Source: Phyllobacterium chamaecytisi (GTDB lineage: Bacteria; Pseudomonadota; Alphaproteobacteria; Rhizobiales; Rhizobiaceae). From it: 64,000 bases of DNA. The notes under the pieces are model-generated. The model had not been told where the DNA came from. It searched no databases and saw nothing but the letters and a program-made list of their open reading frames with translations. The stretch spans positions 248,001 to 312,000 of the forward strand of contig NZ_JAIQWW010000001.1 in assembly GCF_020164455.1 (NCBI RefSeq). Direction: 5' to 3'. Numbering within the stretch: position 1 is the stretch's first letter; the number at the start of each line of letters is the position of its first letter. Positions 1 through 64,000 of the stretch are shown piece by piece. The position numbers and the translations under genes are program-made.

Positions 1-2656
1 GGAAGATCAGGTAGGCCGAGTTGCCCGCAATGATCTCCTGATAGGTCAGTTCTGTCCATTCGAAGCCGATCCCGGGCGGCAGGGTGTCGGCGGCAATCTT
101 TTCCACCGCAGCCCGCGCCTGACCCGATGAGTAGCCTGGAGCCGCATTGCCGTTCACGTCGGCAGCAAGGAAGCCGTTATAGCGCATGGCACGATCCGGT
201 CCCGCACTGGATGAGACGTTGACCAGAGCCGATAGCGGGATCATCTCGCCCGAACCCGATCGTACCTTCAGATCGCCAATATCTTCAGACTTGGCCCGGA
301 AATTCGACTCCGCCTGCATGCGGACGGAATAAGTACGGCCGAACTTGTTGAAGTCATTGACATAGACCGAGCCAAGATAAATCTGCAACGTGTTGAAGAT
401 TTCCGGCAACGATACGTTGAGTTGGCGTGCCTTGGCGCGATCAACATCGGCGTAGAGCTGTGGAACATTGATCTGATAGCTGGTGAACAGGCCTGTCAGC
501 TCCGGCGCGGTGGCCGCCTTGGCGAGGAACGCCTTGGTTGCGTCGTCGAGAGCCTGATAACCAAGACCATTGCGATCCTCGATCTGCAGCTTGAACCCGC
601 CGATCGAGCCGAGACCCTGGACGGGAGGCGGCGGGAAGACGGCGCTGAACGATTCCTGGATGCCGGCTATCTGCTGATTGAGCGCCATGGCGATAGCACC
701 GGCACTCAGGTCGGGCGTCTTGCGCTCTTCGAAAGGTTTCAGCGAAACGAAGACAACGCCGGCGTTCGAACTATTGGTGAATCCGGCGATGGACAGGCCA
801 GGGAAGGCAATCGTGCTTTGCACACCGGGTATCTTCAACGCCATGTCCCCAATGCGGCGGACGACCGCTTCCGTCCGGTCAAGCGTCGCACCATCCGGCA
901 GCTGTGTGAAACCGACCAGATACTGCTTGTCCTGCGGCGGAACGAAACCGCCCGGCACACTCTTGAACATGAATGCCGTCGCGCCGATCAAGATGATATA
1001 AATCCCCATCATGATCGTCTTGCGCGAAATAACGCCGCGCACACCTTTACTGTAGCCGTTGGCTCCACGGGTGAACACGGCATTGAACCCGCGGAAAAGC
1101 CAGCCCAGCGTCAGATCCATGAAGCGCGTCAAACGATCCTTCGGCTGGTCATGTCCCTTGAGCAACAATGCCGCGAGGGCAGGCGACAGTGTAAGGGAGT
1201 TGAATGCTGAAATGACTGTCGAGATGGCGATCGTCAGCGCAAACTGCCGGTAGAACTGACCCGTAAGGCCGCTGATGAAAGCGAGAGGCACGAACACCGC
1301 GACCAGAACCAGCGCAATAGCGATAATCGGTCCCGAGACTTCGCGCATCGCCTGTACCGTCGCTTGCCGCGGGGCCAGACCGTTCTCGATGTTTCGCTCG
1401 ACGTTCTCGACGACCACGATGGCGTCATCGACGACGATACCGATGGCAAGAACAAGTCCGAACAGGCTGAGCGCGTTGATCGAGAAACCGAACAGATGCA
1501 TCACCGCAAACGTACCGACGATCGATATCGGCACCGCGATCAGCGGAATGATCGATGCACGCCACGTTTGCAGGAACAGGATAACAACGAGAACGACCAG
1601 CAGCACCGCCTCAAGCAGTGTATGAATGACGGCCTCGATCGAGGCGCGGACGAACTGCGTCGTATCGTAGACGATCTCGTAGTCTACGCCTTCCGGCATG
1701 GTCAGCTTCATCTCGTTCATCGCCGCACGAACTTCGTCGGCGATCTGGATCGCATTGGAGCCCGGTGCCTGGAAGATCGGGATAGCGACGGCGCTCTTGT
1801 TGTCGAGCAGCGAGCGTAGCGAATAGTCGGCTGCGCCAAGTTCGATGCGGGCAATGTCGCTCAAATGTGTGATCGCGCCATTGGCGGCAGTCTTGACGAT
1901 GATCTGGCCGAATTCTTCTTCGGATTGCAACCGACCTTGCGCGTTCACCGTCAACTGCAGGTCGACACTGTTCGAGTTGGGCGACGCACCGATGGTACCG
2001 GCAGCAGCCTGCACATTCTGTGCACGGATCTCGTTGAGAACATCGGTTGCCGAGAGGCCGAGTTCCGCGGTCTTCTGCGGATCGAGCCAGATACGCATCG
2101 AATAGTCGCCGGATCCGAACAATTGCACATCGCCGACGCCGTTGATGCGGGCGAGGCGATCCTTGATGTTGATCAGGGCGTAGTTGCGCAGGTATGTGAT
2201 GTCGTAGCGATCATTGGGCGAGATGAGGTTGACCACCAGCATCAGGTCAGGCGAACTCTTGACCGTGGTGATCCCGAGGCTGCGCACTTCTTCCGGCAAG
2301 CGCGGTTCCGCCTGCGAAACGCGGTTTTGCACCAGCTGTTGTGCCTTGTCCGGATCTGTCCCGAGCGCAAAGGTCACAGTCAGCGTCATCTGGCCGTCTG
2401 CCGTCGCCTGACTGCCCATATAGAGCATGCCTTCAACGCCGTTGATCTGCTCTTCCATCGGCGTTGCGACTGTTTCGGCAATGACCTTCGGATTTGCCCC
2501 TGGATATTGAGCCCGCACCACGATGGATGGGGGCACAACATCCGGATATTCCGAGACGGGCATCGTCGTCAGCGCAATCAAACCGCCAAGGAAGATGATG
2601 AAAGAAAGAACGCCCGCAAAGATCGGGCGGTCGATAAAGAAATTGGAGATATTCAT
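1..2656 (-). CDS. RND multidrug efflux permease (AcrB/HAE1 class), partial
   Basis: Proton-driven inner-membrane drug pump that works with a periplasmic adaptor and an outer-membrane channel. The frame opens at 2656 with MNISNFFIDRPIFAGVL, preceded by AGGTGG at good spacing, and stays open to base 1. About 885 of an expected ~1050 codons are present; the C-terminus lies beyond the window. The fourth-helix motif AIGIVVDDAIVVVENVER, at about residues 400-417, carries the paired aspartates of the AcrB proton relay. The adaptor gene lies 36 bp upstream on the same strand, so the two form an operon controlled by the divergent TetR gene. The subfamily resembles Brucella BepE and Pseudomonas MexF, but substrate range cannot be read from sequence. 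No outer-membrane channel gene is visible. Confidence 0.93.
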   Translation of the reverse strand, partial: MNISNFFIDRPIFAGVLSFIIFLGGLIALTTMPVSEYPDVVPPSIVVRAQYPGANPKVIAETVATPMEEQINGVEGMLYMGSQATADGQMTLTVTFALGTDPDKAQQLVQNRVSQAEPRLPEEVRSLGITTVKSSPDLMLVVNLISPNDRYDITYLRNYALINIKDRLARINGVGDVQLFGSGDYSMRIWLDPQKTAELGLSATDVLNEIRAQNVQAAAGTIGASPNSNSVDLQLTVNAQGRLQSEEEFGQIIVKTAANGAITHLSDIARIELGAADYSLRSLLDNKSAVAIPIFQAPGSNAIQIADEVRAAMNEMKLTMPEGVDYEIVYDTTQFVRASIEAVIHTLLEAVLLVVLVVILFLQTWRASIIPLIAVPISIVGTFAVMHLFGFSINALSLFGLVLAIGIVVDDAIVVVENVERNIENGLAPRQATVQAMREVSGPIIAIALVLVAVFVPLAFISGLTGQFYRQFALTIAISTVISAFNSLTLSPALAALLLKGHDQPKDRLTRFMDLTLGWLFRGFNAVFTRGANGYSKGVRGVISRKTIMMGIYIILIGATAFMFKSVPGGFVPPQDKQYLVGFTQLPDGATLDRTEAVVRRIGDMALKIPGVQSTIAFPGLSIAGFTNSSNAGVVFVSLKPFEERKTPDLSAGAIAMALNQQIAGIQESFSAVFPPPPVQGLGSIGGFKLQIEDRNGLGYQALDDATKAFLAKAATAPELTGLFTSYQINVPQLYADVDRAKARQLNVSLPEIFNTLQIYLGSVYVNDFNKFGRTYSVRMQAESNFRAKSEDIGDLKVRSGSGEMIPLSALVNVSSSAGPDRAMRYNGFLAADVNGNAAPGYSSGQARAAVEKIAADTLPPGIGFEWTELTYQEIIAGNSAYLIF

Positions 2657-2692
2657 ATCAATTCCACCTGCCCAATGCGGGGCTCTGGATAG

Positions 2693-3916
2693 TTATTGTT
2701 TGACCTTGGCCTGGTCCGCCAGCGCCTGCTGGTCTGGAGCCTTGCCGCCCATCGCTACCATCTCCGGTGCAACGAGCGAGCCAGGGCGAATGCGCTGCAG
2801 GCCATTGACGACGATCTTGTCATCCGCCTGCAATCCAGCCGTGACGATCCGCAGGCCATCGGCCTTGGCGCCAAGCGAGATTTCGCGATACTCAACGACG
2901 TTCTTCGAATTGACGACCATGACGAACTTCTTGTTCTGGTCGGTTCCAACAGCTTTTTCGTCAACCAGCAATTCGTTACGCTCGTTGGCCTGACCCATGC
3001 GGACCTTGGCGAACTGACCGGGCATCAGCTTGCCATTGGCGTTATCAAACACCGCGCGAACCTTGACGGTACCGCTCGTCGCATCGACGCTGTTGTTGAT
3101 CAGCTGTAACTTGCCGGTGATCCCGTCCTGGCCGTGCACATCCATCTGAACCGGGATACGGTTGACGAAGTCGCGGCTGTTCAAGCCCTCGGGAAGATCG
3201 GCGAGCGCATTGGCGACGACGTTCTCATCGGCCTCGAAACTTGCATAAATCGGGCTGATCGAAACCAGCGACGTCAGTAACGGCGCGCTCGGTCCCTCGG
3301 CGATGAGATTGCCGGGGGTGATCTCGATACGTCCGACCCGGCCGCTGATCGGTGCGCGAATATCGGTCCAGTCGAGGTTGAGCATGGCGGTCTGCAATAC
3401 GGCCTTGGCCGCTTCGAGGTCCGCCTCGGCGCTGGTCTGAACGTTCAGACGTTGATCGTAATCGCTCTGGGATGCAAAGCGCGATGTCACGAGCTGCTTG
3501 CCGCGCTGAAGTTCGCTCTTGGCATAAGCGAGCTTCGATTCGGCAGAGGCCACCTGCGCCTTTGCGCGCGCAACTTCTGCCTCGTATGGCGCTGGGTCGA
3601 TCTTGACCAGAAGGTCGCCCTGCTTGACGATCGCGCCTTCTTTGAAGGCAACCGACTGGATGGCGCCGGAGACTCGTGAGCGTACTTCAACCGCATCGAC
3701 CGCCTCAAGCCGGCCAGAGAATTCGCTCCACTGCGTTACGAGCTTCGGCTGTACGACCGCAACCGAAACAGGCGTGGCCGGCGCAGGCGCGGCCTGGCTT
3801 TTTTCGCCTTCCGCGTGGCTCTGCTGCATGTCCAGAAAGTGCGAGCCGCCGACTGTGGCAAGTGTCAGAATCAGAGCGCTGGCATAGAGGCTTTTTCTTA
3901 AAGTGCTGATTGACAT
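2693..3916 (-). CDS. RND efflux periplasmic adaptor (MFP/HlyD family)
   Basis: Membrane-fusion subunit that links the RND permease to an outer-membrane channel. It has an N-terminal membrane segment (LYASALILTLATVGG), a barrel-sandwich lipoyl half-motif (VVQPKLVTQWSEFSGRLE), an alpha-hairpin rich in Ala/Lys/Glu at about residues 95-170, and the second lipoyl half (WTDIRAPISGRVGRI). Its length, about 407 residues, is normal for AcrA/MexE proteins. I prefer the start at 3916 (MSISTLRKS) because AGG lies about 9 bases before it. The other ATG, at 3925, sits directly on that AGG. It is the first gene of the efflux operon and is transcribed from the promoter region that holds the two TetR-type palindromes. 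Confidence 0.93.
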   Translation of the reverse strand: MSISTLRKSLYASALILTLATVGGSHFLDMQQSHAEGEKSQAAPAPATPVSVAVVQPKLVTQWSEFSGRLEAVDAVEVRSRVSGAIQSVAFKEGAIVKQGDLLVKIDPAPYEAEVARAKAQVASAESKLAYAKSELQRGKQLVTSRFASQSDYDQRLNVQTSAEADLEAAKAVLQTAMLNLDWTDIRAPISGRVGRIEITPGNLIAEGPSAPLLTSLVSISPIYASFEADENVVANALADLPEGLNSRDFVNRIPVQMDVHGQDGITGKLQLINNSVDATSGTVKVRAVFDNANGKLMPGQFAKVRMGQANERNELLVDEKAVGTDQNKKFVMVVNSKNVVEYREISLGAKADGLRIVTAGLQADDKIVVNGLQRIRPGSLVAPEMVAMGGKAPDQQALADQAKVKQ

Positions 3917-3993
3917 CGTGGTCATCCTGCTTTGAAAGTTTCCGCCATTGGGAGGGTGGCGAATCTGAATTCGATCATCGAATTGAGCATTGA

Positions 3994-4019
3994 CGTTCTA
4001 TACCGATCGGTATAGAACG
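3994..4019. promoter_or_regulatory. 26-bp perfect palindrome, TetR-type operator
   Basis: A perfect inverted repeat whose core is TATACCGATCGGTATA, flanked by CGTTC and GAACG. It lies between the divergent efflux operon and the TetR gene, nearer the efflux operon. The core half-site TATACCG recurs in the second palindrome at 4060-4077, so one dimeric repressor probably binds both. Function is inferred from symmetry and position. Confidence 0.75.
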
Positions 4020-4059
4020 GTTGATATAAGGCGGCGATGTAACAGCTGTCAATGGAATT

Positions 4060-4077
4060 TTATACCGAGCGGTATAA
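4060..4077. promoter_or_regulatory. Second TATACCG-N2-CGGTATA operator
   Basis: An 18-bp inverted repeat with a single central mismatch pair, sharing both half-sites with the 26-bp palindrome 41 bp away. It sits about 20 bp before the TetR start codon, consistent with autoregulation of the repressor while the other site covers the efflux promoter. Confidence 0.7.
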
Positions 4078-4098
4078 TTCTTTTAGGGAGTGTTGTCC

Positions 4099-4686
4099 AT
4101 GGGACGGCCCAGGGAATTTGATGCGGACGATGCCTTGCAGACAGCTTTGGAGCTATTCTGGCGAAAAGGCTATGAAGGCACGTCCATCACTGACCTGACC
4201 GACGGCATGGGTATCACCAAGCCCAGTCTTTACGGAACCTTCGGCAACAAGGAAGAACTCTTCCGCATGGCGCTGCAGCGCTACGAGCAGAACTACATGG
4301 CCTTCTTCTGGAAGGCACTGGAGCAGCCGACCGCGCGGATTGTTGCGCTGGATATATTGCATGGTTTTGCCAATGCCCAGACTGAAGAGTGCAATCCCGG
4401 TGGATGCCTTGGTATCAATGCCGCGATGGGCTGCAGTGAAGCCGCGGAAGCAATCCAAAAAACCATCATCGAGCGTCGCCAGATAGGGCAGAAGGCGCTG
4501 GCGCGGCGTTTCGAACGCGCCATGCGTGAAGGTGATCTGCCCGCCGACTGCAATGCGGACGATCTTGCCCGCTATCTCTTGACCATCGCCCAAGGCACTG
4601 CTGTCCAGGCATCGAGCGGGGCTGGCCGGGAAGAGCTTTACCGGCTGATCGACATCGCCATGAAATCTTTTCCAGGCTCGAACTAA
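4099..4686 (+). CDS. TetR/AcrR family repressor of the RND efflux operon
   Basis: DNA-binding repressor of 195 residues. The N-terminal helix-turn-helix is clear (GTSITDLTDGMGITKPSLYG, residues ~32-51). The C-terminal ligand domain includes the NPGGCLGINAAM segment found in one TetR subgroup. The ATG at 4099 (MGRPREFDADDAL) is chosen over an in-frame GTG at 4090 because AGGGAG lies 8 bases upstream of it. It is divergent from the adaptor-permease operon, and two matching palindromes lie in the shared intergenic region. Drug-induced derepression of the pump is the standard model for such pairs. The inducing ligand is unknown. Confidence 0.92.
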   Translation: MGRPREFDADDALQTALELFWRKGYEGTSITDLTDGMGITKPSLYGTFGNKEELFRMALQRYEQNYMAFFWKALEQPTARIVALDILHGFANAQTEECNPGGCLGINAAMGCSEAAEAIQKTIIERRQIGQKALARRFERAMREGDLPADCNADDLARYLLTIAQGTAVQASSGAGREELYRLIDIAMKSFPGSN

Positions 4687-4712
4687 CTACCCTTCAAATT
4701 CAGCCTGATGCA

Positions 4713-5834
4713 TCAGGTCAACCTGTTCCGGAAAAGCCAGGCCGAAAATGGCAAGGTAACCGCGGCGATGGCCACCAGCGCCAGCATTTCCGGCAGCAAT
4801 TGCCTCAGTCCTGCGCCCTCCAGATAGACCTGGTGTGTAATGCTGATCGCATAGCGCAGCGGATTGATCATCGTCAGATACTGCAAGATCTCCGGCATAT
4901 TGCCGATCGGCGCCGTTAGACCCGACAACAGCATGAATGGCATCAGCAGCACGAACGAGTAGATCATTGCCTGCTGCATGTTGCCTGCGAGCGAAGAGAT
5001 GAAAAGGCCAATGCCCACTGCCGCGGCGAGGAACAGCACCAGGCCCAGGTAAAGCATGAAATAAGAACCCTCGAAGGGAATCTGGAACCATAGCTGGGCG
5101 ACGAGCAATATGGTCGTTGCCTGCGAGAGACCGACCATCATCGAGGGCAGGGCCTTTCCAACCATGATCTCGGACGGTCTGAATGGCGTAACCAGCAGCT
5201 GGTCGAAAGTCCCCGCCTCACGTTCGCGCGCGACCGACATGGCAGTCAGCATCAGCGTCATCATCATGGTGATCGTACCGATCAATGACGGGATCATGTA
5301 CCACCGCGTCTCAAGGCTGGGATTGTACCAAGCGCGGGTCGTAACCTTGATGCCGTTATTCCTGTCTTGGCCGTTCTCCTCACGCCATTGCGCGGTGAAG
5401 TCCGTCGCGATGGTATTGATATAGCTCTGCGCGGTGCCGGCCGTGTTGGAATTGCGGCCATCGGCGATGATCTGCAATTTGGCCGGCATTCCGGCCATCA
5501 GCCGCCTCTCGAAATCCTGGTCGATGACCACCACCAGCAAAACCCGGGCGTCATTGATGAATTTATCGATGTCGGATGTCCGCTGCAACGTCGCAACACG
5601 GTTGAAAATGCCCGAGCCGTCCAGTTTCGAAACCAGCTCTATGGATGCCGCGCTGTGATCGTGATCGAGAACCGCGTAGGGCACATTGTTGAGATCGTAA
5701 CTCGCGGCATAGCCAAAGATCAGGCATTGCAGGATAGGCGGCAGCACCAGCACGATACGGCTTTTCGGGTCCTTGAACATCGCCAGCAATTCCTTGCGGA
5801 TCAGCGCGATTATTCGGAAGAAGGATTCTTTCAT
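4713..5834 (-). CDS. ybhR: ABC-2 type exporter permease, YbhR-like
   Basis: Membrane subunit of a drug/cation ABC exporter, 373 residues, close to E. coli YbhR (368). One N-terminal membrane segment (IVLVLPPILQCLIFGY) is followed by a large periplasmic domain and five C-terminal helices, the layout of ABC-2 permeases. The conserved REREAGTFDQLLVTPFRPSE segment precedes the membrane core. It is last in the operon, 7 bp after the second permease, and ends tail to tail with the TetR gene of the RND system, with only 26 bp between them. The symbol is assigned from matching gene order and sizes with ybhGFSR, not from an alignment. Confidence 0.85.
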   Translation of the reverse strand: MKESFFRIIALIRKELLAMFKDPKSRIVLVLPPILQCLIFGYAASYDLNNVPYAVLDHDHSAASIELVSKLDGSGIFNRVATLQRTSDIDKFINDARVLLVVVIDQDFERRLMAGMPAKLQIIADGRNSNTAGTAQSYINTIATDFTAQWREENGQDRNNGIKVTTRAWYNPSLETRWYMIPSLIGTITMMMTLMLTAMSVAREREAGTFDQLLVTPFRPSEIMVGKALPSMMVGLSQATTILLVAQLWFQIPFEGSYFMLYLGLVLFLAAAVGIGLFISSLAGNMQQAMIYSFVLLMPFMLLSGLTAPIGNMPEILQYLTMINPLRYAISITHQVYLEGAGLRQLLPEMLALVAIAAVTLPFSAWLFRNRLT

Positions 5835-5841
5835 GGCCGTC

Positions 5842-6981
5842 TCACCCGAGTTTCTTGCGCGTGGCGAAAAGGGACGCGGTCATCAGAACGGTTGCCATGA
5901 CGGCGAGCACCGCCGCGTTCGGCAGGATGACGGCCCAGATGTCGCCCGCAAGGAACAATGTCTGCAGCACACTGACGAAATAGCGCGCCGGGAAGATATA
6001 GGTGATGCCCTGGATCACCAGAGGCATGCTTCTGATGTCGAACATGAAGCCCGACAGCATCATCGCCGGCAGAAAGGTGACGATCAACGTGATCTGGCTG
6101 GCGATGAACTGGTTCTTGGTGAGCGAGGAGATCAAAAGCCCGATACCGAGCGCCACCAGCAGATAGAGCATCGATACGATGATCAATATCCACAGTGATC
6201 CGCGCAGGGGCACGCCAAAGAGCACCTGACTGCCGATGACTGAAAGTGCCAGTCCCAGCATGCCGAGGATGAAATAGGGGACAGTCTTGCCCAGTAAAAT
6301 TTCGCCGGGCCGGGCAGGGGTGACGAACAGCGCTTCGAATGTGCCGCGTTCCCATTCCCGCGCCATCACCAGTGCCGTCAGCAACGCACCGATCAGTGTC
6401 ATGACAAGAACAATCAGCCCCGGCACCAGGAAATAGGTGCTGTCATTGGCCTCGTTGAACCAAAGCCGCGTCTGCAGGTCGATCGATGCGCCGGAATTCA
6501 AGACCATTCCTTGCGCTGCCTCGCGCGCCAGCCACGTGCCGACCGCGCCTTGCGCATAGCCGAGCGCGATACGGGCTGTATTGGCATCACTGCCATTGAC
6601 GACGACCTGAATTTCCGCCGTGCCGTTCTGCACATCGCGGGCGAATTGCGGTGGTATGCGCACGATACCGCTGACGGTCTTGTCCGCAAGCAGCCGCTCC
6701 GCCTCCGCCATAGTCTTGACCGGATACGTCTGGAAATAATCCGACAGTTCGAATCCCGAAACCGCGGCGCTCGCCTCTGCTGATGATTCCTCCATGACCA
6801 GCGCAACGGGGAGGTTTTTGAGGTCGAACGACAAGCCGTAACCGAACAGGATCAACAGTACCATTGGCATAACGATGCCGACGGCAACGCTGCTTGGGTC
6901 GCGCACCACCTGCCAGCTCTCCTTGCGCACCAGCGCGAGGATACGGCGCATGCGGCCGTGTTGGGCGGAGGGTGCGGCCAT
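5842..6981 (-). CDS. ybhS: ABC-2 type exporter permease, YbhS-like
   Basis: Second membrane subunit of the exporter, 379 residues (E. coli YbhS 377). It shows the same topology as its neighbour: an early helix (VAVGIVMPMVLLILFGYGLS), a periplasmic domain, and a C-terminal bundle after REWERGTFEALFVTPARPGE. The frame is open upstream to about 7224, but that part is antisense-free overlap with the ATPase gene. The ATG at 6981 (MAAPSAQHGRMRR) is chosen because it overlaps the ATPase stop as TGATG, the usual coupling in this operon. The two permeases probably form a heterodimer with the fused ATPase. Confidence 0.87.
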   Translation of the reverse strand: MAAPSAQHGRMRRILALVRKESWQVVRDPSSVAVGIVMPMVLLILFGYGLSFDLKNLPVALVMEESSAEASAAVSGFELSDYFQTYPVKTMAEAERLLADKTVSGIVRIPPQFARDVQNGTAEIQVVVNGSDANTARIALGYAQGAVGTWLAREAAQGMVLNSGASIDLQTRLWFNEANDSTYFLVPGLIVLVMTLIGALLTALVMAREWERGTFEALFVTPARPGEILLGKTVPYFILGMLGLALSVIGSQVLFGVPLRGSLWILIIVSMLYLLVALGIGLLISSLTKNQFIASQITLIVTFLPAMMLSGFMFDIRSMPLVIQGITYIFPARYFVSVLQTLFLAGDIWAVILPNAAVLAVMATVLMTASLFATRKKLG

Positions 6982-8741
6982 CACGCGGCCTCCTTCTTGT
7001 CTCGCCGGGACTCCTCGACAATGGCGATGAAGGCGTCTTCCATGTTCGGTTCTTCGCCGTTCTTCGGCTTGGCATGGGCACGGATTTCGGCAGGTGTTCC
7101 CTCGGCAAGGTTGCGCCCCGCATCGAGAATGATGATACGGTCGCAATATTCCGCCTCTTCCATGAAATGTGTGGTGACGATCACCGTCACGCCTTGCTCG
7201 GAAAGCGCGGTAATGCGCCCCCAAAACTCGCGCCGTGCCAGCGGATCGGCGCCGCTGGTTGCCTCGTCCAGAAACAGAATGTCTGGCTCGTGCAAGAGCG
7301 CCGCCGCCATGGCAAGACGCTGCTTGAAACCGCCGGGCAATTGTCCGCTCGGCAGCGTTGCCAGATCACCCAGCTCGAACTGCTCTTTCGACCAGGCAAC
7401 GCGGTCGCGTTTCTTCTGCCCGCGCAAACCATAGGCGCTGGCGAAGAAATCGAGATTTTCATCCACGGACAGATCGCCATAAAGCGAAAACTTCTGTGCC
7501 ACGTAGCCGAGTTTCTGCCGCGCTTCGGCCCGTGAGGTGCGTAGGTCCGCACCGGCAACGCGCAGCGTGCCGCTGGTTGCCGGCATCAGCCCGCACAACA
7601 TGCGAAACGTCGTGCTTTTCCCGGCGCCATTCGGGCCGAGCAGTCCATAAATCTCGCCCCGCTTCACCTGAAAGCTGACGTGATCAACGGCAGTGAAATC
7701 GCCAAATTTGCGCACCAGATCGTGGACTTCGACCGAGATATCATCACCTGCTGCCGTTTTGGGCCGCTCCAGTTCCACCTCGCTGGAATGGCTCTTGCTT
7801 GCTACAGCGCCGAACAGCACCATGAACCCATCTTCGAAGCGCGCGGAGACCGGTTGAAGTTTGATGGCCTTGCCGTCAACCTTGATGTCGTCCTTGAAGT
7901 CCGGTTGCTTCACCACGCGCACTTTGCCAGCTTCTGGCACCGCATCGACAACGCCATCCAGCCGGAACAACCGAGCCTGCAGCGACCGGGCGTTCGTGCC
8001 TTTCCCCGGCGTGGCTATAAAAACACAGTCGCTGGCTTTCTCCGTGATTTCGTCGGGTTTTCCCTGCGCCAGAACCTTGCCCTGATGCATGACGACGGCG
8101 TGGTCGCAGAGTTCTGCCTCGTCCAGATAGGACGTGCTGACGACGACGGTCAGTTTGTCCTCGTGCACGAGCTTGGTGACGATCTCCCATAATTCGCGCC
8201 GTGACAGGGGATCGACGCCCACGGTCGGTTCGTCCAAGAGGAGGAGTTCCGGCGAGCGCACCAGCGTGCAGGCGAGGCCGAGTTTCTGCTTCATGCCTCC
8301 GGATAGCTTGCCGGCAAGGCGTTGTGTGAAACGCCCGAGGTCGGTCATCTCCATCAGCCGCGGGTAGGTCTCCCTGCGCTGTTCCGTGGTGATGCCGTGC
8401 AGGTCGGCGTAAAGATCGAGGTTCTGCTGGACACTCAAATCCTCGTAGAGGCCGAATTTCTGCGGCATGTAACCAATGCGGTTCTGTATTGTCTGCGGAT
8501 CGGCAGCGACATCGATGCCGAGTACGGAGAGCTCACCACTATCGGCGACCATCAGCCCGGTAATCAGGCGCAGCAACGTGGTTTTGCCCGCACCGTCAGG
8601 TCCTACCAAGGCAGTTAACGTTCCTTGCCGCGCTTCGAAGGAAACTCCGTCCAGCGCTTTGACGGTCTCGCCCGTATCGCGGCGGAAGCTCTTGTGGATG
8701 GTCCGCGCCGTGACGGGGTTGGTTGGCGCGGCGCCGCTCAT
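6981..8741 (-). CDS. ybhF: Fused double ABC ATPase, YbhF-like
   Basis: Energy subunit with two nucleotide-binding domains in one 586-residue chain (E. coli YbhF 578). Domain 1 has Walker A GPDGAGKTTLL near residue 49 and signature LSGGMKQKLG. Domain 2 has Walker A GPNGAGKSTTF near residue 370 and the degenerate signature LPGGFKQRLA. Both have Walker B regions (LLLLDEPTVGVDP and ILFLDEATSGADP). Asp for Asn in the first P-loop and LPGG for LSGG in the second suggest unequal catalytic sites. It is coupled at both ends by 1-4 bp overlaps with the adaptor and permease genes. Confidence 0.9.
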   Translation of the reverse strand: MSGAAPTNPVTARTIHKSFRRDTGETVKALDGVSFEARQGTLTALVGPDGAGKTTLLRLITGLMVADSGELSVLGIDVAADPQTIQNRIGYMPQKFGLYEDLSVQQNLDLYADLHGITTEQRRETYPRLMEMTDLGRFTQRLAGKLSGGMKQKLGLACTLVRSPELLLLDEPTVGVDPLSRRELWEIVTKLVHEDKLTVVVSTSYLDEAELCDHAVVMHQGKVLAQGKPDEITEKASDCVFIATPGKGTNARSLQARLFRLDGVVDAVPEAGKVRVVKQPDFKDDIKVDGKAIKLQPVSARFEDGFMVLFGAVASKSHSSEVELERPKTAAGDDISVEVHDLVRKFGDFTAVDHVSFQVKRGEIYGLLGPNGAGKSTTFRMLCGLMPATSGTLRVAGADLRTSRAEARQKLGYVAQKFSLYGDLSVDENLDFFASAYGLRGQKKRDRVAWSKEQFELGDLATLPSGQLPGGFKQRLAMAAALLHEPDILFLDEATSGADPLARREFWGRITALSEQGVTVIVTTHFMEEAEYCDRIIILDAGRNLAEGTPAEIRAHAKPKNGEEPNMEDAFIAIVEESRRDKKEAA

Positions 8742-9772
8742 GGTGTTGCCTTGCTGTCCGCATTCTGGGGTAGGGGCTTTGGTGCTTCGTCTGCGAGGAG
8801 CTTTACCGTGGCGGGCATGCCGAGCCGGAACATATCGTCCTTGTCCTCGACGAAAACCCGCACCTCATAGACAAGGCTCGAACGCAGATCTTCCGTCTCT
8901 ACGGTCTTCGGCGTGAATTCCGCTACCGGCGAGATAAAACCGACCCAGCCGTCAAGCGGGCGATCCGGGAAACTGTCGGATGTCACCTTGGCGCGCATGC
9001 CGGAACGGACATGTCCGAGATTGACCTCCGAGACATAGGCCCGCACCCATTTCGTGCCGATGGTCGCCAGCGAGAATACGGGCTTCGTCGGGGCTGCCAT
9101 TTCGCCCGGTTCCATAAGCCGCGAGCGTACCACCGCGTCGAACGGTGCCACGAGTTCCGCATCGTCGAGCTCCTGCCGTATCAGCGCAAGCTGGGCTTCA
9201 TTGCCACGTAGTTGTGCTTCGGCCTGCAGCAGTTCCTCGGCGCGCGGACCGGCCACGGCAAGATCGAGCGCACTCTGCGCGACTTCGACTTTAGCGTCCG
9301 CAACTGCGGCTATGGCCTTTGCCGTGTCGAGATCCTGCTTGCTGATCGTAGCTGTCGCGGTCAGTGCAGCCCGCCGCTCATATTGGATGTTGGCGTTTGC
9401 CGCGTCCGCCTTGGCCGATGCGAGATTGGCGCGCGCCTGCGCAATTTCCTCAGGGCGGCTGCCGTTGCGGAGTTTCATTACCATGGCACGTTGCGCGGCG
9501 ACAGTCGCATCGGCCTCCCGCACCTGCGGCGACAGCCGGCTGATATCGAGTCGCGCCAGAACCTGGCCCTTTTTGACGATATCACCTTCCTCGACGAGAA
9601 TACCGGCAATGCGTTCCGAGCCATTGAAGGCGAGCGTTGCCTGCCGCAGGTCGACATTGCCATAAAGCGTCAAAGCATCATTGGCCACCGGCCGATGCAG
9701 ATACCACCATGCTCCGCCGCCGATCGCGGCAAGAACAAGAAGGAGGATGATGATGCGAAGCGGCTTGTTCAT
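8738..9772 (-). CDS. ybhG: HlyD-family periplasmic adaptor, YbhG-like
   Basis: Membrane-fusion protein of 344 residues (E. coli YbhG 332). It has a short N-terminal anchor (IIILLLVLAAIGGGAWWYLH), a lipoyl half-motif (GNVDLRQATLAFNGSERIAG), a long Ala/Glu/Lys coiled-coil hairpin at about residues 75-200 and the return half (LVAPFDAVVRSRLMEPGE). Its stop overlaps the ATPase start as ATGA. As first gene it is transcribed from the AT-rich region shared with the divergent cecR-like regulator. It is expected to bridge the inner-membrane ABC unit to a TolC-type channel encoded elsewhere. Confidence 0.9.
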   Translation of the reverse strand: MNKPLRIIILLLVLAAIGGGAWWYLHRPVANDALTLYGNVDLRQATLAFNGSERIAGILVEEGDIVKKGQVLARLDISRLSPQVREADATVAAQRAMVMKLRNGSRPEEIAQARANLASAKADAANANIQYERRAALTATATISKQDLDTAKAIAAVADAKVEVAQSALDLAVAGPRAEELLQAEAQLRGNEAQLALIRQELDDAELVAPFDAVVRSRLMEPGEMAAPTKPVFSLATIGTKWVRAYVSEVNLGHVRSGMRAKVTSDSFPDRPLDGWVGFISPVAEFTPKTVETEDLRSSLVYEVRVFVEDKDDMFRLGMPATVKLLADEAPKPLPQNADSKATP

Positions 9773-9804
9773 CTCTCAACCATAACGCGAAAAATATCGA
9801 TATG

Positions 9805-9848
9805 TCAAATTTGAATTTGAATTTCAGCTTTCAAAAATTTCAAATTTC
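9805..9848. promoter_or_regulatory. AT-rich repeat region between ybhG and cecR
   Basis: A strikingly AT-rich stretch holding AATTTGAATTTGAATTT followed by AAAAATTTCAAATTT, so the half-site AATTTGAA appears in both direct and inverted orientation. It fills most of the 91 bp between the divergent start codons and is the likely operator and promoter region for both genes. Assigning it to CecR binding is inference. Confidence 0.45.
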
Positions 9849-9863
9849 GTATAGAATCATCGC

Positions 9864-10550
9864 ATGGCCCGAAAAACACCGCGCAAACTGCCCGGCCGCC
9901 GCGAAGACGGCGCCACAACGAAAGCCCAGATTCTGGAAGCTGCTGGCGATGTTTTTGCCGAGAAGGGGTTCGACCGTGCCACCGGCAAGGAGATTGCCGA
10001 GAGGGCAGGCAGCAACTCGGCAGCGGTCAACTACTACTATGGCGGGATCGAAGGCCTCTATGCCGACGTGCTTGTAGAAGCCCATCGCCGGCTTTTGACC
10101 TATGACAAGCTCCTAGCGCTTGCAGAGAGCCCTGGAGAGCCGACCGAAAAACTGAAAAGCCTCATCGGCATGATTGCTCGCAGGATCACCGGACCCGAGT
10201 CGTCGTCGTGGGCGCTACGTGTCCTCAGCCGCGAGATTCTCTCGCCGTCATCGGTGTTTCCGGTCCTCGTGAAGCAGGAAATTCTACCGAAGAAGCTTGT
10301 TGTAACCGGCATTATAGGGGAGATTTTGGACAGGCCGCATGACGACCCTGTCGTCACGCGTTGTACACTGAATATCATCGCTCCGTTTGCCATGCTGCTC
10401 GTCGGCAACAGGCAGATATTTACCCAGGTGCTGCCGGGGTTCAACTCCGGCGAGCCTGAAGTCCAGGAGCAGATCGTCGAGCATTTTCAACGCTTTGCCC
10501 TTGCCGGGCTGGCGGCAACGGCTGCTGCGCTGCGATCAGACGATCACTGA
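9864..10550 (+). CDS. cecR: TetR family regulator, CecR (YbiH)-like
   Basis: Repressor of 228 residues. It has a TetR N-terminal HTH at residues ~20-65 (KAQILEAAGDVFAEKGFDR, then GSNSAAVNYYYGG) and a long C-terminal domain of the DUF1956 type seen in E. coli CecR. CecR controls the ybhGFSR efflux operon in E. coli. Here the same four genes lie divergently 91 bp away, so local control is a strong inference. The ribosome-binding site is poor, fitting low expression. The ATG at 9864 (MARKTPRKLPGRRED) gives the expected length. The inducer is unknown. Confidence 0.85.
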   Translation: MARKTPRKLPGRREDGATTKAQILEAAGDVFAEKGFDRATGKEIAERAGSNSAAVNYYYGGIEGLYADVLVEAHRRLLTYDKLLALAESPGEPTEKLKSLIGMIARRITGPESSSWALRVLSREILSPSSVFPVLVKQEILPKKLVVTGIIGEILDRPHDDPVVTRCTLNIIAPFAMLLVGNRQIFTQVLPGFNSGEPEVQEQIVEHFQRFALAGLAATAAALRSDDH

Positions 10551-10569
10551 GAGTCCGTTTGAAAGTCGC

Positions 10570-10682
10570 TGCGGCGAGCCATATGACGTGGTTTTCGAGA
10601 ACCGGAGCGGAGCGTACTCAAAGTACGTGAGCACCCGAAGCGCAGAAAACAGCGTCAGATGACCGCCGCTGTAGAGTTTTAA
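10570..10682. repeat. Long palindromic interspersed repeat, copy 1
   Basis: The core at 10591-10650 runs from GGTTTTCGAGAACCGGAGCG to AAGCGCAGAAAAC and contains the small hairpin CGTACT-CAA-AGTACG. It matches the element at 53559-53619 with about four mismatches over 57 bp. The flanks form the outer arms of a larger, imperfect hairpin of about 113 nt. It lies just after cecR and overlaps the end of the small gene on the other strand. Confidence 0.75.
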
Positions 10683-10849
10683 AATGGGCTCTGATGGATA
10701 TCTTCGGAGTTATCTGTGTGCCTGCCTTTGGGAGTTACATAGGCAGGTTCATCGGTCTTCTTTTGTGACTTGGCAATTGCCTCCCGCAGCATCTGCCATT
10801 CTCTTTCATGGCGCTGGTAAACATCCTGCGGAACAGTTTGTATCGTCAT
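10679..10849 (-). CDS. Small uncharacterised protein, 56 residues
   Basis: A short reading frame starting MTIQTVPQDVYQRHEREWQM and ending HQSPF, preceded by GGAG about 7-9 bases before the ATG. The product is hydrophilic, with a mixed Arg/Glu/Lys helix and a Pro/His/Ser-rich tail, and has no membrane segment. The convincing RBS and reasonable composition support it. I recognise no family. Its stop falls inside the palindromic repeat. It stands alone between cecR and the exported Arg-rich protein gene. Confidence 0.5.
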   Translation of the reverse strand: MTIQTVPQDVYQRHEREWQMLREAIAKSQKKTDEPAYVTPKGRHTDNSEDIHQSPF

Positions 10850-11086
10850 GTGGGTTCTCCGAATGGGTTGACGCCCCTATAACGATCACATAGGGCGCCC
10901 GTTCCCACTTCGCCACTCAAGATTTGCAACCGGCATTTACAGATGCGAAGAGGATGGTCTCGGCGTCCACAGACGCGGCGTATTTACCATAGGACGAGAT
11001 CCTGGACGCTTGGAACTTTGTCGTTCATTGCAAGTTCATCGTACTGGGTGCACCTAATGGTTGCATCACTTCACAGGAGACAATCT

Positions 11087-11419
11087 ATGCACAGGATACT
11101 GAACGCCATCTCCGCAGCCATGCTCGGATTGGCAATGTTGTTGACATCCGCGGTCGCGTCCCAAGCCGCGCCCGTGTCCCCCACGACCATTCAGCTATCA
11201 TCAAATGTTGAACAGGTGCGCGACAACAGGGCAGATTGGAGGCGCCATCATTATAAGTCTCGCCGTGACTGGCGTCGTGATCGCCATGATTGGCGTCGTG
11301 ACCGTTACCATCGGCGTCATTGGGCAGAGCGGCGCGATCATCGGCGTTGGAGCCATAACCGCAGGTACTATCGCTATGGTAATGGTTACATGGGCGGCAG
11401 CGGAAGAAGCCATCAGTAG
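11087..11419 (+). CDS. Exported Arg/His-rich small protein
   Basis: A 110-residue protein with an N-terminal signal peptide (MLGLAMLLTSAVASQAAP, cut near residue 28). The mature part is dominated by Arg, His, Trp and Tyr, with near-repeats DWRRDRHDWRRDRYHRRHW, then a Gly/Tyr tail. The ATG at 11087 is chosen because AGGAGA lies 7 bases upstream; the open frame extends further 5' without a plausible start. Such basic, aromatic-rich exported proteins are common in Rhizobiales and some are called BA14K-like or lectin-like, but I see no firm family match. A terminator-like hairpin follows 35 bp downstream. Confidence 0.7.
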   Translation: MHRILNAISAAMLGLAMLLTSAVASQAAPVSPTTIQLSSNVEQVRDNRADWRRHHYKSRRDWRRDRHDWRRDRYHRRHWAERRDHRRWSHNRRYYRYGNGYMGGSGRSHQ

Positions 11420-11453
11420 CGATTGGCAACGCACTTAGCCCGAATGAAATGGT

Positions 11454-11483
11454 AAAAGGCGGGTCTTCGGAACCGTCTTTTTT
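11454..11483 (+). terminator. Rho-independent terminator
   Basis: A short GC stem (AGGCGG paired with CCGTCT, including one wobble pair) with a TTCGGAA loop region, followed by a run of six T on the plus strand. It lies just past the Arg/His-rich exported protein gene and 10 bp before the end of the convergent lipoprotein gene. Confidence 0.6.
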
Positions 11484-11493
11484 GTATTGGGTT

Positions 11494-11856
11494 TTACCTG
11501 CCGGCTTTCAGGGTTTCATAACCAACGCGAACCTTCTCTGCCAGTGTCAGCAATCTGTCCTTGCAGGTTTTCGCATCATAGTCGGCTGGTTGTTTCGGCG
11601 AAGCGATCACTGCCCTGAGCCAGCTGCGTACGGTACTGTCCGCCTCATCGGCCGATTTTCCGAGCCCTTTCAGAATGGTTTCGCTGCTTTCGATGGCCGA
11701 GTAATGCGGCTCGCGCCCGAGTGCGTCCTGACACTGATAGGAAACTATGACGAGATTTTTCGCGTCCGCGATTACCCCGCTCTTGCCGCCGCCCGTTGTC
11801 GTGCATGCCGGCAAGATCGCAGCCACCAATACAATAGCCAAAACTGAAAATCGCAT
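11494..11856 (-). CDS. Putative lipoprotein, unknown function
   Basis: A 120-residue protein whose signal peptide ends in a lipobox (AILPAC, Cys near residue 17), followed by TTTGGG; it should be lipid-anchored. The mature part contains two more cysteines and a helical C-terminal half (LTLAEKVRVGYETLKAGR). The ATG at 11856 (MRFSVLAIVLVAA) is preferred over the one at 11871 because GGGGGA lies 5-10 bases before it. It is convergent with the Arg/His-rich gene. No family is recognised. Confidence 0.75.
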   Translation of the reverse strand: MRFSVLAIVLVAAILPACTTTGGGKSGVIADAKNLVIVSYQCQDALGREPHYSAIESSETILKGLGKSADEADSTVRSWLRAVIASPKQPADYDAKTCKDRLLTLAEKVRVGYETLKAGR

Positions 11857-11938
11857 CTGTTCCCCCATCACTGGAGCGCAGGCTATTCAACCAGCGTCGT
11901 AGTGTCGAGAGGGTCGATTTGGAGAAAGGGCCCTGACG

Positions 11939-12328
11939 CTAGGGTACGAGCAGGTGCTGGCTCCAGTCCTTTTTCGGCACGAGTTCGCCGATTTTATATT
12001 TGAAGCCGACGACGTTCATGTTGTCGGCGCTGGTTTGGCATTTGTATTTCAGGTGGTACCACTCACCGCGGCTGCGAAAGGCGGCGCCGCGCGTCTTGAT
12101 GGCGTGGTCTTCCATTGTCGGGTCGGCGAAAGCGTATGCGAGCACTTTATCCGGGTTGAACTTTCCCTCGTCCTTGCGGATGCGCTCCATCGCTTCCACA
12201 TCGCAGCGCTGCTCCAGCCGGGTTTGTGGATCAAGCTTCTTCAAGCCTGCCTCCTCGGTCGAATTCATGGCTGATGCTGGACGAAACGCGAAAGCTGCCA
12301 GCGCAATCGTAACAAAAATCTTCTTCAT
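11939..12328 (-). CDS. DUF930 domain protein, exported
   Basis: A 129-residue protein with a signal peptide (MKKIFVTIALAAFAFRPASA) and a mature domain carrying LDPQTRLEQRCDVEAMERI, GAAFRSRGEWYHLKYKC and the ending KIGELVPKKDWSQHLL, the hallmarks of the rhizobial DUF930 family of unknown function. Two conserved cysteines (in EQRCD and YKCQT) may pair in the periplasm. The frame is open far upstream, to 12775, but the ATG at 12328 followed by a signal peptide is the only convincing start. The ribosome-binding site is weak. Confidence 0.8.
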   Translation of the reverse strand: MKKIFVTIALAAFAFRPASAMNSTEEAGLKKLDPQTRLEQRCDVEAMERIRKDEGKFNPDKVLAYAFADPTMEDHAIKTRGAAFRSRGEWYHLKYKCQTSADNMNVVGFKYKIGELVPKKDWSQHLLVP

Positions 12329-12860
12329 GCTCTGATTGGCCCCTGTATCTGCAAATGGTGCCGGACAATATCGGCAAGTGATGCCAATAGCCAACCCTTG
12401 CCGGCCCAGCGCCCACAAAATTGAACGATATCCTGCAAACTGTGATTTCCGGCGTATCGGACGTGGATGGCGCCGCCAAACGCATCCTTGACGAATGGCC
12501 CGCCGAAAATGGTGATATCGTTGCGGGTTGGCGCCTGACCTGGCTTCAGGAAGGGGTCCGATGTAGCGAAATATATAAAGGGGGACTTTTCTGCGGCGAG
12601 GGGGGAAATTGATTGACGATCCAAAAAACGCGGTTCCAAAGAGTGTTGCGATAACAGCCGAATGGCAAAGTCCCACGTCGCTTAGGAGAAAACGAATCAG
12701 GGTTATGATATGAACGTTCCACCTAAAAGGAATCGCCGAAATCTCTTTGTCCCCCGCCGGACAAAAGGAGGGCAAGGATAACCTAATTCGAATTGATTAG
12801 AAACACTTAGTCGAACTTTGCTTTGCGGAACAAGGTGCCATTTGTGTGCGTTGACCCACC
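12329..12860. other. 532-bp gap without a recognised gene
   Basis: Several short frames cross this interval on both strands, but none combines an RBS, a sensible composition and a start. I see no hairpin with a T run and no tRNA. It precedes the DUF982 gene and probably holds that gene's promoter. Confidence 0.4.
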
Positions 12861-13121
12861 ATGACCAACCTCGATTTTCTTGCTGTCACGATTGAAGTTG
12901 ATGAGACAGGTGAGCTGCGGAACGTGAGTTCCGTCGCTGAGGCCGCCGAAATCCTTCGTCAGAATTGGCCAGTCGACCGCGGCAAAGAACTTTCCAGAGC
13001 GCGGCGTGCCTGCCTCGATGCGATAGAAGGGACGGGAAGCGTGGAAGAGGCGAGAACGGCCTTCGTCGCTGCCGCCAAGGAAGCCGGCATATTGGTCTGG
13101 AACAGCGCTTGGCGGTTTTGA
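12861..13121 (+). CDS. DUF982 domain protein
   Basis: A small cytoplasmic protein of 86 residues matching the DUF982 pattern: a short strand-rich start, EAAEILRQNWPV, then RARRACLDAIEGTGSVEEAR and AFVAAAKEAGI. DUF982 proteins are frequent in rhizobia, often in several copies, with no known activity. It is a single gene just upstream of the tRNA-Ser gene on the same strand, so it belongs to the chromosomal side of the island junction. No clear ribosome-binding site precedes the ATG at 12861, so the start is less certain than the family call. Confidence 0.75.
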   Translation: MTNLDFLAVTIEVDETGELRNVSSVAEAAEILRQNWPVDRGKELSRARRACLDAIEGTGSVEEARTAFVAAAKEAGILVWNSAWRF

Positions 13122-13209
13122 TCTCGGCTCCATGCCGGTAATGCGATTTTTGGGTGAGGTGGAACAAAATCCTTGCAAACATGGGGTTTCATCTTTAGTC
13201 AGCGTCCTC

Positions 13210-13301
13210 GGAGAGGTGGCCGAGTGGTCGAAGGCGCTCCCCTGCTAAGGGAGTAGACCCGTTAAACGGTCTCGAGGGTTCGAATCCCTTCCTCTCCGCC
13301 A
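13210..13301 (+). tRNA. tRNA-Ser (anticodon GCU)
   Basis: A full cloverleaf with the long variable arm of a serine tRNA. The acceptor stem GGAGAGG pairs with CCTCTCC. The anticodon loop reads CTGCTAA with anticodon GCT, the variable arm spans GTAGACCCGTTAAACGGTCT, and the T arm is GAGGGTTCGAATCCCTT. Discriminator G and an encoded CCA complete it. Its 3' end is the left attachment site of the integrated element and remains intact after integration. Confidence 0.96.
13288..13301 (+). other. attL core (tRNA 3' end)
   Basis: CTTCCTCTCCGCCA, the 3' acceptor strand, discriminator and CCA of tRNA-Ser(GCU), identical to the copy at the far end of the island. Use of a tRNA 3' end is typical of P4/phage-type tyrosine integrases such as the one encoded here. 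Confidence 0.8.
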
Positions 13302-13394
13302 CATCGCATTGTAATCATTGTGTTATTTGGCCTTTTCGAGGCGTTGTCATAACTTTTTGCATAACCGAGTATGCCACAGTGGTTACCGTCGCTG

Positions 13395-13778
13395 TTATTT
13401 TGGATTTTCCCCAAGGCCCCGCATAGCTTGGCCGCCCAACAGTCCGACGATGGCACCAAACCCAATCTTCGCCATGTCGAGCATTGAACTAAGCATTTTC
13501 TCCATCGTGTCAGGCATTTGATCGCCCTGCACAAGATGAACTGTCACACAAATGGCGGTAAATAGAACAGTGCCTGCAGCAGCAGTCAGAAACACCAACT
13601 TAAACGTCGAGTTAATCGGCGGGTGATTTGTGCTCTTGCCATTTGCCAGGTCCGTCAACGCAACTGAGAATTCTGGGTCATCAGTGCAAACATATTTTCC
13701 CAGTGTTTCGGACCAAATCGAAAGCCTACTAGGCGATTTGATACATTGTTTTACTACGGCCGCCATTTCCCCGATCAT
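13395..13778 (-). CDS. Membrane protein of unknown function, island left edge
   Basis: A 127-residue protein with a soluble N-terminal half, one clear membrane helix (FKLVFLTAAAGTVLFTAICV) and a second hydrophobic Gly-rich segment (IGFGAIVGLLGGQAM) near the C-terminus. The ATG at 13778 (MIGEMAAVVKQC) is chosen because GGGGGTGGGTA lies directly before it; the in-frame ATG at 13817 has no such site. It is the first gene inside the left attachment site and points toward the tRNA. No family is recognised. Confidence 0.6.
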   Translation of the reverse strand: MIGEMAAVVKQCIKSPSRLSIWSETLGKYVCTDDPEFSVALTDLANGKSTNHPPINSTFKLVFLTAAAGTVLFTAICVTVHLVQGDQMPDTMEKMLSSMLDMAKIGFGAIVGLLGGQAMRGLGENPK

Positions 13779-13923
13779 GTACCCACCCCCAAGGATATGT
13801 AAACACCAAGAAACCATATCACATTCCCCGGTCCTACGCAGGTGAGAAATTGCGCCCTAGCTCGATACAAACGCTGCCCTAGCGGGCGGAGTCAGTCCAC
13901 TGACGAGGAGCGCTCAACAAGAA

Positions 13924-13951
13924 AAAGGCCGCTGGTGGTTCAGCGGCCTTT
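13924..13951 (-). terminator. Rho-independent terminator on the minus strand
   Basis: An 11-bp perfect stem AAAGGCCGCTG / CAGCGGCCTTT with a 6-nt loop. Read on the minus strand it is followed by TTTTTC, so it ends transcription of the small gene at 14009-14278. Confidence 0.8.
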
Positions 13952-14008
13952 GCTCTGTGGTGGTTATCTTCTTCTCATCGTGGTGGTTCTCCTCCTACTC
14001 CGACTGAA

Positions 14009-14278
14009 TCAGGCCGCTTGGTGGTTTGGAAACTCAACGCCGACTGTCCGCAAAACGGCCTCGGCACGCGAGGAAGGCGGCGGAACCTCGCGCCAACTCC
14101 GACCGACCGGGAAATGAAAGCCCTTTGAAAAGGTGTTGCATGGCGCCAATTGGCGCGAGTGGTCGGCGGCAGGAAACAACTCTTCCTGCAAAAGACGAGC
14201 TTCCATTGTCAACCACTCCAGGTAGGCGTGACTGGTATCTCTGTCGGGTTCCTGCGAATGTGCGATCTTACTGGCCAT
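14009..14278 (-). CDS. Small uncharacterised island protein
   Basis: An 89-residue soluble protein beginning MASKIAHSQEPDRDTSHAYL, with a helical first third (LEWLTMEARLLQEELF) and a Pro/Ser-rich second half. GGAGAGAAGG lies just before the ATG, and a strong terminator follows 58 bp after the stop, which together support a real transcript. It is divergent from the XRE-nuclease pair. No family is recognised. Confidence 0.6.
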   Translation of the reverse strand: MASKIAHSQEPDRDTSHAYLEWLTMEARLLQEELFPAADHSRQLAPCNTFSKGFHFPVGRSWREVPPPSSRAEAVLRTVGVEFPNHQAA

Positions 14279-14361
14279 GACCTTCTCTCCAATTGATTAA
14301 TTTAGCTCAATATGATTTGTATCGCGCAAGACAAACACGTCTTCAAGCGGAAGTTATCATA

Positions 14362-14610
14362 ATGAGCGAAATTAATCAAATAACCGGACGCCAAATCGCT
14401 GCCGCTCGCGCTTTGACAGGACTTGGCCAGGTGGAACTAGCGGTGCAGGCTCATATCTCTGCACCAACCTTGAGGCGTATGGAGGCGGCGGGAAACGCTC
14501 CTATATCGCCGTCGAATAATTTGCGGGCGGTAGTATCTGCACTCGAATCCGCTGGCGTAATCTTCGTGCCGGAGAATGGAGAGGGCGCTGGAGTGAGGTT
14601 AAAGAAATGA
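14362..14610 (+). CDS. XRE-family helix-turn-helix regulator
   Basis: An 82-residue DNA-binding protein made of one XRE-type HTH (GRQIAAARALTGLGQVELAV, then SAPTLRRMEAAG) and a short C-terminal stretch ending FVPENGEGAGVRLKK, as in many small phage and control proteins. The ATG at 14362 (MSEINQITGRQ) follows GGAAG at long spacing. It overlaps the nuclease gene by 4 bp (ATGA), so the two are translationally coupled. It could be a controller of the nuclease, like a C protein, or a phage-type repressor. Confidence 0.8.
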   Translation: MSEINQITGRQIAAARALTGLGQVELAVQAHISAPTLRRMEAAGNAPISPSNNLRAVVSALESAGVIFVPENGEGAGVRLKK

Positions 14611-15494
14611 CAGCGTCTTCTGTAGCCCTTGAGCAGTTAGTTGCAAAAATACAGGCTGATTTGGCACCCAATTCTGATGTGGTGCACAACGTCATGCTGA
14701 ACGGACGTCATAGCGGTAGAAAACGCCAAATCGATGTGCTTGTTCGCGACAAGATCGGGCAGTACGAGATTTTGATAGTCATTGATTGCAAGGACTATAA
14801 CAAACCAGTCGACGTTAAGGGGGTGGAGGAATTCGCAGGCTTGGTGGACGACGTGGCTGCGCAGCGAGGTGTATTGGTTTGTCCAAAAGGATTTTCAGAG
14901 GCCGCGAAGAAACGGGCACAGACTTTGCAAATTGACCTATACAGCCCGATCGACACCGACCCTCATAAGTGGACTGCGCGCGTAACTGTTCCTGCGTTGT
15001 GCGATTTTCGAAGTGCCTCTATGTCGTTTCGCATTAAGGTTTCGTCGACACTTCCATGGAGACTTCCTGAAAAGTTCTACGAAGATTTGGATGTATTCGA
15101 TGAAAATGATGCGCCCCTTCAAAGCCCCTTAGATGCGGCATTGGACAAATGGAACGAGGGGAAATTTCCTATCGATATCGGAGTACATCAAGATATCGAA
15201 ATATATGACGGCATCGTAAAAGCCGATAGCGGCTACGATACGACTTTTCCTGTCAACTTGACGGTGAGCTTACGCGTGACTCGAAAACTATATTTTGGAC
15301 AATATCCGATCAAAAAATTTTCAGGTTTCAAAGACGAAGTGAAGGGCGAGATTATTGCCAATGCGTTCACTCTAGGTGCACTTGACCCGGAATTTGTCGA
15401 GAAACAATGGAAAGTAATTGCCGACGAGTCTGATGCTCCGGTGAAGCATGTAATCACGTTCATGGGCTTAGTGGGGTGGGCTACAGACAAGTAG
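14607..15494 (+). CDS. PD-(D/E)XK nuclease-like protein (Mrr/type IV restriction-like)
   Basis: A 295-residue protein. The N-terminal 130 residues look like a restriction-endonuclease-type PD-(D/E)XK fold: KRQIDVLVRDKIG, then ILIVIDCKDYNKPVDV, with Asp of QIDVL and the D-x-K of IDCKD as the expected catalytic set. These are followed by GVEEFAGLVDDVAAQRGVLV and the GFSEAAKKRA segment seen in Mrr-like enzymes. The C-terminal 165 residues are unrecognised and may sense a target or modification. It is coupled by ATGA overlap to the XRE regulator. Restriction of incoming DNA is the likely role. Asp in place of the usual Glu before Cys-Lys should be kept in mind. Confidence 0.75.
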   Translation: MTASSVALEQLVAKIQADLAPNSDVVHNVMLNGRHSGRKRQIDVLVRDKIGQYEILIVIDCKDYNKPVDVKGVEEFAGLVDDVAAQRGVLVCPKGFSEAAKKRAQTLQIDLYSPIDTDPHKWTARVTVPALCDFRSASMSFRIKVSSTLPWRLPEKFYEDLDVFDENDAPLQSPLDAALDKWNEGKFPIDIGVHQDIEIYDGIVKADSGYDTTFPVNLTVSLRVTRKLYFGQYPIKKFSGFKDEVKGEIIANAFTLGALDPEFVEKQWKVIADESDAPVKHVITFMGLVGWATDK

Positions 15495-15626
15495 TCCCGA
15501 TCGCTGCCTCGAAAGGCCCAATCTCCACAGCCGCCGACCCCACGACCCGCCACATACTACTCCGAACGGGTTCCCTCACACTTCCCTAAGTTCCCATCCG
15601 CGATAGCTAACCAGCAGAAGAATCGA

Positions 15627-15923
15627 GTGTCAGAAATTCTACCCACGATCTATACTCTCGACGAGGCGGCCGAGAAGATGCGATTGAAGCCTCGGGCGTT
15701 GGCAACATTCGCCCGAGAGCGAGGTTTCTGTTCAGTGATGGGCAGAACCATCCTTTTTAGTGAAAGCGACCTGGTGGCCATTTGGGAGGCGATGCGGTGC
15801 GAGCCATCCTCCGAGATCGCAAGCAAGCCTTTCAGCAGTCCTAATGGTGACATCGCCTTGAAAATGGCGAGGATAACTTTGCGGCAGAGGCCGGGAGGCA
15901 ACTCTAGGAAGCGCCCAAAATAG
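15627..15923 (+). CDS. Small HTH (excisionase/MerR-like) protein
   Basis: A 98-residue protein starting with GTG at 15627. Residues 9-55 (YTLDEAAEKMRLKPRALATF, then GRTILFSESDLVAIWEAMRC) have the winged-helix pattern of phage excisionases and AlpA/HTH-17 proteins. The C-terminus is basic (RITLRQRPGG, ending KRPK). It may serve as recombination directionality factor or as a transcription switch of the island. It stands alone between the nuclease gene and the small membrane-protein genes; the RBS AGAAGAA is modest. Confidence 0.7.
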   Translation: MSEILPTIYTLDEAAEKMRLKPRALATFARERGFCSVMGRTILFSESDLVAIWEAMRCEPSSEIASKPFSSPNGDIALKMARITLRQRPGGNSRKRPK

Positions 15924-16049
15924 GTATGCAAGTATCCTTCCCAACTAGCCTGCCGCGCGCTATCCTCGCTGCATGACCAGCCTCCACACACCTCCACCAA
16001 ACACGCTCGGGCGCCATAGGGGCGCACCGCGATTACGTGGAGAATTACA

Positions 16050-16250
16050 ATGTCGCCAGAACAACGTATTGAACAACTCGAAGGCAAGGTGCAGCAAGCG
16101 TACATTGTGATAGGAGTGTTATTGGCTGGCGCCGATCGCAACTCCCCTGACTTCGAAAGCAAGGAAGGCCAGCGGGCCTTAGATTATTTCGCGCATGAGG
16201 AATACGACGGCGACTTTTTGCCGTTCGTTCATCCGGGCGCGCGGAGATAA
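16050..16250 (+). CDS. Small uncharacterised island protein
   Basis: A 66-residue protein, MSPEQRIEQLEGKVQQAYIV at the start, with an N-terminal helix of coiled-coil character and an acidic middle (SKEGQRALDYFAHEEYDGDF). The only purine-rich site before the ATG is GTGGAG at moderate distance. Composition is protein-like and no family is recognised. It precedes a membrane-protein gene by 35 bp on the same strand. Confidence 0.55.
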   Translation: MSPEQRIEQLEGKVQQAYIVIGVLLAGADRNSPDFESKEGQRALDYFAHEEYDGDFLPFVHPGARR

Positions 16251-16285
16251 ACTTTTAAATAGCTTTTGACGATCGGGGGATCGCA

Positions 16286-16756
16286 ATGAATCTAATGTCC
16301 TACCTCTTCATGTATGCCTTGGACGTGGCACTCGCCGGAGTAGCTGCAAACTTCATACACCCACCAATGCCGACATTCCTGTTCGTGCTGGCCATCCTTT
16401 GGCTCGGGCCAATCGTGCTCGGATTCTGGGGATTTGTTAAATTTTGGGTGTTCTACCATCTTTACTTTAAAAAAAGACTTGTGCGGGCCATTCTCGCAGA
16501 TTTCTATGGGTCAAAGTTTCCCGTAGCAACTGAGTTCTTCGACATGGAAAGCTACGTCGAACACATCAGTCATAGTGCTGATGTCCCCGAGGCAGCAAAA
16601 ATGCGCGCCTCCGGAGCAGTCGGGATGGTACAAGCCTATCAATTTACCAAGCCGCTTACTATGAAACTCGCCTATATGGCAGCGTTTGAAGAAGCGATGA
16701 ATAGATATAGGCCGAACGAGTTTTTAGCCGAGTATAGACAGCCAGGAACAGAGTAG
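16286..16756 (+). CDS. Two-helix membrane protein, unknown
   Basis: A 156-residue protein. Residues 1-60 hold two long membrane helices (YLFMYALDVALAGVAANFI and FLFVLAILWLGPIVLGFWGF), and the remaining cytoplasmic part is mixed helix with a Tyr/Arg-rich end. The start at 16286 (MNLMSYLFMYALD) is preceded by GGGGGAT. It lies 100 bp upstream of the DUF6161-like gene on the same strand. Small membrane proteins next to large effectors are common in defence cargo. No family is recognised. Confidence 0.6.
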   Translation: MNLMSYLFMYALDVALAGVAANFIHPPMPTFLFVLAILWLGPIVLGFWGFVKFWVFYHLYFKKRLVRAILADFYGSKFPVATEFFDMESYVEHISHSADVPEAAKMRASGAVGMVQAYQFTKPLTMKLAYMAAFEEAMNRYRPNEFLAEYRQPGTE

Positions 16757-16855
16757 GCAACAACAAGACCACTGCGACAATTCAACTTGCAATCCTTCCC
16801 TACCCCACGCATAGATTGCGAAAATGGGGTTCAAGAAGCCGTAAGGCGGGGTAAC

Positions 16856-18058
16856 ATGGCTGTAATTGCTAAGTCGTCAGATATATTTCTCGAGTTGGAT
16901 TTTGGGCCCGAAAATGGAACCGTTAAATTTATCTCAATAGATGAGGTCAGAGCTTTTATTGAGACAGAATTTGCGGCATGGCAGTGGCTCTCCCAACCTC
17001 CTGTCATTAGTTCAGTAAATCAACCTTGGAATATCATTCAAAACCAAATCGCGAATGCGAGAAACTACGCACAGCGAGTGACGGATGCCGATCTAACCCA
17101 CTTGCAAGGCCTCAGCGCAGCCCTCGACAACGCGTTCGGTGTCCATCGAATTCCTTTAACGGTTTCGCGGGTATTTCAATTTATTGAGGAACTGAGGTCC
17201 GAATCGGCAATTACTGCTGCCGCAGCCATCGCTACCTGGATGAATTTAGGAGGTGTCGACACCTCCAAGTTTGCTCAACTTAAGGGCTCTGTATTGATGG
17301 TCGCATTCGACGCTGAGATAACGTCGAAAACACCAGTGGCCGTAAAGCGATCGCTGGAAAAGCTTAAGCAGCAGTTTCACGACTCTCGGGTCGCAACTGA
17401 AACAGAAGTCATAAAACATCACAACAATTTCAGATCTGATAGGTTGGCATTGCGAAAGGCGATGGCGCGCATGCTACGGCAGAGCAGAAAGGATTTAAGG
17501 AATTTTCGCGACCGAAAAGCGGTAGAGGTTGCCGAGTCGATTAAGAGCCTCGACGATACCCAAACTCTATACAGAGAACACATGAGAATTAAAGGGCCTG
17601 TTGAATATTGGTCTCATAAAGCAAGCGCGCATCGAACTTCCGCATTGAGTTACCGAACGAAACTGATGGTTTTCGCCGCCGTCGCAACAATTATTCTAGT
17701 GGGTTCACTGTACTTTTTGGCCAGCCACGCCATCGAAGTGGCGAATGCCGACAAGCCTCCAGCGGTTTATCTCATCCTAGTGACACTTGGTGTTGTCATC
17801 ACCACCATAGTTTTCTGGGTGGCGAGGATTATAACAAGGCTGTTCCTTAGTGAACATCACCTCGCTATCGACGCCGAAGAACGTTCTGTGATGGCGCAAA
17901 CATATCTAGCTCTTACAGCCGAAGGTTTAGCGTCAGACAAAGAGAGGGAGATCGTTCTCGCATCGCTATTTAGACCAACTGCGGATGGCATTGTGAAGGA
18001 TGACGCCGCGCCCGACCTATCTCCAGCCTCACTGATTTCGAAATTGGGTTCGCGGTAA
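16856..18058 (+). CDS. DUF6161-like membrane protein with coiled coil
   Basis: A 400-residue protein. The N-terminal third is soluble, residues ~190-270 are a long basic coiled coil (RSDRLALRKAMARMLRQSRK and following), then two membrane helices (FAAVATIILVGSLYFLASHA and YLILVTLGVVITTIVFWVAR), and a C-terminal segment RLFLSEHHLAIDAEERSVMA with TYLAL. That last motif I associate with the DUF6161 family; this is recall, not a search. The ATG at 16856 follows AAGGCGGGGT, so the open frame upstream to 16787 is not used. Family function is unknown. Membrane anchoring plus coiled coil suggests an effector or sensor in the island's defence cargo. Confidence 0.7.
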   Translation: MAVIAKSSDIFLELDFGPENGTVKFISIDEVRAFIETEFAAWQWLSQPPVISSVNQPWNIIQNQIANARNYAQRVTDADLTHLQGLSAALDNAFGVHRIPLTVSRVFQFIEELRSESAITAAAAIATWMNLGGVDTSKFAQLKGSVLMVAFDAEITSKTPVAVKRSLEKLKQQFHDSRVATETEVIKHHNNFRSDRLALRKAMARMLRQSRKDLRNFRDRKAVEVAESIKSLDDTQTLYREHMRIKGPVEYWSHKASAHRTSALSYRTKLMVFAAVATIILVGSLYFLASHAIEVANADKPPAVYLILVTLGVVITTIVFWVARIITRLFLSEHHLAIDAEERSVMAQTYLALTAEGLASDKEREIVLASLFRPTADGIVKDDAAPDLSPASLISKLGSR

Positions 18059-18303
18059 TCTTTGTATCTCCGTTGGTCGTTCCATGCTTGCTTTCCTCCA
18101 GACAGCGAAGGAAGCTGCCGGAATGTCTACCGTCTATCAAAAAGCTGGAGAGGTGGCCCAAAATAAAACGCGTCGACGTGTCTGGAAACGTCAACTATCG
18201 ATGATCATAACAGTTTAACTGGTGCAAAAAGTTGCCGTAGTGCTTTGACAAGCAATCGCTTTGCCTGTCATGAGTAGATGTGGCAAACGTCCTCAGGTGA
18301 ATA

Positions 18304-20091
18304 ATGTATTTAAAAAGTATTGAGCTCGAAAACAGTGGGCCTATTGCCTACCTTTCTTATCAATTTTCGTTTGATGCCGAGGGGAAACCAAAGCCGGTCG
18401 TATTCGTCGGACAAAACGGATCGGGTAAGAGCGTACTACTCTCCCACATAGTCAACACGATGATAACAGCAAAAGGTGCAGCCTTTACCGACGCAGAGGT
18501 AGAGTCTGGCAAGGTCTACAAGTTACGTAGTGCAGATTATATTCTTCATGGTGCAAACTACTCACGATCCGAAGTTAAATTTCAAAATGATCTATACCAA
18601 TCCGAATTCCAGCTTAGATTACCCAGGGGAGTTTTTGAAGAAAAACTGGGATATACTTCTATTGATAGTGCCTGGAACAACCTTGGCTTGAAAGACAATA
18701 CGGGACTCGCTTCGAATTTTCACGAAAAGGCTGACCAAATAAAGGACGCACTTCTTAATTTTAGCCTCTTATATTTCCCTGCAAACCGATTTGAGGACCC
18801 GGCTTGGTTGAATATCGACAATCTTCTTAATGTGGCAACCTACACGCACCACAAGAATATAGCGGGTGTGTCGAATCGCAAGATAATCAACTATTCGCCC
18901 TTGCGCGACAATCAGAATTGGCTGCTGGACATTTTGTACGACAGCTTTGCTCTTGAAAGGACAGTCCATTCCATCAAAGTCGGGGAACCAGCTATTATGC
19001 TACCTGTCATGGTGGAAGGAACTGGTCCGGCAACGAAATTGAGACAAGAGATTGAACGATTTTTCCTGACGTTGTTCCAAAGAGAAGGAGCACTCAACTG
19101 GAATGTAGGTCAAAGAGGGAGACGGCAATTAGCTTTGATTGGCGCGGGTTCTCCGATCGCCACAAATCTTTTTACACTCTCAACCGGACAGACTGGCCTC
19201 TTGAACGTATTTCTGACGCTGATAAGAGACTATGATCTTTCCAGAGCTCAATTTAACTCCTTAGCCGATGTTCGAGGCATTGCAATCATAGATGAAGTCG
19301 ATTTGCACCTTCACACGGAGCTACAACATACAATTTTGCCAGCTTTGATCGCACTGTTTCCTAAAGTTCAATTTGTGCTTACAAGCCATTCGCCTCTCTT
19401 TATCTTAGGCCTTCAAAAAGTACTCGGGAATGAAGGTTTCGATATCATTGAATTGCCGTCAGGTCAGCTGGTCGGCGTGGAGCGTTTTTCCGAGTTTGAA
19501 AAGGCATATAGGTACTTCAAGGATAGCGCACAATTTGAGGAAGATGTCCGGTCGTCGATTGTCAGCAGCCAAAAGCCTGTCCTTTTTGTAGAGGGATCAA
19601 TCGACGTTGATCTACTACAACAAGCAGCCGAATTGCTTGGACGACGTGAAAGTCTCGATAAGTACCGACTTTTGGACGCCAATGGCTATGGCGGCCTCGA
19701 CAAAATTTGGAAGCATTTCGATTCCCACCTCGCTCAATTAATGAACCAGCGAGTCACCTTGTTATATGACTGCGATGTTAGTAAATCGAACTCTAGCAAG
19801 CCAGGGGTTCGACGTCTTGCCATGCCACAACAGCAACGACGTTTGAAAAAGGGAATAGAAAATCTCTTTCCCGAGACTCTCATTCAACAGGCAAAAGAAG
19901 AACATCCAAAATTTATAGATGTCACCCCATCGTATGAAAAGCTCGTGCGGGGATCAGGTGTCATGGTGGATGAGCAATGGGAGGTCAACCCAGACGAGAA
20001 GAGAAACCTAGCAAATTGGATACTAGATAAAGCCACGGCTAATGACTTCGCTGATTTCTCGTCCATTTTCGATACAATCGACGCTGCTTGA
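18304..20091 (+). CDS. OLD-like AAA ATPase with TOPRIM-like domain
   Basis: A 595-residue protein of the SMC/RecF-like ATPase class. Walker A is GQNGSGKS at residues 36-43, the signature region is LSTGQTGLLNVFL near 296, Walker B is GIAIIDEVDLHLH near 325, and the switch His lies in LTSHSPLFILG. The C-terminal third begins KPVLFVEGSIDVDLL (about 425-439) and continues to LLYDCDVSK near 487, giving the Glu and DxD pattern of a TOPRIM metal site as in OLD nucleases and GajA. It appears to act alone: no UvrD-like (GajB) partner is adjacent. The 245 bp before it hold no gene. A phage-defence nuclease is the likely role, by family analogy. Confidence 0.8.
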   Translation: MYLKSIELENSGPIAYLSYQFSFDAEGKPKPVVFVGQNGSGKSVLLSHIVNTMITAKGAAFTDAEVESGKVYKLRSADYILHGANYSRSEVKFQNDLYQSEFQLRLPRGVFEEKLGYTSIDSAWNNLGLKDNTGLASNFHEKADQIKDALLNFSLLYFPANRFEDPAWLNIDNLLNVATYTHHKNIAGVSNRKIINYSPLRDNQNWLLDILYDSFALERTVHSIKVGEPAIMLPVMVEGTGPATKLRQEIERFFLTLFQREGALNWNVGQRGRRQLALIGAGSPIATNLFTLSTGQTGLLNVFLTLIRDYDLSRAQFNSLADVRGIAIIDEVDLHLHTELQHTILPALIALFPKVQFVLTSHSPLFILGLQKVLGNEGFDIIELPSGQLVGVERFSEFEKAYRYFKDSAQFEEDVRSSIVSSQKPVLFVEGSIDVDLLQQAAELLGRRESLDKYRLLDANGYGGLDKIWKHFDSHLAQLMNQRVTLLYDCDVSKSNSSKPGVRRLAMPQQQRRLKKGIENLFPETLIQQAKEEHPKFIDVTPSYEKLVRGSGVMVDEQWEVNPDEKRNLANWILDKATANDFADFSSIFDTIDAA

Positions 20092-20183
20092 AAGACGTCA
20101 TATCGTTAACGATATCGTTCGCAGATTCGCATCCGGACGCCGATTGCATTTATATGGGAGCGGTTAGGCACCGCTCTCTATAG

Positions 20184-20412
20184 CTATTTCCACGCCCTTG
20201 TCTGCTTGTGCGTTTTCATTGACTTGAGAACGTTCGCGCTAAATTCCCGCTGTTGGCGGTCCATAGCTTGCTCAATTCGTGCCACCGCGTCGGCGTCGGC
20301 TCCGGTCGCGTCAATGACCGGCGCATAGGTAATCGAAGGCCCGACAGCAGCAAATACAATATGATCCTCTGTTTTTATGACTAATGAACGAATCCTCTAC
20401 ATTATAGCACGC
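20184..20412 (-). pseudogene. C-terminal scrap of a phage tail tape-measure-type protein
   Basis: An open stretch with no start codon that encodes VGPSITYAPVIDATGADADA, then VARIEQAMDRQQREF and NVLKSMKTHKQTRAWK before the stop at 20184. This resembles the extreme C-terminus of rhizobial phage tape-measure/minor tail proteins. It lies between two plus-strand defence genes on the opposite strand, so it looks like a leftover from a prophage tail operon. It fills most of the gap between the OLD-like and KAP genes. Confidence 0.5.
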
Positions 20413-20480
20413 GAGCGATACACATCCGAACGCGTGTACAAACCTCTATTCGAAACAATGATGCTGGCTATGATGAGGCC

Positions 20481-22751
20481 ATGAGGGAGACTGTGTTGCA
20501 CAATCCAGAACATTCGATTGATCCGACAATCACCTTCAACCCTGATTCTGACAGACCGGTTGCCACGCGGGAAAGTGACCATTTCGGATTTGCGGGAATT
20601 GCTGAAAGATTGGCGCCTTCGATTCTCATGGCGTCTAAAAGCGATGGAATGGTCATAGGTCTAGAGGGAATATGGGGCTCCGGCAAAACGAGCCTACTAA
20701 ACTTGTTACGTGAAGAGCTGAACCGAAAAAAGGCATCCAATACTTACGTAATTTCTATATCTCCTTGGTTAAGTGGTGATAAGTCAAATCTTGTTAAATC
20801 ACTGCTCGATCCTGTAGCCGAAATATTAGAAAAGATCGAGCAAGCAAAAGACCAGGACAGAAACGCGAAGAAGAGCACTCGTTTCTTTAGATCAGCGAAG
20901 AGGAAGAGTACCGAACTGGGTAAAATGGTGAGGGCATACGGAGTTCGAACCGGACGAACGTTGGCTCCAGCGGTTCGATTCGCAGAATATTTTGTCCCGG
21001 GTTCAAAGATTGTTGCCGATGCCGCCGAACTAGGCGCCGAGTATCTGGAAAAGTTCGATCGACACGCCACGACGGCCGAGACAAAAGAAGACATAACGAA
21101 AAAAATATCAGAGCTCGCGGTAAGTTTTATAGTCATCATTGATGATCTCGACCGACTTGAACCCTATCAAGCAGTTGAAGTTGTCAGGCTAGTTAGGTCG
21201 GTGGCTGACTTTCCGAGAATTGCCTACTTAATGTGTTATGACCGGTCCGTTCTAGCCCAGGCATTAAAGCATGCGCTCAACATCGATGACGGAGATCATT
21301 TCCTCCAAAAGATAGTTCAACTAACTTTCGCATTACCATTGCCGGAGCCATTTGATCTACGAACAAGTTTTTTAGAAGAGGCAAAGATAATATATAAAAC
21401 GGTCAATAAGTCTGAGCTATCTTCTGATATTCTTGAAGATTTGAAATGGGCGGTTGATAGGCAAGGTGGGGCTCTACAGACACCCCGCGAAGTTAAGCTT
21501 GCCTTAAACGGTATTCGCTTCATCTATCCCTCCATAAGTGATGACGTCTATTTTCCGGATTTGTGCCGCCTGTTTCTCATCAAGACGACATTCCCGAAGC
21601 TTTATAGGTGGATGGAGGAGTATCTTTCCCTGAGATCAGTGTTAGTTACCAATGATGCTTCTATTGGAAATTCAGAAAAGAGCGAGCTAGGGGATCGCCT
21701 CACCGAATTACTTCCGATTGAGGAATCGGACTCCACTCGCTCGATTTGGAATCTTCGCCTGTTCATCCCAGGCGTAAAATATCATAAGGATGCTAAAGAA
21801 CGAGTCTTTGGTAGCACCTCATTAGAGGAGGTGCGGAAGTTGATCTCTATGAAACGGCTCGGCAGCCCAATACATTATCGCTTCTACTTTGCTCTTACGG
21901 CTCCCAAAAATGTTATGCCTGATCGGGATTTCGCCGCATTGCTTGCTCTGGCTAGAACAGATGTGTCGGAGCTGACGGAAAAACTGAAAGCATATGCCGA
22001 TCAAATACGAGTATCTGGCAAAAGTTGGTTTGAACACATTTTAGATCGTTTAGACACTGCCCAAATTGGTGCACTCGACACTGCCGCAGCGGAGGGGCTT
22101 GCAGTAGGGATCGCAAACAGCATGGATAGCGTTTTAAGCAAGAGAAGTGAGCCCCGCCCATTCACAATCTCCGTCGAGACCCATGCCAGGATTGTAGTTC
22201 GGGATTGTCTCAAGCAAATTAGAGCTAGCGACAGGCAACGGTTTATGGAAATATCTAGAAACCTTGTCAGTAACAGTATCTCTTTGAATTGGCTCGTCGG
22301 TACTTTCATCCGCACTGAGCTGCGTCAACACGGTATTGCGGGCGAAAGGTCTTCGCAACCTGAGGACTGGCTTTTTAGTGATAGTGAACTGGAGGAGCTC
22401 CGAGCAGCTCTGGGTTCAAGAACATCCACGAGCGAAACTCAAAATCAGATATCCGAAATGCCTGATGTGAGCGCATATTTGTTCGGTTGGAGAGACCTTT
22501 CAGGTTCGGAGCCAGTTACTGCTTGGGTTCAAGAATATGCAGAATCGAACAAAGGCTTCCTCGATTTACTCCAACATCTGAGAAGTTGGGCGTTGAGTGA
22601 TCGGGTCTACTATCCTCTTCACAGGTCCTCTGTGACGGCCTTCTTCGACTGGGAACAGGTTCTCGAAAGGCTAGACGATTTATCTCACACGGAGTTTGCC
22701 GAGAAGGTCAGCGACATACAATTGGCAATCAAACAAGGAGAGAACCATTAA
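20481..22751 (+). CDS. KAP family P-loop NTPase
   Basis: A 756-residue NTPase. Walker A is GIWGSGKTS at about residues 63-71 after the typical DHFGFAGIAERL lead. A long helical insertion (~100-200) contains a weakly hydrophobic stretch. Walker B FIVIIDDLDRLEPYQAVEV lies near 215-234, followed by DFPRIAYLMCYDRSVLAQAL, all diagnostic of KAP P-loop NTPases (Kidins220/ARMS/PifA). PifA excludes phage T7 from F-plasmid cells, and KAP genes are frequent in defence islands. The ~350-residue C-terminal part is unrecognised. The start at 20481 follows GAGG. Confidence 0.88.
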   Translation: MRETVLHNPEHSIDPTITFNPDSDRPVATRESDHFGFAGIAERLAPSILMASKSDGMVIGLEGIWGSGKTSLLNLLREELNRKKASNTYVISISPWLSGDKSNLVKSLLDPVAEILEKIEQAKDQDRNAKKSTRFFRSAKRKSTELGKMVRAYGVRTGRTLAPAVRFAEYFVPGSKIVADAAELGAEYLEKFDRHATTAETKEDITKKISELAVSFIVIIDDLDRLEPYQAVEVVRLVRSVADFPRIAYLMCYDRSVLAQALKHALNIDDGDHFLQKIVQLTFALPLPEPFDLRTSFLEEAKIIYKTVNKSELSSDILEDLKWAVDRQGGALQTPREVKLALNGIRFIYPSISDDVYFPDLCRLFLIKTTFPKLYRWMEEYLSLRSVLVTNDASIGNSEKSELGDRLTELLPIEESDSTRSIWNLRLFIPGVKYHKDAKERVFGSTSLEEVRKLISMKRLGSPIHYRFYFALTAPKNVMPDRDFAALLALARTDVSELTEKLKAYADQIRVSGKSWFEHILDRLDTAQIGALDTAAAEGLAVGIANSMDSVLSKRSEPRPFTISVETHARIVVRDCLKQIRASDRQRFMEISRNLVSNSISLNWLVGTFIRTELRQHGIAGERSSQPEDWLFSDSELEELRAALGSRTSTSETQNQISEMPDVSAYLFGWRDLSGSEPVTAWVQEYAESNKGFLDLLQHLRSWALSDRVYYPLHRSSVTAFFDWEQVLERLDDLSHTEFAEKVSDIQLAIKQGENH

Positions 22752-22791
22752 TTGGCGCGGCGTCTGTAGCTTATATTTGCACTTATCGAAG

Positions 22792-23061
22792 TTAAAGAAC
22801 TCGACCTAGAATGAAGGCTGTGACTGCTAGTATTGGGGTGCCAATTATCATCGCAATCAACCAGACGAACGCCGCGAAGAACGGTTTTGCGCTTGTGAGT
22901 TCATGGTATCGCATTTGGAAGTACGCGCCTAAGACCGCACCAACCCCCATGATTTGCCACATATGAACGAAAAGAATTCGGCCAATAATCATTCCGACGA
23001 TTAGGCCAAATGCTGGCGATAAGACCCGTAGAACGTCCTTGAATGTGCTATTTGTTTCCAT
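22792..23061 (-). CDS. Small membrane protein, unknown
   Basis: An 89-residue protein with three predicted helices (VLSPAFGLIVGMIIGRILFV, MGVGAVLGAYFQM, FVWLIAMIIGTPILAVTAFI). The start is uncertain: METNSTFKDVLR at 23061 gives a clean cytoplasmic N-terminus, while an ATG at 23097 would add 12 residues and has no better RBS. It is convergent with the KAP gene. A holin or immunity-type role is possible, but nothing in the sequence proves it. Confidence 0.5.
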   Translation of the reverse strand: METNSTFKDVLRVLSPAFGLIVGMIIGRILFVHMWQIMGVGAVLGAYFQMRYHELTSAKPFFAAFVWLIAMIIGTPILAVTAFILGRVL

Positions 23062-23136
23062 TACCCGCGTTGGTAAAGGACGCACGTTAAACCGCATTCA
23101 AAATGACGGGTAATATTTTACGGAATTCGTTGATTT

Positions 23137-23511
23137 TCACGGACCCAAGATATCGTCGTCTGCAACGTTCTCAGAAGGCCAATTCAACTTACCAGCACTA
23201 GCAGGCGTGGCGCCAAGTTGCCCTAAGACTTGTCGCAAAAGTTGCATACCAGGCACGCCTAAAGACGCAGTCTGAACCTGTGCCTGGAGTCGCGCTGCAA
23301 TTCCAACGACGCAACGATGACTACCATTGAGCCACGGCAAACGTTTCTCAAATTCCCGCCACGCTGCCGCTTGCTCTTTGGTCAGCCATGCAGGCGGTTT
23401 TCCAAGTGGTTCGTTGACGACGAGCTCGGCTCGGTTGCGGTAGCGCTGTGGATTTTTGGCAGCGGCGCCCGAGATACGGGCCGCACCAAGTGGTTTTCGT
23501 GGTGGTGCCAT
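23137..23511 (-). CDS. Terminase-small-subunit-like phage protein
   Basis: A 124-residue protein with a Pro/Arg/Ala-rich start (MAPPRKPLGAARISGAAAKN) then NEPLGKPPAWLTKEQAAAWR, FEKRLPWLNGSHRCVVGIAA and RLQAQVQ, the lead-in and helical layout of small phage packaging subunits that mark DNA for the large terminase. The start at 23511 follows GGGGGT. It is the last gene of the phage module, 112 bp after the prohead protease. No large terminase is present, so it would need a helper's packaging motor. The family call is moderate. Confidence 0.55.
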   Translation of the reverse strand: MAPPRKPLGAARISGAAAKNPQRYRNRAELVVNEPLGKPPAWLTKEQAAAWREFEKRLPWLNGSHRCVVGIAARLQAQVQTASLGVPGMQLLRQVLGQLGATPASAGKLNWPSENVADDDILGP

Positions 23512-23623
23512 AAATTTTACCCCCATTGTTTGATATGTGGACGTGCGCGCGAAGGCCCCACAACGGTCCGCGAAAAACCGCGTTTTGAGGGATTTGACCC
23601 ACCCCTCCCCATAAGGCTAGGCG

Positions 23624-24184
23624 CTAGTTAAGCCTGATCCTACGCGCCTTGAGGTCGAGCTCAATTTTCCGCCGAACAATCTCGCTTGCGCGGTGCGCTT
23701 CCAACGACCGCAACGCGGCGCTGGTGTTGCTGTAAGCGGGCCAAGTAACGATACTGACCTCATACAGGGTAATCTCTGTCAGAGTGCGAACTGGCAAACT
23801 GGTACCATCAACCCATGTCTCGGCTCGGACGCCGAATCCAAAGCTGCACTCCTTCAAATCCCGCCGACCAACTAGGCCTGTGATAGCCTGTCCATCCGGT
23901 GTCGACGGGTCAACGGTTAGCTCATACCGCAAACCCTTCGCGTCTTCGGCAAGCTTGAGCGTGCCGTTGCTCATTCGGCCGAGCACGCGCCCGTGGTCAT
24001 GATGAAGGAGGAAAACCACGTCATTCTCACGTAACGATCTAGCAAAGGCGCCTGGCTGAATTTTCTCGACAAACTCGCCAGCAATCACGGCCTCAGTGTG
24101 GAACGTTGCGGCGTAGCCGCTAATGATGTTGGCCTTTGGGTTATCCAGGGCACTGGCACGGGTTTCGAAGTCAGCGCAAGCCAT
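23624..24184 (-). CDS. HK97-family prohead maturation protease
   Basis: A serine protease (186 residues) that cleaves capsid scaffold and capsid protein during head assembly. Visible marks are GYAATFHTEAVIAGEFVEKI, GAFARSL, the catalytic-His segment VVFLLHHDHGRVLGR, the nucleophile segment KECSFGFGV, and TLYEVSIVTWPAYSNT. Length is normal for the family. The start at 24184 (MACADFETRA) follows GGAGCG and overlaps the previous small gene by 14 bp. No major capsid gene follows, where one would be expected. The protease may act on a helper's capsid or be a relic. Confidence 0.88.
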   Translation of the reverse strand: MACADFETRASALDNPKANIISGYAATFHTEAVIAGEFVEKIQPGAFARSLRENDVVFLLHHDHGRVLGRMSNGTLKLAEDAKGLRYELTVDPSTPDGQAITGLVGRRDLKECSFGFGVRAETWVDGTSLPVRTLTEITLYEVSIVTWPAYSNTSAALRSLEAHRASEIVRRKIELDLKARRIRLN

Positions 24185-24359
24185 GCTTACGCTCCAACGC
24201 CTGCAATCGTGCCTCACGCTTTGCGGCCGGAGATTCCCTGCGCATAGAACGGGCGATGGCGACGGGATCAGAGTTCAATCTAATATCCAGCGGCTTGCCT
24301 CGCACTAAAATCTTACGCGGCGCATTCCCGCGCTTGGCCTGGGCCTTTTCAATCGCCAT
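24171..24359 (-). CDS. Small basic phage-type protein
   Basis: A 62-residue, very basic protein (MAIEKAQAKRGNAPRKILVR start; ends RLQALERKHGLR). The ATG at 24359 sits just after the preceding gene's stop. An earlier in-frame ATG at 24386 would overlap that gene by 26 bp. It overlaps the prohead protease start by 14 bp, so it belongs to the same transcript. It could be a nucleic-acid-binding or assembly factor. No family is recognised. Confidence 0.55.
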   Translation of the reverse strand: MAIEKAQAKRGNAPRKILVRGKPLDIRLNSDPVAIARSMRRESPAAKREARLQALERKHGLR

Positions 24360-24360
24360 T

Positions 24361-24924
24361 TTAATAGCCCGCCCTTTTGGCTTCACCTAGCCAGCGAGGA
24401 ACGTGGCCGTCGCGATAGTCGCCGAGGAATGCCGGAGTCATCGGAACAAGTGAACCCCAACTAACGTCGTTCGCGTCTAGGTCGGAACGCAGTTCATCGT
24501 AGTGTGCGCGTGCAACCTGTACCTGTTCGAGGGCCTCGGCCATCGCTTTGACGCGGCGAGCATACTCAGGTTTGACCTTTGCGCAGACTGCCAGGCTGGC
24601 TTTTGAACGAGCGTCGGCGAGCCTGATTCTTATGATTTCCAGCGCATTCGCGATGGTCTTTAGATGGGTATCGATTTCACCCACTCGCTGCCGTGAGGTC
24701 GCTTTTCCCGACACCGGATCGCCTAACAGTGCGGCAACCTTGGGATCAACTTCTCGGCTGGTATCCGCCCGGATTGACGCGACAAGCCCGACGCGCTCGG
24801 CGGTAAACTTTGCCTGCTGGTCGAGGAGGTCGCGCTGCTTAGCGACCAATTCGGCGTAGGCGGGATCAGCGTCGGCAAGCGACGGCACGACGAATGGTAC
24901 GGTTTTCTGTTTTAGCAATGACAT
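24361..24924 (-). CDS. Coiled-coil phage-type protein, unknown
   Basis: A 187-residue protein, largely alpha-helical, with long Lys/Glu/Ala heptad-like stretches (AELVAKQRDLLDQQAKFTAE and VKAMAEALEQVQVARAHYDE) and a Trp/Gly-rich C-terminal tail. The start at 24924 follows CGGAGA, and only 2 bp separate it from the upstream gene's stop. Its position just upstream of the protease module recalls phage genes of accessory or scaffold type. I cannot name a family. Confidence 0.6.
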   Translation of the reverse strand: MSLLKQKTVPFVVPSLADADPAYAELVAKQRDLLDQQAKFTAERVGLVASIRADTSREVDPKVAALLGDPVSGKATSRQRVGEIDTHLKTIANALEIIRIRLADARSKASLAVCAKVKPEYARRVKAMAEALEQVQVARAHYDELRSDLDANDVSWGSLVPMTPAFLGDYRDGHVPRWLGEAKRAGY

Positions 24925-24926
24925 GG

Positions 24927-25448
24927 TTATTCTCCGAATAGATCGTCAATGGCGGCAGCGATGGCGCGGCCTGGTATAGTGACTGCCCGGCGATGATGTG
25001 GGTCGGCCCAATGGGAATGAAGTGCGCCAGGCTCGCGGAAACGAGTAATACTGTCGGAGCCGTAGATGGACACCTCTCTCCAATTTTGAACGATATCGAT
25101 CTGAACGTCGGCAAGTTCATTAGGAAGGATGAAAAAGTAATTTAGCCTTGTGCCGACTGTGGCGTATTTTGCCTTCACGCTTGCGGGCATGTTTGGGGTA
25201 TCAAATCCAGGCTCGCCGAGCTCCCGATATCGAGCGACCTCTGCGGGAATTGCTCGCAATGGCACATCCAAAGATGAGCCGATAAGGATATCGAGGAAGT
25301 GGATCAGTTTTATTTCGGGCGGCCTGTGTGGTCCGCCAGCGGGAATGCTGCCCGCTTCGGTCAGTTTAACAGCCACAGAGCGACAGCGCTCGATGGGAAA
25401 GCCGACGCGCGCAGATATCGCTTCGACGGCCTGATTGGTTGTTGGCAT
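24927..25448 (-). CDS. Uncharacterised phage-type protein
   Basis: A 173-residue soluble protein. The N-terminus (AVEAISARVGFPIERCRSVA, then LTEAGSIPAGG) may be a winged-helix DNA-binding domain. The middle contains VPLRAIPAEVARYRELG, and the C-terminus is His/Arg-rich (HSHWADPHHRRAV). AAGGAG before the ATG is strong. The next gene starts 2 bp after its stop, so the two are cotranscribed. It may recognise DNA, but no family is recognised. Confidence 0.6.
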   Translation of the reverse strand: MPTTNQAVEAISARVGFPIERCRSVAVKLTEAGSIPAGGPHRPPEIKLIHFLDILIGSSLDVPLRAIPAEVARYRELGEPGFDTPNMPASVKAKYATVGTRLNYFFILPNELADVQIDIVQNWREVSIYGSDSITRFREPGALHSHWADPHHRRAVTIPGRAIAAAIDDLFGE

Positions 25449-25487
25449 CGTAACTCCTTTCTTTTCAATTTGATGAGTACGGAGGTT

Positions 25488-25655
25488 TTAAAAAAACGGT
25501 GCACCAGCACCTATATGGCAGCGTTGATGCTGGTGCTTTCGCGGCGCTACCAGGTCGCGAGACAAATAGCGGAGGCTCCCGGCGTACAGGAGAAATACGG
25601 CCGGAAGCTCGATCAGCGTTCCGCGTGCGGTGAACGCGATCAAAAAGGCCCGCAT
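25488..25655 (-). CDS. Possible 55-residue peptide
   Basis: A short frame MRAFLIAFTARGTLIELPAV continuing to an end in GAPFF. It has one hydrophobic stretch (LIELPAVFLLYAGSLRYL) and a basic tail. No good RBS is seen. It would fill the 285-bp gap between the 417-residue gene and the downstream phage genes in the right orientation. It is weakly supported and may be non-coding. Confidence 0.25.
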   Translation of the reverse strand: MRAFLIAFTARGTLIELPAVFLLYAGSLRYLSRDLVAPRKHQHQRCHIGAGAPFF

Positions 25656-25733
25656 TGCTGCGAGCCTGAACTTGTGAGGATTTTTCTTCCTATACCAATA
25701 TACGCTCTTGTCCCTATGCGAGGGACTGAAAAA

Positions 25734-26987
25734 CTATGCGGCCATCGAAATGAATTCGTCGACCGCCGAGTTAATCTCTTCGACGCCTTTTCGTTCGGCC
25801 GTCTTCCCTTGATATCCCATCGCCTGGCCTATCTCGCTGGCCCTGGCGTCTGTCGTCGCCATATCCAGGTAATAGACTGTCTTGGCGCTAAGTTTGGCCT
25901 TTGCGTTCTTGAAGTCTATTCGCTCGATCATTGCGTCATCCCATGATCGCGTTGAGCCACCAAATGTTTCGTTTCCAGCAATGCGCATACCGATAAACGA
26001 CGGCATATTGTCTTGAAACCCGCCGTATTCTGTTCGCGGAAGAGCCGGGCCATTCAATTTTGTTATTCCGCCAGTGTATGCGGTCTTGGCTGCGTCGTAT
26101 TCGGCTTGCGTCCAATCGGCGCCGGGCTTGCCGCCTTTTGTCGTGTAATATTTTATAGCTCGGCTGACCTTTGACGCCGCGCTGTACCGCTCGACGCCTT
26201 CGCTAGGATACTTCGAAGCCGGTAGCGTCGTGGGAAAGTCTGTACCAATACCCGCGAGAACTGCGACCAGGTGACGATTTGACAAAACAGTGGCGTCTTT
26301 GGTTCGTTGGTCGAAGAGCTCTTCTAGTTGCTCGTCTTTCGACTTGTGCATGGCTACACCCTTCGGCTTGCGATACTCCTCCCATGGGTTGCGCCATTTT
26401 CCATCGCTGCTCCGCCATTTGGTAAGCCGACCTTTCGAATCGAATTGAATTCCATCCTTTCCGGCATTGGTCACCTCGTTAACGGTGGGGCGGATTTTAT
26501 AAATCCGTTCGACTCCCATTTCGCTTAGGAGCTCCGGCGAGTTGTGATTTGTCGCGATCGGAGGCGCTACAGAGTTGTCGTTTGCAGCGGCGTACTTCGC
26601 TAGGCTTTCCGCCCTTGTCTCGTCTCCGGCGCGAATATAGCGCGTTGCGGTTGGCCAGGCCTTGACCTGATCTATGTCGGAGTCCCACTTCGGCAGCCTG
26701 GCCATGAATGCCTCGCGCGCCATATGCCATTCCCGAGCGCACTCTGGCGTCGTAGGGCCGTCATGCGGTTGAGTGGTCGCGCGACCGATGCGAGGTTGTA
26801 ATGTCGCGGGCGTAAACCTGATTTGGCTATATAACGCTGATCGCTCCATTACTATTCGCTGGTCGAGGTCGAGAACGACCGGCGTTCCCCTCGATTCATA
26901 TTCCGTTGTATTTGTGCGATCGAGCGTCCTTTGCGATGAGTAAAGTCGACGGCCTTCCGGTAATACCTTGAAGCGATTCCAGGTCAT
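25734..26987 (-). CDS. Uncharacterised 417-residue protein downstream of the replication gene
   Basis: A soluble protein with no recognised domain. Visible blocks are GRPLS-free acidic/basic mixed sequence, a central KDGIQFDSKGRLTKWRSSDG patch followed by KWRNPWEEYRKPKG, and a C-terminal half with YSAASKVSRAIKYYTTKGGK. The start overlaps the preceding stop by 4 bp (ATGA), so it is translationally coupled to the putative initiator. A role in replication or in hijacking a helper is possible by position only. Base composition is like the rest of the phage module. Confidence 0.6.
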   Translation of the reverse strand: MTWNRFKVLPEGRRLYSSQRTLDRTNTTEYESRGTPVVLDLDQRIVMERSALYSQIRFTPATLQPRIGRATTQPHDGPTTPECAREWHMAREAFMARLPKWDSDIDQVKAWPTATRYIRAGDETRAESLAKYAAANDNSVAPPIATNHNSPELLSEMGVERIYKIRPTVNEVTNAGKDGIQFDSKGRLTKWRSSDGKWRNPWEEYRKPKGVAMHKSKDEQLEELFDQRTKDATVLSNRHLVAVLAGIGTDFPTTLPASKYPSEGVERYSAASKVSRAIKYYTTKGGKPGADWTQAEYDAAKTAYTGGITKLNGPALPRTEYGGFQDNMPSFIGMRIAGNETFGGSTRSWDDAMIERIDFKNAKAKLSAKTVYYLDMATTDARASEIGQAMGYQGKTAERKGVEEINSAVDEFISMAA

Positions 26988-28192
26988 GCCGCCCTCACAC
27001 TGGAACGGCCAAAGCCAAGCCCTCCGCCCGGTAGGTTCATCGCAAGAATTGGCATTCCTATCGGAGAATCGCCCGCGTGCTTTTTGAACTGAACGCAGGC
27101 TGATGATTTCGTTTCCATTGTGTATTGGATTACCTCGCCTTCGCGATCGCCATCCATGTACTGCAAACCCAACTCGACGTTTGCCCGGCTTTCCGCATAT
27201 CCGGTAATCCGCATTTCTTGCGTCAGAGTTGGCAAGATGAGTTTGCCATATGACGGCTTATTGGAATTGGCTGGTGCAGCCCGGTCGGCCTCGTCATACT
27301 TCTCTGCGGCCAGCCACTTTTCTAAAGGCATACGTTTCTGGCCTGGCTTTGCGGATAACGCCCACGACTTGGCGCGCTCAACCATTCTTTGAGCAAGGTC
27401 GGCATCTGGATTGATGGAAAGAAAGGCCTCTCTCGATTTCTGTTTGTTGCCTAGCCTCCCATAGGCCAGCCATAGTCGATTAAAGGCAAGCTCTTGACCA
27501 TCTATGATTGCCGTGGCCCCAAGGCCAAACGGCACATCATTAGATGATACTGTACCCCTAACTATATCCCCGTCTTTATACGGGTCTAAGTTAGTTGAGT
27601 CTTTGGGTACCCCGAGGTCTCCGGTTGAGGGGATAACTGGGTACCCCGAGGTATCCATTACTGGGTACCCCGAGGTCTCCGGTTGGGAAAAAGTGCACAA
27701 GTTAGAAGTGTGCGAATTACTGGGTACGTCGGGGTATCCAGTCGGATTTATGCAACCCCATTTGGAAACGATTACCGGAGGCACACTTATTGAAATGTCG
27801 TGTGGAAACTTCCCGCTTGAGGCTTGTTCCAGTAGGTGAAAGTTTGGCCACCAGCGCGAGGCATTACCCTTGCCAGCGCCCTTTTCGACAAGCGCGAGGA
27901 ATTTCCAATCTATAAGTTCGTCTTGAGCCTTCCTTATGGATTTTCGCGCCAGACTCCATCTGCCCCCAAATGAGCCGCGAAGGTCAGACTCCATGAATCG
28001 TTCTGATGCGAGCGAAGTCCATTTGTATTCTTCGTGCGAGCGACGCAAATGGAAACGCCAGACAATTACGTGACGAAGCGCTATGCCAGGATAACCAAGG
28101 ATTAGCTCGTTCAGCTTGTCGCGACCCAGTAACGAATGTGGGTCTGTCACGTCTTTCATCCAGTACGATACTGTTCGAGGTTCGAAACTCAT
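26984..28192 (-). CDS. Putative replication initiator (phage O/Rep-like)
   Basis: A 402-residue protein. The N-terminal ~130 residues look like a winged-helix replication domain (HEEYKWTSLASERFMES, WSLARKSIRKAQDELIDWKF). The middle is low-complexity with repeated SGYPV units, and the C-terminal part includes LAFNRLWLAYGRLGNKQKSR, as in phage/plasmid initiators with a helicase-loader tail. The repeated DNA in the middle (27604-27739) is iteron-like, recalling lambda O, whose gene contains the origin. It sits in an ATGA-coupled run with genes on both sides. The function is inferred from this architecture and position, not from a clear signature. Confidence 0.55.
   Translation of the reverse strand: MSFEPRTVSYWMKDVTDPHSLLGRDKLNELILGYPGIALRHVIVWRFHLRRSHEEYKWTSLASERFMESDLRGSFGGRWSLARKSIRKAQDELIDWKFLALVEKGAGKGNASRWWPNFHLLEQASSGKFPHDISISVPPVIVSKWGCINPTGYPDVPSNSHTSNLCTFSQPETSGYPVMDTSGYPVIPSTGDLGVPKDSTNLDPYKDGDIVRGTVSSNDVPFGLGATAIIDGQELAFNRLWLAYGRLGNKQKSREAFLSINPDADLAQRMVERAKSWALSAKPGQKRMPLEKWLAAEKYDEADRAAPANSNKPSYGKLILPTLTQEMRITGYAESRANVELGLQYMDGDREGEVIQYTMETKSSACVQFKKHAGDSPIGMPILAMNLPGGGLGFGRSSVRAA
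27604..27739. repeat. Four iteron-like direct repeats inside the initiator gene
   Basis: Four copies of TGGGTACCCCGAGGTNTCC start at 27604, 27638, 27662 and 27721. The first and third extend to GGTCTCCGGTTG; the fourth is diverged (TGGGTACGTCGGGGTATCC). Each contains the palindrome GGGTACCC or a remnant of it. They encode the SGYPV peptide repeats. Such tandem sites inside an initiator gene are a common origin design. Replication function is inference. Confidence 0.7.
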
Positions 28193-28479
28193 GCTGCCAC
28201 CAATGCGGCCTTGCGCTTGGCGCGTTGCTTCCTATTTTTGTCTAACTCTTCCTCGATTGCGCGTTCTCGCTCATAAATTTCGCGTTCGCTGTCGATTGCT
28301 CGGCGCAACTCCTTGCGTATGGCGCGAATCTTCTTCCTAGCGTAGGAAATTGTGGCTTGGTCGCCCTCTGTTAGGGCCTCGTAAAGGAAGGTTTCGCACG
28401 CGCCAATATTGCACTCTGCAAGCTCTCTAATATGCTGCGCGGACAAGCCCAATTTGCGAGAAATCATAAGGCCGTTCAT
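28189..28479 (-). CDS. Small charged coiled-coil protein
   Basis: A 96-residue protein. The first third looks like an HTH (LMISRKLGLSAQHIRELAEC), the rest is a long charged helix (KKIRAIRKELRRAIDSEREI then YERERAIEEELDKNRKQRAK). It overlaps the AlpA-like gene upstream and the initiator gene downstream by 4 bp each, making a coupled three-gene run. It may be a DNA-binding accessory factor for replication or regulation. No family is recognised. Confidence 0.6.
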   Translation of the reverse strand: MNGLMISRKLGLSAQHIRELAECNIGACETFLYEALTEGDQATISYARKKIRAIRKELRRAIDSEREIYERERAIEEELDKNRKQRAKRKAALVAA

Positions 28480-28679
28480 GCGGCCACCTGGCGCGCGTCA
28501 ATGCGATCTTGTACCCAAGCCAAGACCTCCGCACGCACGAAGGCGATACGGCGCTCTCCCAAACTTACCTCAACGGGAAAATTGCCGCGTTCCCGAAATT
28601 TATTGATTGCGGTACGACTTAGAGAGGTAAGTTCGCAGACATGATTGAGTGAAACTAGTCGTGGGGTGTTATCGTTCAA
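28476..28679 (-). CDS. alpA: AlpA-like regulator / excisionase
   Basis: A 67-residue DNA-binding protein with the AlpA/HTH-17 pattern: LVSLNHVCELTSLSRTAINK, FRERGNFPVEVSLGERRIAF, VRAEVLAWVQDRIDAR. AlpA proteins switch on integrase or island genes in CP4-57 and many phage satellites. Here it is the first gene of the replication run and lies 109 bp from the gene that precedes the integrase, the usual order in P4-like and PICI-like elements. The assignment to the AlpA family is firm; its target is inferred. Confidence 0.8.
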   Translation of the reverse strand: MNDNTPRLVSLNHVCELTSLSRTAINKFRERGNFPVEVSLGERRIAFVRAEVLAWVQDRIDARQVAA

Positions 28680-28787
28680 AGCGTCCTCCTTTAGTTGTTG
28701 GATGACGCCTGTTATAGCTATAATGACATTGGTGAATACCTAGGCGAATAAGACATTCACTTAGGGTATTTTATTGTTATTTTACAA

Positions 28788-29141
28788 TTAGATAGCATCG
28801 CTCTCGTCTTTGCCTTTGTCGTAGTAAGTAAGACATGCCTCAACGTGTTTTCCACTTCGGCCGCAAAACCTGGCAAGCTCCTCGACCCGATGCTTTCGCT
28901 TTGACATACCTTCGTCTTCGAGCCGGATGTTTTCCATTGCTATTTCGTACCACATGTACAAACCAACTGGCTGGCCGCCCCTCTTTGCGTCAAACAATCC
29001 GGCCACAAGACGTTGCGTCTCAGGCTTGGCTTCACCGGCAGCAAGCGCTTTCAAGGCAAGCTCGATAGCTTCCTCCCGCTTACGGTGGTTCAGCAGTTTT
29101 CGAATCTCGAATGCCGTCAAATCTATGTTAAGCTTAGCCAA
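28788..29141 (-). CDS. Uncharacterised protein coupled to the integrase
   Basis: A 117-residue helical protein (MAKLNIDLTAFEIRKLLNHR start; REEAIELALKALAAGEAKPE). The segment VGLYMWYEIAMENIRLEDEG and the C-terminal ARFCGRSGKHVEACLTYYD follow. Its start overlaps the end of the integrase gene by 8 bp, so it follows the integrase on one transcript. It might be a directionality or regulatory factor. I recognise no family. Confidence 0.6.
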   Translation of the reverse strand: MAKLNIDLTAFEIRKLLNHRKREEAIELALKALAAGEAKPETQRLVAGLFDAKRGGQPVGLYMWYEIAMENIRLEDEGMSKRKHRVEELARFCGRSGKHVEACLTYYDKGKDESDAI

Positions 29142-30297
29142 CGTAATTGCTCCAATCTTCCATTAGCTTGCGCCTTTTTTGCAGGGCATCGCTTCGCCGG
29201 TAAGCAGCCTCGACTCCGCCAATAACATGAGCGAGGGCCTGTTCAGCAACTTCGCGGGGATGGCTAGTCATATCGCCAGCCCAATCGCGGAAGCTAGATC
29301 GCAATCCGTGAAGGGTGGCCGCGCCATCCTTAGGCGCCGCCAGGCGCAAGGCCTTTGTCATTGCGGTATCGCTGATCGGGCGGCCGTCGCGGCCACCGCC
29401 GAAAACAAGGTCTCCTGTCGCTCGCTCTTCCTGCGACTCAAGGATGGTGAGTGCTGCATCTGTAAGAGGTACACGATGCTCTACACCCGCCTTCATACGG
29501 TCGGCGGGTATCGTCCAGAGCTTCTTGGCCTTGTCTATCTCTTGCCAAACCGCGCCGCGAGTTTCACCCGAGCGCGCCGCTGTCAAAGTGCTAAACTCAA
29601 CAGCACGCGCCGCGACGCCTTTCGACGTGCGTAATTTCTTCACCATCGCGGGAATGTCTGAGTAGGCGAGGGCGGCATGGTGGCCGCGACCAAGTTTTTG
29701 GCGCGCAGGCATCACTTTATCGAGCAACCCTTTCCAGCGGGCCGGATTGCCCGCCGTGCGCCATTCGTGGGCTATCCCGTAGTCAATGACCGCTTGGATA
29801 CGGGAACGTAGGCGATCGGCTGTCTCGGGCCGTGCTTGCCAGTGGGGAGCGAGGCATTCCTTTACGTCACCCATTACAATGTCTGCGATCGGCATGTCGT
29901 GAAGCGGCTTGGCATATTCACGCAAGGTCATAAGCCACTGCTGCTTATGCTTCTCGTTTTTCCAATCGTCCTTCTTTGTCTCAAGCAATGCCTTCATACA
30001 GTGCTCAAACGTTATGACTTTAGCTGGCCGCTTGTCAGTACGTGGATCATCGCCACGAGCAAGCTGGCCGCGAATTACTTCTGCCTTTTCGCGGGCGAGG
30101 GCTAAAGGAACGGGCGCAGTACCTTGGCCATAGCCACCAAGACCTATTTCGTTACGCTGGCCTGCTCGCTTCCACACGAATACCCAATTGCGGCTACCGC
30201 CTTTTTGCACGCGAATATATAGACCATCGCCGTCGCCATAAATTCCAGGTTTTTCCAGCGATTTCACCTTGGTTTCAGATAGCTTATTCTTCGCCAC
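29134..30297 (-). CDS. int: Tyrosine site-specific integrase (phage/P4 type)
   Basis: A 387-residue recombinase that inserts and excises the island at tRNA-Ser. The N-terminus has the DUF4102-type arm-binding pattern (LSETKVKSLEKPGIYGDGDG, LYIRVQKGG, WVFVWKRAGQRNEIGLGGYG). The catalytic domain shows the first Arg in AARSGETRGA, HGLRSSFRDWAGD with the HxxR pair, and the nucleophile Tyr in HVIGGVEAAYRRSD. All key residues are present. It lies 127 bp inside the right attachment repeat and reads inward. The start MAKNKLSETK at 30297 is typical. Confidence 0.95.
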   Translation of the reverse strand: MAKNKLSETKVKSLEKPGIYGDGDGLYIRVQKGGSRNWVFVWKRAGQRNEIGLGGYGQGTAPVPLALAREKAEVIRGQLARGDDPRTDKRPAKVITFEHCMKALLETKKDDWKNEKHKQQWLMTLREYAKPLHDMPIADIVMGDVKECLAPHWQARPETADRLRSRIQAVIDYGIAHEWRTAGNPARWKGLLDKVMPARQKLGRGHHAALAYSDIPAMVKKLRTSKGVAARAVEFSTLTAARSGETRGAVWQEIDKAKKLWTIPADRMKAGVEHRVPLTDAALTILESQEERATGDLVFGGGRDGRPISDTAMTKALRLAAPKDGAATLHGLRSSFRDWAGDMTSHPREVAEQALAHVIGGVEAAYRRSDALQKRRKLMEDWSNYVG

Positions 30298-30423
30298 AAA
30301 AAGTCTCCGCCAAACTCAATTTCGATTCCCGTTATCATAACCGCCAATTTGACCTTATTAACTTTATTGGCAATTACAATGGGTTACGGACGGAAAAGTC
30401 AGCAAAAACGGCGGAGAGGCGGA

Positions 30424-30437
30424 CTTCCTCTCCGCCA
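30424..30437. other. attR core, with overlapping hairpin
   Basis: The 14-bp copy of the tRNA-Ser 3' end. It is also the right arm of a hairpin, GGCGGAGAGG (30410-30419) against CCTCTCCGCC (30427-30436), 10 perfect base pairs with a 7-nt loop. There is no T run after it on either strand, so a terminator role is not supported. Confidence 0.75.
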
Positions 30438-30438
30438 G

Positions 30439-30600
30439 TCATCTATATTCATGGTTCCCGAAACCGACCGTATCACCCGTGCTGTCGATCGCCCGGTAGA
30501 GATACATCCACTGGCCTCTGAGCTTGATGTAGGTCTCGTCCATATGCCACTTGCTGCCAACAGCGCTGGTGAAATGACGGCCTATGAACATCATGCGTTC
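30439..30600 (-). pseudogene. IS6-family transposase fragment
   Basis: A short open stretch encodes GSKWHMDETYIKLRGQWMYL followed by YRAIDSTGDTVGF, the first catalytic block (DDE-type Asp in HMDETYIK) of IS6/IS26-like transposases, then stops at 30439 next to attR. Both ends of the element are missing. It shows that an insertion sequence once lay beside the tRNA locus, on the chromosomal side of the island. Confidence 0.65.
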
Positions 30601-30628
30601 GGTCGAGCCAACCCTGTGTTCGGCGTTT

Positions 30629-31612
30629 TCAATTTGATGGTGTCGAGTGCGCCGCCTTGTTCAACCGGCGTTTCGCTCGAAAAACGTCCCACTGCTGATC
30701 GACCAGAACGCCAATAAGGATCACCCCTCCCATAACTGCGAAATTGAGCGACGATGGAATGCCGAGAAGATTGACCAGATTCTGCAATTCTTGCAGCAGT
30801 ATTGTGCCGAGAATTACGCCGACGATTGACCCTTCACCACCGCGCAGCGAAAAGCCACCGAGGACGGCGGCCGCGATCGCATACAGTTCATAAAAATTGC
30901 CGTGGCTGGCGGGGGAAATCGAGCGGGTATACATTGCAAAGTAGATAGCCGAGAGTGCCGTCAATACACCGCAAATGACATAGGCAGCCATCACCATTCT
31001 ACCTGTCCTGATCCCGGAATATCTTGCCGCTTCCTCATTTTTGCCGATGGCATAAAGATAACGCCCGAAAACTGACCGGTGCAGTACTACCCACGTCACG
31101 CCCATAATAATGAGAAGGGCTATAAAGCTGTTGGGAATGCCATAGGTGCGGCCGGCCGTAAGGAATTCAAGAGTGGGAAAGTTCTGGCCGAAAGCAAAGC
31201 CGGCGGTCCCATCGGCAGTATAGAATCGGGCGATCCCGCGATAAATCAACAAGCCACACAGCGTCACCACGAATGGCTGGAGCTTCAGCCGCGTGATCAG
31301 CCAGCCATGGGCCAAACCAATGAGCCCACCGAGAACCAGGATGAGCATGAAAGCCAATGGCCAAGCCATGCCATGATTTGCAATCAAATCGATGAACAGA
31401 ACACCGAGTAGCGCGATTAACGAACCCACCGAGAGTTCGATACCGCCGGTTATTATAACAAACGCTTGTCCTATCGACAGGATACCGAAGAGACCGATGA
31501 GATTCGACGTATTGGCGAGATTGATGGGCAGCAAGAAACGAGGATTGATTGTTGCGACAACGGCTCCCACGACGACTATGAGGATCAACAAGCCAATATC
31601 TTTTTTATTCAT
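30629..31612 (-). CDS. Sugar ABC transporter permease (RbsC family)
   Basis: Inner-membrane subunit of a ribose-type importer, 327 residues with about nine helices. Motifs of the family are visible: FVIITGGIELSVGSLIAL, the KLQPFVVTLCGLLIYRGIAR segment and GKNEEAARYSGIRTGR. The start at 31612 (MNKKDIGLLI) is taken because GGAG lies 8 bases upstream; an ATG at 31624 overlaps that site. It is the last gene of a three-gene operon with ATPase and binding protein. No sugar kinase or isomerase follows; the IS6 scrap and island junction lie directly downstream. Confidence 0.92.
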   Translation of the reverse strand: MNKKDIGLLILIVVVGAVVATINPRFLLPINLANTSNLIGLFGILSIGQAFVIITGGIELSVGSLIALLGVLFIDLIANHGMAWPLAFMLILVLGGLIGLAHGWLITRLKLQPFVVTLCGLLIYRGIARFYTADGTAGFAFGQNFPTLEFLTAGRTYGIPNSFIALLIIMGVTWVVLHRSVFGRYLYAIGKNEEAARYSGIRTGRMVMAAYVICGVLTALSAIYFAMYTRSISPASHGNFYELYAIAAAVLGGFSLRGGEGSIVGVILGTILLQELQNLVNLLGIPSSLNFAVMGGVILIGVLVDQQWDVFRAKRRLNKAAHSTPSN

Positions 31613-31636
31613 CGTGATCTCCAACCCTTATAGATG

Positions 31637-33229
31637 CTATCGTGCTGACTTGCCCACCGCCAGCAAAAGCACATTCTCCTGATCAAGTTGATCCTTGGCC
31701 AGAATGCCGGAAATCTGGCCTTCATGCATAACTGCGACGCGGTCGGAAACACCGATGACTTCCTCCATGTCGCTCGAAATCATGAGGACCGCGACACCTG
31801 TGTCGGCGAGCGCCTGCATGAGTCTGTAGATTTCAGCCTTGGCTCCAATATCGATCCCGCGAGTCGGCTCGTCGAAAATCATGATCCTTGGTTTCATCGC
31901 AAGCCATTTTGCCAGAACGACTTTTTGCTGGTTGCCGCCCGACAAGGTGCCGACACGCGTTTTTACCGATGGAGCCTTGATGCCAAGGTTACTTTTCTGT
32001 GCTTCTGCCGTCGTATTTTCGCTGGCGGCTGAAATTATCAAATTGGCCGAATGCGCCGAAAGATTAGGTAGCGAAATATTCTGTGCAATAGCGAAATCAA
32101 GGAGTATGCCAGCCAGCTTTCGATCCTCGGGGACGAGAAAGATGCCAGTGGCCACCGCATCAGCGGACGAAGAAAGCAGGACATGTTTGCCATCCAGATA
32201 AAGCTCTCCGCCAAGGCTCCTGTCTATGCCGAAGACAACGCGGGCGAATTCAGTCCTGCCCGAACCTACAAGTCCTGCTAGCCCGAGGATTTCGCCATGC
32301 AGCACGTCCAAATCGACGGTCCGATGAGGGTAAGCAGCTGTGCGAATGCCCTTGGCGGACAGCGCGACTGCACCAGCCTCGCGCTCCGAGGTATTTGTAC
32401 GGGCTTTCAAAGCACGGCCTATCATGAGCTTGACCATCTGGTCGTGATTGATGGCGTCGCTTGCAAGTGTGCCCGCCAGCATTCCATCTCGAAGGACGAT
32501 AACTCGATCGGCGACGCTCTCGACCTCGTGGAGTCGGTGCGAAATAAAGATAACGCTGATACCTTCTGCCTTTAGGCCTTTGATCACGCCGAGCAACTTT
32601 TCAGTTTCAGCCAAGGGAAGACTTGAGGTGGGTTCGTCCAGGATAACAAGCCTTGCCTTGATCGAAAGAGCTTTGGCAATCTCGACCATCTGCTGCTGGG
32701 CTAGCGACAATTCCGATACGGGGGTGTCGGCCGTAAAATTAGCGCCGACCCGTTTTAGGAGTGGTAAAACCATCTCGCGCAATTTAGCGCGATCGACCAG
32801 CTTCAGAGGGCCGCCGCGCAAGGGCTCCCTGCCAAGGAAGATATTGGCGGCAACGTCCAAATTTTCGAACAGGTTCAGTTCCTGATGGACGAAGGCAATT
32901 CCGGACTGGAGGCTATTTTCGACTGTAAGACGGTCATGATCGACGCCGTCGATCCTGATAAGACCGCGGTCCGGGGCCGCCACACCGCCCAGAATTTTCA
33001 TCAGCGTTGATTTGCCAGCGCCATTTTCACCGACAAGGCCGATTACCTCGCCAGGTCTGATCTCAATGGAAAAGCCATCCAATGCCACAACACCGGGATA
33101 GGTCTTTCGCACGTCATGCAAGCTGAGGAAGGCTGCCTGATGACGTGCGTCAGAAGAAGTATCGATTGTGCCCGGCGTGGATTCGGCGCGATTAACGCCA
33201 CCTGTTGCGGTAAAACCATTGCCAGTCAT
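31637..33229 (-). CDS. Sugar ABC transporter ATPase, double NBD (RbsA family)
   Basis: A 530-residue ATPase with two fused nucleotide-binding domains. The first has Walker A GENGAGKST and signature LSLAQQQMVEIAKAL, with Walker B RLVILDEPTSSLP. The second has a degenerate P-loop (GLVGSGRTEFARVVFG), signature LSGGNQQKVVLAKWL and MIFDEPTRGIDIGAK, exactly the RbsA/MglA pattern. The N-terminus is about 25 residues longer than usual (start MTGNGFTATGGVNRAES), so a later start is possible. It lies between permease and binding-protein genes. The substrate is unknown, presumably a pentose or polyol. Confidence 0.93.
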   Translation of the reverse strand: MTGNGFTATGGVNRAESTPGTIDTSSDARHQAAFLSLHDVRKTYPGVVALDGFSIEIRPGEVIGLVGENGAGKSTLMKILGGVAAPDRGLIRIDGVDHDRLTVENSLQSGIAFVHQELNLFENLDVAANIFLGREPLRGGPLKLVDRAKLREMVLPLLKRVGANFTADTPVSELSLAQQQMVEIAKALSIKARLVILDEPTSSLPLAETEKLLGVIKGLKAEGISVIFISHRLHEVESVADRVIVLRDGMLAGTLASDAINHDQMVKLMIGRALKARTNTSEREAGAVALSAKGIRTAAYPHRTVDLDVLHGEILGLAGLVGSGRTEFARVVFGIDRSLGGELYLDGKHVLLSSSADAVATGIFLVPEDRKLAGILLDFAIAQNISLPNLSAHSANLIISAASENTTAEAQKSNLGIKAPSVKTRVGTLSGGNQQKVVLAKWLAMKPRIMIFDEPTRGIDIGAKAEIYRLMQALADTGVAVLMISSDMEEVIGVSDRVAVMHEGQISGILAKDQLDQENVLLLAVGKSAR

Positions 33230-33256
33230 CGCGTCAAGCTCTTGTTCGAAAACAGC

Positions 33257-34216
33257 CTAGTTGCCAGCCATCTTTTTCAGATTGGCAGCGTATGCATCGA
33301 CATCGTCCTTGCCGACAATCACAGTCTTGATAATCAGCAATTTGTTGTCCGGAATGCTCGACTTGTCACCGGCAAGGTAAGCGGCCATCATTTTCATACC
33401 CTGATAGGCCCATTCGAATGGCTGCTGCACGACAGTAGCGGCGACAGTGCCTTCCTTGACGCCACCCAACGTAATCGGATCGTCATCAAATCCAACGACG
33501 GTGATCTGCCCCAACTTGCCTGCATCGCGGAGAGCCTCGTAAATGCGAGGTGTATTATAAGAGTAAAAGCCAACCATGCAGGTAACATCCGGGCTAGCCA
33601 CCAGAGCGTCTTCGACGTTCTTCTTGGCACGCGTCTGGTCAATATCGTCTCCGCGAACATCGACTAGTTCAATTTTGGTGCCTGCGAGACCATCCTTCAT
33701 GCCCTGGATACGTTCCTTCGCATTGTCAGCGCCGAGCAGGCCGACAAATCCGAGACACTTGCCCCCGTTAGGCATGGCTTTTTTCGCGATTTCTGCAGCC
33801 TGTTTGCCTGCATCGACGTTGGACGAACCGATATAGGCGACGCGATTAGTCTGAGGCGCATCGCTATCTGTGGTGAAGAGGGCAGTCTCGGACGCAATCT
33901 TGTTGAGTCCATCGGTAGACGTCTTCGGATCTACGGCCGACACCATGATGCCCTTGACGCCGGCTGTGACGAGATCATCCATCAGGCGCTGCTGGATGGC
34001 TACCGAGGACTGCTCGGGATACTTGAGCTCCAAGTTGTAGTCGGGCAATTCGGCCTGCGCCTTCTTGACGCCCGCCTCGGCAGCTTTCCAGAAATCGGAG
34101 GCCCCATTCACCACGAAAGCCAGCGTTGGCTTGTCGGCGGCATAGGCCATAGTTGGCATTGACGCGCTAAACATCAACGCAGCGCAAAGTGCGGCAATAG
34201 ATATTGCGGATTTCAT
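33257..34216 (-). CDS. Periplasmic sugar-binding protein (RbsB-like)
   Basis: A 319-residue binding protein of the Peripla_BP_4 type. The signal peptide (MKSAISIAALCAALMFSASM, cut after AYAA) is followed by KPTLAFVVNGASDFWKAAEA and the family landmarks VKGIMVSAVDPKTS, FTTDSDAPQTNRVAYIGSSN and GFDDDPITLGGVKEG. The ATG at 34216 follows GGGAGG; the open frame further upstream lacks an RBS. It is first in the importer operon, delivering ligand to the RbsC/RbsA pair. The ligand cannot be read from sequence. Confidence 0.93.
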   Translation of the reverse strand: MKSAISIAALCAALMFSASMPTMAYAADKPTLAFVVNGASDFWKAAEAGVKKAQAELPDYNLELKYPEQSSVAIQQRLMDDLVTAGVKGIMVSAVDPKTSTDGLNKIASETALFTTDSDAPQTNRVAYIGSSNVDAGKQAAEIAKKAMPNGGKCLGFVGLLGADNAKERIQGMKDGLAGTKIELVDVRGDDIDQTRAKKNVEDALVASPDVTCMVGFYSYNTPRIYEALRDAGKLGQITVVGFDDDPITLGGVKEGTVAATVVQQPFEWAYQGMKMMAAYLAGDKSSIPDNKLLIIKTVIVGKDDVDAYAANLKKMAGN

Positions 34217-34440
34217 GTCTAACCTCCCATTTGGCTCAACGCAGTCGTTGATCCGAGTTTTCAATCGGTGATCGAAGCCGGGCCACCTCCTATGGTTACC
34301 GGCAACGGGTGAAAGGCGTTCCACCATTCAGCCTGCAGACTTTAATGAGCCGATTCTCAATAGTAAATAGAATTATCATATAGTATTATCATTGCATTCC
34401 ATTCGAATGGCGAAGGCACTACTCTTGGAAAACCGCCAAA

Positions 34441-34628
34441 TCTCAGCGTGAAAGCCAAATGAAAATCCGCTCATCGGGAGCGGACCATGCATTTCAGGCA
34501 ATGCGAAAGCACATGCGAAATCTCAATGGCGAGAATGCGCTCTGGACGCTTACCATTGACGACCATCGCTTTACGCAGTTCGGCATCACGGACAATGATC
34601 GCCTATCGATATACAAACTGCTGGACCG
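34441..34628 (+). pseudogene. Possible C-terminal remnant of a GntR/FCD regulator
   Basis: A plus-strand open stretch encodes SSGADHAFQAMRKHMRNLNG, which resembles the last helices of FCD-domain GntR regulators, followed by unfamiliar sequence that runs antisense into the ATPase gene. No HTH-encoding part remains upstream. It occupies the space between the two sugar-importer operons, together with an AT-rich promoter-like region at about 34340-34400. Weakly supported. Confidence 0.3.
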
Positions 34629-35696
34629 CTATGCTGCCAGCTCTGTTTCGCGATCAAAAAGATGCAGATTATCCAAGGAGATATGCAAGCGGACATGGTC
34701 ACCTCTGCGAGTTACGGGCCTGCCACTGTGGGCGAGAACAACTGGCTGCGATGCGACCTCCAAAACCACGAAGGTCATGCTTCCCGTCGACTCAATGCCG
34801 GTGACGGTCGCATCAATGGCCATGTCGTTCACGCAGGGCTTCAGGGAAAGATGTTCGGGCCGCATGCCAATCCAGAATTGGCAACCGGCAGCGATATCGC
34901 GATTCAAACCTATCTGGGTGCTGTCGTTGTCAAGTACCAAAGCACCATTGTCGGTAACGGTCGCAGGCAGAAAGTTCATTGCCGGCGAACCAATGAAACC
35001 GGCGACAAACCTGTTCGCCGGCCGGTCATAAAGATCAAGCGGACTTCCCTGCTGCTCGACAACGCCGGCACGCATAACGACGACGTGATCGGCCATGGTC
35101 ATCGCCTCGACCTGATCGTGCGTGACGTAGACCGACGTCGCGTTCAGGCGCTCGTGCAGTTTACGAATCTCGCTGCGCATATGGACGCGCAGCGCCGCAT
35201 CGAGATTGGAGAGAGGTTCATCGAACAGGAACACTTTCGGATTGCGCACAATGGCGCGACCCATGGCAACACGTTGCCGCTGACCGCCCGACAAGGCTTT
35301 GGGCAGGCGATCCAAAAGATTGCCAAGGCCGAGGGTTTCTGCAGCGGTTCTCGTGCGCTCCGAGATTTCTTCCTTCGGACGGCGTTTCAGGCGCATCGAA
35401 TAGTTCATATTGTGCTCGACATCCATGTGCGGGTAGAGCGCGTAGGACTGGAATACCATGGCGACATCGCGCTCACGCGGCGGTTTGCCGATGACACTCC
35501 GTCCGGCAATCCGGACGTCGCCGGAGCTGGTTTTCTCAAGTCCGGCAAGGGTTCGCAGCAAAGTGGACTTGCCGCAGCCGGAAGGCCCTACAAGGGCGAC
35601 GAACGAGCCCTGTTTGATGGAAATGTTCACGTCCTTGAGCGCATGGAACCCGCCATAATGCTTATTCAGATGGTCGATTTCGATCTGGAGCATCAT
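34629..35696 (-). CDS. Carbohydrate ABC transporter ATPase (MalK/UgpC type)
   Basis: A 355-residue ATPase with Walker A GPSGCGKSTLL, Q-loop MVFQSYALYPHMDV, signature LSGGQRQRVAMGRAIVR, Walker B VFLFDEPLSNLDAALR and switch His in SVYVTHDQVEAM. The C-terminal third is a TOBE/OB regulatory domain (FIGSPAMNFLPATV, WIGMRPEHLSL). It is the last gene of the LacI-controlled importer operon, 5 bp after the second permease. Such ATPases often serve several transporters, so the substrate is set by the binding protein. Confidence 0.95.
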   Translation of the reverse strand: MMLQIEIDHLNKHYGGFHALKDVNISIKQGSFVALVGPSGCGKSTLLRTLAGLEKTSSGDVRIAGRSVIGKPPRERDVAMVFQSYALYPHMDVEHNMNYSMRLKRRPKEEISERTRTAAETLGLGNLLDRLPKALSGGQRQRVAMGRAIVRNPKVFLFDEPLSNLDAALRVHMRSEIRKLHERLNATSVYVTHDQVEAMTMADHVVVMRAGVVEQQGSPLDLYDRPANRFVAGFIGSPAMNFLPATVTDNGALVLDNDSTQIGLNRDIAAGCQFWIGMRPEHLSLKPCVNDMAIDATVTGIESTGSMTFVVLEVASQPVVLAHSGRPVTRRGDHVRLHISLDNLHLFDRETELAA

Positions 35697-35701
35697 TCAC
35701 C

Positions 35702-36514
35702 TCATTTAAGTGCGCCGGCGGTAAGACCGCTGACGATCCGCCGTTGCAACAGCATGAATACGATCAGGATGGGCGTCACGTAGATGGCCGCGTAAGTCAT
35801 GATGCCGTTCCAGTCATTGGCATTCGGCCCCATGAACGTCTGCAACCCGACAGTTGCTGTCTGCAATTCGTTCTTGGCGATCAGCGAACGCGCATAGACA
35901 TATTCGCCGAAGGACTGCAGAAAGATCAGCACCGACGTGACGAGAATACCATTGCGTGCCAAGGGCAGCATGATGTGGAAGAATGCGCCGATGCGCGATG
36001 ATCCGTCTACGAGCGCCGCTTCTTCCAGTTCACGCGGCACCTGCACGAATGTTGCCCGGCAGAGGACGATGTAGAGCGGCAAGACCTTGGCGGTTTGCGC
36101 CAGGATAACAGCGATGCGCGGACTGGCTAAAAGACCGATCTGGTTGAACATAACGAAGATGGGTGTGACCATCAAAGAAGACGGCAAAACCTGCATCATC
36201 AGGATCGCGAAGAGGGCGATTTCAATCCAGACATTACGCACCCGCGATAATACGTAGGCACAGCCAGTTCCCAGTGTCGTAGCAAGGATCGTAACACCTG
36301 TAGCGATGAGCAGCGAATTCCAGATGTACCTGCCCATGTCGCGGCTCTTCCATACCTCCAGAAAATTCCACTGCGTGTCTGACGGCCAGAATGTAGGTGG
36401 ATACTGAAATATCTCGGTACTGCTTTTCAGGGCCGTCAAATACATCCAGTAAAGCGGGAACAGATAGATCGCCGTCATGGCCAGACCGATGATGAGCAGA
36501 ACGTAGCGTTTCAT
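35702..36514 (-). CDS. Carbohydrate ABC permease (MalG type)
   Basis: A 270-residue inner-membrane protein with six helices. The first is YVLLIIGLAMTAIYLFPLYW. The EAA loop that contacts the ATPase reads LEEAALVDGSSRIGAFFHIM then LPLARNG. Length and topology match MalG/UgpE proteins. It follows the MalF-type permease by 15 bp and precedes the ATPase gene by 5 bp. The two permeases should form a heterodimer. Confidence 0.94.
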   Translation of the reverse strand: MKRYVLLIIGLAMTAIYLFPLYWMYLTALKSSTEIFQYPPTFWPSDTQWNFLEVWKSRDMGRYIWNSLLIATGVTILATTLGTGCAYVLSRVRNVWIEIALFAILMMQVLPSSLMVTPIFVMFNQIGLLASPRIAVILAQTAKVLPLYIVLCRATFVQVPRELEEAALVDGSSRIGAFFHIMLPLARNGILVTSVLIFLQSFGEYVYARSLIAKNELQTATVGLQTFMGPNANDWNGIMTYAAIYVTPILIVFMLLQRRIVSGLTAGALK

Positions 36515-36529
36515 CAGCGTCCTCCTTCC

Positions 36530-37432
36530 TCAGTAGCTGTGTTCATGACGCGTAGAGCGCACATAAACGGCTGCTACCACTATGACGAAGATGATCATGA
36601 GAACGGAGACGGCACTGCCGAGAGAAATCTCATATGTCTGGAATGAGAACTGCCACGACCAATATTGAGCGACATTAGAGCTGTCAGCGGGGCCGCCCTG
36701 CGTGAGAGCAGCGATCAAGTCGAACTGTTGGAGTGTAAAGATAACGCCGAGCGATATCACGGCCCCAAGCTGCGCACGCATCAGAGGGAGGGTTATAGAT
36801 CGAAAACGCTCGAATGCTCCTGCGCCATCAAGTTCGGCGGCCTCGTAGACGTCACGCGGTATGCTCGCGAGGCCAACCGAGAGCAGTATCATGTTGAAGG
36901 GAATGCCGAGCCAGATATTGGCGATGATAACGGCATAGAGCGCCACGTTTGGATCTGAGAGCCAGAAAATGCGGTCATCGGCAATCCCGAGGGATGTCAG
37001 GGCATAGTTGATAACGCCAAAATCGCCGGCGAAAAGCCATTTCCAGATTGCGCCGACGACGAGTGCGGGCATGATCCATCCGGCCAGGAACAGGCCACGC
37101 AAATAGCTGGCGCCCGGAAAGTCCTGCTGGAAGAAAAGTGCCAGCCCGAAGCCGATTGAAAGCTGGAACACAATAGAGAGAAACACAAATTTTACTGTGT
37201 TCCAGAAGATTGTACCCGCAACGGGCTGGGAGAAAATATCGTAGTAATTTTGCAAGCCCACGAACGGGCGGTTGAATGAAGTAAGCGTGAACATGTCAAC
37301 CGTCTGCAAGGACATGATGATATTGTAGACGATGGGAAACGCCGAAAAAATGATGAGATAGAGCAGGGCAAGCCCAAGCAGCAAGATGTCAAATCCGCTG
37401 CCGTCCCGGATGGTTCTGATGATGCCTTGCAC
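36530..37432 (-). CDS. Carbohydrate ABC permease (MalF/UgpA type)
   Basis: A 300-residue permease with six helices. The start MQGIIRTIRDGSGFDILLL leads into the first helix, and the EAA loop is YEAAELDGAGAFERFRSITL then PLM. It lacks the large periplasmic loop of enterobacterial MalF and is closer to the UgpA/LacF type. It is 74 bp downstream of the binding-protein gene; the gap may hold processing signals that keep binding-protein mRNA high, as in other importers (inference). Confidence 0.94.
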   Translation of the reverse strand: MQGIIRTIRDGSGFDILLLGLALLYLIIFSAFPIVYNIIMSLQTVDMFTLTSFNRPFVGLQNYYDIFSQPVAGTIFWNTVKFVFLSIVFQLSIGFGLALFFQQDFPGASYLRGLFLAGWIMPALVVGAIWKWLFAGDFGVINYALTSLGIADDRIFWLSDPNVALYAVIIANIWLGIPFNMILLSVGLASIPRDVYEAAELDGAGAFERFRSITLPLMRAQLGAVISLGVIFTLQQFDLIAALTQGGPADSSNVAQYWSWQFSFQTYEISLGSAVSVLMIIFVIVVAAVYVRSTRHEHSY

Positions 37433-37506
37433 AGTATCCTCCCGCTTGCCACTTCAAATCTCCGATCCTCGCTCCTCCGCACGCGCGAAGGAGCGATTGT
37501 CGAAGT

Positions 37507-38715
37507 CTATTTGTTCAAAACAGCGTCGATTTGCTTCTGTGCAGTACCAAGCGCAGTCTTCGCATCGCTCTGATGCGTCAACGATGACTGTATGGCGGTG
37601 TAAATCGCCTTCGAAATCTTGGGCCATTCAGGATGAGGACCGCGATTGCGGGCATATTTCATGCTTTCCTCGAAGACGGCATAGATGGCTGGCGTTTTTG
37701 GATCATTCGACTTCACATTTGCGGCAGGCACAAAGCCAAAACGGTTCCAGACATCGGGCATCTTGCTATAGAGAAACTCCAGCAGGATAAAAGCTTCTTT
37801 GGGATGCTCGCTTTTGGCGAGGATAACGTTGTCGCCTTCGCCGAGCGCAGAGGCGCGCGTGGCGCCTTCCTGGGGAATCGGCAAAAGCGCGGCGCGATAA
37901 TCGAATTTTGCTTCCCGTCCCATGCGAGGTAGTTCCCATGGGCCAGAAATGGCCATGGCTGCATTGCCGGCATTGAAGGTACCAGTCGAGTCAAACTGGC
38001 TGCGGATCAAGGTATCGGGAGATGCGAGCTTCTCGTCCAGCAGCTTGCCCCAGAAATCCAGAACCTTGATGCCACCCTCGGTGTCGACCTTGTTGTAGTC
38101 GCCGCCGGCCATCTGCAGCCAGGGCAAAAACTGGAATGTACCTTCTTCCGTGGCTACCGCCGAAAACGCCAAGCCATAGATATTCTTGGCCGGATCGTTG
38201 AGTTTTTTCGCGGCGGCGTATAGCTCGTCCCAGGTTTTGGGCGGATTGTCCGGGTCAAGGCCCTTCGCCTTGAACATGTCCGCATTGTAGTAGAGCGCAA
38301 TGGTATTCGCGCCGCGTGGAATGCCGTAAATCTTCCCGTCCCAAGTGACCGAGGAAAGCGGGCCGGGGAAAATGTCCTCCTTCTTGATGACCTTCGAGTC
38401 AGCCAGCATGGGGCTGAGATCCAGCAGCAAGCCACGCGAGGCGAAGAGTGCGACTTCGGGATTGTCGATATAGGTCACGTCAGGCGATTCACCGGTTGCG
38501 GTGGCGCGTGCCAGATCGTTGACCATGTCGCGAAATTGAACGGTCTTGATGTTCAGCTTGATGTCCGGATGTGACTGCTCGAACTCGTCCTTCAGCAGGT
38601 ACATGTACTGATCCGGGCGATCGATCGTCCAGATATCCAGCGTTACCGGCTCGGCTTGAGCGGCACCGGATATCAGCAGCGATGCAGCCGCGATCCATTT
38701 CATAACTCGTTTCAT
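37507..38715 (-). CDS. Extracellular sugar-binding protein (family 1)
   Basis: A 402-residue periplasmic solute-binding protein. The signal peptide MKRVMKWIAAASLLISGAAQ is cut near residue 21, and the mature start is EPVTLDIWTIDRPDQYMYLL. Family blocks include ATGESPDVTYIDNPEVALFA, DGKIYGIPRGANTIALYYNA and MAISGPWELPRMG. AGGAGG precedes the ATG. It is the specificity determinant of the importer. Linkage to an isomerase and a dehydrogenase suggests a monosaccharide, polyol or oxidised sugar as ligand. Confidence 0.93.
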   Translation of the reverse strand: MKRVMKWIAAASLLISGAAQAEPVTLDIWTIDRPDQYMYLLKDEFEQSHPDIKLNIKTVQFRDMVNDLARATATGESPDVTYIDNPEVALFASRGLLLDLSPMLADSKVIKKEDIFPGPLSSVTWDGKIYGIPRGANTIALYYNADMFKAKGLDPDNPPKTWDELYAAAKKLNDPAKNIYGLAFSAVATEEGTFQFLPWLQMAGGDYNKVDTEGGIKVLDFWGKLLDEKLASPDTLIRSQFDSTGTFNAGNAAMAISGPWELPRMGREAKFDYRAALLPIPQEGATRASALGEGDNVILAKSEHPKEAFILLEFLYSKMPDVWNRFGFVPAANVKSNDPKTPAIYAVFEESMKYARNRGPHPEWPKISKAIYTAIQSSLTHQSDAKTALGTAQKQIDAVLNK

Positions 38716-38783
38716 GCTTTCCTCCTCTTGTTGCTGGTCCGGCCCGCTTGCTTCTTTGCGGCAAGATTGGCCGGTGTCGAGTT

Positions 38784-39680
38784 TCAGGGGTTAGGGACGT
38801 ATGAGCCGCCGCGGCTCTGCTTGAGATAGTTGAGCGAATGCACTTGCCCGGTCATTTCCAGTTCATTGCGATAAACCGGATCGTGCCAACCTTCGATGTC
38901 GATCGAGCCCGACCACCCGGCAAGCCGCAGTTCGGAAATCACATCGACCCAGTTGGTGTCGCCGAAACCCGGCGAGCGCATGAATACGAATTTCTCCTTG
39001 CCGAAGATGCCGTGCTCGCGGATGACCTCCCAGCGGATCGTCGCGTCCTTGCCGTGAACATGGAAAATCTTCGGTGCCCACTTGCGAATTTGCGGCAGCG
39101 GGTCGATCAGATAGACCATCTGATGGCAGGGTTCCCATTCAAGTCCAATATTGTCGGCTGGAACCTCGTTGAAGATCATTTCCCAGGCGTCGGGATTATG
39201 CGCGATGTTCCAGTCGCCGCTCGCCCAATTGCCGTCCATGGCGCAGTTTTCGAATGCGAGTTTTACACCTTTGTCGGCAGCACGCTTGGCCAGTTCTGTC
39301 CAGACTTTCCGGTATTGGGGCAAGCTTTCCTCGATTGGCTTACCGCGAACACGTCCCGTAAATCCGGCAATTGTCGTCGCGCCGAAATGGTGCGCATTGT
39401 CGATGAGCGCCTCCCAACCTTTCAACGTTTCACGGTCGATTTCTGTATCCTCGAGCGGATTGCCGAACATGCCCAGTGTCGACATGGTGACATCCTCGTC
39501 GCCGATCGCTTCCTTCAGTTCCTCCGCAAGTCTTGGCAGGTCCTTGTTCATCACTTGCCAGAAGAACGGTTCGAAGCTTTCAAAACCGTGCGCCAATATG
39601 CTCTTGACATAGGCAGCAGGGTCGGGCGCATTACCCTTGATCATGGTACCGATACGGATGGCTTTTGCCGGGTTGCTCAC
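38784..39680 (-). CDS. Sugar phosphate isomerase/epimerase-like TIM barrel
   Basis: A 298-residue AP-endonuclease-2/xylose-isomerase-like barrel. Expected metal ligands are visible: Glu in LAFENCAMDG, Glu/His in NIGLEWEPCHQMVYL, His in IFHVHGKDATIRWE and Glu in GSIDIEGWHDPVY. It starts with GTG at 39680 (MSNPAKAIRIG), with AAGGAG upstream, 11 bp after the dehydrogenase gene. In such loci the barrel enzyme typically isomerises or epimerises the product of the Gfo/Idh/MocA oxidation. The substrate is not known. Confidence 0.9.
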   Translation of the reverse strand: MSNPAKAIRIGTMIKGNAPDPAAYVKSILAHGFESFEPFFWQVMNKDLPRLAEELKEAIGDEDVTMSTLGMFGNPLEDTEIDRETLKGWEALIDNAHHFGATTIAGFTGRVRGKPIEESLPQYRKVWTELAKRAADKGVKLAFENCAMDGNWASGDWNIAHNPDAWEMIFNEVPADNIGLEWEPCHQMVYLIDPLPQIRKWAPKIFHVHGKDATIRWEVIREHGIFGKEKFVFMRSPGFGDTNWVDVISELRLAGWSGSIDIEGWHDPVYRNELEMTGQVHSLNYLKQSRGGSYVPNP

Positions 39681-39691
39681 TTCGAACTCCT

Positions 39692-40714
39692 TCAGATCGT
39701 AATTTCGATGCGTCGTCCGGATTCGGCGCTGTCGATCGCACCGAACACCATGGCGAGGCTCTTGATATTTTCCGTGCCGACGGTCTCCGGAGGCGGACCG
39801 CCGCGCGCAGCTGCAATGAAATCCTGCATGACTCCGAGGTGACCGCCGATACGATCAGACGCGTCGAGGGGAGGGATATCGACGGCGGTCACCTCGGAAA
39901 ACAGGCCTTCTCTGCCGGAGGTGACGGCTTCGGCCCGTATGTCATCGTATCCGTCCCAGACAATCGATCCCTTGCTGCCGATGACACGCCATGCACTCTC
40001 CCAGCTTGTGCGCAAACCGTCGGCGCACCAACTGCCGCGATAAGTGAAAACCGCACCATTGGAGAATTCAAAGATGGCAGCCGCTGAAGATCCCTGGCTG
40101 TACCACGAGTTGCCGGGCTCCCACTCGCGGGCGTAGACGGCGTTGGCGTCGTCTCCTGCAAGAAAGCGGGCAGCATCGAATGTATGGATCGCCATGTCGA
40201 GAAACAGAACGTGGCGCATCTCTTCGCGGAACCCGCCGAAATGCGGAGCGAGAAAAAAATCGCAGTGGAGGCTCGTCACGTCGCCAATGGTGCCCGACTG
40301 GATAAGCCTGCGGATACGCCGGATTTGTGCCAGATATCGCCGGTTTTGAACGACGGCATGAATTCGGCCTGTCTCACTCGCACGGCGAACGAGATCGCGC
40401 GCTTCCTCCAGAGTTTCCGCCATTGGTTTTTCGGAAAGAACATGGCAGCCAGCCTCGAGAGCAGTGGCAACTGTTGCATGCCTGGCGGCTGGTATCACGA
40501 TATCGAAAACGATGTCGGGAGAGGTTTGACCAAGAACATCAGATAGATTGCTACCGACGGCGGCCGTCTCCCAACCGAACTCCTTGGCGCGGTGTTCAGC
40601 GCGCCCAGTGTCGAGGTCGACGATGCCGACAATCTCGACATCGCCGATGGTGCGGGCGGCCTCGAACCATGCTTTGCTCATGGCTCCGCAGCCGACTAAA
40701 ACGGCACGTTGCAT
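39692..40714 (-). CDS. Gfo/Idh/MocA family NAD(P)-dependent oxidoreductase
   Basis: A 340-residue dehydrogenase. The Rossmann start is MQRAVLVGCGAMSKAW with the acidic end of strand 2 in GIVDLDTGRAEH, followed by the conserved CHVLSEKPMAETLEEA (EKP motif). The catalytic-region His lies in LDMAIHTFDAARFLAGDD. The ATG at 40714 follows GGGAGG; an in-frame ATG at 40729 overlaps that site. It is the first gene of the LacI-controlled operon. It probably oxidises an imported sugar or polyol, in sequence with the TIM-barrel enzyme. Confidence 0.92.
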   Translation of the reverse strand: MQRAVLVGCGAMSKAWFEAARTIGDVEIVGIVDLDTGRAEHRAKEFGWETAAVGSNLSDVLGQTSPDIVFDIVIPAARHATVATALEAGCHVLSEKPMAETLEEARDLVRRASETGRIHAVVQNRRYLAQIRRIRRLIQSGTIGDVTSLHCDFFLAPHFGGFREEMRHVLFLDMAIHTFDAARFLAGDDANAVYAREWEPGNSWYSQGSSAAAIFEFSNGAVFTYRGSWCADGLRTSWESAWRVIGSKGSIVWDGYDDIRAEAVTSGREGLFSEVTAVDIPPLDASDRIGGHLGVMQDFIAAARGGPPPETVGTENIKSLAMVFGAIDSAESGRRIEITI

Positions 40715-40772
40715 TTTTTCTCCTCCCAACGAAAACCATCGAAAATCAACGAAATCGATTGCAAATGGCTTC

Positions 40773-40786
40773 CGTAAACGTTTACG
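40773..40786. promoter_or_regulatory. LacI-family operator CGTAAACGTTTACG
   Basis: A perfect 14-bp palindrome with the central CG of LacI/PurR-family sites. It lies midway between the divergent dehydrogenase operon and the LacI-type gene, about 93 bp from the latter's start. One repressor dimer here could block both promoters. Confidence 0.8.
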
Positions 40787-40878
40787 ATTTCATATCGGAG
40801 TTTTATTTTTGTCAATCCCTCATTTCGGTGTTTTATGAGGGGCGGCCCTCAGAACGAGCGCGCCAAGGAGAAAAAAGT

Positions 40879-41913
40879 GTGAGTATTCGGGACCTTGCCC
40901 GCCATCTAAATATTTCGATCGGAACTGTTTCGCGGGCGCTGAATGGCAAGTCCGATGTCAATCCCGAAACCCGCGAGCGTGTACTCCTCGCGGCGAAAGA
41001 GTTCGGCTATGTCCCGAACCAGTCCGGCCGCAGCCTGCGACAGGGTACCACCAACACGATCGGTTTCATGATCGAGTCGTCTATCGAAACGGCCGACAAT
41101 GGCGGCAGCTTCTTCATGCCGGTGTTCGAAGGCGTGCAATCCGTATTCAGGCGGCATCAACTCGATCTCGTGGCTCTACTGTGTGGAACCGATGAGGATC
41201 CCGGTGCCTATCTCAATCGCATAGTCGGACGCCGGTTCGTCGACGGATTGATTATTTCAGCGACAATGCGCAATGACCCGCGAATAACATTCCTGCTCGA
41301 GCGGAAAATCCCCTTTGTCACGCTTGGGCGCAGCGCCACGGGCGGCCAATATCCCTGGATCGATCTTGACTTTGAAGGCGTGGCGGCAACCGCGGTGGCC
41401 CGGCTGCTCAAATTCGGTCATCAGCGAATTGCAATCGGCGTACCGGCCAGTGATATCAATCTTGGCTACGTTTTCGTAGAAGGTTACAGACGAGCGTTGA
41501 GCGCCAATGGCATCAGCTTCGATCCTGATCTTGTCTTTCCGGCGAACAGCAATGAAGAGGGCGGTTACCGGGTTGCTACCGCAATGCTGGCGCAGAAGCA
41601 GATGCCGACCGCGGTCATTCTGGTGAATGAAAACATGGCGATCGGTCTTTACCGGCGCTTCTACGAAGCGGGTATCCATCCCGGCCGGGACATTGCCGTC
41701 GTTGGTTTTCGCGAAAGCACGCAAAGTCGCTTCCTGTCGCCCACTCTCACATGTTTTCGGATTTCGCTCCGCGATCTCGGCATTAAGTTAGCCGAAGCAT
41801 TGCTTTCAACCATGCCCGCTTTCACGAGCAATTATCCGCAGGACAGCATTGACTTGGTCTGGCCGATGGAATTGGTACCCGGCGAAAGCGATGGTCCTTG
41901 GCATGGAACCTGA
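40879..41913 (+). CDS. LacI family transcriptional regulator
   Basis: A 344-residue repressor. Residues 2-50 are the LacI HTH and hinge (SIRDLARHLNISIGTVSRAL, NGKSDVNPETRERVL, YVPNQSGRSLRQGTTNTIG). The rest is a periplasmic-binding-protein-like sensor (FVDGLIISATMRNDPRITFL, PWIDLDFEGVAATAVARLL). GTG at 40879 is the start: AAGGAG lies 8 bases before it and the HTH follows at once. The frame is open upstream to about 40327, but that part is antisense to the dehydrogenase gene. It should control the divergent importer operon through the palindrome between them. Confidence 0.92.
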   Translation: MSIRDLARHLNISIGTVSRALNGKSDVNPETRERVLLAAKEFGYVPNQSGRSLRQGTTNTIGFMIESSIETADNGGSFFMPVFEGVQSVFRRHQLDLVALLCGTDEDPGAYLNRIVGRRFVDGLIISATMRNDPRITFLLERKIPFVTLGRSATGGQYPWIDLDFEGVAATAVARLLKFGHQRIAIGVPASDINLGYVFVEGYRRALSANGISFDPDLVFPANSNEEGGYRVATAMLAQKQMPTAVILVNENMAIGLYRRFYEAGIHPGRDIAVVGFRESTQSRFLSPTLTCFRISLRDLGIKLAEALLSTMPAFTSNYPQDSIDLVWPMELVPGESDGPWHGT

Positions 41914-42406
41914 TTGGTTAGAGGTCGCTGGTTATCTCGATGGTGTCATCGGATGCCTACGCGGCCACCATCGCCTACCGCCGGCGAACTTGCTGCTGTC
42001 GATTCATAGCAATTAGACCCGTTCAGGTTATGAAGCTGTTTGTGACAGATCCAGGCCCCCGCCCGGGGAATTGCACGGCGATCATCCCGCGACCTGGAGA
42101 TCTCTTCGATCCAGAGACACAGCTAAGGCTACAGTGTTGATTTTCATCAGTTTTCTATGGCGTTGGCGGTAGGTCTGGGGCTCGATCCATCAAAAGCTTG
42201 GAATTCGCCGCCCCCTAGCGGGCTCCGCCGCATAGCACGATCACGGACCAGGCATTCCGCTACTTGAGAATTGACCCAACCAAGGCAATCATCGTGGCTC
42301 CTGATAAGAGATTTGATGGACTGGTTCAAATGCCGTTGAGCTGCAAAGTTTTGCGTCCGGACTGGCAGAGACAATATTCGGCCAGCAACTATCGAGGGAG
42401 CGAAAA
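41914..42406. other. 493-bp gap without a recognised gene
   Basis: Short frames on both strands have poor composition and no RBS. I see no tRNA and no terminator with a clear T run. The last 15 bp contain GAGGGAGCG, the ribosome-binding site of the next gene. Confidence 0.4.
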
Positions 42407-43171
42407 ATGAAACTATTCGATCTGCATGGTGAAGTGGCCATCGTCACTGGCGCGGGCAGTGGCATTGGGCAAGCCATAGCAATTGGGATAGCTGAGGCTG
42501 GAGCTGATGTCGCCTGTTTTGGCCATCGCTCAAACGGTGGTTTGGACCAGACCGCAGAAAAGATTCGTGCTCTGGGCCGCAAGACCCTGACGTTCGAAGG
42601 TACTGTAGTCTCAGCGAAGGACCTTTCTGGGGCGATCGAACGAATTGAGAAACAGCTTGGCCCGTTGACCATTGCTGTTAACAACGCAGGCATCGGCGCT
42701 GGCGGCGAAGCCGAGACACTGGAGCTGAAGAACTGGCAGCGGGTCTATGACGTTAACGTTACGGGCGTTTTCCTGTCTTGCCAGGCTCAAGCACGCGTAA
42801 TGCTGCCCCGTAGGAAGGGGTCAATTATCAACGTCGCTTCCATATCTGGCTCGATCGTCAACCGCGACCTGAAGCAGGCAGATTATAATTCGTCCAAGGC
42901 CGCTGTCATTCATCTCTCCAAGAGTCTGGCGATGGAGTGGATTGGCCGTGGTGTTAGGGTCAACTCGATTAGTCCTGGATACACACTAACACCCATGAAT
43001 CGTCGGCCTGAAGTTGCCGACCAGGTGGAGATATTCGCACGGGACACGCCGATGGGTCGCTTGGCGACGCCTGAGGAAATGATCGGTCCCGCCGTATTCC
43101 TTTCGAGCCGCGCTTCGTCGTTCGTCACGGGCATCGACCTTGTCGTCGATGGTGGATTCACTTGCTGGTAG
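42407..43171 (+). CDS. Short-chain dehydrogenase/reductase (SDR)
   Basis: A 254-residue classical SDR. The cofactor motif is VTGAGSGIGQAIAIG (residues ~14-28), NNAGIGAGG follows at ~88, and the catalytic set is Ser in VASISGSI plus YNSSK (Tyr-x-x-x-Lys, ~158-162). SPGYTLTPMNRRPE and the C-terminal SSRASSFVTGIDLVVDGGF are typical of sugar/polyol dehydrogenases. GAGGGAG precedes the ATG. It is a single gene 493 bp from the LacI regulator; it may feed the same sugar route, but that is inference. Confidence 0.93.
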   Translation: MKLFDLHGEVAIVTGAGSGIGQAIAIGIAEAGADVACFGHRSNGGLDQTAEKIRALGRKTLTFEGTVVSAKDLSGAIERIEKQLGPLTIAVNNAGIGAGGEAETLELKNWQRVYDVNVTGVFLSCQAQARVMLPRRKGSIINVASISGSIVNRDLKQADYNSSKAAVIHLSKSLAMEWIGRGVRVNSISPGYTLTPMNRRPEVADQVEIFARDTPMGRLATPEEMIGPAVFLSSRASSFVTGIDLVVDGGFTCW

Positions 43172-43608
43172 CGGTTGGTAGGATGAGGGATTTGCCAATC
43201 CCTCGGCCTGACACCACAGTCTACCGCAATATAGACTTGATCCGCGATCTGCGCACCGTAGTCGGCGACCATGGTCGGTTTCTCCATCACGCTGGATGTG
43301 CATTGTTCTGAGAAACTCGCCCAGGACAGGACCCGACTGATCAAGGCGGTGGTGAGACTCTGATCCAGCGCCTACTGTTGCATCCAGAGAATAATGTGGC
43401 TTAAAATTGTGGGTGTGTCCCATCGCCTCAGAGGCTCGACACGACGGCGAGTCCTGCGCACGGGCCATCGATGGCCTCATACCATTTCCATCAGATTTAT
43501 GGGTTCACGACCTAACTCTTCCCACATCCGGCTCGAGCCGTTAATGTCCGTAAGACTACGGGTGTCTTTGCGGCCCCTGCAGGTATCGAGCTGGGAGAGT
43601 ACAACGCC
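43172..43608. other. 437-bp gap without a recognised gene
   Basis: Frames that cross it on the minus strand look like chance reading of non-coding DNA. No RNA gene or repeat shared with the rest of the window is apparent. GGGAGAG at its right end serves the cyclase gene. Confidence 0.4.
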
Positions 43609-44547
43609 ATGACCGGAACGCGCCGCAAGCTGACGACGATCTTCTCGGCAGATGTTCAGGACTATACACGCTTGATGCGCGCCGATGAGGAAGGAACCCT
43701 CGACACCCTGAAAAAATACCGCGATACAATGTCCCGGTTGATCGAAATCCATGGCGGCAGGGTCGTCAACACCTGGGGCGATGGACTGATCGCTGAATTC
43801 GCCAGCGTGGTCGAGGCGGTGCGCGCAGCGCTCGATGTGCAGAACGAGCTTGCAGGCTACAACGCCGACCGCCCCGACGACACGCGCATGTTGTTTCGTA
43901 TCGGTATCAACCTTGGCGATGTGATCGCCGAAGGTGACGACATTTACGGCGATGGTGTGAATGTGGCTGCACGCCTGCAAGCATCTGCATCGGCTGGCGG
44001 CATCGTCATATCCAACACGGTGTACGACCACGTGCGCAACAAGGTTGCGGTGGGTTTCGAATGCTTGGGACAGCTACCCGTCAAGAACATTGAAGGTGGC
44101 GTGCTCAGCTATGCCGTCAGGATCGGGGAAGATAGTCCCCGTTCTGCACAACAGGAGCCCTTACCGGCCAAGGGCGCGTCCGATGAAAAGACCGTTGAAC
44201 TCACCAACACCCGCAACACTGGTTCCGGCGTGGCACCAAAGTGGCGCAACTACGGAGTATTGGGCGCAGTCTCAGCCGGTATCCTCGCCATCAACCTGCT
44301 GTCGTGGGACGGTGAGTTCTGGGCGCCGTGGCCAATCCTCGCTTTAGCAATCGTGGCCGCACTTTCATGGATGCGCACCGCCCGACAGGTTGATCACGTT
44401 CTGGCCGCCCTCGCGATAATTGGCTTTGCCCTCATCTGCATCAATCTGCTTTCCTGGCAGGGCACTTTCTGGGCCGCCTGGCCATTGCTTGCGATGGCTG
44501 TCCTCGGCAGCATCCGATGGTTTACGCGCCGCCGCGCGGAACCTTAA
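43609..44547 (+). CDS. Class III adenylate/guanylate cyclase with duplicated membrane tail
   Basis: A 312-residue protein making a cyclic nucleotide from NTP. The catalytic domain (residues 1-170) shows the metal Asp in TTIFSADVQDYTRLMRADEE, the second Asp in NTWGDGLIAEF, and the GDDIYGDGVNVAARLQASA transition-state Asn/Arg region. The C-terminal third has four helices arranged as two similar hairpins, each with INLLSWDGEFWAPWP or INLLSWQGTFWAAWP followed by a helix, so the tail seems to be an internal duplication of a 2TM-type unit. It is a single gene, and the catalytic part precedes the membrane part. Confidence 0.9.
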   Translation: MTGTRRKLTTIFSADVQDYTRLMRADEEGTLDTLKKYRDTMSRLIEIHGGRVVNTWGDGLIAEFASVVEAVRAALDVQNELAGYNADRPDDTRMLFRIGINLGDVIAEGDDIYGDGVNVAARLQASASAGGIVISNTVYDHVRNKVAVGFECLGQLPVKNIEGGVLSYAVRIGEDSPRSAQQEPLPAKGASDEKTVELTNTRNTGSGVAPKWRNYGVLGAVSAGILAINLLSWDGEFWAPWPILALAIVAALSWMRTARQVDHVLAALAIIGFALICINLLSWQGTFWAAWPLLAMAVLGSIRWFTRRRAEP

Positions 44548-44596
44548 GGCCAGTGTGCGGAGGCTCGGAACCTCCGATGATTTGCAGCAGGGTTTA

Positions 44597-44710
44597 CTAT
44601 TTCTCCGCCCATGGTGGATGATACGGTTCAAATGGCTTGCCATCATTGTGCAGGCAACCAGCGAGCAATAACCCAAAGATAGCCAAGGCAAGTAGGGATT
44701 TGAGAGACAT
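44597..44710 (-). CDS. Very small lipoprotein, 37 residues
   Basis: The frame MSLKSLLALAIFGLLLAGCL then HNDGKPFEPYHPPWAEK has a complete lipoprotein signal with lipobox LLAGC (Cys at residue 19) and an 18-residue Pro-rich mature tail. AAGGAG lies 8 bases before the ATG at 44710. A different frame in the same place gives Cys-rich nonsense. It is convergent with the cyclase gene. Its small size explains why it would be overlooked; no family is known to me. Confidence 0.65.
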   Translation of the reverse strand: MSLKSLLALAIFGLLLAGCLHNDGKPFEPYHPPWAEK

Positions 44711-44760
44711 CGCATTGCTCCTTCCTGCAGTGTGCTTAAGATAAGCATTGTAGTCCGGGC

Positions 44761-44790
44761 AAAAAAGAGCCGGACTACATAAGCCCGGCT
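44761..44790 (-). terminator. Terminator-like hairpin, minus strand
   Basis: On the minus strand, AGCCGG pairs with CCGGCT across an 11-nt loop and is followed by CTTTTTT. It overlaps a second hairpin, TGTAGTCCGG with CCGGACTACA (44749-44779), so alternative folds compete. It lies about 190 bp downstream of the DUF3237 gene and 50 bp upstream of the small lipoprotein gene. Confidence 0.5.
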
Positions 44791-44977
44791 GAGTTCTTCT
44801 TCTAGGGGAAAAGCCGAAACGGAGGGGGGGAGAACCGCCTCGGCAACACCCAAGTTAGGCAAGTCTCGTTACAGCAGCATTGCCATCGGGCCTAGATTTG
44901 TTTCTAAAATCACAAAGTTGAACCCGGCCCACTGGAACGGTTCGCGTGTGTCGCCATCCTTTACAGGCTAAGTCGAA

Positions 44978-45481
44978 CTACAACACTTCAAAGACGTTGT
45001 AGATTGGTCCATTGGCCTGTCTGTGGCCAGTCCCGATAGCAAGGGTTCGATTGATCCAATCGTATTTTGCCGACGCGGTCTCAAACACCGGATTGATGCG
45101 GAAATAGTAACTTGCCGGGTCGACGACTTCACCTTTCTCGATCCGGTCCATGACATCAGTCGGACCGTGACGTACGCCTTGATACGTCATGCCAATCAGT
45201 GCGTCGTCCGTCGTTCTGAGAACGAGACGGACATTCAACGTTGTGCTGCCATCGCTTCGCACCGTTTGCCAGTCGCTGCCGCCTTCCAGCACTTCTCCGG
45301 ATAGTCGGTCTCCTTCGAACGATCCTCCAAGAATCACACCAATACGGCGAAACGCACCTGGTGTGTCCCCAATAACCTGAAGCTTCTGCACTTGCAGACG
45401 CATGGCGAACAAAGATCGCGTTCGAATGGCCCTAAGCGGCTCAGGCAGACTATCGGTCAGGAAAGTGGTCACAAAATGCAC
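44978..45481 (-). CDS. DUF3237 domain protein
   Basis: A 167-residue cytoplasmic protein of the UPF0311/DUF3237 family. Landmarks are GDTPGAFRRIGVILGGSFEG, EVLEGGSDWQTVRSDGSTTL, VRLVLRTTDDALIGMTYQGV and the C-terminal YDWINRTLAIGTGHR. The fold is an all-beta barrel of unknown catalytic role, often near catabolic genes. It stands between the small lipoprotein and an unknown conserved gene on the same strand. The start is at 45481 (MHFVTTFLTDSLPEP); an internal Met further in (MRLQVQKLQVIGD) could also serve. Confidence 0.87.
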   Translation of the reverse strand: MHFVTTFLTDSLPEPLRAIRTRSLFAMRLQVQKLQVIGDTPGAFRRIGVILGGSFEGDRLSGEVLEGGSDWQTVRSDGSTTLNVRLVLRTTDDALIGMTYQGVRHGPTDVMDRIEKGEVVDPASYYFRINPVFETASAKYDWINRTLAIGTGHRQANGPIYNVFEVL

Positions 45482-45602
45482 CTTTCACATCGCTCTTACC
45501 AAGTCACTGACGAATACCTGACAATCAAGCCTATTAGCCGGGCACTGTGAGCGAACGGCAGAAGGCGATGTCTGTCCATCTGATGCATGGTGATGCACGC
45601 TG

Positions 45603-46124
45603 TTAGCGTGCGTCGCGCTTGGCCTGTGCTACCTGTGCGGCCGCGCGCTGCCGACCGCGTTCCATTGGCCGGATAAGACTGTCTACCTTGGTGTTAGGAT
45701 TCGCACGCATGCCTTGATGTGCATACCGCGTGTTGAATTCATTGCCTCTTGTCGGCGCCTGCTGTTTTAACGCCAGCACATTGCGTGCGTTTTCGATCAG
45801 TGTGATGCTGGCTGCCAGGCGGCGACGTCGCTCCACTTCAGTGTTCAGCCGGCGCATTGTCATCGCGAGAACGGCGACTTTCAGCTGAGATCCATCATCC
45901 CGGGCCGAAACTGCGCTGCCCTTCGGGGCGGCCTTGCCGCGCATTTCGCGTCGGCGTCGGTTAGCCTCCGTTTGCGCCTTGTCACGCTGTTGACGTGCAA
46001 GCTTTACGAGGTTGGACAGGTCAGCATCATTCATCTCCTGCAACGCTGGATGGTGAGACTTCTCCACCAGAATACGCTCTTCTGCGTTCAGTGCGCGCAG
46101 CTCTTCCTTGCGTGAGATGGCCAT
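45603..46124 (-). CDS. Uncharacterised basic helical protein
   Basis: A 173-residue, very basic, helical protein. The N-terminal half has coiled-coil character (LVKLARQQRDKAQTEANRRR, RREMRGKAAPKGS), the middle is MRRLNTEVERRRRLAASITL, and the C-terminus is Arg/Ala-rich (ERGRQRAAAQVAQAKRDAR). The ATG at 46124 follows GGAGAGG; the open frame upstream to 46403 is a chance reading antisense-free of genes but overlapping the next one. Such proteins occur widely in Rhizobiales without assigned function. Nucleic-acid binding is possible from charge only. Confidence 0.7.
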   Translation of the reverse strand: MAISRKEELRALNAEERILVEKSHHPALQEMNDADLSNLVKLARQQRDKAQTEANRRRREMRGKAAPKGSAVSARDDGSQLKVAVLAMTMRRLNTEVERRRRLAASITLIENARNVLALKQQAPTRGNEFNTRYAHQGMRANPNTKVDSLIRPMERGRQRAAAQVAQAKRDAR

Positions 46125-46218
46125 GCTGTGTCCTCTCCGTAGAAGTTGTCGCCCGACTTTCTTATGAATCACGCATGCGGTCAAGGTTGGCGCCGACACC
46201 TGCCCAAATCCAACTGCC

Positions 46219-47265
46219 TCACGACTTGTGCCGATGTTGATGGTGCGCATCCGGGAAATGCGAGTGCGTGTGTCGCAAGGCAGGATGTCTGTGGAGATGG
46301 CTATGGCTGACACCTGCGGCGACTGGGTACGGGTGATCATGCTGATGGTGCAGATCGTGAACGTGCTCATGCTCGTGCTCGAGTTCGGCATGGACGTGAT
46401 CATGATGGTGTTGTTCCGTGAGATGAAGCCAGATGCCTATTGCCATCAGGGTACCAGCAAAAATGAGCGAAGGTGTCAGTGGCTCGCCCATCGCCAGTGC
46501 AAGCACTGCACCAATAAAAGGAGCAACTGAGAAATACGCACCTGTTCGAGCAGTCCCCAAGTGCCGTAGCGCCACCACAAACAGGGCCAGACTGATTCCG
46601 TAGGCGACGAACCCAAGTATGAGCGCACCGATCAGATTGGGCAGAGGCGGCAGATGAGAACCCAACAACAAGGCTAGTCCGAGGTTGACCGAACCCGCGA
46701 CAAGGCCCTTCACCGATGCGATCCACGACGCGTCAGACAAGGACACTTTACGGGTCAAGTTGTTGTCGATGCCCCAAGCAAGACACGCTGCCAAGATCGC
46801 ACAGGCCGACCAGAACCCCTCGAAATGGGCTTCGCTTGGCCAGCTCAAGATCAGCGCTCCGGCCATAATTGCGATCATACCAAGCGCAATACGCCGGTCG
46901 AAATTCTCTTTGAAGACGAACCAGGCGAGGAGGGCTGTGAAGACAGCTTCGGCATTCAACAGCAGTGAAGCACCCGATGCGGGTATCCCGACCAATCCAA
47001 CCATGAGCAGAACTGGTCCAACAACGCCACCGGCAGTGATTGCGCCAATGAACCATACCAACTCGTGACGAGGTAGATGGACAACTGGAGACTTCGTGAG
47101 CCGACGATATAGCGTCAGACCCAAGCCAGAGCCGAGATACAAGAGTCCGGCAAGCATCCAGGGACTGACTGATGACAGCAGCAGTTTCGCCAAAGGTGTC
47201 CCAATGCCGAACAAGGTTGCGGCCATCAGTGCCGCTGGTACTCCTTGAACAAGTCCTATGCGCAT
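46219..47265 (-). CDS. EamA/DMT-family transporter with His-rich C-terminal tail
   Basis: A 348-residue membrane protein. Ten helices form two EamA repeats (MAATLFGIGTPLAKLLLSSV in the first, LTRKVSLSDASWIASVKGLV leading the second), ending at IFAGTLMAIGIWLHLTEQ. The last ~65 residues are a soluble tail packed with histidine (HHHDHVHAELEHEHEHVHD, later HSHLHRHPALRHTHSHF). DMT proteins export metabolites or, in some groups, metals. The tail suggests divalent metal binding. It is divergent from the chromate resistance pair, 205 bp away, which fits a metal-stress locus. Confidence 0.88.
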   Translation of the reverse strand: MRIGLVQGVPAALMAATLFGIGTPLAKLLLSSVSPWMLAGLLYLGSGLGLTLYRRLTKSPVVHLPRHELVWFIGAITAGGVVGPVLLMVGLVGIPASGASLLLNAEAVFTALLAWFVFKENFDRRIALGMIAIMAGALILSWPSEAHFEGFWSACAILAACLAWGIDNNLTRKVSLSDASWIASVKGLVAGSVNLGLALLLGSHLPPLPNLIGALILGFVAYGISLALFVVALRHLGTARTGAYFSVAPFIGAVLALAMGEPLTPSLIFAGTLMAIGIWLHLTEQHHHDHVHAELEHEHEHVHDLHHQHDHPYPVAAGVSHSHLHRHPALRHTHSHFPDAHHQHRHKS

Positions 47266-47470
47266 TATGTCTCCATTTAGTCGACCGTCCCGGCAGCCGC
47301 GCCGTCCGGTTTGGGAACAACTTTAAGCGCCGCAGTCGACCACTGCTAGAGCCTCGTCGTACTTGACACGTGCCGGCAAGGTGACATTATATTGTGATGG
47401 GGTTGCGATCACCCCACAAGGCGTCAGCTGAAGTATCGCGTCCAGGTAACCGAACAACGGAGGACGCGTG

Positions 47471-48289
47471 ATGACTTCGCTTCTCGAAATTTCTTCTGAA
47501 AAACTCTATCGCTTGGTTGGCACGCCAAGCTGCCCTATCCTTGTCGACGTCCGCACCAATGAGGACTTTGACGCTGATCCACGCCTGATCCCCGCCTCGA
47601 TAAGGCGCTTCCATGGCAACGTTCAAGAATGGCTCAGCCATGTGGCAGGTCATGCGGTTATCGTGATTTGCCAACGGGGACGAAAGCTAAGTCACGGAGT
47701 GGCGGCATGGCTTCGCCAGGCGGGGGTCGACGCCAACGTTCTTGAGGGCGGGATCGAAGCATGGCTGGCATCTGGCTTCCCGGTTATCCCGGTTTCGAAA
47801 TTACCCGCTCGCGATAGCGCGGGCCGTACGGTCTGGGTGACACGAGCGCGACCGAAGATCGATCGCATCGCTTGTCCATGGCTGATCAAGCGCTTCGTTG
47901 ATCGGGATGCTGTTTTTCTGTTCGTCCCGCCGGCAGATGTCGTGGAGGTTGCCGACCGCTTCAATGCAGCCCCATACGACATCGAAGGCGTTTTCTGGAG
48001 CCACCGCGATGAACGGTGCACCTTCGATGTGATGGTCGAAGAATTAGGCTTGTCGTCAGAGCCCTTGCTGCGATTGGCGACCATCGTCAGAGGGGCCGAT
48101 ACAGCGCGACTTGATCTCGCCCCTGAAGCTCCTGGGCTACTGGCAGCATCCCTTGGACTGTCGCGGATGTTCGCGGATGACCACGAGCAGCTGAATGCTG
48201 GTCTCGGGCTCTACGACGCCTTCTATCGCTGGAGCCGAGATGCGACCGACGAGAAACACAATTGGCCGTCCACGAAGCGGACAGTGTGA
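47471..48289 (+). CDS. Rhodanese / ChrB-domain fusion, chromate resistance protein
   Basis: A 272-residue protein. Residues 1-105 form a rhodanese domain with LVDVRTNEDFDADPRLIPAS and the active Cys in VIVICQRGRKLSHG. Residues ~125-265 form the ChrB C-terminal (chromate resistance) domain: WVTRARPKIDRIACPWLIKR, FVDRDAVFLFVPPADV, RCTFDVMVEELGL and a final helical block. The ATG at 47471 is chosen over GTG 47468 because CGGAGG then has normal spacing. It overlaps chrA as TGATG. ChrB-type proteins regulate or assist chromate efflux. Confidence 0.9.
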   Translation: MTSLLEISSEKLYRLVGTPSCPILVDVRTNEDFDADPRLIPASIRRFHGNVQEWLSHVAGHAVIVICQRGRKLSHGVAAWLRQAGVDANVLEGGIEAWLASGFPVIPVSKLPARDSAGRTVWVTRARPKIDRIACPWLIKRFVDRDAVFLFVPPADVVEVADRFNAAPYDIEGVFWSHRDERCTFDVMVEELGLSSEPLLRLATIVRGADTARLDLAPEAPGLLAASLGLSRMFADDHEQLNAGLGLYDAFYRWSRDATDEKHNWPSTKRTV

Positions 48290-49698
48290 TGACAGACATT
48301 ATCGGCAAGTCCAGCGCAATCTCAGATGAGCAAGAACATGAGCACGGCATCTCCTTCTCGGATGCCGTGAAGGTCTGGGCAAGGGTCGCCGCTCTGAGTT
48401 TTGGCGGTCCTGCCGGTCAGATCGCGGTTATGCATCGGATCATCGTCGACGAGAAGCGGTGGATCGGAGAGCATCGGTTTCTACATGCGTTGAATTACTG
48501 CATGCTTTTGCCAGGGCCGGAAGCACAACAGCTTGCCATCTACATCGGATGGCTTTTGCACAGGACGGCCGGAGGCCTTGTCGCCGGTATCCTGTTCGTC
48601 TTACCCGGCTTCCTCGCAATCCTTGGCCTCAGCTACATCTATGTCGCCTTCGGCAGCGTCGATGTTATTGAAGGATTGTTCTTCGGGCTAAAGGCTGCAG
48701 TGCTAGCAGTGGTTTTTCAAGCAGTGTTTCGGATCGGCGGGAGGGCTCTGAAGAACAAAGCTATGGTCGCAATTGCGGCATGCGCCTTTGTGGGGATCTT
48801 CTTCCTTCATGTCCCGTTTCCAATGATTATCTTGATGGCGGGTGCGATCGGCTACATGGGCGGCCGGATCGGATCACCGCTGTTTCAGATCGGTGGGGGC
48901 CATAAGTCCGGAGCAAGTGCAGTGCTGGAAGACAGACATTCGGCGCTTGGCGAAATCACCCCTCGTCACGCGCGGCCCAACCTTGTTTGGTCGCTGAAGG
49001 TCTCAGGTATCTTGCTTGCACTTTGGCTAATACCTGTCGCACTTATTGTCGCCTTTCTCGGCTTCGACAGCGTCTTTTCCAAGATTGCGATCTTCTTCAG
49101 TCAGATGGCATTGGTAACGTTCGGCGGAGCCTATGCCGTGCTTGCATACGTCGCGCAAGAAGCGGTCCAGCACTATGGTTGGCTCAAGCCAGGCGAGATG
49201 CTCGATGGCTTGGGGATGGCCGAGACGACACCGGGACCGCTGATCATGGTTGTCCAGTTCGTTGGCTTCATGGGTGCCTTTCGCGCTCCGGGTTCCCTAA
49301 ATCCAATGGTTGCAGCAACCTTCGGAGCGGTGCTGACGACATGGGTGACGTTCATCCCATGCTTTCTGTGGATATTCCTTGGCGCACCGTTCGTCGAGAG
49401 CTTGCGCGGCAACCAAGCGCTGACAGGTGCGATGTCCGCAATCACTGCTGCAGTTGTCGGCGTCATTTTAAACCTGGCAATCTGGTTCGGTCTGCACGTG
49501 CTGTTTGCAAACGTTGAAACCTTCAGTGTTGGATGGTTCTCGCTCGATATTCCAATCTTTCGGTCGATAAATGTTGCGTCGCTGCTTTTGACTGCCGCCG
49601 CTGTACTCGCATTGTTTCGATTTCGAGTATCCGTCATCTTTACGCTCATCGGCTGCGCTGTGGCCGGGGTGGCTTGGACGCTCATGACACGTTTCTGA
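48289..49698 (+). CDS. chrA: Chromate efflux transporter ChrA
   Basis: A 469-residue membrane protein with two homologous CHR domains. The first shows LSFGGPAGQIAVMHRIIVDE and LPGPEAQQLAIYIGW, the second MALVTFGGAYAVLAYVAQEA and GLGMAETTPGPLIMVVQFVG, the two conserved chromate-transport signatures. It exports chromate driven by the membrane potential. The ATG at 48289 overlaps the rhodanese-ChrB stop, so the pair is coupled; an upstream in-frame start at 48262 would lie inside that gene. The N-terminal His/Glu patch (EQEHEHG) is unusual. Confidence 0.95.
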   Translation: MTDIIGKSSAISDEQEHEHGISFSDAVKVWARVAALSFGGPAGQIAVMHRIIVDEKRWIGEHRFLHALNYCMLLPGPEAQQLAIYIGWLLHRTAGGLVAGILFVLPGFLAILGLSYIYVAFGSVDVIEGLFFGLKAAVLAVVFQAVFRIGGRALKNKAMVAIAACAFVGIFFLHVPFPMIILMAGAIGYMGGRIGSPLFQIGGGHKSGASAVLEDRHSALGEITPRHARPNLVWSLKVSGILLALWLIPVALIVAFLGFDSVFSKIAIFFSQMALVTFGGAYAVLAYVAQEAVQHYGWLKPGEMLDGLGMAETTPGPLIMVVQFVGFMGAFRAPGSLNPMVAATFGAVLTTWVTFIPCFLWIFLGAPFVESLRGNQALTGAMSAITAAVVGVILNLAIWFGLHVLFANVETFSVGWFSLDIPIFRSINVASLLLTAAAVLALFRFRVSVIFTLIGCAVAGVAWTLMTRF

Positions 49699-49740
49699 TG
49701 ACAACACGGCAAGCGAAAATCGCATTGCCGTGCCGCGAGA

Positions 49741-50511
49741 TCACTTCTGTTCGATACGCTTGAGCACGGAGTCGAGGGCAAGCGTCAAAGCCCTTGTTCC
49801 GCCATTTTCCTTGAACTCTGCGAAGACCTGCTCATTCAGACCACCCTTTGTCGAAAACTCGGAAGCCATTGCCTCGAATGATTGTTCATTTGATGCGTCC
49901 GTTACGTGGGACAGACCTCCGAACAGCCCTTTTAAATAGATACTCGCCTGATCATAGGGCATGCCCTCGGCTTCGAGCCAACGGGCGCTTGTTTCCAGCA
50001 GGCCGAAATATGTGGCCATCAGCGCGCTCGCGGCGCCAAAAAGGTCGTATTGCTTGAGGTCTTTTGCCTGCACTGCAGTCCCGAGCGATGAGAACAAGTC
50101 AGCAATCTCGTCGTTGGGCGGATAGATTGCCGTTGCTCCGCGTAATTCAGCGACAAATGGCAGGGGAATCGTCCTGGTAATGGTTACGGGCACGCCAATC
50201 CAACTGGTAAGCGACTCGATCGGGACAGCGGCAATAAAGCTCACCACCTGTTGGTCTTCGTGGAATTTGAGCTCTTTTACCACGTCCTCGGCGATTTGCG
50301 GCCTCACCGCAAGAAACACGATGGCGGCGCTGTCTACGACATCCTGATTGTCACGACCCACGCGCACCCTCGGAAACATTTCTGCCAATCGCGCCGCAAC
50401 CTCCTGACTGCGAGGCGAGACGACGATAGCCTCGATATCGGACCTTGATTTCGTCAAGCCCGTGACGACGGCCTCGGTTATGGCACCCGTTCCTACAAAA
50501 CCTAGTTTCAT
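49741..50511 (-). CDS. Pyrroline-5-carboxylate reductase-like protein
   Basis: A 256-residue NAD(P)-dependent reductase of the P5CR family. The Rossmann start is MKLGFVGTGAITEAVVTGL, then AIVFLAVRPQIAEDVVKEL and VVSFIAAVPIESL. The C-terminal dimer domain includes LFGAASALMATYFGLLETSA and GGLNEQVFAEFKENGG. Length matches ProC, but the usual SPGGTT-type segment is replaced by SEFSTKGGLNEQ, so the true substrate may not be pyrroline carboxylate. The ATG at 50511 follows GGGGAA. It is a single gene, convergent with chrA. Confidence 0.87.
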   Translation of the reverse strand: MKLGFVGTGAITEAVVTGLTKSRSDIEAIVVSPRSQEVAARLAEMFPRVRVGRDNQDVVDSAAIVFLAVRPQIAEDVVKELKFHEDQQVVSFIAAVPIESLTSWIGVPVTITRTIPLPFVAELRGATAIYPPNDEIADLFSSLGTAVQAKDLKQYDLFGAASALMATYFGLLETSARWLEAEGMPYDQASIYLKGLFGGLSHVTDASNEQSFEAMASEFSTKGGLNEQVFAEFKENGGTRALTLALDSVLKRIEQK

Positions 50512-50717
50512 TGTTCCCCGCAAAGTTTGACGTGTCCGTGTATCATATCTCAATCAAGTCGCCGAGCCATGCAAAGTGGATCGGGACTGTGCATCTCCCT
50601 CAACAATATGATCAGCTTGCAAGCGGTCGAATATGGGCGCTTCCTGTTGTGCGCTGCGGCCTTGATCGTTTGACGTTGTCAGGCACAGCTAAAATTCGAG
50701 CTAACGAGGGGGACCCG

Positions 50718-51092
50718 ATGAAGCTTTCAGGATTTCGAGGACACGCGCCGATGACGCTTGCGGTGCTGATGATGGTGACCGGCCCGATGATGGTATCGTC
50801 TGCCGACGCCGCCCGGCGAACGGTTGCTGGCTGCGGTCCACGTGGCTGTGCCGCCGTGTCGACAGTTCGCAGAGGCGCCGTCGTCCGTCCGCCGGTACGG
50901 CGCGGGGTCGTCGTCGTCAATCCGCGTCGTTACTGGCGGCCGGGCGGAGCGATTGCGGCAGGCGCCGCGATCGGCTTCGTTGCAGGTGCCTCAGCTGTGG
51001 CCATCGCAGGCTCGCCGCTCCGTTCCGGCTATTGCTGGTATTATACCAACGCCGCCAGGACGACTGGTTTCTGGGACGTCTGCCCGAGCTGA
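50718..51092 (+). CDS. Small exported protein with Gly-rich membrane-like segment
   Basis: A 124-residue protein. The N-terminal signal peptide (MTLAVLMMVTGPMMVSSADA) is followed by a Cys/Arg/Val-rich region (GCGPRGCAAVSTVRRGAVVR), a Gly/Ala hydrophobic segment (GGAIAAGAAIGFVAGASAVA) and the aromatic C-terminus YCWYYTNAARTTGFWDVCPS. This tail is common among rhizobial exported small proteins of unknown role. GAGGGGG precedes the ATG. The four Cys may pair in the periplasm. It is convergent with the beta-helix protein gene. Confidence 0.75.
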   Translation: MKLSGFRGHAPMTLAVLMMVTGPMMVSSADAARRTVAGCGPRGCAAVSTVRRGAVVRPPVRRGVVVVNPRRYWRPGGAIAAGAAIGFVAGASAVAIAGSPLRSGYCWYYTNAARTTGFWDVCPS

Positions 51093-51104
51093 TCCTCGCC
51101 TGAT

Positions 51105-53501
51105 TTACTTGCTGGCCGGGCCCTTGTTGCCCGACTCGAAGCCCGTCCATGTCGAACCGATGTTCAACCATGTGTTCTTCGGTTGCAGTGTTTTGAATCC
51201 AACGCTGCCCGGGCCCAATGCCGATCCTCGCTCGAAGACGTTCTTGTAGAGGATCGTGTTGTATTTGCGTGAACTGTAGAGCGGCGGCGCTTTGAAGCTT
51301 CCGGTGTAGGTCCACATGAGTTGAAAAGCGTCAATGAAGCCGAATTTCAGATTGGTGAACCGGTTTCCTTCAAAAACCGTTCCGTTGTAATCTGCCCCGT
51401 TATACCCCCAGGATTCAAATTCGACGCCGATATGCGCGAGCCTGTTGAAGGTGTTCTTGCGGTAGACGTTGCCAAGACCGCCCCAGACACCCGCAACGCC
51501 TGAATCGGTAAAGGTCGTGCCGACATAAAGCCCGCTATTGCTGTCGCTGACCGTGTTATTGGAGTATTGCAGGAAATACGGGCTCAAGCCGTTGTCCGAG
51601 CTCAAGGCGACAGTCATCATGCCATGGCGCATTTGCGAGATGTTGTTCCGGTCGACAACGGCATCATAGACATTGCCGTAGAGCAGGACGGCGGTGGAGT
51701 CGGAATCGTGCTTGAAATAGCTTGGGCGGCCCTGGAAAGTGTTGTTGTAGATGGCCACCTGCGAAGCCGCTGCTGCAAGGGCGAACCGGCTCGTGTCATC
51801 TGGTACGACATTCCAGGCTTTGTCCAGGGTCGCCGTGTTGTCGTTTACCGAAACGATACGCCGATGCTGGCCCGCACCTCTGCCGCCGACGATAACCAGA
51901 TCCTGGCCCCCGGCCTTGTCGGAGGCCAGGAGTGACGAGAAGCTGACCGTGTTCGCGGTGGCTGCCTTGAATCCGTCCTTCAGGTCGCTGCCGACCATCT
52001 CGAAACATATCTGTTCACCCTTGTTGCAGTCGACCTTGTTGCAATTATGCGGGGCGGCCTGGTGCGAGACATTGTCGCCCCAATACATGTTTTCCATGCT
52101 GCCGGCGTGGCCTTGGGCAACAAAGAACCGGCCGATGCCGTGTCCGTCGTCGCGGTTCTCGTCAGCATTGGCGAGATCGTTACCCACCATCGAAAACTCG
52201 CGTCCGCCCCAAAGCGCAACCACAGACTCGCCATATCCCGTCATGCGAAAGCGATTGTTGGTCATGAATATCTGGCGGCTGTTGCCGTAGAACGATCCAT
52301 TCTCGATCAACTCTGAGCTGTCGATATAAAGGCCCGATGCGTCGTGCGCTTCAAGAGCCGGTGCGCCCCAGGCTTTCAGCCGCATGGCTTGCAGGCGCAG
52401 GTTCTCGACACCAGGGATCCATAGCAGCGGGGTAGTGCCGGTATTGCCATTGGCGTTGAGCGTCAGTTTTTCGAACTGCGCATTGCGGTTCGCATCGACA
52501 ACCATGCTGCCGGAAACCTTTTTGCCGAGTCTGATCTCGGTCGCATCCATACCGTCGCCAAGCCAGTGCACGTTATCCGGCGCTCTGAGCACCGAATCGA
52601 TAAGATAGGTTCCGGCCGGAAAGTGTATTGTGGCGGGGGCAACGCTTGCCGCCGCTGTCAATGCCGCCTCGATAGCGGCGGTATCGTCGGTCACACCATC
52701 GCCCTTTGCGCCAAAACTCCTTACGTCGATCATCTTCTGGTCTTGCCGGGCCCATGGCGATTGATCGGCGATGGCCAGGTTCAACGGACCGCTCCAGCCG
52801 AAACGACCGCCATGGCCGTTGTGGACCCAAACTTCGTAACTTCCCGCCGCAAGGTTCGGTACCTTGAAATCCACCTTGAAGGGATTGATGAGAACCGGCG
52901 TCACATACTTCCCGGCACCGTTGGCGGGCTTGATGTAAATAAACGATGCTGATGTGCCATTGGACCTCGCCAGATTGCGCCCATAGACTGAAATCGTTGC
53001 TCCTAGAACAGCATTGTCGGGCCCGAGCCACCAGCTTTCCGTTCGGTTGATCGCGAAAGCCTTGCCGCCCGCGGCATCGCGCTTCGGCCGGATCAAATAC
53101 ATTGACCAGGCGGGGAGGGAGTCGGGCAACAGGACAGTCGCAGCGGTGTCATCGGCACGCAGCGGCGAGGTCGAAATGACTGATCCTTCCGGGCTGGACG
53201 GCGGTTGTGAAAAGACGTCGAAGCTGGTCGCTCCATCCAGGTCGACGCCGGTCATCGAGACGATTTCGTCGTGGTCTGCAGTTCTGGACATTTCGGCGAT
53301 AGCGGGCGCGGACGGACTTACAGCGAAGGCAGGTGGATCGAAGGCGTCCACTTCTTGTGGCAACTCTGGCTCGGGGCTAGGTACGGGAAAGCCGAAATCA
53401 CTTGGCCGGGCTTTCTCATCTGCTCTCGATGCCTCCGGCAGAAGCGCCGTGCCGACCCACGCTACTACAATCAGGGCGAGACATTTCGTAAATCGGCTCA
53501 T
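51105..53501 (-). CDS. Exported right-handed beta-helix protein (pectate-lyase-3 type)
   Basis: A 798-residue protein with a signal peptide (MSRFTKCLALIVVAWVGTAL). Residues ~130-245 look like a beta-sandwich with a carbohydrate-related loop (GSYEVWVHNGHGGRFGWSGP). From ~258 the pectate lyase 3 motif appears (DVRSFGAKGDGVTDDTAAIE, then TIHFPAGTYLIDSVL), followed by a long parallel beta-helix with many Asn ladders (RNNISQMRHGMMTVALSSDN). This architecture is found in polysaccharide lyases and phage-tail-like depolymerases. The catalytic residues cannot be fixed from sequence. A long palindromic repeat separates it from the SARP gene. Confidence 0.82.
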   Translation of the reverse strand: MSRFTKCLALIVVAWVGTALLPEASRADEKARPSDFGFPVPSPEPELPQEVDAFDPPAFAVSPSAPAIAEMSRTADHDEIVSMTGVDLDGATSFDVFSQPPSSPEGSVISTSPLRADDTAATVLLPDSLPAWSMYLIRPKRDAAGGKAFAINRTESWWLGPDNAVLGATISVYGRNLARSNGTSASFIYIKPANGAGKYVTPVLINPFKVDFKVPNLAAGSYEVWVHNGHGGRFGWSGPLNLAIADQSPWARQDQKMIDVRSFGAKGDGVTDDTAAIEAALTAAASVAPATIHFPAGTYLIDSVLRAPDNVHWLGDGMDATEIRLGKKVSGSMVVDANRNAQFEKLTLNANGNTGTTPLLWIPGVENLRLQAMRLKAWGAPALEAHDASGLYIDSSELIENGSFYGNSRQIFMTNNRFRMTGYGESVVALWGGREFSMVGNDLANADENRDDGHGIGRFFVAQGHAGSMENMYWGDNVSHQAAPHNCNKVDCNKGEQICFEMVGSDLKDGFKAATANTVSFSSLLASDKAGGQDLVIVGGRGAGQHRRIVSVNDNTATLDKAWNVVPDDTSRFALAAAASQVAIYNNTFQGRPSYFKHDSDSTAVLLYGNVYDAVVDRNNISQMRHGMMTVALSSDNGLSPYFLQYSNNTVSDSNSGLYVGTTFTDSGVAGVWGGLGNVYRKNTFNRLAHIGVEFESWGYNGADYNGTVFEGNRFTNLKFGFIDAFQLMWTYTGSFKAPPLYSSRKYNTILYKNVFERGSALGPGSVGFKTLQPKNTWLNIGSTWTGFESGNKGPASK

Positions 53502-53529
53502 GTCCTACCCTGAAGGAGGGCATATTGAG

Positions 53530-53647
53530 ATTCAAGTCATGGCGAGGCGAAAATGGTGGGTTTCGAGAACCGGAGCGCAGCGTACTTAAGGTACGTGAGC
53601 ACCGGAAGCGCAGAAAACCATCATTTGCAGCTCGTCAGGACTTGAAT
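53530..53647. repeat. Long palindromic interspersed repeat, copy 2
   Basis: An imperfect inverted repeat of about 118 nt. The outer arms are ATTCAAGTCATGGCGAGGCG and its near complement ending at 53647, and the core at 53559-53619 is the same sequence as at 10591-10650. The centre holds CGTAC-TTAAG-GTACG. It lies between two minus-strand genes; a strong RNA hairpin could act in mRNA ending or stability. Confidence 0.78.
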
Positions 53648-53657
53648 AACGATGTGT

Positions 53658-55736
53658 CTAGCCTAAGCCGATACGTTTTGCGCCTTGCCTGAACACAGCC
53701 TCGGTGTCGGGTGTGAACTGGAACGTCGCAAGAAAATCATCGACGCAATACTGGGGTAGTGTCTTGCGTATGGAAGCGGCAAAGGCCTTCGCTTCGTCGA
53801 TCCGCCCTGCCAGTGCCAGGCAATGCGCGGCTATTGAGAGAATGATGGCATGGGCATTGGGCCGCGCTGCTGCTCTCAGTGCCCATTCCGCCGCTTCTTC
53901 GAACTGGCCGAGGCGAACATGGGCCATGGCGCGCGCACCCAGCATACCGAACAACAGCGGATCGACTGGGCTCAAATGACGTGAATGGTCGGACGATCCA
54001 ATCGCCGCTGTCGGATCGCCTGACTGGGACTGGACGAACGACAGCGCGTAATGGCCGAGTGCGAAATTCGGGCTGAGCTCCACAGCTCTTTCAAGCTCGA
54101 CAAGCGATTCATCCTGCCGATGCCGTAGCCAAAGCGCCCGGCCCATGGCCCAGTGCGCTGCCGGATTGTTATCGTCGACGATAAGGCTTTGGCCAGCCGC
54201 AGCGTATGCCTGGTCACTTTCTTTCGCGTAGTCGCCCCACCGTTGAAAGGCATTCTGCCAGTGGGTGAACGACAGGCCCGCATGCGCTCTGGCAAAGGTT
54301 GGATCGAGTTTTACCGCCACACCGAAAAAGTGTTGCGCAAGCTCGTTCTCCTGCCGCGTAAACCTGTACATGTGCCAGAGGCCGCGATGATAGGCCTCCC
54401 AGGCATTCAATGAGCTTGGCGACTTGAGGATCGCGCGGTTGCGCTCGACCAGCTCAATTTCGCTGGAGATTGACGAAACGATCCTGTTGCCGATTTCGTC
54501 AAGAACAAGAAATGTGTCGTCAACCTTATGATCGAAGACCTCCGCCCAGACAATGCGTGCGGTTCGCACTTCGACAAGCTCGGCCCGCACCAGAATGCGA
54601 TTTTGCAGATACCGCACGCTGCCGCTGGCGACGTAATCCACGTTCAGGTGACGGCCCGCGTCCTCCGGGCCAATATTTCGCTCCGCCAGGGCAAAAACCG
54701 AACCGCGTGCGATCACAAAAAAGCTTTTCAGCCGGGCAAGGCGGGTGATGATGTCGTGGGTCAGGCCGTCTGCAAGCCCGCCCCGTATCAGCTCGCTGCT
54801 TGTCTCCAGCACGAAGGGCATGACGGCAAGCGACGCGTGATGGTCCGCACCGGCAATCGGGGTCGTTGGTGAAATCAAATCGATGCGCGGCGCGGCGGGA
54901 ATGTAGATGTGTCCTGCAGTTGTGGCCTGTCGCCCGTTTTTGATCGCGGGCCATGCTTCCCGTACCGGCGTGAAGTCCAGTCCCTCCGCTTCGAACAGCC
55001 TCGCCGCGGTTGCAAGGTGTTCTTCGCATTCCACGATCTGCCCGCGCTCCGCAAGCGTTGCCAGCAACGCCAGATGCGCGCGCTTGTCGAATGGCGCGAG
55101 CCCGACCCATGCGTTCAGGATGGATGAAATCTCGTCCGAATCTGCCGGCAGTTTCTTGGCCAGATGTTCAAGAACGGCAGCGTGGCAGGAGCGGAACCGG
55201 CGCCGTTGGGCGATCAACCAATGATTGAAATGCGGGCTGCGATCGATCTCCAGCCCTTCAAGAAAATCACCGGCGAAGTGCCGTGAAAGCTCGCGCAACC
55301 GTGGTAGACCGAGCGTTTCGATACGTTCCTCCGCAGCCGAGGCGATATGAAGTACGTCGACGAAACAGCCACCGAGATCGAGCCGGATCGTGTCGTCGGT
55401 GGTTTCAATTCTTTGGTGGCCCGGTTCGTTGAGGACACCGCGTAGCTTGCTGAGACACCAGCGCAGTTCGCCCCGCGGATCGTTGGGCACGTCCCACAAC
55501 AGATCGCAGAGGCGGCTGCGTCCGACCGCGTGCGGCGTCAGCGCCAGATAGGCGAAAAGAGCGCGCACCTTGCGTGACGCGGGAAGTTCCAGCGGGACAC
55601 CGTTCTGGGCGATTGTCAGGGGACCAAGCATCCGCACGCAAACGCCGGCAGCATGGCCGGTCAACGCTACCAATGCAGATTCCACGTGCGTTTCCACGCT
55701 TGTTCCCACGATGCCCCCACGTTTTTCTTCTATCAT
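53658..55736 (-). CDS. SARP-type transcriptional regulator with TPR repeats
   Basis: A 692-residue regulator. An OmpR/SARP winged helix lies at residues ~35-110 (VCVRMLGPLTIAQNGVPLEL, RSRLCDLLWDVPNDPRGELR), then a BTAD helical domain, a middle TolB/cyclase-like domain (LAVMPFVLETSSELIRGGLA, DGLTHDIITRL), and C-terminal TPR units (AHAGLSFTHWQNAF, NFALGHYALSFVQS). The start is uncertain: ATG 55736 (MIEEKRGG) has no RBS, while a GTG at 55709 follows GGGGG. It is divergent, 87 bp away, from the cysteine-synthase/decarboxylase pair and probably controls it. Confidence 0.87.
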   Translation of the reverse strand: MIEEKRGGIVGTSVETHVESALVALTGHAAGVCVRMLGPLTIAQNGVPLELPASRKVRALFAYLALTPHAVGRSRLCDLLWDVPNDPRGELRWCLSKLRGVLNEPGHQRIETTDDTIRLDLGGCFVDVLHIASAAEERIETLGLPRLRELSRHFAGDFLEGLEIDRSPHFNHWLIAQRRRFRSCHAAVLEHLAKKLPADSDEISSILNAWVGLAPFDKRAHLALLATLAERGQIVECEEHLATAARLFEAEGLDFTPVREAWPAIKNGRQATTAGHIYIPAAPRIDLISPTTPIAGADHHASLAVMPFVLETSSELIRGGLADGLTHDIITRLARLKSFFVIARGSVFALAERNIGPEDAGRHLNVDYVASGSVRYLQNRILVRAELVEVRTARIVWAEVFDHKVDDTFLVLDEIGNRIVSSISSEIELVERNRAILKSPSSLNAWEAYHRGLWHMYRFTRQENELAQHFFGVAVKLDPTFARAHAGLSFTHWQNAFQRWGDYAKESDQAYAAAGQSLIVDDNNPAAHWAMGRALWLRHRQDESLVELERAVELSPNFALGHYALSFVQSQSGDPTAAIGSSDHSRHLSPVDPLLFGMLGARAMAHVRLGQFEEAAEWALRAAARPNAHAIILSIAAHCLALAGRIDEAKAFAASIRKTLPQYCVDDFLATFQFTPDTEAVFRQGAKRIGLG

Positions 55737-55823
55737 GGAAATCGAAAAGTTGCATCCGCGCCGGACGTGCAGGGTTCGGCTGGCGCAATTTGCGCAAAAA
55801 AACAACCATAGGGGAAAAGGATC

Positions 55824-56912
55824 ATGACAACGCAAGCGACAATCAGAACGACGAATGGGCGAGGGCGCCTTTTCGACAGCATTCTCGACACGGTCGGCGA
55901 TACGCCGGTGATCAGGATCAATAATCTCGCTCCAGATCATGCCAAAATCTATGTGAAGGCCGAGTTCTTCAATCCGGCTTCGTCGGTCAAGGACAGGCTG
56001 GCGCTCAACATCATCGAAGAGGCTGAGCGCAACGGCACGCTGAAGCCGGGTCAGACCGTCGTCGAGGCCACAAGCGGCAATACCGGGATCGGGCTTGCCA
56101 TGGTCTGCGCGCAGAAAGGCTACCCGCTGGTCGTGACCATGGCCGACAGTTTTTCCATCGAGCGGCGCAAGCTCATGCGTATGCTGGGAGCCAAGGTCGT
56201 GCTGACGCCCCGCGCACAAAAGGGGTTTGGCATGTACCAGAAGGCGGTGGAACTTGCCGAGATGAACGGCTGGTTCCTCGCCCGTCAATTCGAAACCGAA
56301 GCCAATGCCGATATCCATGAAGCGACGACTGCCCGCGAGATCATCAATGATTTTGCCGGATCGCGGCTCGATTATTTCGTGACCGGCTACGGAACCGGCG
56401 GCACTGTCGCTGGCGTTGGCCGTGTCTTGCGCCGGGAACGGCCAGAAACGCGGATCGTTCTCAGCGAACCGGCCAATGCTCAGCTGCTCGGTAGCGGCAA
56501 GGCACAGGAGCGCGGCCCTGGTGGCGCGCCGGCTGCCAGTCATCCGGCCTTCGAACCACATCCTATCCAGGGCTGGACGCCGGATTTCATTCCATACGTG
56601 CTGCAAGAAGCCATCGACGACAGCTTCTATGATCAGGTCGTGCCGATTCCCGGGCCGGAAGGCATCAAATGGGCACGGGCGCTTGCGCAAAAAGAGGGCA
56701 TTTTCACCGGCATTTCCGGCGGCGCGACCTTTGCCGTCGCCCATAGCATCGCCGAAACGGCGCCTGCTGGTTCGGTGATCCTGTGCATGCTTCCCGATAC
56801 GGGCGAACGATACATGACGACGCCGCTCTTCGAAGGGATCGAAGCCGAAATGGATGAAGAGGAAACGGCGCTCTCGCGCTCGACCCCCGGCTACCAGTTC
56901 GCTGCCGAATGA
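55824..56912 (+). CDS. Cysteine synthase-like PLP enzyme
   Basis: A 362-residue PLP-dependent beta-replacement enzyme of the CysK/CysM family. The PLP Lys lies in FFNPASSVKDRLALNIIEEA, the substrate loop is VEATSGNTGIGLAMVCAQKG, and the phosphate-binding Gly loop is VTGYGTGGTVAGVGRVL. It is longer than CysK (~320) by an N-terminal lead and a C-terminal tail. The tail and linkage to a decarboxylase suggest it makes a substituted amino acid rather than, or besides, cysteine. GGGGAAAAGG precedes the ATG. The decarboxylase gene starts 13 bp after its stop. Confidence 0.9.
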   Translation: MTTQATIRTTNGRGRLFDSILDTVGDTPVIRINNLAPDHAKIYVKAEFFNPASSVKDRLALNIIEEAERNGTLKPGQTVVEATSGNTGIGLAMVCAQKGYPLVVTMADSFSIERRKLMRMLGAKVVLTPRAQKGFGMYQKAVELAEMNGWFLARQFETEANADIHEATTAREIINDFAGSRLDYFVTGYGTGGTVAGVGRVLRRERPETRIVLSEPANAQLLGSGKAQERGPGGAPAASHPAFEPHPIQGWTPDFIPYVLQEAIDDSFYDQVVPIPGPEGIKWARALAQKEGIFTGISGGATFAVAHSIAETAPAGSVILCMLPDTGERYMTTPLFEGIEAEMDEEETALSRSTPGYQFAAE

Positions 56913-56925
56913 CCGGAGGTCTGAA

Positions 56926-58404
56926 ATGGACACATCGCTCAAGCCGGTAGCAAGGAACGCCGAAGAAACGCTCGATCCGGAGGACTGGGCGGGCGTCCAG
57001 ACGCTGTCGCATCAGGTCATCGACGATGCTGTCGGTTACCTGCGCAATATTCGCGAGCGCCCGGTCTGGCAGGACATGCCAGATCAGGTCAGGGCTTCCT
57101 TCGACGCCCCGTTGCCGCAATCACCAGCGCCGCTTGCCGACGTCTACCGCGAGGTGGCCGATACGGTCATGTCCTATCCCATGGGCAACATTCATCCACG
57201 TTTCTGGTCGTGGTACATGGGCACGAGCAACTTTACCGGCGCTTTGGGCGATTTTCTGGCGGCCATTCAGGGCTCTAACCTTGGCGGCGGCAATCACGCC
57301 GCCGCTTTGATGGATCAACAGGTCGTCAACTGGTGCAAAGAGATGCTGGGCTTGCCGGCCTCGGCCAGTGGCACGCTGGTCAGTGGCGGCTCGATGGCCA
57401 ATATCATCGGCCTGACCGTAGCGCGGAACGCCAAGGCTGGTATCGACGTGCGCGAGCAGGGCGTCGCTGCGATCGAAAAGCCCTTGCATTTCTATGGTTC
57501 CGATCAGCTCCACAGCTGCCACCGCAAGGCAATGGAGGCGCTGGGCCTCGGGAACCGCGCGCTCCAGCGTATCGGCACCGACGATGAGTTGCGCATTGAC
57601 CTTTCCGCGTTGCGCGCGGCAATCGCGGAGGATCGTGCGGCGGGACTTCAGCCCGCCTGCGTGATCGGAACGGCAGGCACCGTCAACACCGGCGCCTTCG
57701 ACGATCTGCAAGGCCTCGCGACTTTGGCAGCGGAGGAGGGCCTCTGGTTCCACGTCGATGGTTGCATTGGAGCGCTCATCGCCATCGCGCCCGAAAACAG
57801 GTGGCGCGTTGCCGGCATAGAGCGCGCGGACTCCGTTGCGCTCGATCCCCATAAGTGGCTGCATGCACCGTTCGAAGTCGGCTGTGCGCTGGTCCGCGAT
57901 GCGGCTGCGCATCGTGAGACATTTGCCGTGACGCCGGAATATCTGGAGATGACCTCGCGCGGCCTCGCATCCGCAAATTGGCTTCACGAATACGGGCTGC
58001 AAACCTCGCGCGGGTTCCGCGCGTTGAAAGTCTGGATGTCGCTGAAGGAACATGGTGTTCAAAAATTCGGGCGACTTATCGACCAGAACATCCGCCAGGG
58101 CCACTACCTCAATAGTCTGGTCGAAGCCGAACCGCTTCTCGAACTGGTCGCAACGACCAACATCAACATCGTCTGCTATCGCTATCGTCCTGAAGGGTTT
58201 TCCGGCGAACGGCTCAAGGCACTCAATACCGAGATCATGCTGAGATTGCAGGAAGAAGGGACGGCTTCCATTTCAGACACGACCGTTCATGGCGAGCATT
58301 GCCTGCGTGTCGCAATCAACAATCACCGCACCCGCCAGGGTGATCTCGACCTGTTGATACGCGAAACATTGCGCCTGGGAGCCGAGATCGCCAGTAAATA
58401 CTGA
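56926..58404 (+). CDS. PLP-dependent amino acid decarboxylase (group II)
   Basis: A 492-residue group II decarboxylase of the aromatic/DABA/cysteine-sulfinate type. The PLP Lys is in SVALDPHKWLHAPFEVG, the cofactor His region is KPLHFYGSDQLHSCHRKAME, and TAGTVNTGAFDD plus FHVDGCIGALIAI hold the Asp and Ala of the family. NIHPRFWSWYMGTSNFTGAL near the start is typical. The ATG at 56926 follows CCGGAGG. The pair with the beta-replacement enzyme may give a two-step route to an amine such as hypotaurine, taurine or a diamine; this is inference. Confidence 0.9.
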   Translation: MDTSLKPVARNAEETLDPEDWAGVQTLSHQVIDDAVGYLRNIRERPVWQDMPDQVRASFDAPLPQSPAPLADVYREVADTVMSYPMGNIHPRFWSWYMGTSNFTGALGDFLAAIQGSNLGGGNHAAALMDQQVVNWCKEMLGLPASASGTLVSGGSMANIIGLTVARNAKAGIDVREQGVAAIEKPLHFYGSDQLHSCHRKAMEALGLGNRALQRIGTDDELRIDLSALRAAIAEDRAAGLQPACVIGTAGTVNTGAFDDLQGLATLAAEEGLWFHVDGCIGALIAIAPENRWRVAGIERADSVALDPHKWLHAPFEVGCALVRDAAAHRETFAVTPEYLEMTSRGLASANWLHEYGLQTSRGFRALKVWMSLKEHGVQKFGRLIDQNIRQGHYLNSLVEAEPLLELVATTNINIVCYRYRPEGFSGERLKALNTEIMLRLQEEGTASISDTTVHGEHCLRVAINNHRTRQGDLDLLIRETLRLGAEIASKY

Positions 58405-58420
58405 CGATCCCGTTATTTCC

Positions 58421-59071
58421 TTATGAAGGGCAGGCGGCGCCGGTCGCGACCCAGGCCTTGATCAGCTCTCCAAATGCTTCCTGCGTTCCGGGTACAGGCT
58501 CCCTGCCGTCGCCCGGGTGCCAGCCCCAGCCCACGAGATCGTCATGCGCCATGTGCTCGACGATCTCGTCCAGGTTCTTGCCGCCATTGCGCTGCGGATC
58601 CTTGATCTGGTTGCAGATGGCGCCGAGGGACTTGCCCTCCCAGGCCATTTCGATAGGCGCCAGATGCCAGTTCGGATTGCCCGGAATGCTCTTGATCGTC
58701 TCGGCTTGCCCGATGACTTTTACATTCTCCGGCCCGTGGCAGGTGTTGCACTGCATTCCGGGCATGCCCATGCCGCCTTCACCGCGCGACACCGGGGGCT
58801 GGTGCGGATGCATGGAAATATCCTGCAGCGGCCTGTCACTTGCCGGATGGCAGTTGACACAGCGCGGATGCTCGATGACCTTGCCGGCCTCCTCGAAAAG
58901 CGCAACGGAACGCTGCTTTTCATCGGTGATCGATTGGAACGACGATGCGGGCTTGAGTTCCTCTTTTGCGACGACCGGCTTGTCCTGGGCGCGCGAAATA
59001 CTCGACACGGCAAGCCCGCCATTGACCGCAAGACACACTGCGAGCGAGATGTAAGCGATATTGCGTTTCAT
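58421..59071 (-). CDS. Exported c-type cytochrome, partner of molybdenum hydroxylase
   Basis: A 216-residue protein with a signal peptide ([20 protein letters not shown], cut near SRAQ) and two heme c attachment motifs, CVNCHPASD and [10 protein letters not shown], plus His/Met-rich linkers ([19 protein letters not shown]) for axial ligands. The ATG at 59071 follows GGGGACGCAGG; an ATG at 59086 overlaps the previous gene. It lies 11 bp after the Mo subunit gene. Its likely role is to carry electrons from the periplasmic Mo enzyme to the respiratory chain. Confidence 0.88.
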
Positions 59072-59082
59072 CCTGCGTCCCC

Positions 59083-61239
59083 TCAAGCCGAAAGCACATT
59101 AACGATCGGCAGCTGCCGGACGGGATTATTGGTCAGTCGCCGCCATGCGTTGGCGACCGCGGGGCCGACCGGGGGTACACCCGGTTCGCCGACACCGGTC
59201 GGTTTTTCGGTAGAAGGGATGATCGCGACTTCGATTGCCGGCATCTCGTTAATGCGCAATGACCGGTAGTCGTGGAAGTTGGATTGGACGATCTTGCCGC
59301 CATCTCCAAGCGTGATCGCATCGAACAGCACCGCGCCGAGACCGTAGCCAATGCCGCCTTCCATCTGCGCCGCGATGACATTGGGATTGACCGCGACGCC
59401 GCAATCGACGGCACACCATACCTTGTGCACGCGGGGTGCGCCGTCCTCGCCGAGCGAAATCTCAACGATCTGCGCGACATAAGTGTCGAAGCTCTTGACG
59501 ATCGCAACGCCGCGCTGGCGTCCATCAGGCACCGGCGAACCCCAATTGGCCATTTCGGCGACCTTCTTGAGCGTTCCCATATGCCGGGGCTCTTTGCTCA
59601 AGAGCGCCAGTCGGCCCTCGACCGGATCCTTGCCGACCTTCTGCAGCAATTCATCGACGAAGGTTTCGACCGCGAAGCCCGTATGCGTGTGCCCGACCGA
59701 GCGCCACCAGAGTGGCGGCACCTCCAGCTTGGTATTGTGCGCAATGACGCGCAGGTTCGGGATCGTGTACGGCAGGTCTGAAGCGCCTTCGACCGACGTG
59801 GAGTCGAGGTCGGCCTTGCCCATGATCGACTGGCCGACGATTGTCTGGTCCCAGCCGACGATCTGGCCATCGGCATCCATGGCGCCGCGCATCTTGTGCA
59901 CATACATCGGACGATAATAGCCGCCGCGAATGTCGTCCTCGCGCGTCCACATGTGCTTCAGCGGGCGTCTACCATCGGTCGCTGCAAAAACACCCGCGGC
60001 TTCCTGAATATAGGGCGAGCCGAACTGCGCCTTGCGGCCGAAGCTGCCGCCGGTGATCTGGGTGTTGACGCGAACCTGCGCAGGATCGAGGTTCAAGATC
60101 TTTGCTGTCGTATTCTTGTCCATCCCGGGGAACTGTGCGCCGTTATAGACATCGACCGATCCATCGGCTCGCTTGATGAACACCGCATCGAGCGGCTCCA
60201 TGGGGGCATGCGCGAGGAACGGAAAAACGATCGTTGCTTCGAGCGATTGCACGCCCTGTCCGCCGAATGCCTTGTCGACATCGCCATTATGCGTTGCCTG
60301 AATGCCCGTTTCTGCGAACATCTTGGTGTAATCCGCCGTCAACTGGTCACTCGACCGGGTTTCGGCCTTCGAGAGATCCCATTCGACCTTCAAGGCGGCG
60401 CGGCCCTTCAATGCGGCAAAGGTGTTGTCGGCGTAAACCGCGACACCTTGCGGTACCTGTTTGACATCGACGACGCCGGGCACCTTGCGTGCCTCGCTGT
60501 CGTCAAAGGATTTGACCGTCGCACCGAAATGCGCGGGATGCTCGACGACCGCATAGAGCATGTTGTCGGCGGTCACATCCAGCGTATAAACCGCCGTGCC
60601 ATTGGTCTTGCTGAGCGTATCGAGCTTTGGAAGCTCCTGCCCGATGAGCACGAAATCTTTCGGGTCCTTCAGCGTGGGTTCGGCAGGCGGGGTCTGCGTC
60701 GCGGCCTTGGCAGCCAGCGCGCCGAAGCCGCTTTCTTTGCCGGAGGCCGCATGCTTGATACGGCCTTTGGAAACCGTGATCTCGCTTGCCGGAACATTCC
60801 ATTCCGCTGCCGCAGCGGAGACCAGCATGGCCCGAGCTGTCGCGCCCGCCTTGCGAAGCTGCTCGTAGGAATTGGCAATGGAGGTGGAGCCGCCTGTCCC
60901 CTGCAAGCCATAGATCAGGTTGGCGTATATCTTGTCATCGGCTGGCGAATGCACGGCGCGCATCTGGCTCCAGTCCGCATCGAGCTCTTCGGCGACAAGG
61001 GTTGCCAGTCCGGTGAACGGCCCCTGGCCAAATTCGATATGCTTCGACAGGACGGTGACTGTGTCGTCAGCGCCGATCTTGACGAAGGCGTTCATCGGCG
61101 AAAGCGTCTCGCCGCCGCCGGCCGGGACACCTTCGAGTGCCTGTGCGGAAAACACTTTTGGCGCCAGCGTGAAGCCGATGACGAGCCCGGCGCCTGCGAG
61201 GAACGACCGGCGCGTAGCCGTGATGTTGTGAATGGTCAT
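59083..61239 (-). CDS. Molybdopterin-binding subunit of a periplasmic hydroxylase (IorB-like)
   Basis: A 718-residue large subunit of the xanthine dehydrogenase family. It begins with a Tat signal ([19 protein letters not shown]), so it is exported folded. Cofactor-region blocks include [60 protein letters not shown] and the C-terminal [20 protein letters not shown] with the catalytic Glu. This layout, with a separate small 2Fe-2S subunit, matches isoquinoline 1-oxidoreductase and aldehyde dehydrogenase types. It is coupled to the 2Fe-2S gene (3-bp gap) and followed by the cytochrome c gene. The substrate is unknown. Confidence 0.92.
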
Positions 61240-61242
61240 GGC

Positions 61243-61701
61243 TCAACCCTCCATCGTGTCGGCGGCGTTATGGATCGCCTGCCGGATACGGTGATAGGTG
61301 GCGCATCGACAGATATTGCCCGCCATCGCGCCGTCGATATCATCGTCGGTGGGCTTCGGCGTCGTTTGCAGAAGCGCCACCGCGGACATGATCTGTCCGG
61401 ATTGACAGTACCCGCATTGCGGTACATCGATCGCAACCCAGGCTTTGTGGATGGCGTCGGCTTCCTTGCCTTCGATGCCTTCGATCGTGATGATGTCCGA
61501 TCCTTCGACTGTTGATATCGGCGTGATGCAACTGCGGCGCGTCGTGCCGTCCATGTGGACGGTGCAGGCGCCACACTGGGCAATGCCGCAGCCGTATTTC
61601 GTGCCCGTGAGTTTCTCGAAATCGCGAATGACCCAAAGCAACGGGGTCTCGGGATCCCCGTCGAAAGTCCGTTCTTGTCCATTGAGTTTGAAGGTGATCA
61701 T
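61243..61701 (-). CDS. 2Fe-2S subunit of the molybdenum hydroxylase (IorA-like)
   Basis: A 152-residue iron-sulfur protein with two clusters. The plant-type ferredoxin site is YGCGIAQCGACTVHMDG with the fourth Cys in RRSCITPI. The second cluster uses PQCGYCQSGQIMSAVALL and GNICRCATYHRIRQAI. It relays electrons from Mo to the cytochrome. The ATG at 61701 (MITFKLNGQERTF) starts exactly at the ferredoxin fold, so the open frame upstream to 61959 is not used. It is first in the three-gene operon. It has no signal peptide, as expected for export together with the Tat-tagged partner. Confidence 0.94.
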   Translation of the reverse strand: MITFKLNGQERTFDGDPETPLLWVIRDFEKLTGTKYGCGIAQCGACTVHMDGTTRRSCITPISTVEGSDIITIEGIEGKEADAIHKAWVAIDVPQCGYCQSGQIMSAVALLQTTPKPTDDDIDGAMAGNICRCATYHRIRQAIHNAADTMEG

Positions 61702-61943
61702 GTTCGTGTCCCGCATCTGGCTGCGCACGTGGGGCGTGCTGGCTTGAGTTGGTCTGTCCTGAGCGTCCAGGCTGCATCGAACATGGAAGGCGTCCGGCGA
61801 GGGGTCAAGACACGTTTCTGCTACCAGAACCAGAAACCACCGCGCCAGCTTGAAATAATTTTCGGAAGGCTGTCGGGTGCTCTGGTTGCTGTTCGTCTTA
61901 ACTGCATTGGCCCACATAAGTTCCCATTGTCGAGGAGACGAAC

Positions 61944-62855
61944 ATGAAAATTCTTTCAAGCCTTATTGCTGTTGCGGCGGTTGCATTGACCGTCACGTCG
62001 GCTCACGCCGCAGCCGCGGTAAAAAGCGGGCACGTCGAAGCTGACGGCATCAACTACTATTATGAAATACAGGGAGAAGGTGCCGGTACACCGCTGCTCC
62101 TGCTGCATGGTGGGCTTGGCTCCACTGGGATGTTCCAGCCGATCATGCCGCGCCTCATCGAAGGTAGGCAGGTTATCGCCGTCGACCTGCAGGGCCATGG
62201 CCGCACCGAGCTCGGCAATCGCCCGATGAGCCTTGAAGCAATGGGTGACGACATGGCGACGATCCTGAAGTCGCTCGGCTACGACAAGGCCGACGTTCTC
62301 GGTTATTCGTTCGGCGGCGGCGTGGCGTTCCGGCTGGCCGTACAGCACCCCGAAATGGTCGACCGCGTGGCGCTGGTGTCCGCAGGCTATGCGCAGGACG
62401 GGTTCTATCCCGAAATGATCAAGATGCAGGCGGCGGTGAGTCCGGGCATGGCCGACATGATGAAGGAAACGCCCATGTACAAATCCTATGTCGCCGTCGC
62501 TCCGAAGTCCGAAGACTTTCCTCGGCTCCTTGGCGCGATGGGTGATTTCATGCGCAAGCCCTACGATTATTCCGCCGACGTCGCGAAACTGAAGATGCCG
62601 GTGATGTTAGTCTTCGCCGACAGCGACATGTACCGCCCCGAACATGAAATCAAGTTCTACCAGCTGCTTGGCGGCGGCCTCAGAGATGCGGGCTGGATGC
62701 GCGAGACCATGTCGCAGAACCGCCTCGCCATAATCCCCAACCGCACGCACTACGACATTTTCTTTGCGCCGGAGCTGGCAGAGGCCGTCATGCCGTTTCT
62801 GGACGGGCAGGACAAGGTGAAGAGCTGGGACGATCTGGTGAATGCGGCCAATTGA
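61944..62855 (+). CDS. Exported alpha/beta hydrolase
   Basis: A 303-residue hydrolase with a signal peptide (MKILSSLIAVAAVALTVTSA, cut after HAAA). The alpha/beta fold shows the oxyanion motif LLLHGGLGSTGMF, the nucleophile elbow GYSFGGG (Ser near residue 122), the acid in VFADSDMYRPEHE and the catalytic His in NRTHYDIFF. It resembles esterase/chloroperoxidase-type enzymes. It is divergent, 242 bp from the Mo hydroxylase operon. CGAGGAG precedes the ATG. The substrate is not known. Confidence 0.9.
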   Translation: MKILSSLIAVAAVALTVTSAHAAAAVKSGHVEADGINYYYEIQGEGAGTPLLLLHGGLGSTGMFQPIMPRLIEGRQVIAVDLQGHGRTELGNRPMSLEAMGDDMATILKSLGYDKADVLGYSFGGGVAFRLAVQHPEMVDRVALVSAGYAQDGFYPEMIKMQAAVSPGMADMMKETPMYKSYVAVAPKSEDFPRLLGAMGDFMRKPYDYSADVAKLKMPVMLVFADSDMYRPEHEIKFYQLLGGGLRDAGWMRETMSQNRLAIIPNRTHYDIFFAPELAEAVMPFLDGQDKVKSWDDLVNAAN

Positions 62856-62955
62856 GGCAAGGTTAGTGGCACTTGGCCGGATAGGGATCGTCGTCTCTGT
62901 CCGGCCAATTTTTTTGCCGTCAGTTCATCCAAACCGGCGCGTTTTCGTTAAAACT

Positions 62956-62972
62956 ATTACATCCGATGTAAT
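62956..62972. promoter_or_regulatory. 17-bp palindrome ATTACATC-C-GATGTAAT
   Basis: A perfect inverted repeat with a one-base centre, 112 bp before the SnoaL-like gene. It has the size and symmetry of a dimeric repressor site. The nearby MmyB-type XRE regulator is a candidate binder, but nothing ties them directly. Confidence 0.5.
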
Positions 62973-63083
62973 TGATGACCCCATGCATCCCGCGTTATCA
63001 ATAACATGCTTCTTGCAAGAAGAGTTTTCCCAACCTGCGCCGGCGTAATCGCTGGCCGCGATTTTCACCGCATGGAGAAACTC

Positions 63084-63473
63084 ATGGATACGATGAGCTT
63101 TACGAAAAAAGACCCTCCAAAATGGCTTCTGCACTTTTGGAAGGAAATTGATGACAAGACCTTTGGCGACGGCTTTGATTGCTTCGTTGAAGATGCGACG
63201 TGCAACCTGGGCATTGCCGACTGGAAGGGCCGCGAGACCATCCGAGAGAACCTGCGTGCCTTTATCGATACAGGATTTACCGCGCTTCATGACGTGACCG
63301 AATATTGGGATGGTGGGTCTCTCAAAGTGTTTCGCGGCACTGTAACGATGACGCCGGATGACCGCGCCCATCCAGTTGTCAAACCGGTCATGACCCATTT
63401 TTTCTACATGGATGAAGCCGAGCCTAAGAAGGTCCGTCATTGGTATGGATCCGTGGGTCCCGTCGCCTTCTAG
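63084..63473 (+). CDS. NTF2/SnoaL-like protein
   Basis: A 129-residue protein with the nuclear-transport-factor-2 fold: KKDPPKWLLHFWKEIDDKTF, FVEDATCNLGIADWKGRETI, RENLRAFIDTGFTALHDVTE, and the paired C-terminal strands (VFRGTVTMTPDD, THFFYMDEAEPKKVRHW). SnoaL-like proteins bind or isomerise small hydrophobic ligands. The ATG at 63084 (MDTMSF) follows GGAGAAA; two upstream Met codons are less well placed. It is followed after 83 bp by the XRE/MmyB regulator on the same strand and preceded by a 17-bp palindrome. Confidence 0.82.
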   Translation: MDTMSFTKKDPPKWLLHFWKEIDDKTFGDGFDCFVEDATCNLGIADWKGRETIRENLRAFIDTGFTALHDVTEYWDGGSLKVFRGTVTMTPDDRAHPVVKPVMTHFFYMDEAEPKKVRHWYGSVGPVAF

Positions 63474-63493
63474 TGCTGGCTAGTGAGCATGTC

Positions 63494-63525
63494 GCTGGCG
63501 GGATATCGGTTATTGTCCCGTCAGC
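63494..63525 (+). terminator. Hairpin between the SnoaL-like and XRE genes
   Basis: GCTGGCGGGA pairs with TCCCGTCAGC with one G-T pair and a 12-nt loop. No T run follows, so it is at best a weak terminator or an mRNA-stabilising hairpin. Confidence 0.35.
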
Positions 63526-63556
63526 ACGTTGATGATCACATGGAAAGGTCCTGAAG

Positions 63557-64000
63557 ATGAGCCTCACTTCCAGTTCGAACACGGCGAATGTTCTTGGACC
63601 GCAATTACGCGCATGGCGGGGTAGCCGCGGCAAAAGTCAGCTCGCTCTTTCGCTCGATACCGGCATCTCCCAGCGTCAGATAAGTTTCATCGAAAGCGGA
63701 AGAAGCACCCCGGGCCGTCACAATCTATTGCATATAGCAGATGCTCTGGACGTTCCCTTCCGGGAGCGAAATGCGCTTTTACTCGCCGCGGGTTACGCGC
63801 CAATCTATTTCGAGGCAAGCCTTGATGACAGCGAGATGAAAGGCGTAACCGAGGCGCTCACGCGGATGCTCCGTCAACATGAACCCTTTCCGGCGATTGT
63901 GATGGATCGTTACTGGAATGTCGTGATGACAAACGAGGCAACCCGGCGATTTTTCAACTGCTTCATCGACTTGTCAAAGCGCCCGGAACCAAGAAATCTT
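63557..64000 (+). CDS. XRE-family regulator with MmyB-type sensor domain, partial
   Basis: The first 148 residues of a regulator cut by the right edge. Residues ~15-75 are an XRE HTH (LRAWRGSRGKSQLALSLDTG, ISQRQISFIESGRSTPGRHN), followed by LDVPFRERNALLLAAGYAPI and the start of the MmyB-like ligand-binding domain (LRQHEPFPAIVMDRYWNVVM). This combination is common in actinobacteria and alphaproteobacteria, where the gene usually lies next to an oxidoreductase or NTF2-like gene, as here. The start at 63557 (MSLTSSSNTANVLGPQ) follows a CTGAAG of modest quality. Confidence 0.9.
   Translation, partial: MSLTSSSNTANVLGPQLRAWRGSRGKSQLALSLDTGISQRQISFIESGRSTPGRHNLLHIADALDVPFRERNALLLAAGYAPIYFEASLDDSEMKGVTEALTRMLRQHEPFPAIVMDRYWNVVMTNEATRRFFNCFIDLSKRPEPRNL

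Follow-up and report, generated by a model that had tools for sequence, protein, structure and literature searches.

Phage-inducible chromosomal islands (PICIs), including the TerS-carrying SaPIs, contain an integrase (Int), an AlpA-type regulator, a replication initiator (Rep) with an origin, a small terminase subunit (TerS) of their own, a tRNA attachment site and defence cargo. The same set is found in an island located in the window (the whole stretch of 64,000 nucleotides of Phyllobacterium chamaecytisi DNA that was analysed), and a complete virion gene set is absent from both. The island differs in containing a prohead protease of the HK97 type in the absence of a capsid gene, together with a long-helix protein, p187, that has no detected relation to known scaffolds. 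For the small heads of SaPIs, the helical scaffold mimics CpmB and Rcm are described as being used (PMC12409344). The capsid-forming PICIs (cf-PICIs) are described as encoding the major capsid protein (MCP), protease, portal, connectors, TerL, TerS and HNH (PMC10690885), and a sampling of them encodes putative tmp genes (PMC12987554). The island resembles these elements in its int/AlpA/rep end, TerS and prohead protease, and HNH is present in some of its relatives, whereas MCP, portal and TerL are not detected in the island by the same HMMs that detect all three in the related element G433 (the MCP HMM was built partly from G433).

The hallmarks of the PLE satellites are ICP1 as the helper and TcaP/CapR-type genes. 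Neither of these gene names occurs among the family matches of the island, in libraries that may lack the two families. PLEs encode their own tape measure to build chimeric tails, as described in PMC12987554, and relatives of the island likewise encode their own tape measure; however, the host and helper differ, some island relatives carry tail fibres and most carry a prohead protease. P4-like satellites share int, AlpA and the organization as small islands with defence hotspots (described in part in PMC11364771). The preliminary description had likened the gene set to both PICIs and P4-like satellites, and only the first likeness stands: int, AlpA, Rep and TerS are present, whereas no P4 alpha-type primase, Sid, Psu or Delta was matched among the island proteins in libraries that should cover these families. 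By its predicted content, the island resembles a PICI in the broad sense: its insertion is site-specific and accompanied by int and direct repeats, and genes for TerL, portal, capsid and tail were not detected in it.

Insertion site and defence cargo

The tRNA-Ser(GCU) gene is located at 13210-13301, and its 3' end, CTTCCTCTCCGCCA, forms the attL core (13288..13301, + strand), of which a repeat search revealed an exact copy, the attR core, at 30424..30437 (+ strand). These are the only two copies of the 14 bp in the window, where no reverse copy was found, and a third copy in the genome lies on contig C7; for a given 14-mer, the chance expectation is ~0.0005 copies per 64 kb (both strands) and 0.05 per genome. 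The unit between the two tRNA 3'-end copies measures 17,136 bp (window 13288-30437), and the duplication around a 17.1-kb block that had been claimed from the sequence is thus exact to the base. In the relative G018 (~97% identical), in which neither Rep nor a match to the p187 profile was found, the tRNA-Ser site is empty: the left flank (96.5% identical) and the right flank (97.8% identical) abut and overlap by exactly the same 14 bp, which supplies the empty site that had been suggested as a check. The island is a precise insertion into the tRNA-Ser gene, and the empty site in a 97% identical relative indicates that it was gained or lost not long ago.

One half of the island carries nuclease and NTPase genes of the defence type, an early reading that PADLOC and Pfam bear out for PifA, the AbiZ-like protein, the OLD/PtuA-like ATPase and the Mrr-like nuclease. 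A PifA-type KAP NTPase, a predicted phage-exclusion protein of 756 aa (20481..22751, + strand; PADLOC PifA 1.4e-263; PF07693), is 44-47% identical to plasmid copies from Rhizobium, Phyllobacterium and Sinorhizobium among the best matches listed. The OLD/PtuA-like ATPase (595 aa; 18304..20091, +; PADLOC PtuA-like 2e-32) shows a weak C-terminal TOPRIM match, and the AbiZ-like protein (DUF6161, 423 aa; 16787..18058, +) is matched by PF19658 (4.8e-25) and PADLOC AbiZ (2.8e-16). The gene for an Mrr-type restriction-endonuclease-like protein (295 aa; 14607..15494, +; PF04471, Mrr_cat, 2e-11) is overlapped by that for an Xre-type control protein (14293..14610, +; PADLOC Control_protein 1.9e-11). Additionally, an HTH_17/excisionase-like protein of 98 aa (15627..15923, +) is matched by PF12728 at 4e-4, below the cut-off, and by phrog_66 at 1e-3, and two putative membrane proteins without a family, of 156 aa (16286..16756, +) and 140 aa (13395..13817, − strand), are predicted from their sequences. 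The NCBIfam defence models (QatA, PtuA) match the cargo below their cut-offs only. Defence-type genes are also present in the relatives G613, G608 and G069.

Replication, packaging and the missing virion genes

All genes at the other end lie on the − strand. The tyrosine integrase (387 aa; 29134..30297) is matched by PF13356, PF22022 and PF00589, and the AlpA-type excisionase/regulator near it (67 aa; 28476..28679; PF05930 7.5e-12; phrog_2790 6e-11) is, from its predicted family, the regulator typical of PICIs. Two proteins of unassigned function flank the AlpA gene, one of 117 aa (28788..29141) without a family at a useful score and one of 96 aa (28189..28479) with a weak, chance-level match to phrog_581 (E 0.008). 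Rep (402 aa; 26984..28192; phrog_270 1.1e-5) contains origin-like iterons within its gene: the array (27604..27734) comprises CCTCGGGGTACCCA at 27604-27617, 27638-27651 and 27662-27675, and a degenerate copy at 27721-27734. The gene yields 84 near-repeat pairs, whereas none of 20 codon shuffles gave more than 16, and iteron arrays lie inside rep in all eight Rep genes examined. Rep and its iterons are, as predicted from a modest phrog_270 score and the repeats, the island's own replication initiator and origin, as in PICIs; searches of phages and plasmids gave no match to Rep. A conserved hairpin after the iterons was considered and rejected, its score exceeding the largest of 10 shuffles in two of the eight Rep genes, equalling it in five and falling below it in the window. 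The adjacent p417 (417 aa; 25734..26987; phrog_36072 1.9e-7; function unassigned) has distant relatives in two Rhizobium/Sinorhizobium phages; no relatives were found in viral contigs, and in the order it is present in one of 397 genomes, its own.

The following module, also on the − strand, encodes p173 (24927..25448), a possible regulator whose AF2 model (pLDDT 90.7) consists of a helical, winged-helix-like N-terminal part and a beta domain; an assignment as a MerR regulator was rejected, as MerR-type matches are weak only. The AF2 model of p187, a coiled-coil protein (24361..24924; pLDDT 88.9), is a long-helix rod with helices at 21-53 and 73-151, and the role proposed for this protein is that of a scaffold or head-size switch. 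No matches to p187 were obtained in 50,697 phage records or 72,556 plasmid records, and 63 pattern matches in viral contigs contained no relatives. The scan of genome contigs with query A8 gave four relatives among 69 pattern matches. Comparison of p187 with scaffolds revealed no structural or sequence match, and its sequence finds only coiled-coil-like and ferritin matches among solved structures (E 0.03 or worse); a relationship to the HK97 delta domain was rejected as not significant (hhalign E 0.089, probability 0.6%). The HK97-family prohead protease (S78, 197 aa; 23624..24217) is matched by PF04586 (7e-45) and by TIGR01543 above its cut-off, and residues H73 and S125 are invariant in the five aligned sequences. 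Together, p187 and the protease would probably redirect the head size of a helper. TerS (129 aa; 23137..23526) is, by its phrog_83 match (1.8e-8) and homology to phage TerS, the predicted packaging-redirection gene, as in PICIs; neither it nor the protease profile found matches among solved structures. A 101-aa putative membrane protein without a family (22792..23097) is predicted from its sequence beyond TerS. Profile matches and the repeat count uphold the early calls of an integrase, AlpA, a Rep with internal repeats, a prohead protease and TerS.

The profile scan covered 20 island proteins (three further ORFs, probably spurious, were left out), among which TerL, portal and tail families have no match, and head families give weak, chance-level matches or align the protease to the protease part of protease-capsid families. 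HMMs for TMP, MCP, TerL and portal, run over all six frames of the island, had no match there; TerS and the protease were detected in the same scan. The claimed lack of a capsid, portal, tail and large terminase is borne out by both scans, and the window copy contains neither a tape measure nor a tail fibre. The presence of the protease, though no capsid gene was found, is an addition to what defines a PICI.

Phage relatives

Complete RHph_Y3_1-like prophages exist at other loci in two genomes of the same genus, G001 and G011, and G001 additionally carries a sister-type satellite. Compared with these two prophages, the island is 44-47% identical in int, 52% in AlpA, 41-47% in TerS and 47-49% in the protease; with the Rhizobium phage RHph_Y3_1 (MN988490) included, the ranges are 41-47% for TerS and 44-49% for the protease. 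Unlike the island, these phages are complete siphophages that possess tails as well as TerL, portal and MCP, and they show no p187 match. The resemblance of four genes to complete prophages of the same genus, together with the distant phage relatives of p417, would also fit a decayed RHph_Y3_1-like temperate prophage in which the genes for TerL, portal, capsid, tail and lysis were lost and defence genes acquired. However, the phage order is TerS-TerL-portal-protease, whereas the island has the protease and then TerS, a reversal out of the reach of simple deletion. Neither p187 nor p173 has a match in the two complete prophages, and p187 has none in phage records. Additionally, the core ORFs are open, the six-frame scan revealed no remnants of TerL, portal, MCP or tape measure, and a similar reduced set recurs across genera and tRNAs at a similar size. 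Because of the reversed order, the unmatched p187 and p173, and the lack of TerL and portal by HMM in 11 of 12 related elements bounded by tRNA repeats, decay of a prophage is improbable. The satellite-like reading of the preliminary description is retained, and the complete prophages, whose int, AlpA, TerS and protease are related to those of the island, are more plausibly regarded as candidate helpers.

In the window genome (G000), no RHph_Y3_1-type TerL was found, and its own prophage-like region has a TerL of another type; this region (approximately C1:466-524 kb) was rejected as the helper for that reason. A GTA-like cluster (C1:176-204 kb) was rejected as the carrier, as GTA particles have a capacity of a few kb, which a 17-kb unit would not fit.

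A recurring family and its proposed mechanism

Relatives of the island are present repeatedly in Rhizobiaceae and the order to which it belongs, spanning different genera and tRNA sites. For 12 of the 23 loci tested, ends could be placed at tRNA repeats (14-53 bp; six amino acids are represented among the tRNA genes), and for the other 11 they could not. The bounded elements are 15.7-18.3 kb in length (n = 12, mean 17.2, SD 0.64), and the window island lies near this mean; G069b, one of the loci without tRNA bounds, lies between non-tRNA direct repeats separated by 24.6 kb, and if these are its ends, the size rule would fail. HMMs for TerL and portal, built from four phages only and so able to miss other phage types, have no match in 11 of the 12, and the exception, G433, in which protease and MCP are also detected, serves as the positive control. 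In the 16 host genomes, TerL (phrog_2) occurs in 15 and portal (PF04860) in 14, and neither is found closer than 50 kb to the element on the same contig.

By HMMs built partly from the same elements (Rep, p187, p173, protease, TerS, TMP, MCP, Int and AlpA), so that matches are partly circular, p187 is followed by the protease in 9 of the 12 bounded elements, and the protease by TerS in all five in which both are detected; TerS is detected in only six of the 12. An own tape measure is present in 10 of the 12, four of which also have a tail fibre. The integrase, AlpA and Rep would also suit an integrative mobilisable element, a tRNA-borne island that travels by conjugation or natural transformation and carries the phage-like genes as passengers. 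This origin is highly improbable in light of the conserved order of the packaging module across genera, the narrow size range, which is not expected from conjugation, and the lack of any relaxase or transfer family among the 20 scanned island proteins.

We consider it likely that the island is a PICI-like phage satellite which, within a size limit, redirects the packaging of an RHph_Y3_1-like siphophage through TerS and probably its head size through p187 and the protease. Mobilisation, the identity of the helper, the role of p187 and the hijacking are what we infer from the predicted genes. Upon entry or induction of the helper phage, AlpA and Int would excise the island, and Rep would copy it from the iterons. 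The island TerS would join the helper TerL so that island DNA is packaged, and the p187 rod and the island protease would cause the helper capsid protein to be assembled and matured into a small head of ~17 kb, which would leave the helper genome outside.

The window copy could be an impaired member of the family, as it lacks the tape measure present in 10 of the 12 bounded elements. A once-active satellite that kept int and the packaging module, lost tail reprogramming and is now a stranded, vertically inherited defence island would also account for the missing tape measure and fibre, and for the lack of a matching TerL in the same genome; a relative, G007, has p187 split over two frames and no tape measure in the tests made. 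Such stranding is unlikely given that all core ORFs are open, that the length of 17,136 bp is near the family mean and that the empty site in the 97% relative places a gain or loss not long ago.

For the satellites as mobile elements, a more tentative proposal, which may well not hold, is that they rewrite the helper particle at three points: the DNA packaged (TerS), the head size and maturation (through p187 and the protease, with capsid protein borrowed from the helper) and the tail (an own tape measure, in some with a tail fibre, so that the satellite may choose its recipients). Under a limit of ~17 kb, tail-reprogramming and defence genes would compete, and the window copy would have traded tail genes for defence.

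If the satellite reading is correct, Alphaproteobacteria possess a satellite type with a head-maturation protease and no capsid gene, which points to a route of head redirection unlike those that use Sid, CpmB, Ccm and TcaP. The relatives would add tail fibres to the satellite tape measures that were newly reported (PLE, 2026), which would make satellite-chosen host range testable, and the amount of defence cargo that fits would be explained by the narrow length range and its interchangeable contents. A literature search found no description of this satellite family, which may nevertheless have been published before. In the relative G595, the same int/AlpA/Rep end is joined to a protease and a tape measure from an unrelated type of phage, which gives the impression of a module re-fitted to each helper.

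Insertion site and genes of the island

The 3' end of the tRNA-Ser(GCU) gene lies at window position 13301 (window, G000:C1:248001-312000, from a genome of 6.36 Mb in 93 contigs), and its final 14 bases recur at 30424-30437, which confirms the exact duplication around a 17.1-kb block claimed in the preliminary description. The empty site suggested there for comparison is found in G018, in which the end of the left flank and the start of the right flank (96-98% identical) share those same 14 bp. Because these flanks meet on the 14 bp, the island (13288-30437) is a unit of 17,136 bp, measured from the first base of one repeat to the first base of the other. Its G+C content, 53.8% in the core and 48.2% in the cargo, is below that of the flanks (~57%).

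A third exact copy of the att core is present at G000:C7:24372-24385 (locus L068), where a tRNA-Phe gene lies ~240 bp upstream; the bases on both of its sides are also similar to the island attR, and this copy is perhaps a relic of another insertion. To the right of the island, window 30438-45598 looks like a second inserted block, since the first match of G009 and G013 to the right side of the window after tRNA-Ser starts only at ~45598; it carries a sugar-type ABC transporter. The first part of this block is common to G018.

The core genes all lie on the minus strand in the order, from attR, integrase, a 117-aa protein, AlpA, a 96-aa protein, Rep, p417, p173, p187 (named by length in aa), S78 prohead protease and small terminase subunit (TerS), and the claimed integrase, AlpA-like switch, replication initiator, prohead protease and terminase-small-like protein are all among them. 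The internal repeats ascribed to the Rep gene are 14-bp iterons, three perfect and one degenerate. In 8/8 Rep genes examined, out of at least 13 relatives detected, near-repeat pairs outnumber those in each of 20 codon shuffles; they are concentrated 300-600 nt into the gene, and the repeat sequences differ between the eight. Judged by sequence, this layout is that of a putative origin inside the initiator gene, an arrangement known from lambda O. Residues H73 and S125 of the protease, which we take to be the catalytic pair, are unchanged in 5/5 aligned members.

The cargo, on the plus strand, comprises overlapping genes for an Xre control protein and an Mrr-like nuclease, an HTH protein, two small proteins, an AbiZ-like protein, an OLD/PtuA-like ATPase and a PifA-type NTPase, and so agrees with the defence-type string of nuclease and NTPase genes noticed earlier. 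With 875 bits, the NTPase matches PifA very strongly, and it shares 44-47% identity with the best-listed plasmid copies, from Rhizobium, Phyllobacterium and Sinorhizobium. Among the proteins tested in relatives, 3/10 are of defence type: a dCTPase (G613), a dGTPase (G608) and PDC-M36A (G069); the dCTPase- and dGTPase-type anti-phage cargo lies at L062:15256-16845 and L125:17841-19373.

A family of related elements

The island belongs to a family of related elements. Counting its own genome, relatives of Rep are found in 5/20 genomes of the genus and 8/297 of the family, p417 in 1/397 of the order, and p187 in 4/397 of the order by single-sequence search. A p187 profile matches 13/394 family genomes (8/109 genera) and, at class level, 5/367 genomes, three of the five weakly; p187 has no match among 50,697 phage or 72,556 plasmid records.

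Flanking repeats were examined at 23 loci, the window included (L098, L102, L127 and L128 are outside that set), and a tRNA-borne direct repeat of 14-53 bp places both ends of 12 elements. In addition to the window island, these are G613 (17,156 bp), G003 (17,068 bp), G595 (16,339 bp), G677 (17,765 bp), G007 (17,403 bp), G433 (17,292 bp), G480 (15,704 bp), G707 (17,119 bp), G608 (17,411 bp), G069a (18,315 bp) and G409 (17,724 bp), with a mean of 17,203 bp and an SD of 642; very long elements would escape detection because the stretches searched are mostly 30-60 kb. No tRNA repeat was found at G012, G001, G620, G370, G577, AR07, G558 (two loci), G557 (two) or G069b in the DNA examined, at several of these loci because the sequence runs out at the end of a contig or stretch. 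Non-tRNA direct repeats lie 24.6 kb apart at G069b and, if they are its ends, make it longer than the rest. The second G069 copy (G069:C1:1613000-1632900, L100), between non-tRNA repeats 24.6 kb apart, has p187 and protease matches broken over frames and is apparently decayed; neither a phrog_2 large terminase subunit (TerL) nor a PF04860 portal is found in the G069 genome.

The content of the 12 bounded elements was obtained with HMMs and PHROGs, the latter covering part of the relatives' ORFs; because the HMMs other than those for TerL and portal were built partly from these same elements, their counts describe rather than test the family. The protease is found in 11/12, Rep in 10/12, p187 (two pieces in G007) and p173 in 9/12 each, AlpA (three weak) and the integrase of this HMM in 7/12 each, and TerS in 6/12. 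The protease follows p187 in 9/9 p187-bearing elements, with at most one small ORF between, and precedes TerS in 5/5 elements in which the HMMs find both. An own tape measure is present in 10/12 and was not found by HMMs or PHROGs in the window island or G007. In G677, G707, G608 and G069a there are proteins with matches to tail-fibre families. TerL and portal occur in 1/12 (G433) and the major capsid protein (MCP) in 2/12 (G003 and G433), MCP never together with p187 in these 12; for the window island, the claimed lack of capsid, portal, tail and large terminase genes is borne out. TerL and portal are detectable, since they are present in 15/16 (phrog_2) and 14/16 (PF04860) host genomes. Neither lies within 50 kb of an element on its contig in the 16 host genomes (a search without G595 and G433, and restricted by contig ends in G557, G558 and G620), and the nearest is ~57 kb away, in G557.

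The sister type (G012, G003 and G001) carries MCP, TerS, tail tube, tail completion and tape measure genes, and no protease was found in these three elements. In the G595 element (G595:C9:9978-26341; L065 with L081), the int/AlpA/Rep end is the same as that of the island (integrase 58% identical), and the protease (phrog_4523) and tape measure (phrog_35707/phrog_28) are of unrelated phage families, so that the morphogenesis module seems to have been re-fitted to different helpers. The 17.3-kb G433 element (G433:C3:71783-89089; L061 with L083), in tRNA-Ser(GGA), is cf-PICI-like and encodes a TerL, a portal, a protease, an MCP and a tape measure.

The satellite reading and a possible role of p187

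The finding is real, and the phage-satellite reading stands as the best explanation; the insertion, gene set, iterons, family, similar size and lack of TerL, portal, capsid and tail genes are observed. The wider family is of more interest than the window copy by itself. From family functions, Int and AlpA would excise the island, Rep would replicate it, and its TerS would direct packaging with a helper TerL. Of all the steps, that of p187, as a scaffold, is the least certain. AlphaFold confidently predicts a long-helix rod, which has no Foldseek matches at E<=0.001 and no link to the MCP delta domain. A scaffold role is our tentative best guess, because p187 has a fixed place before the protease and is absent from MCP-carrying elements, and because the SaPI head-size switches CpmB and Rcm are helical (PMC12409344).

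Cf-PICIs carry MCP, portal and TerL (PMC10690885), whereas the island lacks all three. The Pseudomonas satellite AH14b (16.8 kb; PMC4936722) has int and AlpA, but no terminase or structural gene was found in it. PLE satellites encode their own tape measure, as 10/12 bounded elements do, and build chimeric tails (PMC12987554; Nature 2026). The same source states that satellite-encoded tape measures were previously unreported apart from PLEs and notes putative tmp genes among a sampling of cf-PICIs, so that a tape measure in a satellite is, by itself, already published. In the literature searched, which was not exhaustive, no satellite was met with a comparable tail fibre or with a prohead protease but no capsid gene; MiniFlayer (PMC10690885) has its own short tail fibres, yet also its own capsid genes.

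Candidate helper phages

The best phage matches of the island TerS and protease are Rhizobium and Labrenzia siphophages, and a siphophage like the complete Rhizobium phage RHph_Y3_1 is a candidate helper. Complete prophages of this type, with TerS, portal, protease, MCP, tail genes and tape measure, are present in G001 and G011, of the same genus as the island host (TerL 78% and 69% identical to that of RHph_Y3_1), and in G001 the prophage is co-resident with a sister-type satellite. The island is 41-47% (TerS), 47-49% (protease), 44-47% (integrase) and 52% (AlpA) identical to these two prophages, in which p187, p173, p417 and Rep have no match. TerL of the RHph_Y3_1 type is absent from G000.

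Two other phage-like regions are observed in G000. A GTA-like cluster (G000:C1:176657-204800; L042, L043) contains TerL, portal, a 408-aa ORF with an S78 protease, tail-like genes and a 1280-aa ORF. Additionally, a siphoprophage-like region at G000:C1 ~466000-524000 (L130-L132) has a TerL of another type than that of RHph_Y3_1 and a tape measure 39-45% identical to that of this phage.
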